64,000 nucleotides of DNA from contig NZ_CAJYVU010000175.1 of assembly GCF_913778135.1 (NCBI RefSeq), forward strand, positions 1 to 64,000, given 5' to 3'. The number at the start of each line of letters is the position of its first letter. The stretch's first letter is position 1. Source of the DNA: an uncultured Sphingomonas sp. (GTDB lineage Bacteria; Pseudomonadota; Alphaproteobacteria; Sphingomonadales; Sphingomonadaceae). Below the pieces are notes generated by a model. That model was given only the letters and a program-made list of their open reading frames with translations, searched no databases and was not told the origin of the DNA. Shown piece by piece: positions 1-64,000 of the stretch. A program made the translations under genes and the position numbers.

Positions 1-4
1 CGGC

Positions 5-1843
5 ATGTCGGCAGCGTCCGAACGTGCGCCGACCAAGAAGGCCGCCGCGCGCGACTTCAAGCTGAAGACCGATGCATCGCGCGACGCGTTGCTGACCGAT
101 TTCGGCAAGGAAACGCTCAACGACCGCTACCTGCTGCCGGGTGAGAGCTACCAGGACCTGTTCGCGCGCGTCGCCGCCGCTTATGCCGATGACGAGGCGC
201 ACGCGCAGCGTATTTACGACTACATCTCGCAACTTTGGTTCATGCCCGCGACGCCGGTGTTGTCGAACGGCGGCACCGGTCGCGGCCTGCCGATCTCCTG
301 CTACCTGAACTCGGTGCCCGACAGCCTGAACGGCATCGTTGACACCTGGAACGAGAACGTCTGGCTCGCCAGCCGCGGCGGCGGCATCGGCACCTACTGG
401 GGTAACGTACGCGGCATCGGTGAGCCGGTCGGGCTGAACGGCAAGACCAGCGGCATTATCCCGTTCGTGCGCGTGATGGATTCGCTGACGCTCGCGATCA
501 GCCAGGGCTCGCTCCGCCGTGGGTCGGCCGCCTGCTACCTCGACGTCAGCCATCCCGAGATCGAGGAGTTCCTCGAGATCCGCAAGCCGTCGGGCGACTT
601 CAACCGCAAGGCGCTCAACCTCCACCACGGCGTGCTGATCCCCGACGCCTTCATGGAAGCCGTCCGCGACGGCGCCGAGTGGGAGCTGAAGAGCCCCAAG
701 GACGGCGCGGTGCGCGGCAAGGTCGACGCCCGTGCGCTGTTCCAGAAGCTGGTCGAGACTCGGCTCGCGACCGGTGAGCCGTACATCGTGTTCGCCGACC
801 ACGTGAACTCGAACATGCCCAAGCATCACCGCGAGCTTGGCCTCAAGGTATCGACCTCGAACCTGTGCAGCGAGATCACGCTGCCGACGGGTCGCGATCA
901 CCTGGGTAACGATCGCACCGCGGTGTGCTGCCTGTCCTCATTGAACCTCGAAACGTGGGATCAGTGGAAGGATAACAAGACCTTCGTCGAGGACGTGATG
1001 CGCTTCCTCGACAACGTTTTGCAGGATTACATCGACCGCCACGAACCCGGCATGGAACGCGCCGCCTATTCCGCCGCGCGCGAGCGGTCAGTGGGTCTGG
1101 GCGTCATGGGTTTCCACTCGTTCCTCCAGGCGCGTGGCCTTCCGTTCGAGGGCGCGATGGCGAAGTCGTGGAACCTCAAAATCTTCCGCCACATCCACAC
1201 GCAGGTCAGTCAGGCGTCGATGCAGCTGGCGGTCGAGCGCGGCCCCTGCCCCGACGCCGCCGACGTGGGCGTGATGGAGCGGTTCAGCTGCAAGATGGCG
1301 ATCGCGCCGACCGCGTCGATCTCGATCATCTGCGGCGGCACCAGCGCGTGCATCGAGCCGATCCCGGCGAACATCTACACGCATAAGACTCTGTCGGGCA
1401 GTTTCTCGGTCAAGAACCCGTATCTGAAAAAGCTGCTTGCGGAAAAGTCGAAGGATTCCGAGGCCGTGTGGAGCTCGATCCTCGAACACGGCGGGTCGGT
1501 CCAGCACCTCGACTTCCTGGGTCAGGACGAGAAGGACTGCTACAAGACCAGCTTCGAGATCGATCAGCGCTGGCTGCTCGAGCTCGCCGGCGACCGCACG
1601 CCGTACATCGATCAGGCGCAGTCGCTGAACCTGTTCATCCCGGCCGATGTTGAGAAGTGGGACCTGCTGATGCTGCACTTCCGCGCATGGGAGTTGGGCA
1701 TCAAGTCGCTCTACTATCTGCGTTCCAAGTCGGTGCAGCGCGCGGGCTTCGCCGGGGGCGTCGAGAACGATAACACGATCGAGAAGCCGAAGTACGAATT
1801 CGGCGAGACGACCGATTACGACGAGTGCCTCGCCTGTCAGTAA
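5..1843 (+). CDS. nrdA: Ribonucleoside-diphosphate reductase alpha subunit (class I NrdA); 5' end may extend upstream of window
   Basis: 612 aa ORF with RNR large-subunit motifs (PATPVLSNGGTGRGLPISCYLNSV, NLCSEITLPT) and C-terminal CLACQ cysteine pair. Confidence 0.93.
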   Translation: MSAASERAPTKKAAARDFKLKTDASRDALLTDFGKETLNDRYLLPGESYQDLFARVAAAYADDEAHAQRIYDYISQLWFMPATPVLSNGGTGRGLPISCYLNSVPDSLNGIVDTWNENVWLASRGGGIGTYWGNVRGIGEPVGLNGKTSGIIPFVRVMDSLTLAISQGSLRRGSAACYLDVSHPEIEEFLEIRKPSGDFNRKALNLHHGVLIPDAFMEAVRDGAEWELKSPKDGAVRGKVDARALFQKLVETRLATGEPYIVFADHVNSNMPKHHRELGLKVSTSNLCSEITLPTGRDHLGNDRTAVCCLSSLNLETWDQWKDNKTFVEDVMRFLDNVLQDYIDRHEPGMERAAYSAARERSVGLGVMGFHSFLQARGLPFEGAMAKSWNLKIFRHIHTQVSQASMQLAVERGPCPDAADVGVMERFSCKMAIAPTASISIICGGTSACIEPIPANIYTHKTLSGSFSVKNPYLKKLLAEKSKDSEAVWSSILEHGGSVQHLDFLGQDEKDCYKTSFEIDQRWLLELAGDRTPYIDQAQSLNLFIPADVEKWDLLMLHFRAWELGIKSLYYLRSKSVQRAGFAGGVENDNTIEKPKYEFGETTDYDECLACQ

Positions 1844-1875
1844 GCACGCTGCTCGTTTGAGCGGTTCAAGTGAAG

Positions 1876-1903
1876 AACCCCGGTGCTCGAGCACCGGGGT
1901 TTT
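1876..1903 (+). terminator. Rho-independent terminator downstream of nrdA
   Basis: 26-bp perfect palindrome AACCCCGGTGCTCGAGCACCGGGGTT followed by TT. Confidence 0.9.
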
Positions 1904-1931
1904 CCATGTCACGAAAGCCCAACGGACCGGG

Positions 1932-3461
1932 TCATCCGCCCTGGCGATGCCCGCTCATGTCCGCGCCCGCGTCCTCAGCGAAGCGGCGGTTCCACACCAG
2001 TGCGGCAAACGAGATGCCCGCCACGGTCAGGAAGGCGACGGAGAAGGTGTCGAGCGTCGGCCCGCCCCGACCGGCCGCTACGGTGCCGAGCTCGAGGATC
2101 GTCGCCGCGGTGCAGATGCCGAGCGACAGCGTCAGCTGTTGGAACGTCGCGTAGAAGCTCGTCGCCGCGCTCATCCGCGTGGCATCGACGTCCGCATAGG
2201 CGATCGCATTGTAGCCGGTGAACTGGAACGAGGTGAAGAAGCCCGACAGCCCCAGCATCGCGACGATCACGGCGATCGGCCAGTCGGGGCGGAAGAAGGC
2301 GCAGATCGCGTAGCCGAGACTGCTCGCGATCCCCGATACGATCAGACTGTCGCGAAAACCCCAGCGCCGAAGCACGCGCGGCGCCAGCGCCTTCATCGCC
2401 AGCGCACCGATTGCCCCCGCCATCGTGATCAACCCAGTCTTCGCCGCCGACAGGCCGAAGCCGAGCTGGAACATGAGCGGCAGCAGGAACGGCTGCGCGC
2501 CCTGCGTAATCCGCGTCAGCGAGCCCGCGATCACCGACAGGCGGAACGTCGGCACGCGCATCAGCGTCGGGTCGAGGATCGGGTCGGCGACACGCTTGGC
2601 GTGGCGGACGTAGCCCGCCCCAAGCAGAACGCCCGCAACCAGCAGCGCGACCGCGACCCTGCCCGTCCCCGGCCGGCTCGACAATTCGAACCCGAACAGC
2701 AGGCAGCCGAGCGCCACCCCCGACAGCACGAAGCCCAATCGGTCGAACCGAATGCGCGCGTCGCCGCGCACGTCAGGCACCAGCAGCCATGCCCCCACCA
2801 CACCCAGAATGCCGATCGGCAGATTGAGGTAGAAGATCCAGCGCCAGTCGAGCGTGGTGACGATCAATCCGCCGAGTGGCGGACCCAGGATCGGTCCCGC
2901 GAGCGCGGGCATGACCAGCCACGACAGCGCCTGCACCATGTCTTCCTTGGCAACGCTGCGCAGCAGCACCAGCCGCCCGACCGGGACCATCATCGCGCCG
3001 CCGATCCCCTGCACGAACCGAGCGGCGACCAGCGTCGCGAGGCTGTCGGCCTGCGCGCACGCGATCGATCCGATCAAGAACACGCCAATTGCGCCGCAGA
3101 AGATCGTACGAGAGCCGAACCGGTCGGCGAGCGTACCGCTTGCCGGAATGAACAAGGCCAGCGCCAGCAGGTAACTGGTGAGCGCCAAGCTGAGGCTGGT
3201 GGCGGGGGTGCCGAGATCGCGCGCCATCGTCGGCAGCGCCACGGTCAGCACCGTGCCGTCGAGTTGCTGCATGAACAGTGCGGAGGCGACCACCAGCGCG
3301 GTGACGCGGTAACCTCGCGCCGGCGCTGGTGCGCTCGCCGATGTCTGCCCGGAGGACGCGGCTGGCATGGCTGAAGGCGCGGTGATCGCCTCGACGCCGG
3401 GCGCCAGACCGTCGCCCACGTCCGCGCTCATCGACGCCAGATTACGCCGTCGCCATCGCAT
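1932..3461 (-). CDS. MFS transporter, DHA2/EmrB-QacA-like (true start possibly near 3431)
   Basis: ~14 hydrophobic segments; QQLDGTVLTVALPTMARDLG and GSRTIFCGAIGVFLIGS typical of DHA2 family. Confidence 0.85.
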   Translation of the reverse strand: MRWRRRNLASMSADVGDGLAPGVEAITAPSAMPAASSGQTSASAPAPARGYRVTALVVASALFMQQLDGTVLTVALPTMARDLGTPATSLSLALTSYLLALALFIPASGTLADRFGSRTIFCGAIGVFLIGSIACAQADSLATLVAARFVQGIGGAMMVPVGRLVLLRSVAKEDMVQALSWLVMPALAGPILGPPLGGLIVTTLDWRWIFYLNLPIGILGVVGAWLLVPDVRGDARIRFDRLGFVLSGVALGCLLFGFELSSRPGTGRVAVALLVAGVLLGAGYVRHAKRVADPILDPTLMRVPTFRLSVIAGSLTRITQGAQPFLLPLMFQLGFGLSAAKTGLITMAGAIGALAMKALAPRVLRRWGFRDSLIVSGIASSLGYAICAFFRPDWPIAVIVAMLGLSGFFTSFQFTGYNAIAYADVDATRMSAATSFYATFQQLTLSLGICTAATILELGTVAAGRGGPTLDTFSVAFLTVAGISFAALVWNRRFAEDAGADMSGHRQGG

Positions 3462-3733
3462 ACACCGTCTACCTACTCGATTTCACAGCCCCGACTGAAC
3501 GCGGGCACGTCCATGCGAAACACTTCTCGCCACCGATCGATGCCATTAGCGCCGACAACCAGTCTGGCATGTGCAACGCCAGACACGATCGACACCGGCG
3601 GCTGCAACCCGCGCTGGTCGTACCCGACGGTAGGTTTCCGATGGCGCCTTCGCTCGTGCGATGCGGCGAACGCTGATACCCTCTTGGGCGGCGTCAGGTT
3701 TCGCCTGCAACCAAACGCGGACGCCCGACGCGC

Positions 3734-4462
3734 CTAGCCTTCTACCTCGCCCATCCGCTCGATCAGGACCAGCACGTCGTCGATCAGCGCCTGCATCGCG
3801 ACCTTCGCGCGTGCCGGATCGCGGGCCAGGATCGCCTCGCACACCACGGCGTGGTCGTTGATGCTGGCGGTGCGACCCGCGATCCGATTGGTCACGCGGA
3901 TCGATACCCTGAGCGCGGTTGCCACCATGTCGCGGAACTGGACAAAGAAGGGATTGTTCGTCGCGCGCAGGATGGCGACATGAAACGCCAGATCGGCATC
4001 GAGCGAATCGTCCTCGCCGCGATCGGCCGCCTTCATCCGCTCCAGTCCCTGAACGATCGCCGCGCGCTGCTCGTCATCGGCGCGCTGTGCCGCCAGCGCC
4101 GCTGCCTGCGGCTCTACCCCCATGCGCAACTCGTTGAAGCGGCGCAGCAGTTCGATCGACGGACGTCGTTCGAGCAGCCAGCGCAGCACGTCGGCGTCGA
4201 ACAGGTTCCATGCTTCCGCCGGCATCACGAACGTGCCCTGCTTTGGCCGCGCGCCAAGCAGCCCCTTCGCGCCCAGCATCTTCACCGCCTCGCGCGTGAC
4301 GGAGCGGCTGACGCCGTGCTGCCGCACCAGCTCATTCTCGGTTGGAAAGGGCTTGTCGCTATACTCGCCCACCACGATAGCGCGGCCGAGCAGTTCCTGC
4401 AGGCCGAAGGTCAGGTTGCGGCCGAGATTCTGCCGCACGGGCGATTCTGATTCGATGTCCAC
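3734..4462 (-). CDS. GntR-family transcriptional regulator, FadR/FCD subfamily
   Basis: N-terminal wHTH (PFPTENELVRQHGVSRSVTREAVKMLGAKGLLGARPKQGTFV) plus FCD-like C-terminal domain; divergent from sugar symporter operon. Confidence 0.9.
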   Translation of the reverse strand: MDIESESPVRQNLGRNLTFGLQELLGRAIVVGEYSDKPFPTENELVRQHGVSRSVTREAVKMLGAKGLLGARPKQGTFVMPAEAWNLFDADVLRWLLERRPSIELLRRFNELRMGVEPQAAALAAQRADDEQRAAIVQGLERMKAADRGEDDSLDADLAFHVAILRATNNPFFVQFRDMVATALRVSIRVTNRIAGRTASINDHAVVCEAILARDPARAKVAMQALIDDVLVLIERMGEVEG

Positions 4463-4580
4463 GTCCCCTCACTCTATCAACCTTGCTCGTCACGCCAGCA
4501 ACTAAATCACAGTCGACATGTCGCATCTATCATATAAAAGGAGCGTGAACGCATAAGCGTGCACGAAGGGGAGAGCGCAG

Positions 4581-6170
4581 GTGCAGTTGGCGATGATCGA
4601 CGTACTGGTAGTGGTCGCCTACGCGATCGGCATCTTCGCGCTGGCGCAATGGGTCAGCCGTGACAAGGCCGGCGCCGGGCCTAAGAACACCACCGATTAC
4701 TTTCTCGCGTCCAAGAACCTGCCGTGGTGGGCGATAGGTGCCAGCCTGATCGCGGCCAACATCTCTGCCGAACAGATCGTCGGCATGTCCGGATCGGGCT
4801 ACGCCATCGGTCTTGCGATCGCGTCGTACGAATGGATGGCGGCGCTGACGCTGCTGATCGTCGGCAAGTATTTCCTGCCGATCTTCCTCCGCAACGAGAT
4901 CTACACGATGCCGCAGTTCCTGGAGCGGCGGTACGGTCCGTCGATCCGGACACTGATGGCCTTCTTCTGGCTGGCACTCTACGTCTTCGTCAACCTGACC
5001 AGCATCATCTGGCTCGGCTCGATCGCGGTCACCAAGGTCGCGGGCGTCAACCAGGACCTGGCGCTCGTTGTGCTGGGCGTGTTCGCGCTGCTTTACCAGT
5101 TGAAGGGCGGGTTGAAGGCGGTCGCGCTGACCGACATCGTGCAGGTGACGCTGCTGGTGCTCGGCGGCCTCATCATCGCCTATCTGACACTCGGCGAACT
5201 GGGACAGGGCAGCGGCGTCGTCGCAGGCTTCTCGCGCCTGACCCGCGAAATACCCGATCACTTCGACATGATCCTCGACAAGGGCAATCCGCACTACATG
5301 GACCTGCCCGGCCTGTCGGTGCTGATCGGCGGCATGTGGATCGCCAACTTGAGCTATTGGGGGTTCAACCAGTACATCATCCAGCGCGCGCTCGCCGCCA
5401 AGTCGATCGATGAGGCGCGCAAGGGTGTGCTGTTCGCCGCGTTCCTTAAACTGTTGATGCCGATCGTCATCGTGCTGCCGGGGATTGCGGCGGTGATCCT
5501 GGCGCCCGACCTGCCCAAGCCCGACGAAGCCTATCCGACGATGATGCGGCTGCTGCCCAGTGGTCTGCTCGGCCTCGTCTTCGCGGCGCTGGTGGCGGCG
5601 ATCATCGCGTCGACCGCGTCCAAGATCAACTCGATCGCGACGATCTTCACGCTCGATGTCTGGGCGAAGTTCAAGCGCAAGCCATCGACGGTCGAGAATG
5701 ATGTCGCCGATGATCGCCGCCTCGTGCTGGTCGGTCGCATCGCCGCGTCGGTGGCGATCGTGCTCGCGATCCTGACCGCGCGCCCGCTGGTCGGATCGTC
5801 GGAGCAGGCGTTCCAGTTCATCCAGGAGTTCACCGGCTTCTTCACGCCGGGCATCACCGTCATCTTCCTACTCGGTCTGTTCTGGAAACGCGCCAACGAG
5901 GCGGGCGCGATCACCGCCGCGATCGCCTCTGTGCTGCTGTCGTGGGGGATGAAGGTCTGGACGCCCGGCCTTCCGTTCATGGACCGCATGGGTGTCGTCT
6001 TCCTCGCGGCGCTCGCGCTCGCCGTCGTCGTCTCGCTGCTGACACCCAGTCGCGGCGACCGTGACACCATCGACACCCACGATGTCGGCTATCGCACCAC
6101 GACGAGCTTCAACGTCGGCGCGCTTGCCGTCGTCCTGATCCTCATCGTCCTGTACGCGACCTTCTGGTGA
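4581..6170 (+). CDS. Sodium:solute symporter (SSS/SGLT-type sugar transporter)
   Basis: 529 aa, TTDYFLASKNLPWWAIGASLIAANISAEQIVGMSGSGY SSS signature. Confidence 0.92.
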   Translation: MQLAMIDVLVVVAYAIGIFALAQWVSRDKAGAGPKNTTDYFLASKNLPWWAIGASLIAANISAEQIVGMSGSGYAIGLAIASYEWMAALTLLIVGKYFLPIFLRNEIYTMPQFLERRYGPSIRTLMAFFWLALYVFVNLTSIIWLGSIAVTKVAGVNQDLALVVLGVFALLYQLKGGLKAVALTDIVQVTLLVLGGLIIAYLTLGELGQGSGVVAGFSRLTREIPDHFDMILDKGNPHYMDLPGLSVLIGGMWIANLSYWGFNQYIIQRALAAKSIDEARKGVLFAAFLKLLMPIVIVLPGIAAVILAPDLPKPDEAYPTMMRLLPSGLLGLVFAALVAAIIASTASKINSIATIFTLDVWAKFKRKPSTVENDVADDRRLVLVGRIAASVAIVLAILTARPLVGSSEQAFQFIQEFTGFFTPGITVIFLLGLFWKRANEAGAITAAIASVLLSWGMKVWTPGLPFMDRMGVVFLAALALAVVVSLLTPSRGDRDTIDTHDVGYRTTTSFNVGALAVVLILIVLYATFW

Positions 6171-7036
6171 GCGCGAACAGCTTCATCGCGATCGATTGGG
6201 GCACGACCAACCGGCGTGCCTATCTGATCGAGGACGGCGTCGTCACCCGCACCGAGCGCGACGGCCTCGGCATCCGCGCGGTCTCGGACGGCAATTTCGC
6301 TGCCGCTACCCGCGCGCTCAAGCAGCAGATGGGCGACCACCCGATGCTGCTCGCCGGGATGATCGGGTCGAACCGCGGCTGGGTCGATGCGGGCTATGTC
6401 GCCTGCCCTGCCACGCTCGACACGCTTGCCGCAGCAACGCGGCGGGTAGAAGACGATGTCTTCATCGTGCCCGGCGTCAGCATCGTCGATGGTGCCCGCG
6501 CGGACGTGATGCGCGGCGAGGAGGTTCAGCTGCTCGGCGCGGTTGAGGGCGGGCTCGTGCCCGGCGACGCGCTGCTGTGCCAGCCCGGAACGCATTGCAA
6601 ATGGGCGCGCATGCGTGAGGGCGCGCTGGTCGATTTCGCCACCGCGATGACCGGCGAAGCCTTTGCGCTGCTGCGCGATCACGCGCTGATTGGCGCGGCG
6701 ATGACGGACGCGGTCGGCGAAGGACAAGCATTCCGCGACGGTGTCGCGCGCGCGGGCGATCACGATCTGCTCGCGGCCTTGTTCGGTGTACGCCCGGCAA
6801 GCCTGCTCGGCCTGCGCGACGACGCCGATGCGGCGTCCTACGTCAGCGGGCTGCTGATCGGCAGCGATGTGCGCGCGCAGGTGTCCGCGGGCGACCGGGT
6901 CCACGTGCTTGCCGACCCCGTGCTCGGCGCGCTCTACGCCGCGGCGATCGAGCAGGTCGGCGCGCGCAGTGTCGCGGTCGACAGCCACTCGGCCTTCGTG
7001 TCGGGGATTACCCACATCTGGGAACTCATGTCATGA
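6167..7036 (+). CDS. dgoK: 2-dehydro-3-deoxygalactonokinase
   Basis: DWGTTNRRAYLIEDG, LAGMIGSNRGW; GTG start overlapping symporter stop; next to dgoA. Confidence 0.9.
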   Translation: MSANSFIAIDWGTTNRRAYLIEDGVVTRTERDGLGIRAVSDGNFAAATRALKQQMGDHPMLLAGMIGSNRGWVDAGYVACPATLDTLAAATRRVEDDVFIVPGVSIVDGARADVMRGEEVQLLGAVEGGLVPGDALLCQPGTHCKWARMREGALVDFATAMTGEAFALLRDHALIGAAMTDAVGEGQAFRDGVARAGDHDLLAALFGVRPASLLGLRDDADAASYVSGLLIGSDVRAQVSAGDRVHVLADPVLGALYAAAIEQVGARSVAVDSHSAFVSGITHIWELMS

Positions 7037-7659
7037 TCGATTTCACGCAGGCGTTCGCCGCCTTGCCGCTCGTCGCCATCCTGCGCGGTGTCACCCCCGA
7101 CACGGTTGAGGGCGTCGGCGAGGAACTGCTCGCCGCCGGCTTTACGCTGATCGAGGTGCCGCTCAACTCGCCCGATCCGTTCACCAGCATCGAGCGACTG
7201 GCGCGTCGCTTCGGCGACCATGCGCTGTTCGGCGCCGGCACGGTGCTGAGCGTCGCCGACGTGGCACGCGTGCAGGACGCCGGCGGACGCATGGTCATCT
7301 CGCCCAACACCAACCTGTCGGTGATCGCCGCCACCGCGGCGGGCGGCATGGCGTCGCTGCCGGGCTATTTCAGTCCGTCGGAGGCGTTCGCCGCGCTCGA
7401 CGCGGGCGCGACCGCGCTGAAGCTGTTCCCGGCCGAGGCGGCGAGCCCGGCGGTGCTGAAGGCGCAGCGCGCGGTGCTGCCGAAACACGTGCCGGTGCTG
7501 ACGGTCGGCGGAATCACGCCCGACAACATGACGCCGTGGCGCGAGGCGGGGGCGGACGGTTTCGGGCTCGGCTCCGCGCTCTACCGTGTCGGATCGACTT
7601 CGGCACAGGTACGTGCCGCCGCCGATGCCTTTGTGGCCGGCTGGAGCGCGTCGGCATGA
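7033..7659 (+). CDS. dgoA: 2-dehydro-3-deoxy-6-phosphogalactonate aldolase
   Basis: PLVAILRGVTPD, GAGTVL, SPNTN, LPGYFSPSEAFAAL, ALKLFPAE: KDPG/KDPGal aldolase signatures; ATGA overlap with dgoK. Confidence 0.92.
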   Translation: MIDFTQAFAALPLVAILRGVTPDTVEGVGEELLAAGFTLIEVPLNSPDPFTSIERLARRFGDHALFGAGTVLSVADVARVQDAGGRMVISPNTNLSVIAATAAGGMASLPGYFSPSEAFAALDAGATALKLFPAEAASPAVLKAQRAVLPKHVPVLTVGGITPDNMTPWREAGADGFGLGSALYRVGSTSAQVRAAADAFVAGWSASA

Positions 7660-8648
7660 AGAAGACCCTTGCCGCGCTGGCGTTTACTATTGCCGCACCG
7701 CTCGTCGCGACACCGTCGCCGATGCTGGTCAACCCGCTGCTGCCGTCCGGCCCCGATCCGTCGATCGTGCGGGTAGGCGGCACCTATTATTACATGGCGA
7801 CGCTCAGGAACCGGCTCGCGATCCGCGCTACGACCGACATGGCCAAGCTCGCCGACGCACCAGAGCATATCGTGTGGACCCCGCCCGCGAGCGGGCCGAA
7901 CGCGCAGTCGATCTGGGCGCCCGAGCTGCACCGCATCGATGGCAAATGGTTCATCTATTATACCGCGGCGGCGAGCGGTCACGACGATGACGACCACCGC
8001 GGCATCTTCGTACTGGAGAACGCCTCGCGCGATCCGTTGCAGGGCACCTGGATCGACCGCGGCCGCGTCAACACACGGTTGTCCGGGATCGACGGCACCA
8101 CCTTCGCGACCGGCGGCAAGCGCTACTTCGCTTACTCGCCCTATGTCGGGCCAGACAGCGTGCTGGCGATCGCGCGCATGACCAATCCCTGGACGCTGGC
8201 GGGCGAAGAGACGGTGATCGCGCGCCCCGACCAGACATGGGAGCGGCAGGGCGGCCGGCAGATTCTGGAAGGTCCGGCGTTCCTCAAGGGACCGAAGGGC
8301 GACCTCTTCCTCAGCTATTCAGGCAGCGCATGCTGGTCGGACGATTACGCGATCGGCCTGCTCCATGCCGCTCCCGGCAGCGATCCGCTGAATGCAGCCA
8401 GCTGGCACAAGCAGCCGACACCCGTTGTGGCGAAGAACCCGGCCGGCGGCGTCTTCGCGCCCGGGCACAATGCCTTTTTTGCGGCCGGCGGTCAGACGTG
8501 GATCGTCTATCACGCCAACCCGCGCGCCGGCATGAAGTGCACGCCCGCGCGCGCGCCGCACGTGCAACGCGTCACCTGGTCGAAGGACGGGCAACCGGTC
8601 TTCGCACTGCCGGTCAGCGGCCCCCAACCGGCACCGCCCACCCGCTGA
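7656..8648 (+). CDS. Glycoside hydrolase family 43-like (arabinofuranosidase/galactosidase type), secreted
   Basis: Signal peptide MKKTLAALAFTIAAPLVA; GPDPSIVRVGGTYYYMAT, IWAPELHRIDGKWFIYYTA, ILEGPAFL propeller motifs; ATGA overlap with dgoA. Confidence 0.85.
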   Translation: MKKTLAALAFTIAAPLVATPSPMLVNPLLPSGPDPSIVRVGGTYYYMATLRNRLAIRATTDMAKLADAPEHIVWTPPASGPNAQSIWAPELHRIDGKWFIYYTAAASGHDDDDHRGIFVLENASRDPLQGTWIDRGRVNTRLSGIDGTTFATGGKRYFAYSPYVGPDSVLAIARMTNPWTLAGEETVIARPDQTWERQGGRQILEGPAFLKGPKGDLFLSYSGSACWSDDYAIGLLHAAPGSDPLNAASWHKQPTPVVAKNPAGGVFAPGHNAFFAAGGQTWIVYHANPRAGMKCTPARAPHVQRVTWSKDGQPVFALPVSGPQPAPPTR

Positions 8649-8702
8649 CAAAATGGGAGCGAACGCAGCGCGCCCGCTCCCGATCAAACCTTGGCCATTA
8701 CC

Positions 8703-8736
8703 GCCGGGCAGCGTCGTCGAACGCTGCCCGGCTTTT
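8703..8736 (+). terminator. Rho-independent terminator between convergent GH43 and GH5-like genes
   Basis: GCCGGGCAGCG TCGTCGAA CGCTGCCCGGC TTTT. Confidence 0.9.
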
Positions 8737-8740
8737 CGTA

Positions 8741-9919
8741 TCAGCGTCGACGCTCGCGCGCGGGAACCGCCTGTGCTTGCCCCTGCACCATCGGAGGCAC
8801 GACGCCCTTCGGTGCCGCGGCCAGGCTGCGGATCAGGTCGGTCTCGGCCTGGCGATAGGGCGTGCCGTCGTTGCGGAACACCTCGTGGAACCAGATCGTC
8901 GGCTCCTCATAGGTGTACGGCTTCTTCCAGCTGTCCCACGGCAGCCGCGTCTGCGTCTTGCCGTCGACGAAGCCCCAGTTCATCATTGCGATATTGTAGC
9001 GCTTGCCGATCGGCAGCGAGCCGTCGAAGGTCGAACCGTTACCGCGCGCCATATATTCGGTGCACAGGATCGGGCGGTTGTACGGCAGCAATTGCTTGAC
9101 GCGCGCCTCGAACTTCTCCGGCCAGTTGTAATCGTGAAACGAGATCACGTCTGACTGGTTGAGCTGCAGCTTTTCCATCGGCGTCAGCTTGCCGCCGTTC
9201 TGCGACCAGTCGTCGTGCTGCCACACGCCCGAGGTGATCGGCTGCGACGGTTCGGCCGCGCGTGCCCAGTCGAACACCTGCGCCAGCAACGCGCGCACCA
9301 GCGGCTCCTTGCCCTCCTGCCCCTTGTACTGGTCGGCACCGTTGTCGGGCTCGTTCCACACGTCCCAGCCGAGCACGCGGTCGTCGTTCCTGAACGCGCC
9401 GATCACGCCCTGCACATAGGCGCGATAGGCGGGGTAGCGCGTCTTGTCGCGCAGACCCGGCAGACCCGGACCCTGCACCCAGCCTGAGTTGTGGACACCC
9501 GGAATTGGCGGATGTTGCGGCCCGAGCTTCGGATCAGGATCCCAGCAGCTGTCGAACAGCACGAACAGCGGCTTGATGCCGTGGCGCTGCGCGAGCATCA
9601 GGAACTCGTCGATGCGGCGGCGAAAGCCCTCGGGATCGCTCGTCCATAGCTGGTCGTGCAGGAACACGCGCATCGTGTTCATGCCGATGCCCTGCGCCAG
9701 ACCAAGCTCGTAATCGATCCGCTTGGGATCCCACGTCTCGGCCTGCCACATCTCCATCTGGTTGATCGCGGTCGCGGGCGTATAGTTGCTGCCGACCAGC
9801 CACGGCTGCTTGCCGTACCAGGCGTTCGCCTGCGCCTCGGTCCAGCGCACGCGCGCCTCGGCACCGCCGCACACGAGCGTGCTGCCGAGCAGCAGCGACG
9901 CCAACAGATGCTTTTTCAC
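8741..9919 (-). CDS. Clan GH-A glycoside hydrolase, GH5/cellulase-like, secreted
   Basis: Signal peptide; GWDVWNEPDN (acid/base) and ILCTEYMAR (nucleophile) motifs. Confidence 0.8.
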   Translation of the reverse strand: MKKHLLASLLLGSTLVCGGAEARVRWTEAQANAWYGKQPWLVGSNYTPATAINQMEMWQAETWDPKRIDYELGLAQGIGMNTMRVFLHDQLWTSDPEGFRRRIDEFLMLAQRHGIKPLFVLFDSCWDPDPKLGPQHPPIPGVHNSGWVQGPGLPGLRDKTRYPAYRAYVQGVIGAFRNDDRVLGWDVWNEPDNGADQYKGQEGKEPLVRALLAQVFDWARAAEPSQPITSGVWQHDDWSQNGGKLTPMEKLQLNQSDVISFHDYNWPEKFEARVKQLLPYNRPILCTEYMARGNGSTFDGSLPIGKRYNIAMMNWGFVDGKTQTRLPWDSWKKPYTYEEPTIWFHEVFRNDGTPYRQAETDLIRSLAAAPKGVVPPMVQGQAQAVPARERRR

Positions 9920-9932
9920 GTGATCCTCCCGG

Positions 9933-11069
9933 TTACTTCTTCTGGACGAAAAGCTTGTAGGTCATGGTGTTGCGATAGGTCTGGCCGGGATCGAGCCGGA
10001 TCGAGGGAAAGCCCGGCTGGTTCATTGCGTCGGGGAACACCTGCGGCTCCATCACGATAGCGTCGCCCATCCGATACAGCTGGCCGTTCTTGCCCTTGAC
10101 CGTCCCGTCGAAGAAATTGCCGGAATAGAATTGCAGACCCGGCTGGTTCGACCACAATTCGAACCCGCGGCCCGACACCGGCTCGACCACCCGCGCCATC
10201 ATGTGCTGGTCGGCAGTCACGCGGTCGCCGATCACCCAATTGTGGTCGTACCCGCGCCCGAACACGATCTGCTGGTCGCGCGCGTCGCGTACCCGGTCGC
10301 CGACCGCGGTGGGCTTGCGGAAATCGAACACTGTGCCCGCGACGCTGGCGTGACGGCCGAGCGGGATCGAGGACGCGTCGGTCGGCGTGTAGCGGTCCGC
10401 CGGGATCGTCACGACATGCCCCATCGCGCCGGTGCCCGGCCCGGCGAGGTTCCAATAGGCGTGGTTGGAGATGTTGACGTAGGTCGGCTTGTCAGTCGTC
10501 GCGACATAGGCGATCGTCAGCTGGTTCTGCTCGTCGAGCGAATAGGTCGCGGTCGTCGTCAGCGTACCGGGATAACCCATGTCGCCGTCCGGGCTGACGT
10601 AGCGCAGCGTCACCGACGCAGCGGGTCCGTTCTTCGTGTCGACGACCTGCCACAGCACCTTGTCGAACCCCTTGGTCCCGCCGTGCAGTGAATTGGGGCC
10701 GTTGTTGACCGGCGTCGAATATTGCCGGCCGTCGAGCGTGAAGCGGCCCTTCGCCACGCGGTTGGCGACGCGGCCGACGGTCGCGCCGAAGAATTCGGGC
10801 TTGGTCGCGTAACCCTCCAGCGTGTCGTATCCGACCTGCACGTCGGCGACCTTGCCGTTCCGATCGGGCATCTTGAGCGATTGCAGCGCCGCACCCAGCG
10901 CGATCACCGTGGCGCTAACGCCCTTGGCGTTGGTCAGCGTGACGGCGGGGACGTGCCGGCCGTCGGGCAAGGTGCCGAAGTCGCTCCGCCGCGCCTCGGC
11001 CGCGAGTGCCGGGCTGGCGGCGGTGCCGGCCAGCAGGGCGGCGGCGATCATCGTCTTGCGCATCATCAT
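9933..11069 (-). CDS. galM: Aldose 1-epimerase (galactose mutarotase), secreted
   Basis: MMMRKTMIAAALLAGTAASPALAA signal; NRVAKGRFTLDG, NGPNSLHGGTKGFDKVLW, NISNHAYWNLAG, LQFYSGNF motifs. Confidence 0.93.
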   Translation of the reverse strand: MMMRKTMIAAALLAGTAASPALAAEARRSDFGTLPDGRHVPAVTLTNAKGVSATVIALGAALQSLKMPDRNGKVADVQVGYDTLEGYATKPEFFGATVGRVANRVAKGRFTLDGRQYSTPVNNGPNSLHGGTKGFDKVLWQVVDTKNGPAASVTLRYVSPDGDMGYPGTLTTTATYSLDEQNQLTIAYVATTDKPTYVNISNHAYWNLAGPGTGAMGHVVTIPADRYTPTDASSIPLGRHASVAGTVFDFRKPTAVGDRVRDARDQQIVFGRGYDHNWVIGDRVTADQHMMARVVEPVSGRGFELWSNQPGLQFYSGNFFDGTVKGKNGQLYRMGDAIVMEPQVFPDAMNQPGFPSIRLDPGQTYRNTMTYKLFVQKK

Positions 11070-11101
11070 TCTCCCTCGTCGAGCGTCACGAACCGCGCTC
11101 G

Positions 11102-11950
11102 CTATCCCTTGAAGCGGTACGGCGCGACACCGCGACAGCCGGCATCGACCTCGAACAGCGCGCCGGCATGTTCCTCGTCGCAGCCCTCGGCGGCAGAGGT
11201 CACGAACATGCGGTCGAGCGCCTCGCCTGCGAACGCGACGTTGGTGATCTGCGACGCGGGCAATGCGATTACACGCTCGCGGCGACCCGCGGGATCGAAG
11301 CGTGCGACGCACGCACCGCCCCAGCACGCGACCCATAGATGCGCTTCGGCATCAAAGGTCATGCCATCGGGATTGCCCCAGCCGTCCTCGAACACGATGA
11401 ACGGGGCTCGCGGACCCACCGATCCGTCATCGTGCACGGGGTAGCGGAAGATCGTGCGCAGCGCGGTGTCGGTGTGGAGCAGGAACCCGTCACCGATCGC
11501 GGGACCGTTCGCGATCGTATAGCCGTCACTCACGCGCGTCGCGCTGCCATTGGGGTCTAGTCGGTAAAATGCACCCGACGCGCGGTCGCAGCCAAAAGGC
11601 ATCGATCCGGCCCAGATGCGACCCGCCCTGTCCGCCTTGGCATCGTTGAAGCGGTTGCCCTCGCGCTCGGGCTCGGGCGCCGCAATCGTTTCGACCTCCA
11701 GCGGATCGAGCGTCAGCGCAGCGAACGTCCGTCCGACGCCTGCAACGAAACCGCCCCGCTCGCGCTCGATCAGCCAGCCGACGACATCGGGCAGTTCCCA
11801 CACGGTCACCGCATCGTTGGCGAGCGCCAGCCGCTGTACGCGCCGCTCAAGTATGTCGACCCAGAACACTGCCTGCTCGCGCGCGCTCCACAGCAGCCCC
11901 TCGCCCAGCCTATCGCGGCGGCCGCGGGGAATGATGCGCACTTCGACCAT
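11102..11950 (-). CDS. SMP-30/gluconolactonase-like sugar lactonase
   Basis: LGEGLLWSAREQAVFWVDI, NRFNDAKADRAGRIWAGSM, PDGMTFDAEAHLWVA; start overlaps stop of dehydratase. Confidence 0.9.
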   Translation of the reverse strand: MVEVRIIPRGRRDRLGEGLLWSAREQAVFWVDILERRVQRLALANDAVTVWELPDVVGWLIERERGGFVAGVGRTFAALTLDPLEVETIAAPEPEREGNRFNDAKADRAGRIWAGSMPFGCDRASGAFYRLDPNGSATRVSDGYTIANGPAIGDGFLLHTDTALRTIFRYPVHDDGSVGPRAPFIVFEDGWGNPDGMTFDAEAHLWVACWGGACVARFDPAGRRERVIALPASQITNVAFAGEALDRMFVTSAAEGCDEEHAGALFEVDAGCRGVAPYRFKG

Positions 11951-13761
11951 CAGTGGCTGTCCCGCGGCATGCCCTGTTGTGCGATCCGCTGGAACTTGAC
12001 CGCAGGCTCCAGCACCGCGCCGGTCGAAAACTGCCCGACCATGCCGCGCTGGATCTCCTGCCACGGCGTCTGCGACGGCGGCGTGATCGCATCCTCCACC
12101 GTCGCGAGTTCCGACCGGCGCCGCGCAATCTCATTCTCGTCGACCAGCATGTCGGCACTGCGCGTGTTCAAATCGATACGCACCACGTCGCCGGTGCGCA
12201 GCAGCGCGAGCCCGCCACCGACCGCCGCCTCGGGCGAGGCATTGAGGATCGACGGGCTGCCGCTCGTCCCCGATTGCCGCCCGTCGCCGATGCACGGCAG
12301 CGCGTGGATGCCGGCACGGATCAGCGCGGCGGGCGGGCGCATGTTCACCACCTCGGCACCGCCGGGATAGCCGACCGGGCCCGCGCCGCGGATCACCAGC
12401 ACGGTGTGCTCGTCGATGCCGAGCGCCGGGTCATCGATCCGTTCATGATAATCCTCCGGCCCGTCGAACACGACCGCGCGCGCCTCGAACATGTCGGGAT
12501 GTGCCGGGTCGGCGAGATAGCGGGCGCGAAACTCGTCGGAGATGACCGACAGCTTCATCACCGCGGCGTCGAACAGATTGCCGCGCAGCACCACCAGCCC
12601 GGCATCGGACTTCAGCGGCTTGGCAAACGGGCGGATCACGTCGCTGTCCTGGATCTGCGCGTCGGCGATATTGTCGGCGACGCTCGCGCCATTGGCGGTC
12701 AGCACATTGCCGTCGAGCAAGCCTGCGCGGTACAGCTCGCCCATCACTGCGGGCACGCCGCCGGCGCGGTAGTAATCTTCGCCCAGATAGCTGCCCGCCG
12801 GTTGCAGGTTGACGAGCAGCGGCACGTCCGCGCCATGCTCTTCCCAGTCCGACAGCGTCAGCACGACACCCATGTGGCGCGCGATTGCGTTCAGGTGGAT
12901 CGGCGCATTGGTCGACCCGCCGATCGCGGAATTGACGCGGATCGCATTCAGGAATGCCGCGCGCGTCATAATGTCCGATGGTTTGCGATCGGCGCGCACC
13001 ATCTCGACGATCTGCCGTCCGGTCTCCCACGCGCATTCCTGCCGGTCGCGGTAGGGCGCCGGAATCGCTGCCGATCCGGGCAGCGACATGCCCAGCGCCT
13101 CGGCCAGGCTGTTCATTGTCGTGGCGGTGCCCATCGTGTTGCAGAACCCGGTCGACGGCGCGGACGATGCAACCAACTTGATGAAGCCCGCCTGGTCGAT
13201 CTCGCCTGCCGCCAGCAGCTCGCGCGCTTTCCACACGATCGTGCCCGATCCAGTGCGCTGCCCCTTGTACCAGCCGTTCAGCATCGGGCCGACAGACAGT
13301 GCAATCGCCGGTATGTTGACGGTCGCCGCCGCCATCAGCGCCGAGGGCGTCGTCTTGTCGCACCCGATCGTCAGGACGACACCGTCGATCGGATAACCGT
13401 ACAGCACCTCGACCAGCCCGAGATAGGCGAGATTGCGGTCGAGCCCGGCGGTCGGGCGCTTGCCCGTTTCCTGCAGCGGGTGCGTCGGGAACTCGATCGG
13501 AATGCCGCCGGCATCACGGATGCCCGCCTTGACCCGCTCCGCCAGCACCAAATGGTGGCGATTGCAGGGGACGAGATCGCTGCCTGATTGCGCGATACCG
13601 ATGATCGGGCGATCGGACTGCAACTCCTCCAGGCTCAGCCCGTAATTCAAATAGCGCTCGATATAGAGCGCGGTCATGTCCGGATTGCTGGAATTGTTGA
13701 ACCACTGCCGGCTACGCAGCCCGCCCGTCGCAGGTCCCGCCTGCCCCTGATCCGCTGCCAT
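11950..13761 (-). CDS. IlvD/Edd-family sugar-acid dehydratase (arabinonate/galactonate type)
   Basis: [48 protein letters not shown] [Fe-S] cysteine motifs, [23 protein letters not shown]. Confidence 0.92.
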
Positions 13762-13846
13762 CAATCCTCCCCGGCCAACCCACTCCCGGCGGTCGGCATC
13801 TTCCGTATAGCCGAACATAGCAGCAGGATACAGCAACAAACAATAC

Positions 13847-13860
13847 TTGTATGATGAATA
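13847..13860. promoter_or_regulatory. Putative operator/promoter motif (TATTCATCATACAA on minus strand) between divergent dehydratase operon and TonB receptor
   Basis: Shares TATTYATCATACARGT with 32368-32383 and the ATCATAY core with 4527, 22653 and 24495 regions. Confidence 0.5.
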
Positions 13861-13921
13861 AGACTGAAGTAGCGCGTTGCATGAAGGCCGCAGCGATCGG
13901 CCATGTCATGGGGAGGGGAAT

Positions 13922-16792
13922 ATGCGCGTATCTGCACTTCGTGGTACCATCAGTGCATCCGCACTCGTGCTGGCCTTGTGCGCGACTACTGTCGCAGCAC
14001 AGACCGCCGACACCGCCGTACAGCAGCCCGGATCAACCAGTCAGGCAGGCTCAACCGCGCAGAGCGGCTCGACTGCCGAGATGCCGACCGCCGGTGCCGC
14101 AGCGACCAACGAGCAGAACGGTGACCAGACCGCGGCGCAGACCGTCGGCGGCGCGGCCGAACGCGGCCCCAGCACCGATGGCGAGGTGGGTGACGACATC
14201 GTCGTGACCGGACAGCGCGCCAGCCTGACCGCCTCGCGCAACATCAAGCGCAACGCCGATCAGGTCGTCGACTCGCTCGTCGCCGACGACATCGGCAAGT
14301 TCCCCGACAACTCGGTCGCCGCCGCGCTGCAGCGCGTTCCCGGCGTGCAGGTGTCGAACGGCTTCAACAACGAAATTCAGGCGCCGATCGTCCGCGGTCT
14401 GGGCGACATCCTGACGACGGTCGACGGGCGCGAGATCTTCACCGGTGTCGGCCGCGGCTTCGCGTTTCAGGATCTTCCCGCCGAAGCTCTCGCCGGCGTC
14501 GACGTCTACAAGTCGAACTCCGCCGACCTGATCGAGGGCGGGATCGCCGGCTCGATCAACATGAAGCTGCAGAAGCCGTTCAACTTCAAGAAGGGGCTGA
14601 CCGTCGCCACCAACGTGCGCGGTTTCTACGGCGACATCTCCGACAAGACGAGCTTCACCGCCGGCATGCTGGTATCGGGCCGCTGGGACACCGGCATCGG
14701 CGAGATGGGCCTGCTCGCCGACGTATCGTACGCGCGCAACAATTTCAGCCGTCCGATTTCGTTCAACTGCGATCCGCGCTCGGCCAACAACGGCCCACCC
14801 GGTGCGCGTGACACCGTGCTGCCGACCTGCGTCGGCGGCGTGGTCGACAACGGTCGCAACACGCGTCCACAGGTCAATGCCGCGTTCCAGTGGCGCCCCT
14901 CGCCCGATCTGGAGATCTACGCCGACGGCCTATACGCCGGCTACCGCGCGCGCTTCGGCAGTTATTTCATCTCGTCCGACCTGTTCGGATCGCGCAGCAT
15001 CAGCGACGTTCAGCGCACCGACGAATGCTTCACCGCGCCCGTCAACGGCGCGGGCTTCCCCGGCGGCGCGAACGATCCGCGGCAGAATCTGTGCGTCGGC
15101 GCCAGCGCGACCTTCAACGGCGTTCCCGGCCTGACCAGCACGCAGGCGAAGACCAGCTTCACCGACCAATATGTCGGCGGCGGCGGCTTCCGCTTCAATC
15201 GTGACGCGGTGCACGTCAACCTTGACCTCAGCTACATCAATTCGACGACGGGCAACCGCACCATCATCGTCGATATCGGCAAGCAGGTGCCGAGCGTCGG
15301 CATCGTCATCGACGACAACAAGCACGGCACGACCAACATGCCGGGCAATCCGCTGGGCAGCGCGACCGACTTCCGCTTCGCCAACTCGCTGTTCCAGGAG
15401 ATCACGCGCGCGAACAGCAGCCAATACGCTGCCAAGTTCGATGCCGCGTTCGACATCGAAAGCAACTTCCTGCGCCAGTTCCAGATCGGCGTGCGCTACA
15501 ACAAGCGCGACGCCACCTTCCGCGGCACCGCGCCGGGCGGACCGGGTGCGCCGGGCGGCAACCGCAACACGCTGATCAGTTCGGTCGGCCTGCCGGGCGA
15601 CTTCCTGGTCGAGACACCCGCCACGATTCCGTTCATCAACGGCGGTGCGCCATGGGTGACGCCCGACCGCGACTTCCTGCTCGACCAGACCGATCGCCTG
15701 CGCGCGATCTTCGGCGGCGCGGCGGGCGATCCCGCGTACAGCCCGACGCGCAACTATGACGCGCGCGAGAACACCCTCGCCGCCTATGTGCAGGGCAAGT
15801 ACGAGGTTGATCTGGGCGGCGCATCGCTGATCGACGGTCTGGCCGGCGTCCGCGTGGTGCGTTCGGCGCGCTCGCTGACCGGCACGTCGGTCACCTCGGT
15901 CGGCGGCGCCACGGTCTTCACGCCGACGACGCGCGACACGACCGATACCTACGTATTGCCGAACGCGAGCATCCGTTACCGCGCGACCTCGAACCTTCAG
16001 TTCCGCGGCACCTATGCCAAGACGCTGTCGCGCCCGACCTTCGGCGATCTGAATCCGGGTCTGTCTTTCGTCATTCCGGCGAACCTGAACGTCGTGCCGA
16101 CCGCCAGCGGCGGCAATCCCGACCTGCGCGCGGTGCTGTCGGACAATTTCGACGCAACGGCGGAATTGTATTTTGGCCGATCGAGCTCGTTCACGATTGC
16201 GGGCTATTACCGCAACATCAAGGACCGCGTTGCCGCTGCCAACTCGACGCTGGTCGTCAACGGCATCAGCTACCGCCTGACGCAGCCGCGCAACGTCGGC
16301 TCCTCGACGCTGAAGGGGATCGAGGTCGGCACACAGACCTTCTTCGACTTCCTGCCCGAAGGTCTCGATGGGTTCGGCGTGCTCGCCAACTTCACCTACG
16401 CCGACAGCGTCATCAAGACGCCGGGCGATCCGCTAGAGGGGCAGCCGCTGCTGGGCGTATCGAAATACGCCTATACGGCCGGTGGTCTGTACGAGAAGTA
16501 CGGCATCACCGCGCGCGCGGTCTACACCTGGCGTGACGGGTATAACGAGGTGCTGTTCAACGGCGGAACGTTGGTCGGCGCTAACTTCGACAGCCAGTTC
16601 AACCGGGTACGCGCAAACGGACGGCTCGACTTCTCCGTGTCCTACGACATCACGCCAAACGTGACGGTCAGCGTCGACGGGGTGAACGTGCTCGGCGGGC
16701 GGTATTACAGCTATTTCGACAAGACGCTGTTCCCGCACGACGTGCGCCTGGATGACAAGTTCTACGGCGCCAGCATCCGCGCCCGCTTCTGA
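13922..16792 (+). CDS. TonB-dependent receptor (carbohydrate-type) with low-complexity N-terminal extension
   Basis: Signal peptide; DIVVTGQRASLTASRNIKRNADQVVDSLVADDIGKFPDNSVAAALQRVPGVQ plug; C-terminal barrel ending GASIRARF. Confidence 0.93.
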   Translation: MRVSALRGTISASALVLALCATTVAAQTADTAVQQPGSTSQAGSTAQSGSTAEMPTAGAAATNEQNGDQTAAQTVGGAAERGPSTDGEVGDDIVVTGQRASLTASRNIKRNADQVVDSLVADDIGKFPDNSVAAALQRVPGVQVSNGFNNEIQAPIVRGLGDILTTVDGREIFTGVGRGFAFQDLPAEALAGVDVYKSNSADLIEGGIAGSINMKLQKPFNFKKGLTVATNVRGFYGDISDKTSFTAGMLVSGRWDTGIGEMGLLADVSYARNNFSRPISFNCDPRSANNGPPGARDTVLPTCVGGVVDNGRNTRPQVNAAFQWRPSPDLEIYADGLYAGYRARFGSYFISSDLFGSRSISDVQRTDECFTAPVNGAGFPGGANDPRQNLCVGASATFNGVPGLTSTQAKTSFTDQYVGGGGFRFNRDAVHVNLDLSYINSTTGNRTIIVDIGKQVPSVGIVIDDNKHGTTNMPGNPLGSATDFRFANSLFQEITRANSSQYAAKFDAAFDIESNFLRQFQIGVRYNKRDATFRGTAPGGPGAPGGNRNTLISSVGLPGDFLVETPATIPFINGGAPWVTPDRDFLLDQTDRLRAIFGGAAGDPAYSPTRNYDARENTLAAYVQGKYEVDLGGASLIDGLAGVRVVRSARSLTGTSVTSVGGATVFTPTTRDTTDTYVLPNASIRYRATSNLQFRGTYAKTLSRPTFGDLNPGLSFVIPANLNVVPTASGGNPDLRAVLSDNFDATAELYFGRSSSFTIAGYYRNIKDRVAAANSTLVVNGISYRLTQPRNVGSSTLKGIEVGTQTFFDFLPEGLDGFGVLANFTYADSVIKTPGDPLEGQPLLGVSKYAYTAGGLYEKYGITARAVYTWRDGYNEVLFNGGTLVGANFDSQFNRVRANGRLDFSVSYDITPNVTVSVDGVNVLGGRYYSYFDKTLFPHDVRLDDKFYGASIRARF

Positions 16793-16800
16793 CGACCCAC

Positions 16801-16839
16801 GCCGGTACCCCGTCGGGCACATGCCCACGCGGTGCCGGC
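16801..16839 (+). other. Intercistronic stem-loop between TonB receptor and GH43-like gene
   Basis: GCCGGTACC(16801-16809) pairs with GGTGCCGGC(16831-16839), with nested GGGCA-CA-TGCCC. Confidence 0.6.
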
Positions 16840-16874
16840 CTTGCGGTGTCAGCCACCGCAGAAAGGACGAGCCG

Positions 16875-17966
16875 ATGCTTCTCGACCGCCGCACTGCCGA
16901 CAAAATCCGCTCTCGGCGATTGGCGCGCAGGTCGCGCCTTCTTCTCACGTTGGTGGCCGGGCTCGCCGCACCGATCGCGGTGGCGCAGCAGGCGGAGGTG
17001 CCGCCCGGCGCGCCCGAGACGCCCTATGTCGACCCCGACAAGGCTTATCTGTTCGCGCACATGACCAAGGAACGCTACGGCGTATTGTTCTACTCGGTCA
17101 GCCGCGACGGCCTCCACTGGCAGCAACTGAACGGCGGCAAGGCGGTGTCGGAGGATTACCACGGCCACCCATCGATCGCGCGCGGGCCCGACGGCCGCTA
17201 CTATCTCGTCGGCAACAAGAGCGACGAGGATCCGCTGATCCGTTTCTGGGTGTCGGACGACCTCGTTCGCTGGACGCCGTTCGGCACCTACAAGCCCGAT
17301 CTGATGCACGTCCCCGGCCTCGCCAACCCGTTGCAGCGGATCGGCGCGCCCAAGCTGTTCTTCGACGAAGCGTCCAAGCGCTTCATGCTGACCTGGCACA
17401 CCGCGACGGTGCCGGGCGTCCCCGAGGATCCCGAGCGTTACTGGGCGAGCCAGCGGACGCTCTACGTCCTGTCACCCGACCTGAAACGCTTCACCGGCGC
17501 GCCACGCCGGCTGTTCGACTGGGACATGGCGACGATCGACACCTTCGTGGTCCCGAACGACTCTGCGCCCGGTTATTGCGCGATCATCAAGGATGAACGC
17601 TATCCGTCGTACAATTGGACGACAGGCAAGACCGTGCGGATGAGCTGCGGGCCAACGCTGACCGGTCCCTATCCCCTGCCCGGCCCGTCGCTCAGCCCCA
17701 ACTTCCGCGAGGCGCCGACGCTGATCCGCGCACCGGGCGACAAGGACTGGTTCCTGTATTACGAGCAATATGCCGGAACCAGCTACGGCCTTTCGAAGGC
17801 GCCGCGCCTTTCCGGTCCGTGGTTTCAGGTGTCGGGTAACTCTGGCGTCGACAAATGGGATCGCTACACGATGCCCGCGGGGCTCCGCCACGGATCGATG
17901 ATCCCGATCAGCCGCAAGCAATATGATGTGCTGGTCGCGGCCTATCCGGCTGCGGCGGCTCGGTAG
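16875..17966 (+). CDS. GH43-like five-bladed propeller protein, secreted
   Basis: YGVLFYSVSRDGLHWQQLNGG, HPSIARGPDGRYYLVGNKSD, IGAPKLFFDEASKRFMLTWH; signal-like N-terminus. Confidence 0.7.
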   Translation: MLLDRRTADKIRSRRLARRSRLLLTLVAGLAAPIAVAQQAEVPPGAPETPYVDPDKAYLFAHMTKERYGVLFYSVSRDGLHWQQLNGGKAVSEDYHGHPSIARGPDGRYYLVGNKSDEDPLIRFWVSDDLVRWTPFGTYKPDLMHVPGLANPLQRIGAPKLFFDEASKRFMLTWHTATVPGVPEDPERYWASQRTLYVLSPDLKRFTGAPRRLFDWDMATIDTFVVPNDSAPGYCAIIKDERYPSYNWTTGKTVRMSCGPTLTGPYPLPGPSLSPNFREAPTLIRAPGDKDWFLYYEQYAGTSYGLSKAPRLSGPWFQVSGNSGVDKWDRYTMPAGLRHGSMIPISRKQYDVLVAAYPAAAAR

Positions 17967-17989
17967 AACTATCGTCCAAAGGTGATGCA

Positions 17990-18913
17990 ATGAACCAAGT
18001 GCGTCTGGGACTGGTCGGCATCGGCAAGATCGCGCGCGACCAGCATTTGCCCGCGATCGCTTCAGTCGCGACGTTCGATCTCGCCGCCACCGCCAGTCGC
18101 GCAGCGCAGGTTGACGGCATCGACGCTTATCCGTCGATCGAGGCGATGCTGGCGGCGCGCGGTGACCTCGACGCCGTGTCACTGTGCACGCCGCCATCTG
18201 GGCGCGTCGATCAGGCGCTGGCGGCACTACGCGCGGGCAAGCACGTGATGCTGGAAAAGCCGCCTGCGGCCACCGTGTCCGAGGTTGCGCTGCTGGACGA
18301 GGTCGCGCGCGACGCTGGCATGACGCTGTTCACCACCTGGCACTCGCGCGAGGCCGCCGCGGTCGACACCGCGCGCGACTGGCTGGCGGACAAGCGCATC
18401 CGGGCCTTGCGGATCGACTGGAGGGAGGACATCCGCAAATGGCACCCCGGACAGGACTGGATCATGGCGGCGGGCGGCTTCGGCGTGTTCGATCCCGCCA
18501 TCAACGCGCTTTCGATCGCGACCCGTATCCTGCCGCATCACCTGCTGGTCAGCGCAGCCACGCTATCAGTGCCCGCGAACCGCGTCAGCCCGGTCGCCGC
18601 GACCGTTCAGATGCGCTGCGGTGATGCACCGGTGGAAGTCAACCTCGACTTCCTGCAAACCGGTCCGCAACGATGGGATATGGAGGTCGACACCGACGCG
18701 GGCACGCTCGTCTTGCGCGACGGCGGACGCACGATCGCGCTGCCCGGCACGCCGGCGACGACCCAACCGAACGAGGAATATTCACGACTCTATCGTCGCT
18801 TCGCGGACCTGATCGCGAGCGGGCAATCGGATGTCGATGTCAGCCCGCTGCAACTAGTCGCCGACGCCTTTCTGGTAGCCGAGCGGAAAACGGTCGAGCC
18901 GTTCGACTTCTAA
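17990..18913 (+). CDS. Gfo/Idh/MocA-family oxidoreductase, probable D-galactose/L-arabinose 1-dehydrogenase
   Basis: VRLGLVGIGKIARDQHLPAI Rossmann motif, GKHVMLEKPPAAT, FDPAINALSIATRILP; pathway context. Confidence 0.85.
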   Translation: MNQVRLGLVGIGKIARDQHLPAIASVATFDLAATASRAAQVDGIDAYPSIEAMLAARGDLDAVSLCTPPSGRVDQALAALRAGKHVMLEKPPAATVSEVALLDEVARDAGMTLFTTWHSREAAAVDTARDWLADKRIRALRIDWREDIRKWHPGQDWIMAAGGFGVFDPAINALSIATRILPHHLLVSAATLSVPANRVSPVAATVQMRCGDAPVEVNLDFLQTGPQRWDMEVDTDAGTLVLRDGGRTIALPGTPATTQPNEEYSRLYRRFADLIASGQSDVDVSPLQLVADAFLVAERKTVEPFDF

Positions 18914-18916
18914 CGC

Positions 18917-19822
18917 TCAGCGGTCGCGGACGATGCAGCGGAACCCGATGTGGCTGGTCGGGCTATCGATCGCCTGCGGATGCCGTGCCGCAGGGCTATA
19001 GCGACGGCAATAATCGGGCGCGCACAGATGCGAGCCGCCCTTGATGACGCGGCGTCCGATCCGCTGGCCGCTACCGGGATCGTAACTCTCGCGCAGCGTC
19101 GTGCCGCGCGGGTTGTCGATGGTGCAGCAGCTCTTGTGCGTTCGGCCCCCGGACACGCCGTACCAGTCGCGCGTCCATTCCCACACGTTGCCGATCATGT
19201 CGAACAGGCCGTAGCCATTGGGCGGATAGCTGCCGACCGGCGTTGTACGGCAGGCCGTGTCCGGCGGGCGCACGACCGGAAACGTGCCGCGCCAGTAGTT
19301 CGCCATCACCGCACCGCCCGGCTCCAGTTCGTCGCCCCAGGCATAGTCGCGCGCCTCCAGTCCGCCGCGCGCCGCATATTCCCACTCCGCCTCGCTCGGC
19401 AGCGCCTTGCCCAGCCAGCGCGCATAGGCTTCCGCATCGACCGGCGCGACATGCACGACCGGGTGATCGTCCGCTCCGGTCAGGCCGCTGTCGGGGCCGG
19501 TCGGATGCTGCCAATCGGCGCCCGGCACGAACGCCCACCAGCGCGACGGATCATTGAGCGGCACCGGCACGTCGCTCGGCTGGAACACCGCCGAGCCCGC
19601 GACGATCAGCGAAGGGTCGACGCCGGGATATGACGCGGGATCGGGTGCGCGCTCCGCGAAGGTCGTGTACCCCGTCGCCGCGACGAATGCGGCGAACTGC
19701 GCGTTGGTCACCGGCGTCGGATCGATCAGGAAGCCGCCGACCCGCACTTGCCGGCACGGCGCCTCCTCGGGATAGAAGTTCTCCGCCCCCATGCGGAACG
19801 TACCGCCGGGGATGCGGATCAT
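18917..19822 (-). CDS. Formylglycine-generating enzyme (SUMF1-type) homologue
   Basis: MIRIPGGTFRMGAENFYPEEAP, ALPSEAEWEYAARGG, GNVWEWTRDW, KGGSHLCAPDYCRRYSPAARH..SHIGFRC: C-x4-C pair as in bona fide FGE. Confidence 0.88.
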   Translation of the reverse strand: MIRIPGGTFRMGAENFYPEEAPCRQVRVGGFLIDPTPVTNAQFAAFVAATGYTTFAERAPDPASYPGVDPSLIVAGSAVFQPSDVPVPLNDPSRWWAFVPGADWQHPTGPDSGLTGADDHPVVHVAPVDAEAYARWLGKALPSEAEWEYAARGGLEARDYAWGDELEPGGAVMANYWRGTFPVVRPPDTACRTTPVGSYPPNGYGLFDMIGNVWEWTRDWYGVSGGRTHKSCCTIDNPRGTTLRESYDPGSGQRIGRRVIKGGSHLCAPDYCRRYSPAARHPQAIDSPTSHIGFRCIVRDR

Positions 19823-19892
19823 GCCTTCGCGCGCTGCCTTCGCCACGCCTTCCCCTACCCGAACGCGCCGTCCCGGTCGATGCGGGTCGGAA

Positions 19893-22622
19893 TCAAAGCC
19901 GGAAGCGGACGCCCACGCGGTACACGCTTTCCAGGAACCGCGTCTGGAAGATGTAGCTCTGCCCCAGCGTGTTGAACTGCCGCCGGTTCTGTGCCGCTGC
20001 ACCCAGCAGGTTGTTGACGTTGAAGGTGAAGGTGATGTTCGGCGTCGGCGTCAATGTGGCGGCGAAATCCATCGTGCCGCGCCCGTTCTCGATGATCGGC
20101 AGCGTCGGCCCGATCACGCCCGCGCCCAGCGCAGGGTCGGCGACCTGCCCGTACCCGACGATGAAGTTCGAGCGGTAATTGTACGACAGTCGCGCCGACA
20201 GCTCGGGCGTGTCGTAGAATGCCGAGAGATTGTAGGTGTGCTTCGACGTGCCCGCGATCCGCTGCTGGCCTGCGAGCGTCGCGGCTAGGTTCGGCGCCAG
20301 CTCCGATGTGGCATCCAGATAGGTGTAGTTCACCAGACCGCCGACATTGCTCAGCCAGTTGGGCAACCACGGCGCGCGCAGGAAGGTGCGGAACCCAGCC
20401 TCGACGCCGTCGACGCGTCCCCTGCCGCCGTTGTCGGGCCGGTTGAGCCGCAGGCGACCGAACTGCGCGTCAGGCACGTCGGTGACGAAGGTGTTGATGA
20501 ACCCGTTCAGGTCCTTACGGAATGCGCCGACCGTGAATGACCCGCTGCGCGAGAAATACCATTCGAGCGAGGCGTCGTAATTGTTCGACCGGATTGGTTG
20601 CAGGTCGGGGTTGCCGCTGCTCGCGCTGCGCACGCAGTCGGTGCTGTTCGGATCGGTCGTGCAGATCGTGGGTAGCGCGCCGATCGTGACGGTAGGGTTC
20701 AACTGACCAAAACCTGGCCGCGTCCGCGTCTGCGTAAAGGCCAGACGCAGCTGCAACTCGCGTGTCAGGTGCGCGCGAAGGCTGACGTTGGGCAGGTAAT
20801 CGGTGTCACGCGAACTGCTCGAGATCGGCGTCACCGTCGTCACGCCGTTGGTGGTCGAACGCCTCAGCCCGCTGACCTCGGCATCGGCACGCGTCGCGCG
20901 GAGGCCAACCTGACCGTCGATCGGAATACCCAGATCGAACGCGTAACGCGCCTGCAGATAGGCCGAATAGATATCCTCGTTGCTCTCGAAAATCGGCGTG
21001 CCGAAATCGAGCCGCCCCGGCGCAATCCCCAGCCGCCCGCGCAGGCCGTCCAGGTTCGCGTCCAGACTATCCACCGTGGGCGTCAGCCACGACCGGAGCG
21101 AGGGCACGTCATCGTTGCGGAACCCGCGCGGCGCCGACTGATACTGGAGCGGCAGCAGTGAATACAGCTGGCCCCCCGGCGCGTTGACCGCCTGCACGTT
21201 GTTGTACGATTCCGCCGTGCGCCGCGAATAACGCACGCCCGCCTGCAGTTCCGACAGGCCGAACCGGTCGAGCTTGTACTCGGCGTCCAGACGCCCCTGC
21301 CAGCTGCGGCCATGCCCGCGCGCGGCGGTCTGCGTCAGCCCGGTCCAGCGATAATTGTTCGCGTTGAACAGATCGTAGTTGAGAAGCGTCACTGCGCCGC
21401 CGCCGACGCCCTGCGGCGCATCGAACTCGAAATGCCGCCCCGGCGCCGATGTCAGCGCATAATTGAACGCGACATTGTAGTTGGTGAAGGTCGAATCGGT
21501 GAACGCGACATCGCCCGTCAACCGCGCCGGCCCATCGGTCAGGATAAAGCCGCCGCCCGCCTGATAGGTGTCGGTCCACTGATCGTTGATGTTCTGCGCG
21601 CCGCTGGGTGCCGGACCGGTGCCCGCCGCCGCGTCGAAACTTGCTGCCTGATTGGTACCGGGGAACAGCGTCACGTTGCTGAGCGTCGCAGTGTCGCTTG
21701 CCACTACCTGCATGTTGCGGTTGCCGTTCTTGGCGCGATAGCCCTGAAACAGGCCATCGAGGTAGATTTCCAGCGCCGCGCTCGGCCGCCACTGAAACGC
21801 CGCCGCGGCGTTGGGACGGTAACGGATGCCGGTGCCGTAGTCAGTGTTGACGAAATTGGGATAACGCAGCTGCGCGATCCCTGGCACGTTGGTGCGGTTG
21901 CGGATGTCCTGCGCATTCACGCGCGAGGAATCGGTGAACTTCGTGTCGGCGTATGACCCTTCGATCAGGAAACCCATCTCGCCGATCCCGGTGTCCCAGC
22001 GCGTGCTGAACAGCCCGTTCGCCTCAATCCCCAAATTCTGCGATTGATACCAGTGGACGCCGTTGACCGCACCGATCAGCGTTGTCTTCTTGAAATCGAA
22101 CGGCTGACGCGAGCGTACGTCGATCAATCCGGCAAGACCGGGCTCGAGCAGATTGGCGCTCGATGACTTGTACACGTCGATCCGCGCGATGCCGTTGGCG
22201 GGAAAATCCTGCAACTGGACGAAGCGTCCCTCGGCGGTAAAAACCTCGCGCCCCTTGTAGGTGGTGGCGAGGTCGACGAGGCCGCGCACGGTGACGCCCT
22301 GCGCGATGCCGGCGTTGCGCGTGACCTGTACGCCCGGAATACGCGCGAGCGATTCAGAGGCGGTCACGTCGGGCAGCTTGCCGATGTCCTCGGCCACGAC
22401 CGAATCGACGATCTCGTTCGAGTTCTCCTTTTTCGCCTGCGCGCTTGCCAAGCTGGCGCGAATGCCGCTGACGACGATGTCAGGCTGGGGCGCGTCGGCG
22501 GGAGCATCCATGTTGGGCACGGTACCGGCCGCGCCGGTCTCCTGGGCCGATGCCGCCGCCGAAACCAGCGCCAGTGCCGCCGCCGACACGCCGGTCAGTA
22601 GCTTCATGCCTCCACGAGCCAT
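19893..22622 (-). CDS. TonB-dependent receptor (carbohydrate-type)
   Basis: Signal peptide, PDIVVSGIRASLASAQAKKENSNEIVDSVVAEDIGKLPDVTASESLARIPGVQ, C-terminal VGVRFRL. Confidence 0.93.
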   Translation of the reverse strand: MARGGMKLLTGVSAAALALVSAAASAQETGAAGTVPNMDAPADAPQPDIVVSGIRASLASAQAKKENSNEIVDSVVAEDIGKLPDVTASESLARIPGVQVTRNAGIAQGVTVRGLVDLATTYKGREVFTAEGRFVQLQDFPANGIARIDVYKSSSANLLEPGLAGLIDVRSRQPFDFKKTTLIGAVNGVHWYQSQNLGIEANGLFSTRWDTGIGEMGFLIEGSYADTKFTDSSRVNAQDIRNRTNVPGIAQLRYPNFVNTDYGTGIRYRPNAAAAFQWRPSAALEIYLDGLFQGYRAKNGNRNMQVVASDTATLSNVTLFPGTNQAASFDAAAGTGPAPSGAQNINDQWTDTYQAGGGFILTDGPARLTGDVAFTDSTFTNYNVAFNYALTSAPGRHFEFDAPQGVGGGAVTLLNYDLFNANNYRWTGLTQTAARGHGRSWQGRLDAEYKLDRFGLSELQAGVRYSRRTAESYNNVQAVNAPGGQLYSLLPLQYQSAPRGFRNDDVPSLRSWLTPTVDSLDANLDGLRGRLGIAPGRLDFGTPIFESNEDIYSAYLQARYAFDLGIPIDGQVGLRATRADAEVSGLRRSTTNGVTTVTPISSSSRDTDYLPNVSLRAHLTRELQLRLAFTQTRTRPGFGQLNPTVTIGALPTICTTDPNSTDCVRSASSGNPDLQPIRSNNYDASLEWYFSRSGSFTVGAFRKDLNGFINTFVTDVPDAQFGRLRLNRPDNGGRGRVDGVEAGFRTFLRAPWLPNWLSNVGGLVNYTYLDATSELAPNLAATLAGQQRIAGTSKHTYNLSAFYDTPELSARLSYNYRSNFIVGYGQVADPALGAGVIGPTLPIIENGRGTMDFAATLTPTPNITFTFNVNNLLGAAAQNRRQFNTLGQSYIFQTRFLESVYRVGVRFRL

Positions 22623-22711
22623 CGTTTATTTTCCTCCCCCTATTTACTCCGCAATTATCATATCAATCTGCCTGCGCAAGAGCACATAGATGTGCCGGAG
22701 AATGTCGCGCC

Positions 22712-23257
22712 TTATGTTTGTTGCCGCCGGAAATAGATGACAAAGCCGGCGACATCGTGCGCAGTACCGAGCGTTGATCCCACGACAACCAGCCCGGCAC
22801 GTGCCAGTTCGGGGTCCTGCATCATCGCTCTCAGCGTCACCCAGGTAGCTTGCACTTTGTCGTAATCATCGTTGTTGGCAGTCGCCCCGGACACTTCGCA
22901 GGTCGATGCGCCGCACGTGATCGTCAGCGGCCTTCCATGTCCGATCTCGGGAATTTGCCGCAGCGCCATGTCGAGCCTTCCCTCGGCCTGTGCTGCCCAG
23001 TTTTCGTCTTTCGCTTCACTACGGACCTTCATGAACAGTTGATCGGCATCGTTCTGGAGCGGATCGGCGCGGGTCTTCGCCGCTGACGACGCCGACGGCT
23101 GTGATAATGAACGCGCGGGCGCCGGTTCCTGCGCTGAACGCTGCACCACGACCACCCCGGAGGCTTGCGGTGCAGGCGATTGGTTCACCCACCAGCCGAG
23201 CGCGCCGCACACTGCGACGCCGGCAGCCGCCATCGCTGCCATGACGTACTTCTGCAT
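22712..23257 (-). CDS. Hypothetical secreted/membrane-anchored protein
   Basis: 181 aa, N-terminal TM/signal, conserved-looking TITCGASTCEVSG Cys pair. Confidence 0.6.
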   Translation of the reverse strand: MQKYVMAAMAAAGVAVCGALGWWVNQSPAPQASGVVVVQRSAQEPAPARSLSQPSASSAAKTRADPLQNDADQLFMKVRSEAKDENWAAQAEGRLDMALRQIPEIGHGRPLTITCGASTCEVSGATANNDDYDKVQATWVTLRAMMQDPELARAGLVVVGSTLGTAHDVAGFVIYFRRQQT

Positions 23258-23308
23258 ATCACCTCCTGGCGACCGGCCGCGTGCTGCCGCCGGTCGCGCC
23301 CGATCAGA

Positions 23309-24439
23309 TCAGTATCCGCTGCGCGCGTAATATTGGATGCAGGCGGAACCTTGCAGGCGCCCGGCGATCTCCAGCACCTGACCGCCCGCGACGGAAAGCA
23401 GCGGCGCCGAGTAATTCGGGCACGGATTATTGCCATCGGGGTTGGGCACGCTGACCGGGGCGGAGATCGCGACCCACGGTCCCGCCGGATTGCCGCTGGC
23501 ACTCTTGAACAGCGTCGAGCCGCTGCCCGCCGCGATCGTGTTGTCGGCATTGCGCAGCTCCTGCCCGACGACCAGGATCGCGCCGTTCGCCATCACCGCA
23601 TTATAGGGCGCATGCGCGAAATAGCGGCCGTCGGACAGCCTGAGCGCGGTGCCGACGTTGCTTGCATTGCCCCAGTTCCATCCATCCGTGGACGTCCGAT
23701 AGAAGGTCGTGCACGCGGCCGGGCCGCACATTTCGTAGGTCATGAAGCGCGTGCCGCTCGCCAGCCGGCCGACGACCGCCATGCCGGGCCGGTCATTGTT
23801 GACCGTGCTGACGACTACGTCGGTCTGGTCGACCCAATTGGTGCCATTGTAGCTGCGCTTCATCAGCAATCGCTGACTGTGCACGCCGTCGGTTTCGTCC
23901 GAATAGAACATCACCAGCGCGCCGTCGTTCGCGACGATGAATTCCGGCTCCCACAAACCGCCGCCGCTGCTTGGCGAGGCGACCGGCGTCGCCACGTAGC
24001 GCCACGTCCGCCCGTTGTCGGTGCTGTGATAAAGCTTGATCTTCATGACTTTGCGGTCCGTGCTTTGCCCAACCGACCCAGCCCAGATCATCGTGCCCGC
24101 CGCCATTGAACCGATCGCGCGCGGCAGCACGAAGATGTTGCCGCAGCACAGCCCGGTCGAGAATTCAGCGTCGTTGATCTGCCCGACTTTCGCGAACGAC
24201 GCGCCTGCGTTGCTGCCGGCGTAAACATCGACATGTGCGCCGCTGTCGAACGAGGTAACGGTGGACACCAATTCGCCGTTCGGCATCGTACGCACGCGTG
24301 CATACATCGCGCTTGTCGTGCTCAGCTGCGATTGTGCCACCGCCGGTTGCGCAACGATCGGCAGGGCGATCAGCGCCGTCGCCGCGAGCGCACCAGCCAT
24401 GGGCCAGGCGATCGACCGACGCGAATGCTGCCTCTTCAT
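23309..24439 (-). CDS. Sialidase-fold hydrolase, GH93 exo-arabinanase-like or BNR-repeat enzyme, secreted
   Basis: Signal peptide; YARVRTMPNGELVSTVTSFDSG, LYHSTDNGRTWRYVATP (Asp-box), GGGLWEPEFIVANDGALVMFYSDE. Confidence 0.65.
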   Translation of the reverse strand: MKRQHSRRSIAWPMAGALAATALIALPIVAQPAVAQSQLSTTSAMYARVRTMPNGELVSTVTSFDSGAHVDVYAGSNAGASFAKVGQINDAEFSTGLCCGNIFVLPRAIGSMAAGTMIWAGSVGQSTDRKVMKIKLYHSTDNGRTWRYVATPVASPSSGGGLWEPEFIVANDGALVMFYSDETDGVHSQRLLMKRSYNGTNWVDQTDVVVSTVNNDRPGMAVVGRLASGTRFMTYEMCGPAACTTFYRTSTDGWNWGNASNVGTALRLSDGRYFAHAPYNAVMANGAILVVGQELRNADNTIAAGSGSTLFKSASGNPAGPWVAISAPVSVPNPDGNNPCPNYSAPLLSVAGGQVLEIAGRLQGSACIQYYARSGY

Positions 24440-24815
24440 CAATCCTCTCCTCGTTCGACCTCGTCCCGCAACAGTTTGCGACCGAGTCGATAGGAATAAT
24501 ATGATGAATGATTATCATTGTCGCTTCTATTATGTTTTAAGCAGCGAGAGGTAGCGAGGGCATCATCAACACGTGCCGCCCGTGAGATGCTGGAGGGAGC
24601 CGGGGCTTGTCGGGTGAGGTCTCAACGAAACAGGTCAACACCCGCGAACGACGCCTTTCCGTGCATTGGCCGTTCCGAGTGCTGGCTCACTCAACGGCGA
24701 TTAGCACCATCGCCGCGGCGCGCCGGATCGCCGCTCTTCCCCGCACGCTTTCCCTCTCGATGCGCGGACCGGCCCCTGCCGCACAATCGTCCCACAGATC
24801 CATTAAGGAGATACG

Positions 24816-26015
24816 ATGCCGCGTTTGAACCGTGTGAGCCGTTGCCTCGCCACCCTGGCGCTGATCGCCGCCACCACGACGCCAGCTGCTGTAGCGCAGC
24901 ACGCAGGTGGGTGGGTGCGTGCGTGGACCGCAAGTCCGCTTCCTCCACCGCCCGACAAAGTCGTGACGATCGAAAACGCCACTTTGCGCGCGACCGTGCG
25001 CACTGGTGCCGCAGGCCCGGCGCTTCGCCTGCGACTGTCGAACGAGCACGGCAGCGATGTCGTCCGCGTCAACGCTGCCACGATCCGCGGCCCCGGCGGT
25101 ACGTTCGTCCCCGTCACCTTCGGCGGCAAGCGCGAGGCGCGGATCGAGATCGGCGCACCGCTGGTCAGCGATCCCGTTCGCCTTCCGGTCAAGGCGTTCG
25201 ATCTGGTCGACGTGTCGCTGTTCGTGAAGGACAAGACCCCGCTCAGCACCGCGCATCAGGCCGGCGGCGCCCCCACGATCATCTCGGCTCCCGGCGACTT
25301 CACCAATGCCGCGCAGTTTACCGAGGCACAGCGCAGCACCTTTCGTCCGCTGATCGCGGGACTGGACGTTCAGTCACCCGCACAACGCCCGATCATCGTC
25401 GCGTTCGGCGATTCAATCACCGACAACACCGGCTGCGCCAATGACGCACCCGTGATCTGCCGCTGGGGCGACGCGCTCGCGCGGCGCTTCGCCGCCGCTG
25501 GCCGACCCGAGGTAGTGATCACTCAGGCGATCGGCGGCAACCGCCTGCTCGCGCCCGGTGCCGGACCCAGCGCGCTGATGCGGTTCGACCGCGACGTGCT
25601 CAGCGTGCCGGGCGTCACGCACGTGGCGATCCTGGAGGGGATCAACGACATCGGCACGATCGCGCTGGCGAAACCCGGCGAGCCGCTCGTCACCGCGGAT
25701 CAGCTGATCGGCGCCTTTAAACAGCTGATTGCGCGCGCGCACGAACACGCCATTAAGGTCGTCGGCTTCACCATCCTGCCTTACCAAGGCTCGGGCCGCT
25801 ACACCGACGCGGGCGAGGCGGTGCGCGTGGCGGTCAATCGCTGGATCATGACCGGCGGCGGCTTCGATGCGGTGTTCGATCTCGAAAAGACCGTCGCCGA
25901 TCCCGCGAACCCGAAGCGGCTGGCCACGCCGCTGCAGTTCGGCGACGACCTGCACCCCAACGACGCGGGTGAGACGAAGATGGCGGAGGCGATCCCGCTG
26001 TCGCTGTTCCGCTGA
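24816..26015 (+). CDS. SGNH/GDSL hydrolase (carbohydrate-esterase-like), secreted
   Basis: Signal peptide; IIVAFGDSITDNTGC (block I), AIGGNRLL, EGINDIG, DLHPNDAGETKMAEAI (block V). Confidence 0.9.
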   Translation: MPRLNRVSRCLATLALIAATTTPAAVAQHAGGWVRAWTASPLPPPPDKVVTIENATLRATVRTGAAGPALRLRLSNEHGSDVVRVNAATIRGPGGTFVPVTFGGKREARIEIGAPLVSDPVRLPVKAFDLVDVSLFVKDKTPLSTAHQAGGAPTIISAPGDFTNAAQFTEAQRSTFRPLIAGLDVQSPAQRPIIVAFGDSITDNTGCANDAPVICRWGDALARRFAAAGRPEVVITQAIGGNRLLAPGAGPSALMRFDRDVLSVPGVTHVAILEGINDIGTIALAKPGEPLVTADQLIGAFKQLIARAHEHAIKVVGFTILPYQGSGRYTDAGEAVRVAVNRWIMTGGGFDAVFDLEKTVADPANPKRLATPLQFGDDLHPNDAGETKMAEAIPLSLFR

Positions 26016-26020
26016 GGATA

Positions 26021-26058
26021 GCGCGCGGGCGCTGCCGCTCCGGCGGTCGCGCCCGCGC
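26021..26058. terminator. Hairpin between convergent SGNH and GH43 genes, possible bidirectional terminator
   Basis: GCGCGGGCG...CGCCCGCGC stem; no clear T tract. Confidence 0.4.
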
Positions 26059-27966
26059 TTACTCGCCGATCCGCAGTACTCCGATAGAGGCCGGATCACC
26101 GATATCGATCGGCACCAGTCCGAAATGCATCCGCCACGGCGCGGTCGGGTCGTTGCCGAACATCGTGTACCAATAGCGCCCCTGCTTGTCCCTGAACGCG
26201 GTGCCGTGCCCGCCGTGCGGCGCACCCATGCGGCGCTCGCTGTACGGACCTAGCAGCGAACGGGAGGTGCCGTACATCATATCGTACGTGCCGTGCGTGC
26301 GCAGCGGTCCGTTCCATTCGGCACCGGTCAGGAAATACACGCCGTCGACCTTGATCAGGCCATTGCCTTCGTATCCGACCGGATCACCTTTGCGGTCGAC
26401 CAGCTTGTGCACCGGTCTCTCAAAGCCGTCGCGCCGCGCGTTCAACTTGGCGATGCTGCCGCCGCCCCACAGGAAGTACAGCCCGTCGTCGTCCTCGAAG
26501 GGAAAACCGTCGATGCCGGTGACCAGATAGCTCTTGGTTACATTAACGTACGGCCCCGTCGCCTTGCCGCTGGTCGAGCGATACAGCCACGTCTTGCCGC
26601 CCACACCGCGCTCCATCACCGAGAAGGCGAGGTAATAGGTCTTGTCGTGCGCGACCCACTTGATCTCGGGCGCCCACAGTTCGGCGATGTTGCCGCCGAA
26701 GTCGTATCCCATCCCCTCCCAGCGCCAGATGAAGCCCACGTCGTCCCATTTCACGAGATCACGCGAGCGCCACAGCTTCACGCCGCCATCGGGCCGGTGA
26801 TAACCGTAACCGTCGAGCGTGCCGACCAGGTAATAATAGCCGTCGTCGCCCAGCGTGACCGATGGATCACGCATCGTCTCCGACGTGATCAGTGGCCTCC
26901 GCGCCGCAACCGCGCTGTCCTCGGTGATGACCGATCCCGCTTGCCGCAGCCGTCCATCGGGCGCGCGCTCCAGCGGCACCAGCCCGACCTGTTCGCAGAA
27001 CAACGCGAAACTATCGTCGCACTTGGGATTGTACACCGCCGTCAGCACGCCGCCCTCGCCGCGCAGCAGCGACCCGCGCCCCGCATGCGGCACTGCCAGT
27101 GCGCGTTTGGTGAATTGGCCATACGGGCTAGGTGCCTCGGCGACGAACAAGTCCTCGGTCGCGGTACGCAGCCGCCCAGTCACCTCGCTCGCCGCCAGCA
27201 CATAGCGGTCGCCGTCTCGGATCATCGTCGCGCCGCGCGTGCCGATGCGCGTACGCACCGGCCAATCCTTGCCCACCGGCGGCGTCTTCGCGAACAGCGC
27301 CTGATCGGGCTTGAGGTGTCGCGGCGCTTCCGCCAGCTTCTGCATGTCAGCGGCAAGCCGGGCGATCATGCCGCCGCCCCAGATCAGATAAGCCGCGCCA
27401 TCGATGTCGACGAACAGCGAGACATCGCTCGCATCCTCCACCAGGCACGGCGAGGCCGCGAAGGCACCACCGAGCGTCGCAGCGCTCCCCACCGCCACGC
27501 GCGCGCACCCGGTCTTGTCGGAGAAGGCCAAGTACAGCCGGTCGCCCGCCACCGCCACCGACGGCGCCAGATAACGCTCCGACACGTCGTCGGGTGCGAT
27601 CCCGTTGCCGCCGATCTTCGCCAGCCCGACACGCGTCCAGGCACGCGCGTCGGGAGAGGTCCATAGCTCAACGCCGTGGCGCGGCGGGTTGCGCAAGCTC
27701 GTACCGGTCAGGATCCAGCCGCCGCCGGGCAGCCGCGCCATCGACGCGTCGCCGATCGGCCGTTCGGCGAAGATCGCCGCGACCGGCTTCGCGCCCGCGT
27801 TTGGTTGGACGGTTGCATTTGCATCCATCGACGGATGATCGGCGAAGATGTCGTCGGCGACCGCCTTCTGCCGCCCGCCTTGCGCAGTTGCGGGCGCGAT
27901 CGAGGGCGCGGTTGCAACGGCGGCAATTGCGAAAGCCGATGCGAGGAAGATGCGACGGCTCGTCAT
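26059..27966 (-). CDS. Two-module GH43-like protein (tandem propellers), probable Tat export
   Basis: MTSRRIFLASAFAIAA Tat-like signal; MRDPSVTLGDDGYYYLVGT, IAELWAPEIKWVAHDKTYYLAFS; both halves carry IWGGGMIARL / LWGGGSIAKL. Confidence 0.82.
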   Translation of the reverse strand: MTSRRIFLASAFAIAAVATAPSIAPATAQGGRQKAVADDIFADHPSMDANATVQPNAGAKPVAAIFAERPIGDASMARLPGGGWILTGTSLRNPPRHGVELWTSPDARAWTRVGLAKIGGNGIAPDDVSERYLAPSVAVAGDRLYLAFSDKTGCARVAVGSAATLGGAFAASPCLVEDASDVSLFVDIDGAAYLIWGGGMIARLAADMQKLAEAPRHLKPDQALFAKTPPVGKDWPVRTRIGTRGATMIRDGDRYVLAASEVTGRLRTATEDLFVAEAPSPYGQFTKRALAVPHAGRGSLLRGEGGVLTAVYNPKCDDSFALFCEQVGLVPLERAPDGRLRQAGSVITEDSAVAARRPLITSETMRDPSVTLGDDGYYYLVGTLDGYGYHRPDGGVKLWRSRDLVKWDDVGFIWRWEGMGYDFGGNIAELWAPEIKWVAHDKTYYLAFSVMERGVGGKTWLYRSTSGKATGPYVNVTKSYLVTGIDGFPFEDDDGLYFLWGGGSIAKLNARRDGFERPVHKLVDRKGDPVGYEGNGLIKVDGVYFLTGAEWNGPLRTHGTYDMMYGTSRSLLGPYSERRMGAPHGGHGTAFRDKQGRYWYTMFGNDPTAPWRMHFGLVPIDIGDPASIGVLRIGE

Positions 27967-29135
27967 CGCTGCATCGCCCTGAAATCGTCGATCCACGCGT
28001 AGTTAAAGGCCGCGCTGCCGTCCGGATTCGGCTGCACCGTCCGCCCGGCATAGACGCTATTGATCAGCCACGGCGTCTTCTTCGGCCCCCACCCGTCCGA
28101 CATCGACGCACCCTGACGAAAGCCATAGGTCGCGACGGCCAGACGGCCGGTCGCGCGAAACATCGCCATTTGCCGCGCAAGGTAATGCTTGCGTGTCTCA
28201 AACCACGGGCTCATCCGCAGGAAGTCGTCCCACTTCGTTTTGGAGAAAGGCGTGGCGAGCGCTGCCTTCACGACCTGCCAGTTCTGCGTCGTGCGCGGCA
28301 GCTCATATCGATCGGCGAAGGCGGGCGCGACCGCCTGCGGCATCTGCGCCTGCCACCACCAGATCAGCGAGAATTCGGTGACTAGGAACGTCTGCTCGGG
28401 CCGCATCCGCGGCAGGATGTAATCGAGAAATGCCTTAGACGCCTCGATCCGGCTGACGTGCGGATGGATGTTGACGCCGTCCAGTTCCGGTGTCGCCTTC
28501 ACGAACGCCATCCACCGCTCGGTTGTCGCGTCGCGCCATGCCGGCTTCTCGAGCTGGTTGAGCGCGCCCATGTACAACCGCGTCCTGCACGTCGGCGCGC
28601 AATGCGTGGTGCGGTAATCGATCACACGCCGCGCGAGCCGCTCGTAGAAGCGGTTGAAGTTCGGGTTCCAGTCCTGCTGCCGGCTCTCGATGAACGGCTC
28701 GTTGCCGATCACCAGCACGTCGACCTTCCCCATCACCAGCGGCAGTACCGCGTCGGTACGCGCGACCTGTCGGCGGAACTCCACACCGTCGGCACTGGGA
28801 AACGGCACGCGATTGTACGGGTATTTAAGCGTCAGGATCGTCCGGTACCCGCGCCGGCCGAGATCGAGGATCGTCCTGACCGCGCCGTGGTCCGCCGCCG
28901 GGGCGCGATCGAGCTGCGGCATCGGCAGGAACAACCGCACCCATTTCGCGTCGGCCTTGTCGAGATCGCGCGTGTCCACGTCCTCGAAATGCTCGTTGTA
29001 ATTGGCGCCCAATGCTCCGGCTGCCTTCGCCGGGACCGCCTGCGCGACGCCCGAGCCGATCAGCACCGCGACGCTCAGCGCAGCAATCAAACAACGAAAG
29101 ACCGATCCCGCTTTCGTCATCCTGCCTTCACTCAC
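27963..29135 (-). CDS. Putative glycoside hydrolase, clan GH-A-like TIM barrel, family not recognised, secreted
   Basis: Signal peptide; DVLVIGNEPF and TFLVTEFSLIWWW resemble acid/base and nucleophile strands; 4-bp overlaps with both neighbours. Confidence 0.6.
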   Translation of the reverse strand: MSEGRMTKAGSVFRCLIAALSVAVLIGSGVAQAVPAKAAGALGANYNEHFEDVDTRDLDKADAKWVRLFLPMPQLDRAPAADHGAVRTILDLGRRGYRTILTLKYPYNRVPFPSADGVEFRRQVARTDAVLPLVMGKVDVLVIGNEPFIESRQQDWNPNFNRFYERLARRVIDYRTTHCAPTCRTRLYMGALNQLEKPAWRDATTERWMAFVKATPELDGVNIHPHVSRIEASKAFLDYILPRMRPEQTFLVTEFSLIWWWQAQMPQAVAPAFADRYELPRTTQNWQVVKAALATPFSKTKWDDFLRMSPWFETRKHYLARQMAMFRATGRLAVATYGFRQGASMSDGWGPKKTPWLINSVYAGRTVQPNPDGSAAFNYAWIDDFRAMQR

Positions 29136-30733
29136 GGCTTTGCCGGCACGCTGGGCCGCGTCGGTCGCGTGTTCGCCAGCTCGAGCGAGACGGGCCTGGG
29201 CTGCGCGTCGAGGTAGCGCTCGAGCCTTGCCTTCACCTGCGGCATGACCGCCACCATGTTTCGCGTCTCGCCCGGATCGCGCGTCAGATCGTAGAGCTCG
29301 TAATCGCGCGCGCCGCTGCCCTCCAGCGTCCAGCGCACCAGCCGGTAGTCGGCCGTGCGCACCGCCTGCCCGATCCGCCCCGGGCGGTTATAGGCGTGAT
29401 AGGCATAGGGTTTCACCACCCGCGCAGGGTTGCGCAGCGCGGGCGACAGATCGATGCCGTCGACCGGCTGCATCGTTTTCGGGTAGGCGAGCCCGGCAAG
29501 CTTCACCAGCGTCGGGTAGACATCGACCGTCTCGGCGATCTGGCGTGGCGCCTGCCCTGCCTTGCCGGTGCCGGGCCCGGCAATGATCAGCGGCTGGCGC
29601 ACCGCCTGCTCGAAATTGGTGTGCTTGGTCCAGATGCCGTGGTCGCCCAGGTGCCAACCGTGATCGCCCCACAGCACCACGATCGTGTTCTTCGCCAGGC
29701 CCTGCCGGTCGAGCGTGTCGAGCACCTTGCCGATCTGCGCGTCGACGTAGCTGACACCGGCGTAATAGCCGTGGATCAGCTTGCGCTTCAATTCGGGCGA
29801 ATAGTCCGCACCCGACTTCGACCCCTCTGGGACGGGTTTATAGGCGGCAATCTCCCCGCCCAATTTGCCGGCGAACGCAGGCGCGCCATCGGGTAGGCGT
29901 TCGAAGTCGGGCATCGGCAACTTGGCGGGGTCGTACATGTCCCAATAGCGCTTGGGTACCGAGAAGGGCAGGTGCGGCCGCGCGAAACCCACCGCCAGGA
30001 AGAACGGCGTGCCCGACGCCTTCAACTCCGCCAGCCGCTTCGACGCCCGCGCCGCGATACGCCCATCGGCATAAGCATCGTCGGGCACGTCCGGGCTCTC
30101 CCACGCCACCCCGCGGCCGAGCGAGCGGGCGTAGGTCCACACGTTGCCGGTAATCGGCACCTCGTTGAATAGCGCCTCTTCCTGCGTCGGCTGCCCGCCG
30201 GTGCTGGCGCGCTCAACATATTCGATCACATGGTCCTTGACCGGCGGACGCGACCAGCTCTGCGGGTCGTCGTGCGAACCGTGGCCGACGTGGAACACCT
30301 TGCCATAGCTCTCGGCAGTATAGCCTTGCTGCTTGAACAGCTGCGGCAGCGTGACTGCGTTCGGAATATAATCGCGCACGTCCATGCCGAATTCGTAGAT
30401 GCCGGTGGAGGTCGAGCGGCGGCTAGTCATCAGGTTGATCCGGCTCGGCGCACACACCGCCTGATTGGCATAGGCATGTTCGAAACGACTGCCGCGCGCT
30501 GCCAGCCGGTCGATGTTCGGGCTGATCGCGGTCCGGTCACCGAACGAACGCAGCGTCGGCTTCAGATCATCGATCATGATGAGCAGCACGTTAGGGCGCT
30601 GCGCCGCGGTTTCTTCCGGCGGTCGCGGTTTCGACCGGCGCGCGGACGCGACACTCGCCGGCGTGCCCGCCAGCATGACCGTCATCGCCAGCAATCCGGC
30701 GATCCGGCGGGGTGCTGCAAACCCTCGCATCAT
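29132..30733 (-). CDS. Sulfatase, iduronate-2-sulfatase/S1_7-like, Cys-type
   Basis: RPNVLLIMIDDLKPTL, NQAVCAPSRINLMTSRRS (CxPSR), GKVFHVGH. Confidence 0.9.
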   Translation of the reverse strand: MMRGFAAPRRIAGLLAMTVMLAGTPASVASARRSKPRPPEETAAQRPNVLLIMIDDLKPTLRSFGDRTAISPNIDRLAARGSRFEHAYANQAVCAPSRINLMTSRRSTSTGIYEFGMDVRDYIPNAVTLPQLFKQQGYTAESYGKVFHVGHGSHDDPQSWSRPPVKDHVIEYVERASTGGQPTQEEALFNEVPITGNVWTYARSLGRGVAWESPDVPDDAYADGRIAARASKRLAELKASGTPFFLAVGFARPHLPFSVPKRYWDMYDPAKLPMPDFERLPDGAPAFAGKLGGEIAAYKPVPEGSKSGADYSPELKRKLIHGYYAGVSYVDAQIGKVLDTLDRQGLAKNTIVVLWGDHGWHLGDHGIWTKHTNFEQAVRQPLIIAGPGTGKAGQAPRQIAETVDVYPTLVKLAGLAYPKTMQPVDGIDLSPALRNPARVVKPYAYHAYNRPGRIGQAVRTADYRLVRWTLEGSGARDYELYDLTRDPGETRNMVAVMPQVKARLERYLDAQPRPVSLELANTRPTRPSVPAKP

Positions 30734-32346
30734 GCTTCCCTCTTTCTCGATTGCCGCGTCAGGGGTGGACGGCTGCGCCCGTCGCGTTCGATCCGGTCGA
30801 GCTGCGCCGCCATCGCCCGCACACGCGCAGGCTGCTGCGCGGCCAGATCGTGGTGCTCTCCCGGGTCACGCGCGAGGTTGAACAATTGATCGTGCGGCTG
30901 CGTCCCGATCGGATTGCCGTGGAATGCGCTCGGCTGCGCGCCTCCGCGCACGAACTTCCAGTCGCCGACGCGCAGCGCGAGCACGCGCGCCCCGCTACCC
31001 GATACGCTTGCGCCGTTGGTCACCATCAGCTTGGTGTCCTCGACCACATGGTCGCGCCCGCGGTCGCTATGCCCGAACAAGGCCGGGCGCAGGTCGAAAC
31101 TGTCGACCGCCTGATCGTCGGGCAGCGGTTGTCCCACCATCGCGGCGAGTGAGGCGAGCAGGTCGACGTGGCTGACGATCGCGCGCGACACATGCCCGGC
31201 GCGCGCGCCGCCGGGCCAGTGGACGATCATCGGCACGCGCGTTCCGCCCTCGTAGATGCTGTACTTGCCGCTGCTGTACGGTCCCGAGATGCGGTGCGCG
31301 CCCGCCAGTTCGGCCGCGTGGTCGGCATAGCCGTCGAACAGGATCGGGCCGTTGTCGCTGCTGAAGATCACCAGTGTATCGTTGGCCAGGCCCTGCTGCT
31401 CCAGCTCGCGCATGAATGCGCCGACCGTCCAGTCGAGCTGGAGAATCGCGTCGCCGCGCGGCCCCATGCCCGATTTGCCAACGAAGCGCGGATGCGGGGC
31501 GCGCGGCACGTGCGGTTCGTTGACTGCATAATACAGGAAAAAGGGCTGCGATTTGCGCGCACGCACGAAATCGATCGCCTTTCCCAGCAACACGTCGGAC
31601 AAGGCCTCGTCGCTCCAGCGCGCCTTCTCGCCGCCGCTCATGTAACCGATCCGGCTTATACCGTTGACGATCGTGCCCGAATGCTCCGGGTCGGCACCGA
31701 ACTTCAACTGCTGCGGCTGCTCGGCCCCGGTGGGTTCGTCTCCAACCTTGCGCTTGTAGTCGACGCGAATCGGATCGTTCCTGTCGAGGTTCACGACCCG
31801 CCGGTTCTCGATCAGCACTGTCGGCACGCGGTCCAGCGTCGCGGGCATGTAGAAACCGTAGTCAAACCCGATGTCGAGCGGCCCTGGGCCGATCTCGCCA
31901 TTCCAGTCGACCGTGCCGTTGCCCAGCCCCAGATGCCATTTGCCGACGACACCGGTGGCATAGCCTGCGCGCTTCAGCATCGCGGGCAAGGTGAAGCGGC
32001 CGGGCTGGATGATCGCGGGCGCGTCGCCCGGCAGGATCTGCGTGCCCGATGCGCGCCAGGCATAATCCCCGGTCAAGAGCGCGTAACGAGACGGCGTGCA
32101 CGTCGCAGACGGCGAATGCGCGTTGGCGAAGCGCGTACCCCCCGCGGCGAGCCGATCGATGTTCGGTGTCGCGATCGTCCGGGCGCCGTAACAGCTGAGA
32201 TCGCCGTAACCCAGATCGTCGGCATAGATGACGATGATGTTGGGGCGAGCGCGACGCGAGCTACTTGCCTTCGCGTGGGCTACCGTAGAGCAGACCAGCG
32301 CAGTACCTGCGAGCAGTACCGTCCGGCGCGTGACTGCCTCGCTCAT
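30730..32346 (-). CDS. Arylsulfatase-type sulfatase, Cys-type, Tat-like signal
   Basis: RPNIIVIYADDLGYGDLSCYG, SPSATCTPSRYALLTG (CxPSR), GKWHLG; N-terminus EAVTRRTVLLAGTAL. Confidence 0.92.
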   Translation of the reverse strand: MSEAVTRRTVLLAGTALVCSTVAHAKASSSRRARPNIIVIYADDLGYGDLSCYGARTIATPNIDRLAAGGTRFANAHSPSATCTPSRYALLTGDYAWRASGTQILPGDAPAIIQPGRFTLPAMLKRAGYATGVVGKWHLGLGNGTVDWNGEIGPGPLDIGFDYGFYMPATLDRVPTVLIENRRVVNLDRNDPIRVDYKRKVGDEPTGAEQPQQLKFGADPEHSGTIVNGISRIGYMSGGEKARWSDEALSDVLLGKAIDFVRARKSQPFFLYYAVNEPHVPRAPHPRFVGKSGMGPRGDAILQLDWTVGAFMRELEQQGLANDTLVIFSSDNGPILFDGYADHAAELAGAHRISGPYSSGKYSIYEGGTRVPMIVHWPGGARAGHVSRAIVSHVDLLASLAAMVGQPLPDDQAVDSFDLRPALFGHSDRGRDHVVEDTKLMVTNGASVSGSGARVLALRVGDWKFVRGGAQPSAFHGNPIGTQPHDQLFNLARDPGEHHDLAAQQPARVRAMAAQLDRIERDGRSRPPLTRQSRKREA

Positions 32347-32367
32347 CAATCCCCTCCTTTGTTGTGA

Positions 32368-32383
32368 TATTTATCATACAGGT
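32368..32383. promoter_or_regulatory. Putative operator/promoter motif TATTTATCATACAGGT upstream of sulfatase operon
   Basis: 14/16 match to the 13847 site (reverse strand). Confidence 0.5.
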
Positions 32384-32647
32384 GAATTGAAGGCGTACAA
32401 GCCGGTGGGTGAGTACAGAGAGGTAGCGCGTTTCCGCCTCTCGTCATTCCGAGGAGAGGGCGCTCCCACTTGGCAGCGGCGGTGGCTCGGCACTGGGCTG
32501 AACCCGTGCAACTCAGGCCACCGCACCATGAAAGACCCCGCCGGTCCATTGGCGTATCTCGGCAGATAGTTACCGCTGTGACTTGCAGGCGCGCGCCGGG
32601 GTGTTAAGCCGCTAACACGCTTTCCTCGCGTTGCTTGCGGAGTTCCG

Positions 32648-34549
32648 ATGCGCCTGATCCCCCTCGCCGCCCTCCTGCTCGCGACCGCTGCTCCGGCGCT
32701 CGCGCAGACGATCCATCAATATGGCGCGCTCGCAATCGCGCCGGCCGGAGACCGGGTCGCGGCGGTGGAGAATGGCGCGGCGCGCGGCGTCATCACGCTG
32801 CGCAGCGCCGCCGACGGCCGCATCCTCAGAACGATCGATCCGTGCGCGACCTGCACATACTCGGGACTGACCTTCGCGCCCAACGGCGACCTCATCTTCC
32901 TCGCGCGCGATGCGAAGGCGGGCAATGTGCGCCTGATGGACGCGGACGCGAAGACCACGCGCACCATCGCAACCGTAGCGGGTATCGCGCAGACACCCCG
33001 CGTGTCGCCCGACGGAAAGCGCGTCGCGCTGCTCGTCACGCTGGGTGCGGCCAAGGAGTCGGGGGCGACGCAGGCGGGCGTTCGCATGGTCGGCGAAATC
33101 GGCGAGAAGAACGACGAACAGCGCCTGGCCGTGTTCGACCTGTCGCGCGAGGCCGCGACGGTGACCCCGCTGTCGCCCGCGGGCCGCTACATCTACGAAT
33201 ATGACTGGACGCCCGATGGGCGCAGCTTCGTCGCGACCACCGCGCTCGGCAACGGCGACAACAATTGGTGGGTCGCCAGCCTCGATGCAATCGACGCGAC
33301 CACCGGCGCGGTGCGGTCGATCGCGAAGCCCGCGATGCAGCTCAACCAGCCGCGCGTCTCGCCCGATGGGCGCACGGTCGCGTTCATCGGCGGGTTGATG
33401 AGCGATTTCGGCTCGATCGGCGGCGACGTGTTCACGGTGCCGCTGACGGGGGGCACGCCGCGCAACATCACCGAGGGTGCCAAGTCGACCGTGACGACGA
33501 TCGACTGGACGACGGGTGGCTTGCGCGCAGTGACGCTGGCGGGCGACCAGCTGCAGTTCGGCACGCTGACCCCCGGTCAGGCGGTCAAGCCCGCCTTCTC
33601 CAGGCCGGCGAGTTCGGCCGCGGGTGACGGTCGCGCGGTCTTCTCTGCCGACGGGCGTGTCGCAGCGGCCGTGGTGCAGGATTACGAGCATGCGCCGGCG
33701 ATCTACGCCGGGCCGCTGGCGAGCGTGCGGCAGGTCACGCACGACAATGACGCGCTGACCGCGCCCGGCACCGCGCGCAGCGTGTCGTGGAAGAATGAGG
33801 GCTTCGACGTTCAGGGCTGGCTTCTCGCGCCCAAGACGGCCGCGGCGGCGGGCAAGGCGCCGATGATCACGATGGTCCACGGTGGGCCCTCGGCCGCGAA
33901 CATGCCGGGCTATCTCGCGCCGACGACGATGAACGCCGCACTGCTGAATGCGGGCTATTACGTGTTCCTGCCCAATCCGCGCGGCAGCTACGGCCAGGGC
34001 GAGGCGTTCACGGCCGCCAACAAGCGCGACTTCGGCGGCGGGGACCTGCGCGACATTCTGGCGGGCATCGACGCGGTCGAGCGGGTCGCACCGGTCGACA
34101 ACAACCGGCTCGGGCTCGGCGGGTGCAGCTATGGCGGGTTCATGGCGATGTGGGCGAACACGCAGACCAACCGGTTCAAGGCGATCGTCGCGGGTGCGGG
34201 ACTGTCGAACTGGGTCAGCTATTACGGCACCAACGGCATCGACCAGTGGATGCTGCCGTTCTTCGGCAAGTCGATGTACGACGACATGAAGGCGTACGAG
34301 GACGTGTCGGCGATCTACCAAGCGAAGAAGGCAAAGACGCCGACCTTCATCTACGTCGGCGAACGCGACATCGAGGTGCCGCCGACCCAGTCGATCGAAT
34401 GGTGGCACGCGCTGAAGAACCAGAACGTGCCGGTCAGCCTGGTGATCTATCCCGATGCGGGCCACTGCGTCAGCGGCGCGGAACAGTCGAAGGACGTGCG
34501 CGCGCGCTCGATCGCGTGGTTCGACCGCTACGTAAAGGCGGCGCGCTGA
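32648..34549 (+). CDS. S9-family (prolyl oligopeptidase-like) peptidase, secreted
   Basis: N-terminal propeller; LGGCSYGGFMAMW nucleophile GxSxGG; DAGHCVSG. Confidence 0.9.
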   Translation: MRLIPLAALLLATAAPALAQTIHQYGALAIAPAGDRVAAVENGAARGVITLRSAADGRILRTIDPCATCTYSGLTFAPNGDLIFLARDAKAGNVRLMDADAKTTRTIATVAGIAQTPRVSPDGKRVALLVTLGAAKESGATQAGVRMVGEIGEKNDEQRLAVFDLSREAATVTPLSPAGRYIYEYDWTPDGRSFVATTALGNGDNNWWVASLDAIDATTGAVRSIAKPAMQLNQPRVSPDGRTVAFIGGLMSDFGSIGGDVFTVPLTGGTPRNITEGAKSTVTTIDWTTGGLRAVTLAGDQLQFGTLTPGQAVKPAFSRPASSAAGDGRAVFSADGRVAAAVVQDYEHAPAIYAGPLASVRQVTHDNDALTAPGTARSVSWKNEGFDVQGWLLAPKTAAAAGKAPMITMVHGGPSAANMPGYLAPTTMNAALLNAGYYVFLPNPRGSYGQGEAFTAANKRDFGGGDLRDILAGIDAVERVAPVDNNRLGLGGCSYGGFMAMWANTQTNRFKAIVAGAGLSNWVSYYGTNGIDQWMLPFFGKSMYDDMKAYEDVSAIYQAKKAKTPTFIYVGERDIEVPPTQSIEWWHALKNQNVPVSLVIYPDAGHCVSGAEQSKDVRARSIAWFDRYVKAAR

Positions 34550-34687
34550 TCGCCATTGCGAGCGCTAACTCGTCGGACGAGGCTCTTGCGGTTGGCTTTT
34601 CCTTGACTTTGCGCGGCTAATCATCAAGCGGGCAGGCTCAGGAAGAACGGTTGCGAGCACCGCGCCGGGCACCAATCGGACAATTGC

Positions 34688-36106
34688 ATGAGCTTCGCCG
34701 ACCTCGGCCTCTCCGACGAACTACTCCGCGCGGTGGGCGACACCGGCTATACCGAGCCGACGCCGATCCAGGCGTCCGCGATTCCTTCCGTGCTGATGAT
34801 GCGCGACATGGTCGCGATCGCGCAGACGGGCACGGGCAAGACCGCGTCGTTCGTGCTGCCGATGATCGACATTCTGGCGCACGGGCGCAGCCGCGCGCGG
34901 ATGCCGCGCAGCCTGATCCTAGAGCCGACGCGCGAACTCGCCGCGCAGGTCGCCGAGAATTTCGAGCAATACGGCAAGTATCACAAGCTATCGATGGCGC
35001 TGCTGATCGGCGGCGTGCAGATGGGCGATCAGGTCAAGGCGCTGGAAAAAGGCGTCGACGTGCTGATCGCCACGCCGGGCCGGCTGATGGACCTGTTCCA
35101 GCGCGGCAAGATCCTGCTGACCGGCTGCTCGATGCTGGTGATCGACGAGGCGGACCGGATGCTCGACATGGGGTTCATCCCCGATATCGAGGAGATCTGC
35201 ACCAAGCTGCCGGCGCAGCGCCAGACTCTGCTGTTCTCCGCCACCATGCCCGCGCCGATCAAGAAGCTGGCCGATCGCTTCCTGACCAACCCGAAGACGA
35301 TCGAGGTCGCGCGCCCCGCCACCACCAACACCAACATCACTCAGTGGGTGGTGCCGGTGAAGGGACAGGCGTTCGAGAAGCGCAAGGTCGTGCGCCAGCT
35401 GCTGCGCGGCGAGGACGTGCGCACTGCCATCATCTTCTGCAACCGCAAGACGACGGTGCGCGAGCTCAACAAGAGCCTGCAAGGTCATGGCTTCAGAAGC
35501 GGCGAGATCCACGGCGACATGGACCAGTCGGCGCGCATCGCCGAGCTGGAGCGGTTCAAGAACGGCGACATCAACATCCTCGTCGCCTCCGACGTCGCCG
35601 CGCGCGGTCTCGATGTGAAGGGGGTTAGCCACGTCGTCAATTTCGACGCGCCGTGGCACCCGGACGATTACGTCCACCGCATCGGCCGCACCGGCCGCGC
35701 GGGCGCGACTGGCGTCGCCTACACATTGGTCGGCCCGGATGATTCCGAGAACATCCAGAACATCGAGAAGCTGACCGGCGAGAAGATCAAGACGCTCGAT
35801 GCGCTGCCCGGCGAGCCCGAGGAGGAACGTCCCGCCCGCGCGCCACGCCGTGAACGCGCGGGGCGTGAGGAGCCGGTTGCCGCGCCAGCTGACAAGGCAG
35901 CAACGCCGAGTCGCCGCACACGCGACGAGCAACGTGACCCTGCCCCACGTGGCGAGGCGCCGACGCGTCAGTCACGCGAGCGTTCGGATCACGAGCGCGG
36001 TCAATATGACGAGCCGCGTCGCGGTCGCCGCGACCGCGACGACGGTTCTGATGATGGCTGGAACGGCCCGATCCCCGACTTCCTACAGGTGACGCTCACC
36101 CGCTGA
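34688..36106 (+). CDS. DEAD-box RNA helicase (RhlE-like) with Arg-rich tail
   Basis: [42 protein letters not shown] motifs. Confidence 0.95.
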
Positions 36107-36214
36107 ACGCGACTGGAATGCCCGGAACCGTTGCGGCAACGTGACGGTTGAACGCCCGACCCGATCGCAGTCGAAACAGTCACGCGACGGGTGACAATCG
36201 GGGGCAATTTCCAC

Positions 36215-37330
36215 ATGGCATTGAGTGCGCGTCGGATCGAGAACGGCGGTTTGGTGCTGTTCGCTGGCTTTGTGACGCTGTTCCTCAGTGCGATCGTCTC
36301 AAGCTACGCGGTGGCGCTGTTGTGGAGCGTACTGGCCGCGATCCTGTTCCAGCCATTGTACCACCGGTTACGTGCGCGCTTTCCCGCTCGCCCCAACACG
36401 GCGGCGTTGCTCACGCTGCTGATCATCACGGTTGCGGTGGTGCTTCCGACGCTGATCATCGGGACGATGGTGATCGACCAGGCGAGCGGCGTCTACGCCA
36501 AGGTGCGTAGCGGGCAGATCAACTTCGCCGCTTATTTTCAGCAGGTCCACGACGCACTGCCGTTGAAGCTGCAACAACTCGCCGACAAGGCCGGCCTCGA
36601 CAGTTTCGAGCGGACGCAGGCGCAGATTTCGAATGCGATCGGCAGCCGGGTCAGCATGATCGCAAGCCGCGCGCTCTCGATCGGTGCCGACGCGCTCGCC
36701 GCCGTGGTCGCGTTCGGCGTCGGGCTTTACGCCACCTTCTTCCTGTTGCGCGACGGCGACCGGCTCGGACCGGCGGTATGCCGCGCGCTGCCGTTGGAAC
36801 GCAGTGTTACCACACGGCTGGTCGATCGGTTCGTCTCGGTGATGCGCGCGACGATCAAGGGGTCTGTGATCGTCGGCCTCGTCCAGGGCGCGCTGGGGGC
36901 GATCACCTTCTGGCTCGTCGGCCTGCCCGCCGCGATGCTGTGGGGATTGTTGATGGCGATCGCGTCGCTGCTGCCCGCGATCGGCCCCGCAATCATCTGG
37001 ATTCCCGTCGCGATCTACCTGCTGGCGACGAGCGCATTGTGGCAGGGCGTCGTCGTGATTGTCTCGGGCGCGCTGGTGATTGGCAGCGCGGACAACATCC
37101 TGCGCCCGATTCTGGTGGGCCGCGACACCGGCATCCCCGATTGGGTCGTGCTGGTGACGACGCTGGGCGGGATCGAGCTGTTGGGATTGAGCGGCATCGT
37201 TGTCGGCCCGGTCGTCGCGGCGCTGTTCATCACCGCGTGGCAGATCCTGACCGAGCAGCGCGAGCGCGGCACGCGCGCGCGAGACGACGACGAACAGGGA
37301 ACCGACAACATGGTCGCCGATCACCGTTGA
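36215..37330 (+). CDS. AI-2E family transporter (YdiK/TqsA type)
   Basis: Multiple TM helices; GLVQGALGAITFWLVGLPAAMLWGLLMAIASLLPAIGPAIIWIP. Confidence 0.9.
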   Translation: MALSARRIENGGLVLFAGFVTLFLSAIVSSYAVALLWSVLAAILFQPLYHRLRARFPARPNTAALLTLLIITVAVVLPTLIIGTMVIDQASGVYAKVRSGQINFAAYFQQVHDALPLKLQQLADKAGLDSFERTQAQISNAIGSRVSMIASRALSIGADALAAVVAFGVGLYATFFLLRDGDRLGPAVCRALPLERSVTTRLVDRFVSVMRATIKGSVIVGLVQGALGAITFWLVGLPAAMLWGLLMAIASLLPAIGPAIIWIPVAIYLLATSALWQGVVVIVSGALVIGSADNILRPILVGRDTGIPDWVVLVTTLGGIELLGLSGIVVGPVVAALFITAWQILTEQRERGTRARDDDEQGTDNMVADHR

Positions 37331-37500
37331 GCGACGACCCGCCGTCACCGTGCATCCTGGTCTGCGCGATGGATCGTTTGAGCGGGCTATGCCTCGGCTG
37401 TCATCGCACGATCGCCGAGATCACCGGCTGGTCGCGCGCTGACGGCGACGAGAAGCGCGCGATCCTGGCGTGTGTCGAGAAGCGCCGTGCAGCGCCTTAG
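37327..37500 (+). CDS. DUF1289-type small Cys protein, TTG start overlapping previous stop
   Basis: LSDDPPSPCILVCAMDRLSGLCLGCHRTIAEITGWS: CxxxC..CxGC pattern of DUF1289. Confidence 0.75.
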   Translation: MSDDPPSPCILVCAMDRLSGLCLGCHRTIAEITGWSRADGDEKRAILACVEKRRAAP

Positions 37501-38105
37501 CGCTGCGCCGCCGCGATGAGGGCGTCGTCGATCTCGCGCGCACGGACCCAGGCCGGCCGCTCGCGCAGGCGATCGACGTAGCGCGCGAATGCTTCGCGCT
37601 TCTCCAGCATGCCAAACTGCATGAAGAAGTCGATCGAGCTGCCGACGTAGACATCGGCGGCGGTGAAGCGCGGACCCGCGACATAGTCGTGCGCCGATAC
37701 CGCACCCTCGAGCACGTCGACGGCGCGCGCGAGATTGCCGTAACCGATCATCGCCTCCTTCTCGGGCGGCAGCGTGACCCCCAGATGACTGTCCATCATC
37801 GCGGCCTCGACCGGGCCGGCGGTGAAGAACATCCAGCGGTAGTAAGCGGCACGCTCCTCCGCACGGGGGGCAAGCCCTGCTTCCGGAAACGCCTCGGCCA
37901 GATAGGCGCAGATCGCCGCCGTCTCGCTCACCACCGCACCGTCGTGGATGATCGTCGGCACCTTGCCGAGCGGATTGGCGGCAAGCAGTTCGGCTGGCGC
38001 TGCGCCCCACTGGGTCACCACCGTCTCGTACGGCGCGCCGACCTCCTCCAGCATCCAGCGAACGATCCGCCCACGCGACATCGGGTTGGTGAAGAAGGTC
38101 AGCAT
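37497..38105 (-). CDS. Glutathione S-transferase family protein
   Basis: MLTFFTNPMSRGRIVRWMLEEVGAPYE, GKVPTIIHDGAVVSETAAICAYLAE. Confidence 0.9.
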   Translation of the reverse strand: MLTFFTNPMSRGRIVRWMLEEVGAPYETVVTQWGAAPAELLAANPLGKVPTIIHDGAVVSETAAICAYLAEAFPEAGLAPRAEERAAYYRWMFFTAGPVEAAMMDSHLGVTLPPEKEAMIGYGNLARAVDVLEGAVSAHDYVAGPRFTAADVYVGSSIDFFMQFGMLEKREAFARYVDRLRERPAWVRAREIDDALIAAAQR

Positions 38106-38147
38106 GATCGGCTCCGCTAAAGGAACATCAAGAGAACACGGGCGGGA

Positions 38148-39029
38148 TCAGGCGTCAAGGTGGCGATGAAGGAACGCGAGCGTGCGCGACCATGCGAGGT
38201 CGGCGGCGGCCTTGTCGTAGCGCTGCGCCGAGGTGTCGTTGTTGAACGCGTGGTCGACGTTCGGGTAGGTATAAGCCTCGACCGGCTTTCGCGCCGCCTT
38301 CAACGCCGCGACCCACGGCTCGCCGGTCTGTGCAACGCGCGCATCCTTGCCGGCATAGTGAAGCAGTAACGGTGCCGAGACCTTGACCGCCTCCGCCGGA
38401 TCGGGCGCGGGGCCGTAGTAGGCGACACCGGCGCTCAACCGGTCGCCCGCCGCAATCGCGACGCGGTTGACGAGCGCGCCGCCCCAGCAGAAGCCGATCA
38501 CCCCGACCCGCGTCGGTGGCGTGCCCGTGCCCGCGAAATGACGCACCACGCCCGCGGCCTCGCCGACGATCGTGTCGAGGTTCGCTGCACCGATTATCTC
38601 GCGCGCGCGGTCCTCGTCCGTCGGCGTGCCACCCGCGTCGGAAAGGAAATCGGGCGCCACCGCGAAGAACCCGGCGAGCGCGACGCGCCGCGCGACATCC
38701 TGAATGTGCGGGGTCAGCCCGCGGTTCTCGTGGAACACCAGCACGGTCACAGTCGGACGCTTGCCGCGTGGGGTCGCGATATAGCCCTTGATCGGCTTGC
38801 CACCGGCGATGGGTATGCCCGCGTCGGGGAAGGTCTTCAGCCTTTTGTCATCGGGCGCGACGATCGCGGCGGCCGCGGGCGAGGCAGCGATGCCGCCGAT
38901 CAATACCTCGGCGGCGAGCGCGCTGCCGGTCAGCAGCGTCATCTCGCGCAGCAGCGTGCGCCGGTCGTGATGGTCGTGGGTGAAGCGGTCGTAGATCGCG
39001 ACCGCGCGGTCGCGGATGTAGTCGGTCAT
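38148..39029 (-). CDS. Dienelactone hydrolase family protein
   Basis: GVIGFCWGGALVNRVA nucleophile elbow, YTYPNVDHAFNNDTS. Confidence 0.9.
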   Translation of the reverse strand: MTDYIRDRAVAIYDRFTHDHHDRRTLLREMTLLTGSALAAEVLIGGIAASPAAAAIVAPDDKRLKTFPDAGIPIAGGKPIKGYIATPRGKRPTVTVLVFHENRGLTPHIQDVARRVALAGFFAVAPDFLSDAGGTPTDEDRAREIIGAANLDTIVGEAAGVVRHFAGTGTPPTRVGVIGFCWGGALVNRVAIAAGDRLSAGVAYYGPAPDPAEAVKVSAPLLLHYAGKDARVAQTGEPWVAALKAARKPVEAYTYPNVDHAFNNDTSAQRYDKAAADLAWSRTLAFLHRHLDA

Positions 39030-39100
39030 GCTCGTCTCCTGCGCGTCAGGCGAGAGACGAGCCGCGCTTAGCCAGTTGCCAAGCCGCTAAACCGGACGGA

Positions 39101-39433
39101 TCAGGCCTTCTCCAGCGTGCATTGCAGCGGATGCTGATGCTGGCGTGCGAAGTCCATCACCTGACCGACCTTGGTCTCCGCGACCTCGTAGGAGAAGACG
39201 CCGCACACTCCGACGCCCTTCTGGTGGACGTGGAGCATGACGCGCGTCGCTTCCTCCGCGTTCATGCGGAAGAAGCGTTGCAGGCACAGCACGACGAACT
39301 CCATCGGCGTATAATCGTCGTTGAGCATCAGCACGCGGTACGGCGTCGGCTTCTTCGTCTTGGCGCGCGTGCGCGTGGCGATGCCGACGCCGGTGCCTTC
39401 GCCGTCGGAGTCGTCACCGCGCCGCTCGGCCAT
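39101..39433 (-). CDS. clpS: ATP-dependent Clp protease adaptor ClpS
   Basis: [58 protein letters not shown]. Confidence 0.96.
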
Positions 39434-39524
39434 GAGCAGCGGTGTCAGGGATCGTTGATCGGTTATCACGCGCACGCCGCAAAATATGGCAACACCGCGC
39501 CCGAGGGCAAGGCCCGCGGACACG

Positions 39525-39557
39525 AAAAGGGCGGCCGGGCATCTCGCCCAGCCGCCC
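39525..39557 (-). terminator. Rho-independent terminator of phasin gene
   Basis: On minus strand GGGCGGCTGGGC GAGAT GCCCGGCCGCCC TTTT. Confidence 0.85.
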
Positions 39558-39579
39558 CTTCCTGCATTCGATCGATCAA

Positions 39580-40248
39580 TCAGGCGGCGGTGCGCACCTT
39601 CTCGGCGGCGATCGCGACGCGGTTCTGGATAGGCTGCGCGATCTCGCCGACGAGCTTCAGTGTCGCCTCGGTCGAGCGCGAGGTCTCGGCAACCAGCGCG
39701 TCCATCGAGCTGCGCAGATACTCGCCCTGCAGCTTGAACAGGTCGGCGGGCGAGCGAACCTCGGCCATCGACTTCAGCGTCTGCACGGTCGCGTCGAACG
39801 ACTGCTTGGCGAAGGCAGCGCGCGCCTGCGCCATGGCTTCCATGCCCTTGAACGCGACGCGGGTCGACTCGACCATCGCCTCGACGTTGCCCTGACCGAA
39901 GGCGGTCATGTCGGCGAACGCCTGCTTGCCCTTGCCCATCGCGTCCTCGGCCTTCGCCTGCATCGTCTCGGCGGTGTTCTGCATCGTGTCGGTCATGGTG
40001 TGATCCTCCTGGCTGGCGGGTGCCGTCGCTGCGGCAGTCGGTTGGTCGTCACTGGAATTGGAAGCGTCTGTCGTCGAAGCGGCTTCTTCGATCGGCAAGT
40101 GCGCGATGGCTTCGATGACTTCGTCGATCGGCTTGTCGGCAAAGGGCGTTGCCGCAACCGCCTCAACCCCGGCGGCGAACGGCACCGCAACAGTCGCGTT
40201 CTTGGACGCACGCGATGTCCGCTTCGGCTTGATGGTCGACTCGGCCAA
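39580..40248 (-). CDS. Phasin family protein (TTG start; alternative ATG start at 39996)
   Basis: Phasin-type helices [62 protein letters not shown]; downstream of phaC. Confidence 0.85.
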
Positions 40249-40267
40249 GACGCTTCCTCACCTTTCC

Positions 40268-40329
40268 TTGCTGCACTGCACAATAATGCACGCGAGCGGC
40301 CGGTTCAAGCCTATTGTGCGTTGCAGCAA
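40268..40329. promoter_or_regulatory. Paired TTGTGCRKTGCAGCAA inverted repeat, candidate PhaR-type operator
   Basis: Left arm TTGCTGCACTGCACAATA and right arm TATTGTGCGTTGCAGCAA are reverse complements at 16/18 positions. Confidence 0.6.
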
Positions 40330-40334
40330 AAACG

Positions 40335-42050
40335 TCAGCGCTGGCGCACGTAGCTCCCGGGGGCGGGCTCGATCGCCTCCAACGCGCCCTCGCCCGGCTG
40401 GCGCGCGTCGACCGCTTCCACCGTCTCTGCGCCGTGACAGCGCAGCCAGGCGATCCAATCGGGCCACCAGCTTCCTTTCGTCTCGCACGCCCGCGCGACA
40501 AAGTCGGCAAGCGTTTCGGGTGGGGCCGCATCGTCGTCGAGCGTCCAGTGCTGGTATTTGTTGGCGGCGGGCGGGTTGACCACGCCCGCGATATGCCCCG
40601 ATCCGGCGAGCACGAAGCGCGTCGGGCCGCGAAACTGCCGCGTCAGCTCCCACACGCTCTCCGCCGGCGCGATATGATCCTCGCGCCCCGCCTGAATGTA
40701 GGTCGGGGTCTCGACACGGTTGAGGTCGAGCGGCGTGCCGTTCACCGACAACCGGCCGGGCTCGACCAGCAGGTTGTCGCGGTACAGGTCGGTCAGGTAG
40801 CTGTGGTGCCAGCCTGCGGGCAGGTTGGTCACGTCGCCGTTCCAGTGCAGCAGGTCGAAGGCGGCGTAATCCTTCCCCAGCAGGTAGTTGTTGGTGACGT
40901 AATTCCAGATCAGGTCGCGTCCGCGCAGCAGGTTGAACGTCGCGGCCATGTAGCGACCGTCGAGGAAGCCCTCGGGCGACAGCGAGCGGATCAGCGCCAG
41001 TTGCTCGTCGTTGACGAAATGCTTGAGCTCGCCCGCGTTGGCGAAATCGACCTGGGCGGTGAAGAAGGTCGCGCTCCTGACCTTCTCTGCCTCGCCACGC
41101 GCGGCGAGAAAGGCGAGCGTGGCGGCGAGCGTCGTGCCCGCGACGCAGTAACCGATCGCGTGAACGTCCGCGACACCCAGCAGGTCGCGGATCGTGTCGA
41201 CCGCATCGACCTGCGCGGCGACGTAATCGTCCCAGGTTACGTCGGCCATCGTCGCATCGGCCGACTTCCACGACACCATGAACACGCTGACGCCCTGCTC
41301 GACCGCCCAGCGGATGAAGCTCTTCTCGGGTGAAAGATCGAGGATGTAGAAGCGGTTGATCCACGGCGGGAAGATAACCAGCGGCGTTTCCAGCACGCGC
41401 TCGGTCGTCGGCGCATAGTGGATCAGCTCGTACAGGCGCGTCCGCTTCACCACCTGTCCGGGCGTGGTCGCGATGTTGCGGCCGAGCTCGAACGCGGTCG
41501 CATCAGTGTGGGTCAACTGCCCGCGGCCGAGGTCGGCGGCGAGGTTCTGCATCCCCTTGACCAGGTTCTGACCGTTGGTGGCAAGCGCTTCCTGCATCAC
41601 CTGCGGATTGGTGAAGGGGAAGTTCGACGGACTCATCGCCTCGACGAAGCCGCGCGCGGCGAAGCGTATTTGCGCGCGCTGCGCCTCGTCGACACCGTCG
41701 AGCGCGTCGACGCCGCGCATCAGGTGATCGGACAGGAGGGCGTAGCTCTGGCGAATCCAGTCGAACGCCGGGCTGCGCCATGCCTCGTCGGCGAACCGCT
41801 TGTCCTTCTCCGGCGCGCGCTCCTCCGCGGGCGGCGCCATGAAGCGCTCCCACAGGCCCAGCTGGTCGCGCCAGAAATCGGCCACCTGCCTTGCTGCCTG
41901 TTTCTGCGCGACGCCGGGCAGCGCACTGCTCGCCTCGACCATCGCTGCCTGCGCCTGCGTCATCAGCGCGGTCCACTGCTCGACCGCCAGCGCGGCAGGC
42001 GACCTGCTTACGCCGTCTCCGGTTCCGGCGTTGCTCGATCGATCGGCCAC
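40335..42050 (-). CDS. phaC: Class I poly(3-hydroxyalkanoate) synthase (GTG start)
   Basis: PPWINRFYILDLSPEKSFIRWAVEQGVSVFMVSW, GYCVAGT lipase-like box, GSGHIAGVVNPP. Confidence 0.95.
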   Translation of the reverse strand: MADRSSNAGTGDGVSRSPAALAVEQWTALMTQAQAAMVEASSALPGVAQKQAARQVADFWRDQLGLWERFMAPPAEERAPEKDKRFADEAWRSPAFDWIRQSYALLSDHLMRGVDALDGVDEAQRAQIRFAARGFVEAMSPSNFPFTNPQVMQEALATNGQNLVKGMQNLAADLGRGQLTHTDATAFELGRNIATTPGQVVKRTRLYELIHYAPTTERVLETPLVIFPPWINRFYILDLSPEKSFIRWAVEQGVSVFMVSWKSADATMADVTWDDYVAAQVDAVDTIRDLLGVADVHAIGYCVAGTTLAATLAFLAARGEAEKVRSATFFTAQVDFANAGELKHFVNDEQLALIRSLSPEGFLDGRYMAATFNLLRGRDLIWNYVTNNYLLGKDYAAFDLLHWNGDVTNLPAGWHHSYLTDLYRDNLLVEPGRLSVNGTPLDLNRVETPTYIQAGREDHIAPAESVWELTRQFRGPTRFVLAGSGHIAGVVNPPAANKYQHWTLDDDAAPPETLADFVARACETKGSWWPDWIAWLRCHGAETVEAVDARQPGEGALEAIEPAPGSYVRQR

Positions 42051-42164
42051 CCGCGTCTCTCCCGTCTGTTGCCCGCCGACGTTGCTTATCTTTGCCGCCG
42101 CGAAGCAGAACCGCATTTGGTATCTAGCGTCGTTCACCTTTATAGAAAACGCGCGAAAGGGAGC

Positions 42165-43376
<1,212 letters not shown>

Positions 43377-43452
43377 CGCGCTTGGCCTACGATGAAACGA
43401 GCGACCGCGCGGTGAGCGGATCGTCCACGCCGACGGCGGATCGGCTCAAGCG

Positions 43453-44226
43453 ATGACGGTCACCCCGCTCTACTCGCTCGCCGGGGTGCTCGTCGGCATG
43501 CTGGTCGGGCTGACCGGCGTCGGTGGCGGATCGCTGATGACGCCGCTCTTGGTGCTGCTGTTCGGCTTTCACCCGACGACCGCAGTCGGCACCGACCTGC
43601 TCTACGCCTCGGCGACCAAGGCAGTCGGCACCGGCGTCCACGGCTCGCGCGGAACGGTCGACTGGCATGTCGTGCGCCGGCTGGCGTTCGGCAGCATCCC
43701 GGCGACGCTCGCGACGCTGCTGGTGCTCAGCCGCGTGCCCAAGAGCGATACTACAAGCAGCGTGATCGCGCTGATCCTCGGCGTCGCACTGGTGGCGACC
43801 GCGGTGGCGCTGTTCTTCCGCCAGCGGATTGTCGCGCGACTGGCGCCCCGGTTCGAGCGATTGCCCGCGCACCGGCTGGCACAGCTGACCACCTTGCTGG
43901 GCGTGGCGTTGGGGGTGATGGTGTCGCTCACCTCGGTCGGCGCGGGTGCGCTCGGCATGACGGCGCTGCTGATCCTGTACCCGCATCTACCGGTCAAGCG
44001 GCTGGTGGGATCGGACATCGCGCACGCGGTACCGCTGACGCTGATCGCGGGGCTGGGGCATTGGTGGATCGGATCGGTCGATGTGGGACTGCTCGTCTCG
44101 CTGCTGCTCGGATCGGTGCCCGGCATTATCGTCGGCAGCCTGATCGCGACGCGCGTGTCCGACCGCGTCCTCACGCCCGTACTCGCGGTCACGCTGGCGA
44201 TCGTCGGCGTCAGGTTGCTGTTCTGA
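43453..44226 (+). CDS. TauE/SafE (TSUP) family permease
   Basis: LVGLTGVGGGSLMTPLLVLLFGFHPTTAVGTDLLYA duplicated 4-TM topology. Confidence 0.9.
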   Translation: MTVTPLYSLAGVLVGMLVGLTGVGGGSLMTPLLVLLFGFHPTTAVGTDLLYASATKAVGTGVHGSRGTVDWHVVRRLAFGSIPATLATLLVLSRVPKSDTTSSVIALILGVALVATAVALFFRQRIVARLAPRFERLPAHRLAQLTTLLGVALGVMVSLTSVGAGALGMTALLILYPHLPVKRLVGSDIAHAVPLTLIAGLGHWWIGSVDVGLLVSLLLGSVPGIIVGSLIATRVSDRVLTPVLAVTLAIVGVRLLF

Positions 44227-44672
44227 TGCCCGCCACTACCCTATCGACCCGCCCCGGCTTCGCCTTCTCGACCCGCTTCAAGGTCCGCTACGCCGAGATT
44301 GACGGGCAAAAGATCGTCTTCAATTCGCGCTATCTCGAATATGCCGATGTCGCGGTGACCGAATTTTGGGACTGGAGCGGAATCGCGGCGGCGCTCGGCG
44401 ACGAGTGGCGCCACGCCGAGTTCAACGTCCGCCGCACCGAGATCGATTACCTGGCGCCGTTCCGTCTGGGCGACGAGGTCGAGGCGTTCGTGCGGATCGA
44501 GAAGCTCGGCACCACCAGCATCACGAAGCGGTTCGAACTGGCGAACCCTGCGACCGGCACCTTGTGCTGCGCGATCACGATGGTGAGCGTTCACGTCGAT
44601 CTGTCGACCGGCCGCCCCGTGCCGCTGCCGCCGGCGATCCGCGCGCATTTGGAGCATCTGCCGACCGGGTGA
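44226..44672 (+). CDS. Acyl-CoA thioesterase, 4HBT/hotdog fold
   Basis: VRYAEIDGQKIVFNSRYLEYADVAVTEFW; ATG overlaps previous stop. Confidence 0.88.
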   Translation: MPATTLSTRPGFAFSTRFKVRYAEIDGQKIVFNSRYLEYADVAVTEFWDWSGIAAALGDEWRHAEFNVRRTEIDYLAPFRLGDEVEAFVRIEKLGTTSITKRFELANPATGTLCCAITMVSVHVDLSTGRPVPLPPAIRAHLEHLPTG

Positions 44673-44680
44673 TCCCGCGA

Positions 44681-45154
44681 TCAATCGGCGCTCGCCGCCT
44701 GCTCCTCGACGTCGCCGGGCAGCGCCCAGTGCAGGTCGCCCTTGCCAAGCGCGCGGCCGTCGTGGCTCAGCACCGCGACCTGCTGGATCGGACGCCCGTC
44801 ACGCACGTCGACCAGGATCGGGAACGCCGGGCTGCCCGTCTCCCAGCGCTCGCCCCATTGCCTGAGCGCCACCATCGCGGGCAGCAGCGCGAACCCCTTG
44901 TCGGTCAAATTGTAGACGATCTTGCGCCGGTCCTCCGGCACGCTGGCGCGCGCCATGATGCCGTGTTCGACGAAGCGTGCGAGCCGGTTGGCGAGGATGT
45001 TTCGCGCGATACCGAGTTCCTGCTGCAGTTCCTCGAAGTGGTGCAATCCGTTGAAGCTAGCGCGCAGGATCAGGAACGCCCAGCGGTCACCCATCAGCTC
45101 CAACGCCGCGGGCAGCGAGCATTCCGCCAGATTTTCACGCACTTGACCCATCAC
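44681..45154 (-). CDS. HxlR-family transcriptional regulator
   Basis: CSLPAALELMGDRWAFLILRASFNGLHHFEELQQELGIARNILANRLARFVEHGI. Confidence 0.92.
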   Translation of the reverse strand: MMGQVRENLAECSLPAALELMGDRWAFLILRASFNGLHHFEELQQELGIARNILANRLARFVEHGIMARASVPEDRRKIVYNLTDKGFALLPAMVALRQWGERWETGSPAFPILVDVRDGRPIQQVAVLSHDGRALGKGDLHWALPGDVEEQAASAD

Positions 45155-45238
45155 GCATCCTCTTCGCAGCCCAGCCTAGCTCAACGTCAGGGCAGGCTGA
45201 ACCGCTTTTCAACCGCTCCCATATAGGTTTCCGATCGC

Positions 45239-45256
45239 AACTCGCATGTGCGAGTT
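45239..45256. promoter_or_regulatory. Perfect inverted repeat AACTCGCA-TG-TGCGAGTT, candidate HxlR operator
   Basis: 8-2-8 palindrome in the 45155-45323 divergent intergenic region. Confidence 0.6.
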
Positions 45257-45323
45257 TCTTCTTGAAACCGTTCTTTGAAGACAATAGGTAGCGATTCGCA
45301 ACTTCTTTCAACGGAGCCTCCCC

Positions 45324-45659
45324 ATGATCCGTCGCATCGCTTCCGCCCTCATCGCGACCGCCGCCATCATCGGCGCAACCGGCGTGCAGGCACAGGTACC
45401 GGGCTATTATGTCGCCACCCCAGTGGCGAAGGTCGCGAAGACCCGCCTGATCACGCGATCGACCCTGTGGTCGCAGCAGAACGGCGCGTTCGTCGCGTTG
45501 CGCGCACCCGAGCGCGACACGGTACTGTGCCAACTGGTCGCCCGCGATGTCGGCGGATTGTCGTCGTTCGTCGTCGGCGGCAAGGCCTATGATGCCGCGC
45601 AGCTCGACAAGTGCAACGGCAAGGCGGGCCTGGCCGCGCAGAGCGTCGCCGCCAACTGA
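45324..45659 (+). CDS. Small secreted protein, CC_3452-like family
   Basis: Signal peptide MIRRIASALIATAAIIGATGVQA; DTVLCQLVARDVGGLSSFVVGGKAYDAAQLDKCN. Confidence 0.65.
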   Translation: MIRRIASALIATAAIIGATGVQAQVPGYYVATPVAKVAKTRLITRSTLWSQQNGAFVALRAPERDTVLCQLVARDVGGLSSFVVGGKAYDAAQLDKCNGKAGLAAQSVAAN

Positions 45660-45707
45660 TCGACACCCTTTAAGCCATCGCGGCGCCCTCTCCAGCCGCG
45701 AGATCGT

Positions 45708-45746
45708 GAGCCCTGGTCGCAACTCCCGCGACCGGGGCTCTTTTTT
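45708..45746 (+). terminator. Rho-independent terminator
   Basis: GAGCCCTGGTCGC AACTCCC GCGACCGGGGCTC TTTTTT. Confidence 0.92.
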
Positions 45747-45776
45747 GCGCGCTCGATCAGCCAGAGCGAAGCAATT

Positions 45777-47930
45777 GTGTTGCAAAGCAGCAGCCAATCA
45801 CCCCATCGTAGCATTGTGCTCAGACAGTACGAACTGGTCGACCGGGTGCTCGACTACGACCCCGACGCCAACGAGGCGATGCTCAACCGCGCCTATGTCT
45901 TCTCGGTCAACGCGCACGGAACGCAGAAGCGCGCCAACGGCGACCCGTATTTCAGCCACCCGATCGAGGTGGCGGGCATCCTGACCGAGCTGCACCTCGA
46001 CGATGAGACGATCGCGACCGCGATCCTCCACGACACGGTCGAGGACACGGTCGCGACGCCGGAAGAGATCGAGCGCATCTTCGGCGGCAACGTCGCGCGG
46101 CTGGTCGATGGCGTGACCAAGCTGTCGAAGATCGAGGCGCAGACCGAGAGTGAGCGCGCGGCGGAGAACCTGCGCAAGTTTCTGCTCGCCATGTCCGGCG
46201 ACATCCGCGTGCTGCTGGTGAAGCTCGCCGACCGGCTCCACAACATGCGCACGCTGCACTTCATTGCCAAGCCCGAGAAGCGCCGCCGCATCGCCAAGGA
46301 GACGATGGACATCTACGCCCCGCTCGCCGAGCGGATCGGGATGTACGAGTTCATGAAGGAGATGCAGACGCTCGCCTTCCAGCAACTCGAACCGGAAGCC
46401 TACGAGTCGATCACCAAGCGGCTCGCGCTCCTCAACGAGGGCGGCGGCGACCGGATCGCCAAGATTGGCTCGGGCCTCCACCTGCTGCTCGCGCGCAAGG
46501 GGATCGAGGGCGAGGTGTCGGGGCGACAGAAGCACCCGTACAGCATCTGGCGCAAGATGCAGGAGCGCCACATCAGCTTCGAGCAATTGTCGGACATCAT
46601 GGCGTTCCGCGTCATCGTGCCGACGGTCGAGGATTGCTACAAGGCGCTGGGCATCATCCACGGGCGCTGGCCAATGGTGCCGGGACGCTTCAAGGACTTC
46701 ATCTCGACCCCCAAGCGCAATGGCTACCGCTCGCTCCACACCAGTGTGATCCACGCCGAGAACCGTCGCATCGAGATCCAGATTCGCACCGAAGAGATGC
46801 ATGCCGAGGCCGAATACGGCCTCGCCGCGCATTGGGCATACAAACAGGCGGGCGACCATGCCGCCCCCGCCGGACCCGACAATCGCCCGAGCTGGATCGC
46901 CGATCTGGTCGAGATTTTGGACAATGCGGAGACGCCCGAGGAACTGCTCGAGCACACGCGGATGGCGATGTATCAGGATCGCATCTTCGCTTTCACGCCC
47001 AAGGGCGAACTGATCCAGCTGCCCAAGGGCGCCACCCCGATCGACTTCGCCTATGCCGTCCACACCGATCTGGGCGATCAGGCGGTCGGTGCGAAGATCA
47101 ACGGCCGCGTTGTCCCGTTGCGCACTCCGATCGAGAACGGCGATCAGGTCCAGGTGCTGCGATCAAAGGCGCAGGAGCCGCAGGCGAACTGGCTGTCGTT
47201 CGCGATCACCGGAAAGGCGCTGGCCGCGATCCGCCGCCACCTGCGCATCACCGAGCGCGAGCAGTCGATCGCGCTCGGGCGCAAGCTGTTCGACGACATC
47301 GTCCACCGCTTGCCGGCAACCCTCGCCGCCGACGCGATGACCCACGCGCTCGCCCGGTTGAAGCTGCCCGACGAGGGCGCGCTGATGCAGGCGATCGCGC
47401 GCAAGACGCTGACCGACCAGCAGGTGATGGAGGCGCTGATGCCGGGTTCGGCGGGCGCCGATGTCGCGCACGCGCCGCAGTCGAGCGCGATTTCGATCGA
47501 AGGCCTGGCGCCCGGCGTGGCCTATGAGCTGGGCACCTGCTGTCACCCGGTGCCCGGCGACCGCATCGTCGGGTTGCGCCGCCCCGACGCGTCGATCGAG
47601 GTACACGCGATCGATTGCGCGACGCTCGCCGATCTGGCCGAGCGGTCGGAGGAGGAGACCGACTGGATCGACGTCAAATGGGGCAACAAGACCGAGGGTG
47701 CGACCGCGCGCATCTCGGTCGAGGTCAAGAACGAGCCCGGCACGCTCGGCAGCCTCGCCACCATCATCGGCCAGCACAAGGCAAACATCATCAACATCCG
47801 CCTCGACAGCCGCGACACGCAGTTCCACACCAACACGATCGACGTCGAGGTGCATGACGCGCATCAGCTAATGCGCCTGCTCGCAGCACTTCGCGCCGCC
47901 GACATGGTGAACGCCGCCGAACGGGTATGA
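45777..47930 (+). CDS. rsh: Bifunctional (p)ppGpp synthetase/hydrolase, RelA/SpoT homologue (start uncertain)
   Basis: HD hydrolase motif AILHDTVEDT, synthetase STPKRNGYRSLHTSVI, TGS and ACT domains. Confidence 0.96.
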   Translation: MLQSSSQSPHRSIVLRQYELVDRVLDYDPDANEAMLNRAYVFSVNAHGTQKRANGDPYFSHPIEVAGILTELHLDDETIATAILHDTVEDTVATPEEIERIFGGNVARLVDGVTKLSKIEAQTESERAAENLRKFLLAMSGDIRVLLVKLADRLHNMRTLHFIAKPEKRRRIAKETMDIYAPLAERIGMYEFMKEMQTLAFQQLEPEAYESITKRLALLNEGGGDRIAKIGSGLHLLLARKGIEGEVSGRQKHPYSIWRKMQERHISFEQLSDIMAFRVIVPTVEDCYKALGIIHGRWPMVPGRFKDFISTPKRNGYRSLHTSVIHAENRRIEIQIRTEEMHAEAEYGLAAHWAYKQAGDHAAPAGPDNRPSWIADLVEILDNAETPEELLEHTRMAMYQDRIFAFTPKGELIQLPKGATPIDFAYAVHTDLGDQAVGAKINGRVVPLRTPIENGDQVQVLRSKAQEPQANWLSFAITGKALAAIRRHLRITEREQSIALGRKLFDDIVHRLPATLAADAMTHALARLKLPDEGALMQAIARKTLTDQQVMEALMPGSAGADVAHAPQSSAISIEGLAPGVAYELGTCCHPVPGDRIVGLRRPDASIEVHAIDCATLADLAERSEEETDWIDVKWGNKTEGATARISVEVKNEPGTLGSLATIIGQHKANIINIRLDSRDTQFHTNTIDVEVHDAHQLMRLLAALRAADMVNAAERV

Positions 47931-48017
47931 GACGCGCATCAGGCAACGTGTCTTAGCCTCTTGCAACACCGGTGCGGACGATTAGGCTCACTCCCCTGAC
48001 CTTTTCTCGCGCACAGG

Positions 48018-49859
48018 ATGCACGCCATGGATCGCCGTTCTTTTCTCGCCGCCGGAACCGCGACCGCGGCGCTATCCGCGCTGCCCTTCTCGCGCGCGAT
48101 CGCGCAGACCGCCGGCGCGCCTGCGGCCGCCGCAGCCGCGCCGGGTGACGCGAGACTGACTGCCGCGTTCGACCGGGTGCTGGCGCAAACGGTTGCCAAC
48201 TCGCCCGAGTTCGCGACCTCGCTCGGGTTCGACAAGGGTGCGAACGCGCACCTGCGGCATGAACTGAGCGACAATGGTCCCGGCGCGCTCGCCAAGGACC
48301 TGGCGCTTGCCAAGCAGATGCGCGCCGAGGTCGCCGCGGTCGATCCGAACACACTGTCGCCGCAGGCGAAGATCGACCGTGAGGTCGTGCTCTACAACAT
48401 CGATTCGCAGATCGTCGGCCCGGAACGGTTCGGGCTCGGCTCGCCGCAGGGCCCCTATCCGATCACGCAGCAGGACGGCGTCTATTTCTCGCTGCCCGAC
48501 TTCCTCGCCTCGACCCACCCGGTGCAGACCGGCGACGATGCGGAGGCGTATCTCGATCGCCTGTCGCTGATGGATCGCCAGCTCGACGGCGAGAGCGCGG
48601 TGCAGCGCGAGCAGGCGGCCAAGGGCCGCATCGCGCCCGATTTCTCGATCGACCTGACGCTCGGGCAGATGGCGAAGCTGCGCGGAATGCCGGCCGGCGA
48701 GAATGGGCTGGTGCAATCGCTCGTCACGCGTGCGAAAGCGGCGAACCTGCCCGGCGACTGGCAGGCGCGCGCGACCAAGATCGTCGAGGCGCAGGTCTAT
48801 CCCGCGCTCGACCGGCAGATCACGCTGATGAAGCAGCTGCGCACCGGCGCGCGCTCGGCCGCGGGCGTGTGGGCGATCCCCGGCGGCGACGCGATCTACG
48901 CCGCCGCGCTGGCGCAGGCGACCACCACCACGCTGACGCCGGACGAGGTGCACCGCATGGGGCTGGAACAGGTCGCCGATCTGTCGGCGCAGCTGGATGC
49001 GATCCTGAAGGGTCAGGGCATGACGCAGGGCAGCGTCGGCGCGCGGCTGGATCAACTCAACAAATCGTCGGCGCAGCTCTTCCCGAACACCGACGCCGGG
49101 CGCACCGCGCTGCTCGCCAGTTTGAACGAGGGCGTGAAGTCGATGCAGGCGCGGCTGCCGCGCGTGTTCAGCAACCCGCCCAATGCGCCGCTCGAGATCA
49201 AGCGCGTCGATCCCTCGATCCAGGATGGTGCGCCGAACGGTTACTACTTCCGCGCGCCGCTCGATGGCTCGCGCCCGGCGATCTACTGGATCAACCTGAA
49301 GAGCGTCGGCGACTGGCCCAAGTATACGCTGCCGAGCCTGACCTATCACGAAGGCGTGCCGGGGCATCACCTGCAAATCTCGACCGCGCAGCGTGCCCCC
49401 ACGCACCCGTTGCGCAAGATCGCGTTCTTCAACGCCTATCTGGAGGGCTGGGCGCTCTACGCCGAACAACTGGCGGACGAGATCAGCGGCTACGCGACGC
49501 CGGTCGAGCGCGCGGGCTATCTGCAGAGCTTCCTGTTCCGCGCCGCGCGACTGGTCGCCGATACGGGCATCCATACCAAGCGCTGGACCCACGCGCAGGC
49601 GACCGATTACTTCGTCAACACGGTCGGCTTCGCGCGCGGGCGCTCGCAGCGCGAGGTCGAGCGTTACTGCGTCTCGCCCGGACAGGCATGCTCGTACAAG
49701 ATCGGCCACGCCGCGTGGCTGCGTGCGCGCGACAATGCCAAGCGGATCGCGGGCGCGAAGTTCGACATCAAGCATTTCCACGACGTGCTAGAATCAGGCG
49801 CGATGCCGCTGTCGATGCTGGAGCGGATCGTCGAGGAGCGCGCGCGCTCGGTCGCCTGA
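48018..49859 (+). CDS. DUF885 family protein (secreted, Tat-like signal; start may be 48027)
   Basis: MDRRSFLAAGTATAAL; YHEGVPGHHLQI (HExxxGHH-like), SYKIGHAAWLRARD. Confidence 0.9.
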   Translation: MHAMDRRSFLAAGTATAALSALPFSRAIAQTAGAPAAAAAAPGDARLTAAFDRVLAQTVANSPEFATSLGFDKGANAHLRHELSDNGPGALAKDLALAKQMRAEVAAVDPNTLSPQAKIDREVVLYNIDSQIVGPERFGLGSPQGPYPITQQDGVYFSLPDFLASTHPVQTGDDAEAYLDRLSLMDRQLDGESAVQREQAAKGRIAPDFSIDLTLGQMAKLRGMPAGENGLVQSLVTRAKAANLPGDWQARATKIVEAQVYPALDRQITLMKQLRTGARSAAGVWAIPGGDAIYAAALAQATTTTLTPDEVHRMGLEQVADLSAQLDAILKGQGMTQGSVGARLDQLNKSSAQLFPNTDAGRTALLASLNEGVKSMQARLPRVFSNPPNAPLEIKRVDPSIQDGAPNGYYFRAPLDGSRPAIYWINLKSVGDWPKYTLPSLTYHEGVPGHHLQISTAQRAPTHPLRKIAFFNAYLEGWALYAEQLADEISGYATPVERAGYLQSFLFRAARLVADTGIHTKRWTHAQATDYFVNTVGFARGRSQREVERYCVSPGQACSYKIGHAAWLRARDNAKRIAGAKFDIKHFHDVLESGAMPLSMLERIVEERARSVA

Positions 49860-49946
49860 TCGGTCATGGCGGGGCCGGGCTCACCCGTGCCCCGCTTGCA
49901 ACCCTCACCCCTCCTCCCGCATTGTGACCGGATCGGGAGGACCATC

Positions 49947-51395
49947 ATGCGTTATCTGTTCGCCGCCACCGCGCTCGCCGCGGGCACCATCGCCACGACC
50001 GCGACACCCGTCGTCGCCCAGTCCAGCGCTGTTCGGGCCATCTCCGCCAGCGACAAGGCGCAGGGGGCGCAAGCCAACCCGCAGCTGCTCGCCGAGTTCG
50101 GCGGCGCCTATGACGGTCCGCAGGCCGCCTATGTCGAGCAGGTCGGCAAGCGTGTCGCGGTGCAGTCGGGGCTGTCGAACGCGCAAGGCGACTTCACCGT
50201 CACCCTGCTCAACTCGCCGGTCGAGAATGCCTTCGCGATCCCCGGCGGCTATGTCTACGTCACGCGGCAGCTGATGGCGCTGATGAATTCGGAGGCCGAA
50301 CTCGCCTCTGTGATGGGCCACGAAGTCGGCCACGTTGCCGCGCGCCACTCGGCGGGGCGGAACCGTACCGCATCGATCGGCGGGCTGCTCGCGGGCGTCG
50401 TCGGCGCGGTCGCGGGCAACGGCGCGCTCGGGCAATTGGTCGGCCGCGGCGCGCAGCAGGCGGCGTCGCTGTACACGCTCAAATACGGCCGTGACCAGGA
50501 ATATGCCGCCGACGGGCTGGGGGTGAAGTACATCACCGCCGCAGGTTACGACCCCTACGCCGCCGCCGACATGCTCGCGCAGTTGAACGACGAGACGACC
50601 TTGCAGGCGCGCGTCGCCGGGCGCGACGCGAACGCGGTGCCGACCTGGGCATCGACGCACCCGAATGGCGTCGACCGCATCCGCCGCGCCCGCGCGCTGG
50701 CGCAGGCGACTGGGCGCACCGAGCCGCCGGCGCAGCAGGACACCGCCTTCCTACGCCGGCTCGACGGGCTGCGCTACGACGACGACCCCGCGCAGGGCGT
50801 GATCGACGGGCAGACGTTCCGCCACCCGGCCCTGCGCATCCGCTTCACGGCGCCCGCGGGCTATCAGATCAACAACGGCACCGATGCGGTGACCGTATCG
50901 GGCAGCAGCGGTCAGGCGCAGTTCCGTACCGCCGCGGCGACCAACGACTTGCCCGGCTTCATCGCGCAGCGCTTTTCCAGCCTCGGCGCTTCCGCCAGTG
51001 GCGAGGTTCGCACCGGACGCACCAACGGCATCAACTACGCCTGGTCGACCGTCGGCGCGTCGGCGAACGGCCGCGCCGTCGACGCGACGATCGTAGCCTA
51101 TGCCTTCCCGAGTGCCACCTACGATTTCACGCTCGTTACCCTGCGCGGGTCTGGTATCGGCGCCTTTGCACCGCTCGTCGAAAGTCTCGCGCCATTGAGC
51201 GCGACCGAGGCCGCGGCCATCAAGGGCAAGCGCATCCGCATCGCGACCGTCAAGGCCGGCGACACGGTCGATAGCCTCGCACGGCAAATGGCGTACCCGA
51301 ACTACCAGCGCGAGCGATTTCTGACGCTCAACGGCCTTGGCGACGACGCGCGCCTCACGCCCGGCATGCTGGTGAAGCTGGTGGTCGCTGGCTGA
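49947..51395 (+). CDS. M48-family metalloprotease with C-terminal LysM-like segment
   Basis: VMGHEVGHVAARHSAG HExxH motif; VKAGDTVDSLARQM...LTPGMLVKLV. Confidence 0.92.
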   Translation: MRYLFAATALAAGTIATTATPVVAQSSAVRAISASDKAQGAQANPQLLAEFGGAYDGPQAAYVEQVGKRVAVQSGLSNAQGDFTVTLLNSPVENAFAIPGGYVYVTRQLMALMNSEAELASVMGHEVGHVAARHSAGRNRTASIGGLLAGVVGAVAGNGALGQLVGRGAQQAASLYTLKYGRDQEYAADGLGVKYITAAGYDPYAAADMLAQLNDETTLQARVAGRDANAVPTWASTHPNGVDRIRRARALAQATGRTEPPAQQDTAFLRRLDGLRYDDDPAQGVIDGQTFRHPALRIRFTAPAGYQINNGTDAVTVSGSSGQAQFRTAAATNDLPGFIAQRFSSLGASASGEVRTGRTNGINYAWSTVGASANGRAVDATIVAYAFPSATYDFTLVTLRGSGIGAFAPLVESLAPLSATEAAAIKGKRIRIATVKAGDTVDSLARQMAYPNYQRERFLTLNGLGDDARLTPGMLVKLVVAG

Positions 51396-51494
51396 TCCGC
51401 GGCGTTAGCTGCTGTCCGGCGAACGGCGCGCGGGGCGGGGCAAGCCGCACGCGCGCCTTTGCGTTCGTAGCAACGGTGCTTTACCCGAGCGACC

Positions 51495-52541
51495 ATGTCC
51501 CGCCCCCTCGCAAACCACGCCGTCGCCCGCCGCCCCGCCATCTCGGTCGTCATCCCGTGCTACAACGAAGAGGCGACGCTGCCGCTGCTCCACGCGCGCG
51601 TGTCTGCGGCGGTGCGCGGCGTCGTCGGCGATGACCACGAGATTGTGCTAATCAACGACGGATCGCGCGACGGCAGCTGGGCGGCGATGCAGCGGCTGGC
51701 GACTGAGGATTCGCACGTCGTCGCGGTCAATTTGTCGCGCAATCACGGGCACCAACTGGCACTGACCGCGGGGCTCGACCTATGTTCGGGCCAGTATATC
51801 CTCATCATTGATGCTGACCTGCAGGACCCACCCGAGCTGCTCGGCGACATGTGCGAGGCGATGGCGCGCGAGGGCGCGGACGTGGTCTACGCGGTACGCC
51901 GCAAGCGGCAGGGCGAGACGTTGTTCAAGAAGGCGACCGCCGCCGCCTTCTACCGCGTGCTCGACCGCGTTACCGACACGCCGATCCCGCTCGACACCGG
52001 TGACTTCCGCCTGATGACCAGACGTGCGCTCGACGCGCTGCTGTCGCTGCCCGAACAGGCGCGCTTCATCCGCGGCATGGTCGCGTGGGTCGGCTTCCGC
52101 CAGGTGCCCTTCCCCTACGACCGGGCCGAGCGACACGCGGGCGAGACCAATTACCCGCTCGGCAAGATGGTACGGCTCGCGCTCGACGCGGTGACCGGCT
52201 TCTCGACCGCGCCGCTTCGCTGGGCGAGCCATTTGTCGGTGGTGCTGGCGGGTGTGTCGCTGCTGCTCTTGTTCTACATCGCCTGGGGATATTTCGCGGG
52301 CGACCGGGTGCAGGGCTGGACCTCGACCATGCTCGTCGTCGTCGTGCTGAGCTCAATCCAGATGTTCGTGCTCGGCATGATCGGCGAGTATTTGGGGCGG
52401 CTCTACATCGAGGCGAAGCGGCGCCCGCTCTACCTCGTCGCCGACATCGCCGGACCGGTACACGGCCGCGCGACCCTGGGGTTCCAGGCGGAGGCGACGA
52501 TCGTCCCGGCGGAGCAGGTCGCAGGCGAATGCGTCGCATAA
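51495..52541 (+). CDS. Family 2 glycosyltransferase with C-terminal TM segments (GtrB/DPM-like)
   Basis: SVVIPCYNEEATLPLL, INDGSRDGSW, ADLQDPPELL. Confidence 0.92.
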   Translation: MSRPLANHAVARRPAISVVIPCYNEEATLPLLHARVSAAVRGVVGDDHEIVLINDGSRDGSWAAMQRLATEDSHVVAVNLSRNHGHQLALTAGLDLCSGQYILIIDADLQDPPELLGDMCEAMAREGADVVYAVRRKRQGETLFKKATAAAFYRVLDRVTDTPIPLDTGDFRLMTRRALDALLSLPEQARFIRGMVAWVGFRQVPFPYDRAERHAGETNYPLGKMVRLALDAVTGFSTAPLRWASHLSVVLAGVSLLLLFYIAWGYFAGDRVQGWTSTMLVVVVLSSIQMFVLGMIGEYLGRLYIEAKRRPLYLVADIAGPVHGRATLGFQAEATIVPAEQVAGECVA

Positions 52542-52632
52542 GTGAAACCGCGTCCGGCGCACCGACACGCTTTCCCTTTGTGTTGCCGTCAACCTTGACC
52601 TAGATCACCCGGCGCACCGCTTGGGGACTGGA

Positions 52633-55104
52633 TTGGCGACACAACCCGCCTTGTTCGACGCCGGCACCCACGCGCGCCGCTGGGTCGGCGATTATTGCGC
52701 GAATACGGGCGGCGCCGACGTGCTGTGCGGCTCGGGCGATCTCGCCTGGACCGCGATGCTGGAGGAGCTCGCCGCGGTTGCGGGCGACAATCTCGGCCAC
52801 GCGCGCGAGCGGGTGCAGCGCCATTCGGTCGACATCGGCACCGGTTTCCGCGTCATCGGCGAGGCGAACGAGCGGCCGTGGCCCTTGTCTCCGGTGCCAA
52901 TGCTGATCGACAGCGACGAATGGCAGCATATCGAGCGCGGCGTCGTCCAGCGCGCCGAACTGCTGGAGCAGATCTTGAGCGACCTCTACGGTCCCGGCAA
53001 TCTCGTATCGCGCGGGCACCTGCCCGCCGCGCTGGTGACGGGCAGCCCGCACTTCACGCGGCCGCTGGTGGGGCTCGCGCCACCCGGCGGTCATCACCTG
53101 CATTTCATTGCGGTCGAGCTGGGGCGCGGTCCATCGGGCGAGTGGCGCGTGCTCGCCGACCATCTGCGTATGCCGACGGGGGCGGGCTATGCGCTGGAGA
53201 ACCGGCTGGCGGTCAGCCGCACGCTAGGCGGGTTGCAGGCGCGGCTGAACGTGCGCCGTCATGCCCCCTTCTTTGCGGCATTTCGCGACGGCCTCGCCGC
53301 CGCCTGCCGGCGCAGCGATCCGCGCATTGGGCTGCTGACCCCCGGACGCTACAACACCAGCTATCCCGAGCAGGCACATCTCGCGCGCTATCTGGGGCTG
53401 CTGCTGGTCGAGGGCGACGACCTCGCCGCGCTGGAGGACAAGGTCTATGTCCGGACGATTGCGGGGCTGAAGCGGATCGATGCGCTGTGGCGACGGGTTG
53501 ACCCGCGGTTGTTAGACCCGCTCGCGTTCGACAGCCACTCTCGGATCGGCGTGCCCGGACTGATCGACGCTTACGCGGCCGGGAACGTCGTGCTCGCCAA
53601 CGCGCCCGGCGCGGGCGTGCTGGAGAGTGCGGCGATCGGCGCGTTCCTGCCGCAGCTGTGCACCCGCCTGACCGGGGACGAGCTTCACCTGCCGCAGATC
53701 GCGACCTGGTGGTGCGGCCAGCCGTCCGAGTGCGCGCACGTCGCGGAGGAGCATCGCTCGATGCTGCTGTCCTCCGCCTTCGGCAGCGCGACGCTCGGCC
53801 TGCCGGGCGAGCGCGCGGTGGCGGGCAGCGACATGGACGATGCGGCACGCACGCGCTTCCTCGTCGACCTCGACCGTCGTCCGCAGGATTATGTCGGCCA
53901 GGAGGTCGTGCGGCTGTCGACCATGCCCGTCGTCATCGGCGACGCGCTGATGCCGCGGCCGTTCACGTTGCGCGTTTTCGCCGCGCGCGATGGCGAAGGT
54001 CGCTGGCAGGTGCTGCCCGGCGGCTTCGCGCGGATCGGCGAACACGCCGACAACCGCGCCGCAGTGATGGGCGAAGGCATGTGGTCGGCCGACGTCTGCG
54101 TCCACGGTGAGGAGCCGGTGCCATCGCTATCGCTGCTGCCAGCGATCGATGCGCAGCAGATCCGGCGCAATCCCGGCACGCTGCCCAGCCGCGTCGCCGA
54201 TAATTTCTTCTGGCTCGGCCGCTATCTGGAACGCGGCGAAGCGCTGTTGACCGCGATCCGCGTCATGCTGGGTAATTCGATCGACGCCGATGCCGGCGCG
54301 GCGCTTGGCCTCGACTCGGTAGCGCGGCTGGTATCCGAGATCGTGTCGAGCGGAGCCGCCCCTGCCCCGCCGTCGCTGCGCCGCGCCGACCTGACGCAGT
54401 TTGCGCGCACCGCGATGGAGGCGCCCGAGTGGCAATCGGTGCGCACGATCAACGGCCACACCAACCGGATCGCCGGCGGCTGCCGCGACCGGCTGTCGGC
54501 CGACATGGTGCGGCTGCTCGACGCACCGTTTCCGACCCATCGTGGAATGCTCGACCGCGCGGGCTCGCTCCAGCGCCGCTACGCCGCGATCGCGGGGCTG
54601 TCGGCCGAGCATATGGGGCGCACCGGGTCATGGCGGTTCCACGATCTGGGCCGCCGGATCGAACGCGCCGGCGCGATCGTGCGCGCGGCACGCGCGTTCG
54701 GCATGGTCGGCGGCAGCCAGGATGACGTGTCGACGCTGCTCGACCTCGCAAACAGCCAGATCAGCTATCGTCAGCGCTACCTGACCGGAGTCGCGCGCGT
54801 GCCCGCGATTGACCTCGTGCTCCTCGACCCGAGCAATCCGCGCGCACTGGCGTTCCAGGTCGAGGCGATCGGGGAGCATCTGTCGGCGCTGCCCGTGCTG
54901 GGCGACGACGGCATGGCCGAGCCGCAGCAGGTCGAAGCGACCGAATTGAAGGCGCTGGTCGCGACCGCGCGTGCCGCGACGATCGACGCCGATCTGCTGA
55001 GCGAGGTCGAGCGGCGGCTGGCGCGCATCTCGGACGCGGTCGCGCGGCGATATTTCCTGCAAGGTGCGGAGCCGCTACGCGCCAGCGGGCTGACGCTGGC
55101 GTGA
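52633..55104 (+). CDS. Circularly permuted ATP-grasp type 2 plus alpha-E domain fusion protein (TTG start, uncertain)
   Basis: LLTPGRYNTSYPEQAHLARYLGLLLVEGDDL, KLDxLWRRVD, LPSRVADNFFWLGRYLERGE alpha-E motif. Confidence 0.9.
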   Translation: MATQPALFDAGTHARRWVGDYCANTGGADVLCGSGDLAWTAMLEELAAVAGDNLGHARERVQRHSVDIGTGFRVIGEANERPWPLSPVPMLIDSDEWQHIERGVVQRAELLEQILSDLYGPGNLVSRGHLPAALVTGSPHFTRPLVGLAPPGGHHLHFIAVELGRGPSGEWRVLADHLRMPTGAGYALENRLAVSRTLGGLQARLNVRRHAPFFAAFRDGLAAACRRSDPRIGLLTPGRYNTSYPEQAHLARYLGLLLVEGDDLAALEDKVYVRTIAGLKRIDALWRRVDPRLLDPLAFDSHSRIGVPGLIDAYAAGNVVLANAPGAGVLESAAIGAFLPQLCTRLTGDELHLPQIATWWCGQPSECAHVAEEHRSMLLSSAFGSATLGLPGERAVAGSDMDDAARTRFLVDLDRRPQDYVGQEVVRLSTMPVVIGDALMPRPFTLRVFAARDGEGRWQVLPGGFARIGEHADNRAAVMGEGMWSADVCVHGEEPVPSLSLLPAIDAQQIRRNPGTLPSRVADNFFWLGRYLERGEALLTAIRVMLGNSIDADAGAALGLDSVARLVSEIVSSGAAPAPPSLRRADLTQFARTAMEAPEWQSVRTINGHTNRIAGGCRDRLSADMVRLLDAPFPTHRGMLDRAGSLQRRYAAIAGLSAEHMGRTGSWRFHDLGRRIERAGAIVRAARAFGMVGGSQDDVSTLLDLANSQISYRQRYLTGVARVPAIDLVLLDPSNPRALAFQVEAIGEHLSALPVLGDDGMAEPQQVEATELKALVATARAATIDADLLSEVERRLARISDAVARRYFLQGAEPLRASGLTLA

Positions 55105-55988
55105 CTTACGAAATCGTCCACGTCACGCGCTTCGACTACGGCAGCGCGGTCAAGTTCGCGCGCTGCAATCTGCGGCTGCGCCCGATCGACTGGCCGGGCC
55201 AGACGGTCGAGCAGTACGAATTGCGCGTCAGTCCGTTTGGTCGCACCTATGCCGCGGTCGCTGAAGCCGGCCTCGCCAACGTGACGCGGCTGGTTGTCGA
55301 GCAACCGGTGCGACGGCTGACGATCGAGTCGATGGCGCGCGTACGGGTCGACCGGCTGGTACCAATGCCCGACGCCAGCGATCCGACGCTCGAACAGGTC
55401 GCCGCGCTCGCGCGTGCGTCGAGCGACCTGTCGGCGGCGAGCCCGGCGAACTATCTCTTCCCCTCTCCGCTGATCCCGCTCGACCAGGCGATCGCCGATT
55501 ACTGCGCGCCCGACCTGTCGCCGACGCGCGGGTGCCTTGAGGCGGGGATCGCGCTTGCACGGCGGATTCAGCGCGATTTCGCATTCGACGCCGCCGCGAC
55601 GCTGGTCGACACGCCCCCGCACGAGGCGTTCGCGAAACGCCGCGGCGTGTGTCAGGATTTCGCGCAGATCATGATCAACGGGCTGCGCGCTGCGGGACTG
55701 CCGGCTGCCTACGCCTCGGGTTATATCCGCACCATCCCGCCGCCCGGACAGGAGCGGCTGGTCGGCGCTGATGCGACGCACGCCTGGGTGCTTTTGTGGT
55801 GCGGCCCCGATCACGGCTGGGTGGGGCTCGATCCCACCAACGGCATCTGGATGGCGGGCGACCACATCGTCGTCGCGGTCGGGCGCGACTATGCCGAGAT
55901 CGCGCCGGTGGATGGCGTCGTGCTCGGGTCAGGCGCGCAGTCGATGGAGGTCAGCGTCGACGTCGCCCCCCAAGAGGCGCCGGCGTGA
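55101..55988 (+). CDS. Transglutaminase-like family protein
   Basis: RRGVCQDFAQIMINGLRAAGLPAAYASGYI (Cys), ATHAWVLLW (His), DPTNG. Confidence 0.93.
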   Translation: MTYEIVHVTRFDYGSAVKFARCNLRLRPIDWPGQTVEQYELRVSPFGRTYAAVAEAGLANVTRLVVEQPVRRLTIESMARVRVDRLVPMPDASDPTLEQVAALARASSDLSAASPANYLFPSPLIPLDQAIADYCAPDLSPTRGCLEAGIALARRIQRDFAFDAAATLVDTPPHEAFAKRRGVCQDFAQIMINGLRAAGLPAAYASGYIRTIPPPGQERLVGADATHAWVLLWCGPDHGWVGLDPTNGIWMAGDHIVVAVGRDYAEIAPVDGVVLGSGAQSMEVSVDVAPQEAPA

Positions 55989-56045
55989 TTGCACTCAACA
56001 TCAACCTGCCCCACATAGTCGGGTAACACACTCAACGGGGAATAG

Positions 56046-56996
56046 ATGGCCGATCCGTATCAGACCTTGGGCGTCGCGCGGGGCGCGTCCGAGGCCGACA
56101 TCAAGAAAGCGTATCGCAAGCTCGCCAAGGAGCTTCATCCGGACCGCAACAAGGACAATCCCAAGGCGTCCGAGCGGTTCAGCCAGGTGACGAGCGCGTA
56201 CGATTTGCTGACCGACAAGGACAAGCGCGCGCGCTTCGACCGCGGCGAGATCGACGGCGACGGCAACCCCGCTGCACCGTTCGGCTTCGGCGGCGGCATG
56301 GGCGGTGGGCAGCGGCCGGGCGGAATGGGCGGCGGCTTTCAGGGGCAGCAGTTCGACTTCGGCGGCGAAGGCGCGGACATGTCCGACATCTTTGAAGGAC
56401 TGTTCGGCGGGCGGCAGGGGGGTGGTGGCGGCTTTGCGAGCGGCTTCGGCCGACGCCAGCAGGCGCCGCGCGCGAAAGGGGCAAACGTGCAATATCGCCT
56501 GCGCGTTCCCTTCGTCGATGCGGCGGCTCTCGCAGCCCAGCGAATTACGCTGGGCGATGGCAAGACGATCGACCTGAAGCTGCCTGCGGGTGTCGAGGAC
56601 GGCACGCAGATGCGGCTGACGGGCAAGGGTGAGCCGGGGCCGGGCGGCGCAGGCGACGCGATCGTGACGATCGAGGTCGTGCCGCACCGCTTCTTCACCC
56701 GCCACGGCGACGACGTGCGGCTCGATCTGCCGATCACCCTCTCGGAGGCGGTACTGGGCGGCGCAGTGAAGGCGCCGACGGTCGAGAAGCCGGTCATGCT
56801 GACGATCGCGCCCGGCGCGACCAGCGGCAAGACGCTGCGGCTGAAGGGCAAGGGGTTCCACAAGAAAGGCGGCGGTCGCGGCGACCAGCTCGTCACGCTG
56901 ATGGTTGACGTGCCCGCGGACGATGCCGCGTTGAAGGCGTTCATCGCCGACTGGTCGCCCGCGAACCGGAACCCGCGCGAGGCGATGGGAGTCTGA
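56046..56996 (+). CDS. DnaJ C-terminal domain protein (CbpA-like)
   Basis: DPYQTLGVARGASEADIKKAYRKLAKELHPDRNKDN with HPD; G/F-rich region; no zinc finger. Confidence 0.94.
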   Translation: MADPYQTLGVARGASEADIKKAYRKLAKELHPDRNKDNPKASERFSQVTSAYDLLTDKDKRARFDRGEIDGDGNPAAPFGFGGGMGGGQRPGGMGGGFQGQQFDFGGEGADMSDIFEGLFGGRQGGGGGFASGFGRRQQAPRAKGANVQYRLRVPFVDAAALAAQRITLGDGKTIDLKLPAGVEDGTQMRLTGKGEPGPGGAGDAIVTIEVVPHRFFTRHGDDVRLDLPITLSEAVLGGAVKAPTVEKPVMLTIAPGATSGKTLRLKGKGFHKKGGGRGDQLVTLMVDVPADDAALKAFIADWSPANRNPREAMGV

Positions 56997-57980
56997 ATGG
57001 AGGTGACCGACACTGACGCACCGCCCTCGCTGACGCCGGAGGATCGCGCCCGGCATCACGCCCGTGCACGCGCGATGGTGTCGAAGGAATATGCCCGCGT
57101 GAAGCCGGGCAGCACCTTCTTCGAGGTGATGAAACGCGCTGCGATCGGCGTCTACAACGACGGGTTCATCCACGCGGGCAACCTTGCCTATCTCGCACTA
57201 ATGACGCTGTTTCCGTTCTTCATCGTGGCGGCGGCGGTGCTGTCGCTCGTTGGGCAGAGCACGGAAACGCAGCGCGCGGTGGCGAGCTTCCTCTCGGTCC
57301 TACCACCGGAGTCGGCCGAGCTGCTGCGCAAGCCGATCGCTGACGTGCTGCAGGCGCGCACGGGATCGCTGTTGTGGCTAGGTGCGCTCGTCGGACTGTG
57401 GACCGTCGGCAGCTTCGTGGAGACGATCCGCGACATCTTCCGCCGCGCCTATGGCACGCACGCGACGCAGTCGCTGTGGCGTGCGCGGCTGGGTTTGACG
57501 CTAGCGATCGTCGCCTCGGTGCTGGTCGCGCTCGTCTCATTCTTCGTGCAAGGGCTGCTAACCGCGGCCGAGCAGTTCATCTACCGCCTGCTGCCGTTCG
57601 CGCAGAACATCGCGGGGTGGCTGGGGCTCGCGCGCTTCGTGCCCGCGGCGATCATGTTTGGCGCCCTGTACATGCTGTTCTACTCGGTCACGCCGGGCAA
57701 ATACCGTCACAGCGATAATCGCAAATGGCCAGGCGCGCTGTTCACCGCGATTTGGTGGGTGAGCATGACCGCAGGACTACCCTGGGTGCTCTCCAAACTG
57801 GGTGGTTACGACTTGACCTATGGCAGTCTGGCGGGCGTGGTCGTGATGCTGCTGTTCTTCTACCTGATCGGGCTCGGCCTCGTGTTCGGTGCGCATCTGA
57901 ACGCGGCACTGGCGGAACCGCCCGAACCGGTTGTAGAGGGAACAGCTGACAAGATGATAGCAGGGACGGCGACGGCGTGA
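56997..57980 (+). CDS. YihY/virulence factor BrkB family membrane protein
   Basis: GNLAYLALMTLFPFFIVAAAVLSLVGQ, YSVTPGKYRHSDNRKWPGALFTAIWW. Confidence 0.93.
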   Translation: MEVTDTDAPPSLTPEDRARHHARARAMVSKEYARVKPGSTFFEVMKRAAIGVYNDGFIHAGNLAYLALMTLFPFFIVAAAVLSLVGQSTETQRAVASFLSVLPPESAELLRKPIADVLQARTGSLLWLGALVGLWTVGSFVETIRDIFRRAYGTHATQSLWRARLGLTLAIVASVLVALVSFFVQGLLTAAEQFIYRLLPFAQNIAGWLGLARFVPAAIMFGALYMLFYSVTPGKYRHSDNRKWPGALFTAIWWVSMTAGLPWVLSKLGGYDLTYGSLAGVVVMLLFFYLIGLGLVFGAHLNAALAEPPEPVVEGTADKMIAGTATA

Positions 57981-58780
57981 ACGAATTGATGGCGGGCAAG
58001 CGCGGGCTGATCATGGGGCTCGCCAACGATCGGTCGCTCGCATGGGGTATCGCGAAGAAGCTGAGCGAGGCGGGTGCCGAACTCGCCTTCTCCTACCAGG
58101 GTGAGTCGCTCGAAAAGCGCGTCCGCCCGCTTGCCGAGCAGCTCGGGTCGAGCAAGCTAATCGACTGCGACGTGTCGGACATGACGCGGCTGGATGCGGC
58201 GTTCGCCGCGCTTGCCGCCGACTGGCCGACGCTTGACTTCGTCGTTCACGCGATCGGTTTCTCCGACAAGAACGAGCTTCGCGGCAAATACGTCGACACC
58301 AGCCTCGACAATTTCCTGCTGACGATGAACGTATCGGCGTACAGCTTCGTCGCAGTGGCGAAGCGCGCGCGCGCGATGATGCCGAACGGCGGCAGCCTGC
58401 TGACGCTCAGCTATTACGGCGCGGAGAAGGTCGTGCCGCATTACAACGTCATGGGCGTCGCCAAGGCCGCGCTGGAGACCAGCGTCAAATATCTGGCGAT
58501 GGACTTGGGGCCCGAGAACATCCGCGTCAACGCGATCTCGGCGGGTCCGATCAAGACGCTGGCGGCGAGCGGAATCGGCGACTTCCGCTACATCCTGAAG
58601 TGGAACGAGCTCAACTCGCCGCTACGCCGCAACGTGACGATCGACGACGTCGGCGGTGCGGGGCTGTACCTGCTGTCCGATCTCGCATCGGGCGTGACGG
58701 GCGAGATCCACCACGTCGATGCCGGCTACAACGTCATCGGCATGAAGGCCGAGGACGCGCCCGACATCGCGCTGGCGTGA
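57977..58780 (+). CDS. fabI: Enoyl-ACP reductase (NADH) FabI
   Basis: GKRGLIMGLANDRSLAWGIAKKL, LTLSYYGAEKVVPHYNVMGVAKAALE (Y-x6-K), RVNAISAGPIKTLAASGI. Confidence 0.96.
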   Translation: MNELMAGKRGLIMGLANDRSLAWGIAKKLSEAGAELAFSYQGESLEKRVRPLAEQLGSSKLIDCDVSDMTRLDAAFAALAADWPTLDFVVHAIGFSDKNELRGKYVDTSLDNFLLTMNVSAYSFVAVAKRARAMMPNGGSLLTLSYYGAEKVVPHYNVMGVAKAALETSVKYLAMDLGPENIRVNAISAGPIKTLAASGIGDFRYILKWNELNSPLRRNVTIDDVGGAGLYLLSDLASGVTGEIHHVDAGYNVIGMKAEDAPDIALA

Positions 58781-59151
58781 ACGGGCGCAGCGTTCTCGAG
58801 AAGCCAGGCCTGAGGCCGAGCGAGGCGCCCGCGTGCGTCGACCTGCCGCCCGCGTTCGCTGCGGCCCTACCCGCGAGCGACGAGCAGAACTCCGAGACGA
58901 ATTTGGTACTCGTGCGCGATCGCGCCGGGGTCGCAGCTTCCTTTGCGCCGGGCAAACGGCTTGGTTTGGGCTATTCCAAACGCTCGGGCGCGCACGCTAG
59001 CGACTTGTCGCGAGATATGGGTTGGGAGATGCTGGCGGCCGCGGACTTCCTCCCAGTGACACAGGTCGCGTTGGACGACGACTGGTCGGCGCTGCGCTTT
59101 CGCCCGCGCGCCGAGATCAGGCGGCTGACCCGCGCGAGCGAGCGCGCGTGA
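58777..59151 (+). CDS. Small hypothetical protein, translationally coupled (GTG start)
   Basis: 124 codons, GTGA overlaps with fabI stop upstream and with GNAT start downstream. Confidence 0.5.
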   Translation: MNGRSVLEKPGLRPSEAPACVDLPPAFAAALPASDEQNSETNLVLVRDRAGVAASFAPGKRLGLGYSKRSGAHASDLSRDMGWEMLAAADFLPVTQVALDDDWSALRFRPRAEIRRLTRASERA

Positions 59152-59669
59152 TCGCGATCCGGCCCGCCAGCGGACATGACGTTGCCGCGATCGACGCACT
59201 GCTGCGCACCAGCTTCGCACAAGCGGAGGAAGCCGATCTGGTCCGCGATCTGTGCATCGCAGGCGACATGGTGCTGATGCTCGCCGCGCATGACGAGGAC
59301 ACGGGCACGCTCGCCGGGACGGTGGCATTCAGCCGCATGGACGTGGCGGTCGCGGGCAAGCCGATCGCGGCGGTCGCGCTGGCGCCAGTGGCGGTCGCGG
59401 CGGACTACCGCCACAAAGGGGTCGCCGAGGCGCTGATCCAGGCCGGGATCAACCGGCTGGAGCAGGAAGGCGTGATGCTGTGCTTCGTGCTGGGCGATCC
59501 CGCTTTCTACGCGCGCTTCGGGTTCGATGCTGATTTCGCGCGCAATTTCGACTCGCCTTATGCGGGCGATTACCTGATGGCGCTGGCGTTACAGGGTGGG
59601 TTGGTGCCGTGCGGAGTGCGCGAACATGCCCGTCACGCACCCGCATTTGCCAGGCTGTCGCAACCATGA
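59148..59669 (+). CDS. GNAT family N-acetyltransferase
   Basis: [42 protein letters not shown]. Confidence 0.92.
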
Positions 59670-60733
59670 GCTTCAACACCTTCGGCCGTGTATTTCGCTT
59701 CACCACCTGGGGAGAGAGCCACGGGCCGGCGATCGGCACGGTGGTCGATGGCTGCCCGCCGGGCATCGCGCTGACCGAAAGCGACATCCAGCCGTGGCTC
59801 GACCAGCGGCGCCCGGGCACCTCGCGCTTCACGACGCAGCGACGCGAGCCCGACCAAATACGCATTCTGTCGGGTGTGTTCGAGGGCAAGACAACCGGCA
59901 CGCCGATCAGCCTGATGATCGAGAACGTCGACCAACGATCGAAGGATTATTCGGAGGTCGCGCAGGCCTATCGGCCCGGACACGCCGATTACGCCTATGA
60001 TGCCAAATACGGCTTCCGCGACTATCGCGGCGGCGGGCGGTCGTCGGCACGCGAGACCGCGTCGCGCGTCGCGGCCGGCGCCGTCGCGCGCCTAGTCGTG
60101 CCGCAAGTGCGCATCCGCGCCTGGGTCGAGGCGATCGGCGGCGACGCGGTCGATCCCGCCAACTTCGACGACGCGCAGATCGACGCCAATCCGTTCTTCT
60201 GCCCCGACGCCGCTGCTGCTGCGCGCTGGGAGGCGAAGGTCGATACCGCGCGCAAGGCGGGATCATCGCTCGGCGCGGTGGTCGCGTGCGAGGCGTCGGG
60301 TGTGCCCGCCGGCTGGGGGGCGCCACTCTACGCCAAGCTCGACAGCGAACTCGCCGCCGCGGCGATGTCGATCAACGCGGTCAAGGGCGTGGAGATCGGG
60401 GACGGCTTCGCTGCCGCGGCGCTGACGGGCGAGCAGAACGCCGATGCGATGCGCCCCGGCGCTGATAGGCCTGCGTTTCTCGCGAATCACGCCGGTGGGA
60501 TCGCGGGTGGGATAGCGACCGGGCAGCCGATCCGACTTCGCGTCGCATTCAAGCCGACCAGTTCCATCCTGACTCCGGTCGAGACGATCTCACGCGCCGG
60601 CGAAGCGGCGCAGATCGCGACGCGCGGGCGCCATGACCCTTGCGTCGGCATCCGCGGCGTGCCGGTGGTGGAGGCCATGGTCGCGCTGGTGCTCGCCGAT
60701 CAGGCGCTGCTCCACCGGGCGCAATGTGGATGA
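59666..60733 (+). CDS. aroC: Chorismate synthase
   Basis: [56 protein letters not shown]. Confidence 0.97.
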
Positions 60734-60826
60734 TTGTTGCGAGAGAGCAATAAAACTCGTGCTCATAACCGAGCTGCCAAGTACATTCTTTCAGATCATA
60801 GTCGTTGATTCGTACTGATCCACGAC

Positions 60827-60864
60827 AAGTCTGCGGGCCTCTACCAAGTCTTAGGGCCTCTACC
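60827..60864. repeat. Tandem 19-bp direct repeat AAGTCTKMGGGCCTCTACC x2
   Basis: Unit 1 60827-60845, unit 2 60846-60864, 17/19 identical. Confidence 0.75.
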
Positions 60865-60908
60865 TGTCTTGTCGCTGGACCAGCCGGCCGCGGCGGCGGC
60901 CTGCCCTC

Positions 60909-60933
60909 GGAACATCTTGCAACAGCCCTCGTT
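60909..60933 (+). promoter_or_regulatory. EcfG-type (general stress response) sigma promoter
   Basis: GGAAC-N16-CGTT exactly, 29 nt upstream of the ATG at 60963. Confidence 0.65.
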
Positions 60934-60962
60934 GAGCCTTCCGATACGAAGGAGAGACTGAG

Positions 60963-61334
60963 ATGCGTTACATGATCCCCCTCGCCGCGGTGGCGCTTGC
61001 GCTCCCCGCAATTGCTTCTGCGCAGACGACCGGCGGTACCGCCGGCGGCACGATGGGCGCCGGCACCACGACCGGCACGATGGGTACCCAGACCGGCACG
61101 ATGGGCACGATGAACCCGACGTCGCCGAGCACCGGCAGCACGATGTCGACCAACTCGACCATGAGCACCCCGTCGACCACCACGACGACGCGGTCAACGC
61201 GTCGCAGCACGCGCAAGGGCACGATGTCGTCGCCCAGCACAATGCCGAGCACGTCAACCACCGACTCGACGATGATGCCATCGACCGATCCGATGAGCAC
61301 GACGCCGAATGCGATGGGCAGCGCGCCGCGCTAA
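60963..61334 (+). CDS. Small secreted low-complexity Thr/Ser/Met/Gly-rich protein
   Basis: Signal peptide MRYMIPLAAVALALPAIASA; rest T/S/G/M repeats; RBS GAAGGAGAG. Confidence 0.75.
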   Translation: MRYMIPLAAVALALPAIASAQTTGGTAGGTMGAGTTTGTMGTQTGTMGTMNPTSPSTGSTMSTNSTMSTPSTTTTTRSTRRSTRKGTMSSPSTMPSTSTTDSTMMPSTDPMSTTPNAMGSAPR

Positions 61335-61357
61335 ACGCGCAGTATGAGTTGACACAG

Positions 61358-61386
61358 AAAGGCCCGGGTTACGCCGGGGCCTTTTC
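61358..61386 (+). terminator. Terminator after Thr-rich protein
   Basis: AAAGGCCCGG GTTACG CCGGGGCCTTTT. Confidence 0.75.
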
Positions 61387-61400
61387 GTATATTTGCCGGG

Positions 61401-62690
61401 TCAATCCGCGAACGGATCGCGGACAAGGATCGTATCCTCGCGCTCCGGGCTGGTAGAGACGAGTGCTACCGGACAGCGGATCAACTCCTCGACGCGGCGG
61501 ATGTACTTGATCGCCTGCGCCGGCAGGTCGGCCCAGCTGCGCGCACCCGCGGTTGAGCCGGACCAACCTTCCATCACCTCGTAGACCGGCTCGACCTCCG
61601 CCTGATCCTTGGCGTGCGCGGGGTAATAGTCGAGCTCTTGCCCGCGCAGGCGGTAGCCCGTGCAGATGCTGATCGTCTCGAACCCGTCGAGTACATCGAG
61701 CTTGGTGAGCGCGATTCCGGTGATGCCGCTAACCGCCGCCGACTGGCGCACCAGCACCGCGTCGAACCAGCCGCACCGCCGCTTGCGTCCCGTCACCGTG
61801 CCGAATTCGCGCCCGCGCGTGCCGAGCCGCTCGCCGGTCGCGTCGTCTAGCTCGGTCGGAAACGGTCCCGAGCCGACCCGCGTCGTGTACGCCTTGGCGA
61901 TGCCGAGCACGAAGCCGACCGCCGCCGGTCCCAGCCCCGATCCGCCCGCCGCGGTGCCCGCGATCGTGTTTGACGAGGTGACATAGGGGTAGGTGCCGTG
62001 GTCGACGTCGAGCAGCACGCCCTGCGCGCCCTCGAACAGGATGCGGCGACCGGCGGTCCGCGCCTCGTTCAGGTCGCGCCAGACCGGCTTCGCGAACGAG
62101 AGAACGAAATTGGCGATCTCGCGCAGGTCGGCGAGCAGGCGCTCGCGATCGATCGGCGCCTCACCGAAACCGGCACGCAGCGCGTCGTGGTGCGCGCATA
62201 GGCGGTCGAGCTGAGGGCCGAGATCATCCAGATGCGCTAGGTCGCAGACACGCAGCGCGCGACGCCCAACCTTGTCCTCATACGCCGGACCGATGCCGCG
62301 GCGCGTGGTGCCGATCTTCCCCGCGCCACTCGCATCCTCGCGCAAGGCATCCAGATCGCGGTGGAACGGCAGGATCAGCGCGCAAGTGTCCGCGATCCTG
62401 AGCGTGTCGGGAGTGGCGACGACGCCCTGCTCGCCCAGCCGCTGCACCTCGTCGCGAAGCGCCCAGGGATCGAGCACCACGCCGTTGCCGATCACCGACG
62501 GCGTGCCGCGCACGATGCCCGATGGCAGCAGCGACAGCTTGTAGACGTTCTCACCGACCACCAGCGTATGGCCCGCGTTGTGCCCGCCCTGAAAGCGGAC
62601 GACCACGTCGGCGCGCTCGGCCAGCCAGTCAACGACCTTGCCCTTGCCCTCGTCGCCCCACTGAGCGCCGATCACCGCTACGTTCGCCAT
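61401..62690 (-). CDS. purA: Adenylosuccinate synthetase
   Basis: [56 protein letters not shown]. Confidence 0.97.
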
Positions 62691-62956
62691 GAGATACAGA
62701 ACTCCGCCTGCCGCGTGCAATCCGCGCGCCCTTCGACAGGGCTCGGCGCGCGAACGGTTCCGAATTGTCCGCGGCGCGGGTAGCCGCGCGCGCGCGGCGG
62801 GTCAACCGGGCGGAAGGTCACTCCCCGCGCATGTGTGCGCCCGCGAGACTTCACGGCGGTGAAAAAGAGTAACGGCATCTCTGGCGACGACCATCAATCC
62901 GGGAAAGCGGTCGGGCTTCGATAAAGAGCATGAACGCTGCCACTGCTAGGTGCCGA

Positions 62957-63660
62957 TTACCGCGCCACCTTTTCGCGAAGCAGCCAATCGAAAGCGTGTG
63001 CGATTGCCCGTTGACCGTCGCGTCTCACCGGCGCGCCATGCGCCATCAGCACGCACTCAGTCGGCCACGCCCTTATGCGTCGTGCCGCCTCTATGGCGGA
63101 CACGCGATCGCGAAAAGACATCCGGAATTTTCGCGGAACCGTTGGTTTGTCGGCGGTTAGAAAATCGAGCTTGGCGATCATGGCCCGCCATCCCTTGAAC
63201 CAACCTGCTTCGAAGTGCTGGATGAGATCGGCGAAGAGCGCCGTCCGGCTCGCGCGGTGGAAGAACACGACCTCCATAGTTAACCGGTTATTTCCGACGA
63301 CGACCTGATCGATGTCGCCCGACCAACCCGGCGCCGGCACATCCTCAAGGTCGCGATCCCACCTCAAGTCCGGCCGTTTGATCCGCAATGCCGGCACGGC
63401 GTAGGAGAGCGCGTCCGGGTATGCGACCTGCCACTCACCAACGAATACATGGTGCAGCGTGTTGGCGCGACGAGATGTCTGACCGATCCCAGATCATCGA
63501 CCGCGGCCTGAAGCTCGTCGGAAAGAGCTGTGGGCGACCAGATCAGTAAAGCGCCGTCCGACAGGCGGATGACGGCCATACGCGTCGGATAGACAAACCC
63601 TGCGACCGACACAGCTGGCCCATCAACGATCCACAGGTCTCTACCGAACGGCTGCAGCAT
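62957..63660 (-). pseudogene. DUF4336-like protein gene interrupted by a frameshift near 63461-63465
   Basis: N-part LWIVDGPAVSVAGFVYPTRMAVIRLSDGALLIWSP...HLVAPT; C-part in another frame NTLHHVFVGEWQVAYPDALSYAVPALRIKRPDLRWD...EVVFFHRASRTALFADLI. Confidence 0.8.
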
Positions 63661-63705
63661 CCACTTATCCTCAGGCGCCGCGTTGGGCGAAAGCCCGACA
63701 CTATT

Positions 63706-64000
63706 TTACAATTGGCGCACCTCGCCCGCTTCCAACACATGCGTGCATAGTTGCGCCCCTGGCGTGTCGCTTTCCTCGAGGGCGGCAACGGTGACCCAGC
63801 CAACAGCGCGCATCGCCGTGGCGTCGGCGGGGGCGGTGCCGAGCGGCAGGAACAGCCGGCGTCGCTCGGGTGCGGGTTCGCTCGCCAGCCGGTCGCCGTA
63901 GAGCGAGAAGCCGGTCGCCACCTCCTCCGCGCCGCCTTCGTGGACGATCGTGTAGGTGCCGCCGCGGCCGATCTCCGCGCTGGCGCCGCGCACGAACAGC
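63706..64000 (-). CDS. hisZ: ATP phosphoribosyltransferase regulatory subunit (HisZ), C-terminal part, runs off window
   Basis: Open to window end; GFSLYGDRL...RLFLPLGT...MRAVGWVTVAAL resembles HisZ C-terminus; upstream of purA. Confidence 0.65.
   Translation of the reverse strand, partial: LFVRGASAEIGRGGTYTIVHEGGAEEVATGFSLYGDRLASEPAPERRRLFLPLGTAPADATAMRAVGWVTVAALEESDTPGAQLCTHVLEAGEVRQL

Follow-up and report, generated by a model that had tools for sequence, protein, structure and literature searches.

Which polysaccharide is served by the gene cluster at positions 3734-32346 of the window (the whole stretch of DNA analyzed, 64,000 nucleotides of a contig from an uncultured Sphingomonas sp.)? 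A sequence-only reading had proposed uptake through TonB receptors, desulfation, and oxidative galactose catabolism. Pfam and NCBIfam scans of the locus proteins located every gene function it had named: two TonB receptors, a formylglycine-generating enzyme (FGE) and two S1 sulfatases; three GH43-like, a GH5-like, a GH93-like and an unassigned glycoside hydrolase, together with an SGNH esterase; and the SSS symporter, DgoK, DgoA, SMP-30 lactonase, IlvD/Edd dehydratase, and Gfo/Idh dehydrogenase (Table 1). Two genes had been overlooked, encoding a GalM mutarotase and a GntR/FCD regulator. The genome has no recognized GH43 match outside this cluster, and of its three S1 sulfatases, two are encoded here. 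The third sulfatase (contig C201) was set aside as a member of the system; its gene lies next to those for a further TonB receptor, an FGE, and an alkylsulfatase. We regard the cluster as a self-contained catabolic locus, whose substrate would be a galactose-rich, sulfated polysaccharide that carries arabinose in side chains, that is, a sulfated arabinogalactan or heterogalactan; we give this reading a probability of about two in three. The exact polymer, originally offered as an inference, keeps that standing, while its galactose-6-sulfate and arabinose parts are now backed, and gene content, the S1_15 triad, and the dehydrogenase matches support the three proposed functions. In the broad sense, the locus is a TonB-receptor-type PUL, since a TonB receptor, exported CAZymes, and a regulator are co-localized and kept in relatives. 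It is not a canonical Bacteroidetes PUL: the scanned locus proteins include only SusC-like TonB receptors and no SusD-like one.

Table 1. Predicted features of the locus, with positions in the window and the sequence evidence for each assignment.
Feature	Position	Strand	Evidence and remarks
GntR/FCD transcriptional regulator	3734..4462	-	PF07729 E 5.7e-24, PF00392
TATCATA element	4528..4534	+	between regulator and SSS operon
SSS sodium:sugar symporter	4593..6170	+	PF00474 E 6.6e-65; TIGR00813 over cut-off
DgoK 2-keto-3-deoxygalactonate kinase	6167..7036	+	PF05035 E 1.6e-81
DgoA 2-keto-3-deoxy-6-phosphogalactonate aldolase	7033..7659	+	NF006600 275 bits vs cut-off 207
GH43 (GH43_26-like) exo-alpha-L-arabinofuranosidase	7656..8648	+	PF04616 E 1.4e-51; 3akf E 3e-60; signal peptide by eye
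GH5-like clan GH-A hydrolase	8741..9919	-	PF00150 E 1.1e-6 (weak); WNEP and TEY conserved in 4 relatives
GalM aldose 1-epimerase	9933..11069	-	PF01263 E 3.4e-89; signal peptide
SMP-30 aldonolactonase	11102..11950	-	PF08450 E 1.6e-69
IlvD/Edd sugar-acid dehydratase	11950..13818	-	PF00920/PF24877; NF009560 1016 bits, over cut-off
TonB-dependent receptor 1	13877..16792	+	TIGR01782 E 1.8e-159; start codon uncertain
GH43-like protein	16872..17966	+	PF04616 E 1.1e-5, below cut-off; orthologues in 4 relatives
D-galactose/L-arabinose 1-dehydrogenase (Gfo/Idh)	17990..18913	+	4ew6 E 1.9e-102; 6jnj/7cgq E about 1e-100
Formylglycine-generating enzyme	18917..19846	-	PF03781 E 2.8e-77; from sequence, Cys275/Cys280 pair and no signal peptide
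TonB-dependent receptor 2	19893..22607	-	TIGR01782 E 6.9e-158; receptor usually conserved with cassette
TTATCATA element	22655..22662	+	upstream of TonB receptor 2
GH93-like exo-arabinanase	23309..24400	-	3a71 E 2.5e-25; strain-specific accessory
TTATCATT element	24512..24519	+	between divergent GH93 and SGNH genes
SGNH/GDSL esterase	24816..26015	+	PF13472 E 3.7e-21; strain-specific accessory
Two-domain (tandem) GH43	26059..27966	-	PF04616 E 7.1e-41; 17 relatives
Uncharacterized clan GH-A-type hydrolase	27963..29066	-	AF2 TIM barrel; start codon may lie further upstream
S1 sulfatase, S1_7-like (CAPSR)	29132..30733	-	PF00884 E 6.6e-46; best PDB match 6hhm E 4.7e-82
S1_15-type galactose-6-O-sulfatase (CTPSR)	30730..32346	-	7oze E 9.4e-160, 52% identity; twin-arginine-like leader
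TTATCATA element	32371..32378	+	upstream of S1_15 operon

The S1_15-type sulfatase carries the formylglycine motif C-x-P-x-R at residue 83 and also matches the S1_15A enzyme 9bas, which together with 9bau represents the lambda-carrageenan G6S sulfatases, as well as the GalNAc-6-O-sulfatase 6s20. That S1_15 enzymes act on GalNAc-6-sulfate, too, speaks against the proposed substrate. For BT3333, an Asp-Arg/His triad has been described, in which the Asp-Arg dyad and the His bind O4 and O3 of galactose. Its counterpart, matched by motif and spacing, is the DR in TLDRVP plus the His in EHSGTI, all invariant in 19 relatives. Retention of this triad supports galactose-6-sulfate as the predicted target. 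The best PDB match of the second enzyme, 6hhm, is the S1_7 ulvan sulfatase, and the sulfate position that this enzyme attacks is putative.

The catabolic genes cover, at the family level, all five enzymes of a De Ley-Doudoroff-type galactose pathway (galactose dehydrogenase, lactonase, galactonate dehydratase, KDGal kinase, and KDPGal aldolase), with a putative substrate for the dehydratase, which scored below the cut-off of the L-arabinonate dehydratase model. Judged from its matches, which include the L-arabinose 1-dehydrogenase 6jnj/7cgq, the Gfo/Idh enzyme is a D-galactose/L-arabinose 1-dehydrogenase. Galactokinase (GalK), L-arabinose isomerase (AraA), and GH16 were not detected anywhere in the genome. 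Therefore, the locus constitutes its only recognized galactose route, and both the Leloir route for galactose and the isomerase route for L-arabinose were rejected. A single DHDPS-family gene is present in the genome, our search returned no recognized enzyme for the L-2-keto-3-deoxyarabinonate branch, and the fate of that branch is conjectural.

Arabinose decoration had initially been suggested by the GH43 and GH93 enzymes. The first part of this argument stands: the best match of the GH43_26-like enzyme, 3akf, is an arabinofuranosidase of subfamily GH43_26, and the DP, GIDGT, and EGP motifs are kept in three relatives, as expected for a GH43_26 exo-alpha-1,5-arabinofuranosidase. Only few of the relatives were found to have this gene close to the cassette. 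In the tandem GH43, the C-terminal domain retains the RDPS/GID/YEGN residues, and the N-terminal domain looks degenerate. The second part is weaker. The match of the GH93-like protein to 3a71 spans residues 44-312 and thus the full domain, but neither this protein nor the SGNH esterase has an orthologue in any of the related loci compared. Both are therefore strain-specific additions that say little about the core substrate. Stronger support for arabinose comes from the GH43_26-like enzyme, the dual-sugar dehydrogenase, and the arabinofuranosidases that adjoin members of the 27963-29066 hydrolase family in Actinobacteria. PDB searches with the GH5-like enzyme and the weak GH43-like protein returned nothing informative. 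Since no recognized galactanase or beta-galactosidase was found at the locus (the only GH2 of the genome is on another contig), galactan cleavage rests on two candidates, the GH5-like enzyme and the hydrolase at 27963-29066.

This hydrolase has no sequence match in Pfam, NCBIfam, or the PDB, and a 62-row profile searched against the PDB likewise gave none. An AF2 model based on 62 sequences shows a TIM barrel (pLDDT 94.3) and supersedes an earlier, poor model built from five sequences (pLDDT 63.7). The predicted catalytic residues Glu123 (GNEP) and Glu231 (TEF) are invariant in the 62 homologues and are preceded in the model by strands 117-120 and 226-230, respectively. This predicted arrangement, an acid/base Glu after strand 4 (Asn-Glu-Pro) and a nucleophile Glu after strand 7, is that of clan GH-A (4/7 barrel). 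The closest folds are PslG, GH10, GH53, and GH35, with TM scores of about 0.4-0.5, and the family seems to lack a characterized member. Of 55 actinobacterial loci with this family, 16 have an S1 sulfatase nearby, frequently accompanied by GH51 or GH43 and an ABC importer. In Streptomyces and Amycolatopsis, most loci lack a neighboring sulfatase, so that the target of the hydrolase itself need not be sulfated. Possibly, although we hold this only tentatively, the hydrolase is the founding member of a new clan GH-A family cleaving the galactan or arabinogalactan chain in sulfated arabinogalactans and similar polymers, and forms with S1_15 and the tandem GH43 a Sphingomonadales cassette paralleled by GH51/ABC/sulfatase operons in soil Actinobacteria. 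If so, sulfated arabinogalactans would regularly serve as a carbon source in terrestrial and freshwater habitats as well as in the sea.

Galactose could also be a side-chain sugar only, if the substrate had a backbone of sulfated arabinan that bears galactose or xylose branches, comparable to the xylogalactoarabinan from Cladophora, a green alga of fresh water. Arabinofuranosidase-type genes outnumber recognized galactosidases, and GH51 adjoins the actinobacterial homologues of the hydrolase. Cladophora surera contains sulfated 4-linked arabinopyranose and 6-linked, 3-sulfated galactose (PMC5694217), but these sulfates, at C2/C3 of arabinopyranose and C3 of galactose, do not fit the best-defined sulfatase, an S1_15 type directed at galacto-configured 6-sulfate. 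Moreover, the catabolic half is the galactose-type DgoK/DgoA, and the search for an arabinose-specific downstream enzyme found none. We therefore consider this backbone unlikely.

The gene set recurs in relatives in reshuffled order, including a genome of the same genus (G334) in which about 23 kb contain 16 of the 20 genes; hence, the locus is no chance assembly. In most related Sphingomonadales loci, the hydrolase adjoins S1_15 and usually the tandem GH43 as well. Five of 301 genomes of the family carry S1_15 (E<1e-100), and four of these are among the five with a high-similarity hydrolase (hypergeometric p about 4e-6, calculated by hand with the query genome excluded and kinship ignored). 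In the window, S1_15 and S1_7 overlap by 4 bp, as do the hydrolase and the tandem GH43. The 8-bp element TTATCATA lies ahead of receptor or sulfatase genes in 18 of 20 loci; 26 of its 28 copies are upstream of cassette genes, ranking it first among 280 composition-matched 8-mers. A GntR-type TNGTNNNACNA operator was dropped in its favor because of inconsistent placement. The GntR/FCD protein, an orthologue of which adjoins catabolic genes in relatives, is the candidate local regulator and may pair with TTATCATA. Taken together, the locus is a conserved gene set that is probably co-regulated.

These data also bear on whether two modules merely adjoin each other: one for arabinan or arabinogalactan from land-plant pectin or AGP (GH43, GH93, SGNH, SSS-Dgo), the other for sulfate esters of another glycan (S1_15, S1_7, FGE). 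Such a split would agree with the lack of GH93 and SGNH orthologues in related loci, the differing gene order, and the soil or root origin recorded for several hosts. It is, however, rather improbable, and somewhat more so than the arabinan backbone, given that S1_15, the hydrolase, and the tandem GH43 are kept together in most related loci, that both 4-bp overlaps exist, that receptor and sulfatase upstream regions have one element in common, and that sulfatase and arabinofuranosidase neighbors of the hydrolase family reappear in another phylum. Finally, a red-algal galactan (agar, porphyran, carrageenan) with misread arabinosidase-like genes would suit the S1_15 and S1_7 members of carrageenan pathways (PMC12549532) and the one relative from the agar-degrading Steroidobacter agaridevorans (PMC7966939), but is very improbable, since the genome-wide absence of GH16 (the search did not cover GH50, GH82, GH86, GH117, and GH150) argues against agar, porphyran, and kappa-carrageenan, which were rejected on this ground, no anhydrogalactose genes were recognized at the locus, and the best matches of the GH43_26-like and GH93 proteins are arabinan enzymes.

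For a sulfated arabinogalactan or heterogalactan, we propose the following sequence of events, with presumed enzyme locations. The polymer or its fragments would cross the outer membrane via the TonB receptors. While still in the cytoplasm, the sulfatases would have their Cys converted to formylglycine by FGE, and would be exported afterwards. Outside the cytoplasm, galactose would lose its 6-sulfate to the S1_15 enzyme, a second sulfate would be removed by the S1_7-like enzyme, the exo-arabinofuranosidases (GH43_26-like, in this strain GH93, and probably the tandem GH43) would strip arabinose, and the two GH-A enzymes would presumably cut the galactan chain. Delivery of D-galactose (and L-arabinose) would depend on GalM and the SSS symporter. 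The Gfo/Idh dehydrogenase would oxidize both sugars, the lactonase would open the products, and IlvD/Edd would dehydrate them. What arises from galactose would be phosphorylated by DgoK and split by DgoA into pyruvate and glyceraldehyde-3-phosphate.

Green seaweeds produce sulfated arabinogalactans, which have also been detected in wine AGP; for freshwater algae and plants, there are reports of sulfated arabinose/galactose polymers. To our knowledge, dedicated bacterial systems for sulfated arabinogalactans are known from very few organisms. The locus offers a compact, conserved, and testable Sphingomonadales gene set for such polymers, and the hydrolase family, with sulfatase and arabinofuranosidase neighbors in two phyla, bears on their role as a routine non-marine carbon source. 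The Azospirillum-type oxidative pathway for L-arabinose and D-galactose includes L-arabinose 1-dehydrogenase (6jnj/7cgq), lactonase, and IlvD/Edd dehydratase. The sphingomonad route has these families in common with it, but ends in DgoK/DgoA (phosphorylating, De Ley-Doudoroff-type) and lies inside a polysaccharide locus.

The sequence-only reading had not recognized the gene combination as a described system. Indeed, we found no sphingomonad sulfated-arabinogalactan locus in the open-access literature searched. The cassette is, however, widespread among Sphingomonadales and has a functional precedent in Bacteroides plebeius, whose PUL5/PUL13 handles sulfated arabinogalactan protein (PMC8406133). 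Both systems combine an outer-membrane importer, S1 sulfatases, and GH43 enzymes acting on sulfated arabinogalactan, with the galactan backbone cut only after desulfation. B. plebeius differs in its SusC/D architecture, S1_8 and S1_14 sulfatases, GH43_24 exo-galactanase, and GH145, and no oxidative galactose pathway like the one present here is mentioned for its locus in the text consulted (PMC8406133). The Pseudoalteromonas lambda-carrageenan locus encodes S1_15 galactose-6-sulfatases closely related to the sphingomonad one and likewise couples exo-type desulfation to glycosidases, but it targets another polymer with GH150, GH110, GH2, and S1_8, and arabinofuranosidases are not mentioned (PMC12549532). 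Maribacter arabinogalactan PULs resemble the locus in that a GH43_26 enzyme and a GH43 protein of two domains are expressed on arabinogalactan and that a galactose mutarotase adjoins arabinose catabolism, but use an isomerase/kinase arabinose route, SusC/D, and sulfatases that are not substrate-specific (PMC11036162). Systems of this kind, devoted to sulfated galactans and arabinogalactans, are thus already known; what is new is the proteobacterial version with its uncharacterized hydrolase family.

The locus is best read as serving the breakdown of a sulfated galactose-rich polymer bearing arabinose side chains. Genes were predicted by ORF calling with a codon-usage filter, and their products were subsequently scanned against Pfam and NCBIfam. 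This bore out the gene list of the sequence-only reading for 3734-32346 and added two genes it had overlooked, encoding a GntR/FCD regulator and an aldose 1-epimerase. Two of the three proteins it had called GH43-like gave clear Pfam matches, one of them with two GH43 domains in a single protein, whereas the third fell below the family cut-off. A 181-aa ORF without a Pfam match lies between TonB receptor 2 and the GH93 gene. The source organism is a sphingomonad (genome 3.33 Mb, 99% complete; contig of the window 67 kb). In a genome-wide search, every recognised GH43 match fell within the locus, no GH16 was found, and the sole GH2 lies on a separate contig. The genome's third S1 sulfatase and second FGE are both in a separate sulfate-ester locus (L020, contig C201 of the same genome, 4323-13790), together with a TonB receptor and an alkylsulfatase (PF14863/PF14864).

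Features of the locus and its flanks (window coordinates)
Feature	Position	Strand
MFS transporter (flank)	1932-3293	
GntR/FCD regulator	3734-4462	minus
GH43	7656-8648	
Aldose 1-epimerase with signal peptide	9933-11069	minus
TonB receptor 1	13877-16792	plus
Weak GH43-like protein	16872-17966	plus
TonB receptor 2	19893-22607	minus
181-aa ORF	22712-23257	minus
GH93-like protein	23309-24400	
Tandem GH43	26059-27966	minus
Predicted clan GH-A hydrolase	27963-29066	minus
Sulfatase, S1_7-like	29132-30733	
Sulfatase, S1_15-like	30730-32346	
S9 peptidase (other flank)	32648-34549	

Galactose catabolism is represented by a Gfo/Idh enzyme, a lactonase, an IlvD/Edd dehydratase, DgoK and DgoA, which are predicted to form a complete phosphorylating galactonate route. 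The Gfo/Idh enzyme matches D-galactose 1-dehydrogenase (4ew6, E 1.9e-102) and L-arabinose 1-dehydrogenase (6jnj/7cgq, E ~1e-100) far above every other Gfo/Idh structure. Since neither a galactokinase nor an L-arabinose isomerase was detectable in the genome, and only one DHDPS-family gene is present, the locus holds the genome's only recognised galactose route. For the side chains, the single-domain GH43 matches 3akf (E 3e-60), a GH43_26 exo-1,5-alpha-L-arabinofuranosidase, and the GH93-like protein matches the GH93 exo-arabinanase 3a71 (E 2.5e-25). PDB matches of the tandem GH43 are weak throughout; reading by eye shows RDPS, GID and YEGN retained in the C-terminal domain across 17 relatives and no clear acid in the N-terminal one.

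Judged by its PDB matches, the sulfatase at the end of the locus is very near S1_15 structures: it is 52% identical to 7oze (E 9.4e-160) and also matches 9bas ("S1_15A") and 6s20 ("GalNAc-6-O-sulfatase"). Members of S1_15 cleave the 6-sulfate off galactose or GalNAc. In BT3333, the axial O4 and O3 are read by Asp173-Arg174 and His225 (PMC10154612, PMC6994673). By motif and spacing, their counterparts are the Asp-Arg of TLDRVP and the His of EHSGTI, with 49 residues from Arg to His versus 51 in BT3333; all are invariant across 19 relatives. The second sulfatase is nearest to 6hhm (E 4.7e-82), an S1_7 ulvan sulfatase. The C-x-P-x-R motif is intact in both sulfatases, as is, in the FGE of the locus, a Cys pair spaced five residues apart. 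S1_7 members also act as 4S-sulfatases in carrageenan pathways (PMC12549532).

No characterised galactanase was found among the locus genes, which is the weak point of the reading; galactan cleavage would thus fall to the hydrolase encoded directly after the tandem GH43 in the table and/or the GH5-like enzyme. The sequence-only reading had listed this hydrolase as no more than an unassigned GH. Its product gave no Pfam (E up to 10) or NCBIfam match and no PDB sequence match, even with a 62-row profile. An AlphaFold2 model from 62 homologues is a TIM barrel (mean pLDDT 94.3), in which strand 117-120 is followed by Glu123 (GNEP) and strand 226-230 by Glu231 (TEF). Both residues are invariant, and their modelled placement after the strands is as in clan GH-A. 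Among the nearest solved structures by fold are PslG, GH10 xylanase, GH53 endo-galactanase and GH35 beta-galactosidase (TM ~0.4-0.5, 11-14% identity), so that the model points to a shared clan with no close family. This family, without a characterised match in Pfam, NCBIfam or PDB sequences, is the most interesting part of the locus.

At high similarity, the hydrolase occurs in 5/301 genomes of the family; the S1_15 gene (E<1e-100) is likewise found in five, four of which also have the hydrolase. A wider scan of a one-genome-per-species collection yielded 78 loci. In Sphingomonas, Sphingopyxis, Novosphingobium and Pacificimonas, the two genes stand together, usually with the tandem GH43 and a TonB receptor and often alongside the Gfo-IlvD-lactonase-GalM-GntR-SSS-Dgo set. 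A relative of the same genus (G334) has 16/20 genes of the locus within ~23 kb, being without TonB receptor 1, the weak GH43-like protein, GH93 and SGNH. No related locus tested has a GH93 or SGNH orthologue, and these two are therefore strain-specific at this site. Four Sphingopyxis loci (L027, L028, L030, L033) carry two hydrolase paralogues, one either side of S1_15. In Steroidobacter agaridevorans (L035), a distant second hydrolase-like protein (11121-12248, minus; 32% identity, no Pfam match) adjoins a close homologue on the opposite strand.

The 8-mer TTATCATA has 28 copies across 20 related loci, 26 of which lie in the 350 bp preceding a cassette gene (18/20 loci), mostly TonB receptor 2 or S1_15. 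It ranks top among 280 composition-matched 8-mers. Because the loci share ancestry and several of the next-ranked 8-mers cover the same sites, we regard it as one conserved element and do not count 26 separate events. Within the window, the form TATCAT(A/T) precedes the SSS/GntR pair, TonB receptor 2, the GH93/SGNH pair and the S1_15 operon. It could serve as an operator for GntR or belong to a promoter.

Outside the sphingomonads, an S1 sulfatase lies within the fetched flank of the hydrolase in 16/55 actinobacterial loci, often accompanied by an ABC importer and by arabinofuranosidases of GH51 or GH43. In an IQ-TREE phylogeny, a 100/100 branch has all sphingomonad and 14 of these 16 sulfatase-linked copies on one side and mainly lone Streptomyces, Saccharopolyspora and Amycolatopsis copies on the other. 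Given such lone copies, the substrate of the hydrolase itself is not necessarily a sulfated one. Lone copies also occur in Pantoea (L043), Brucella endophytica (L082) and Mesorhizobium (L091), where a tblastn scan found no sulfatase or arabinosidase nearby. The Pantoea copy clusters with those of sphingomonads in the tree, suggesting transfer.

Taken together, the locus is real and conserved, and its outline had been correctly recognised from the sequence. Precedents for the polymer class are the sulfated AGPs of Codium and red wine (PMC8406133), freshwater Cladophora xylogalactoarabinan (PMC5694217) and arabinose-containing sulfated heterogalactans of Eichhornia (PMC3269731). Loci for the breakdown of sulfated galactose/arabinose polymers are already known, but the gene set here differs: the closest functional system, B. 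plebeius PUL5/PUL13, uses other sulfatase and GH families.
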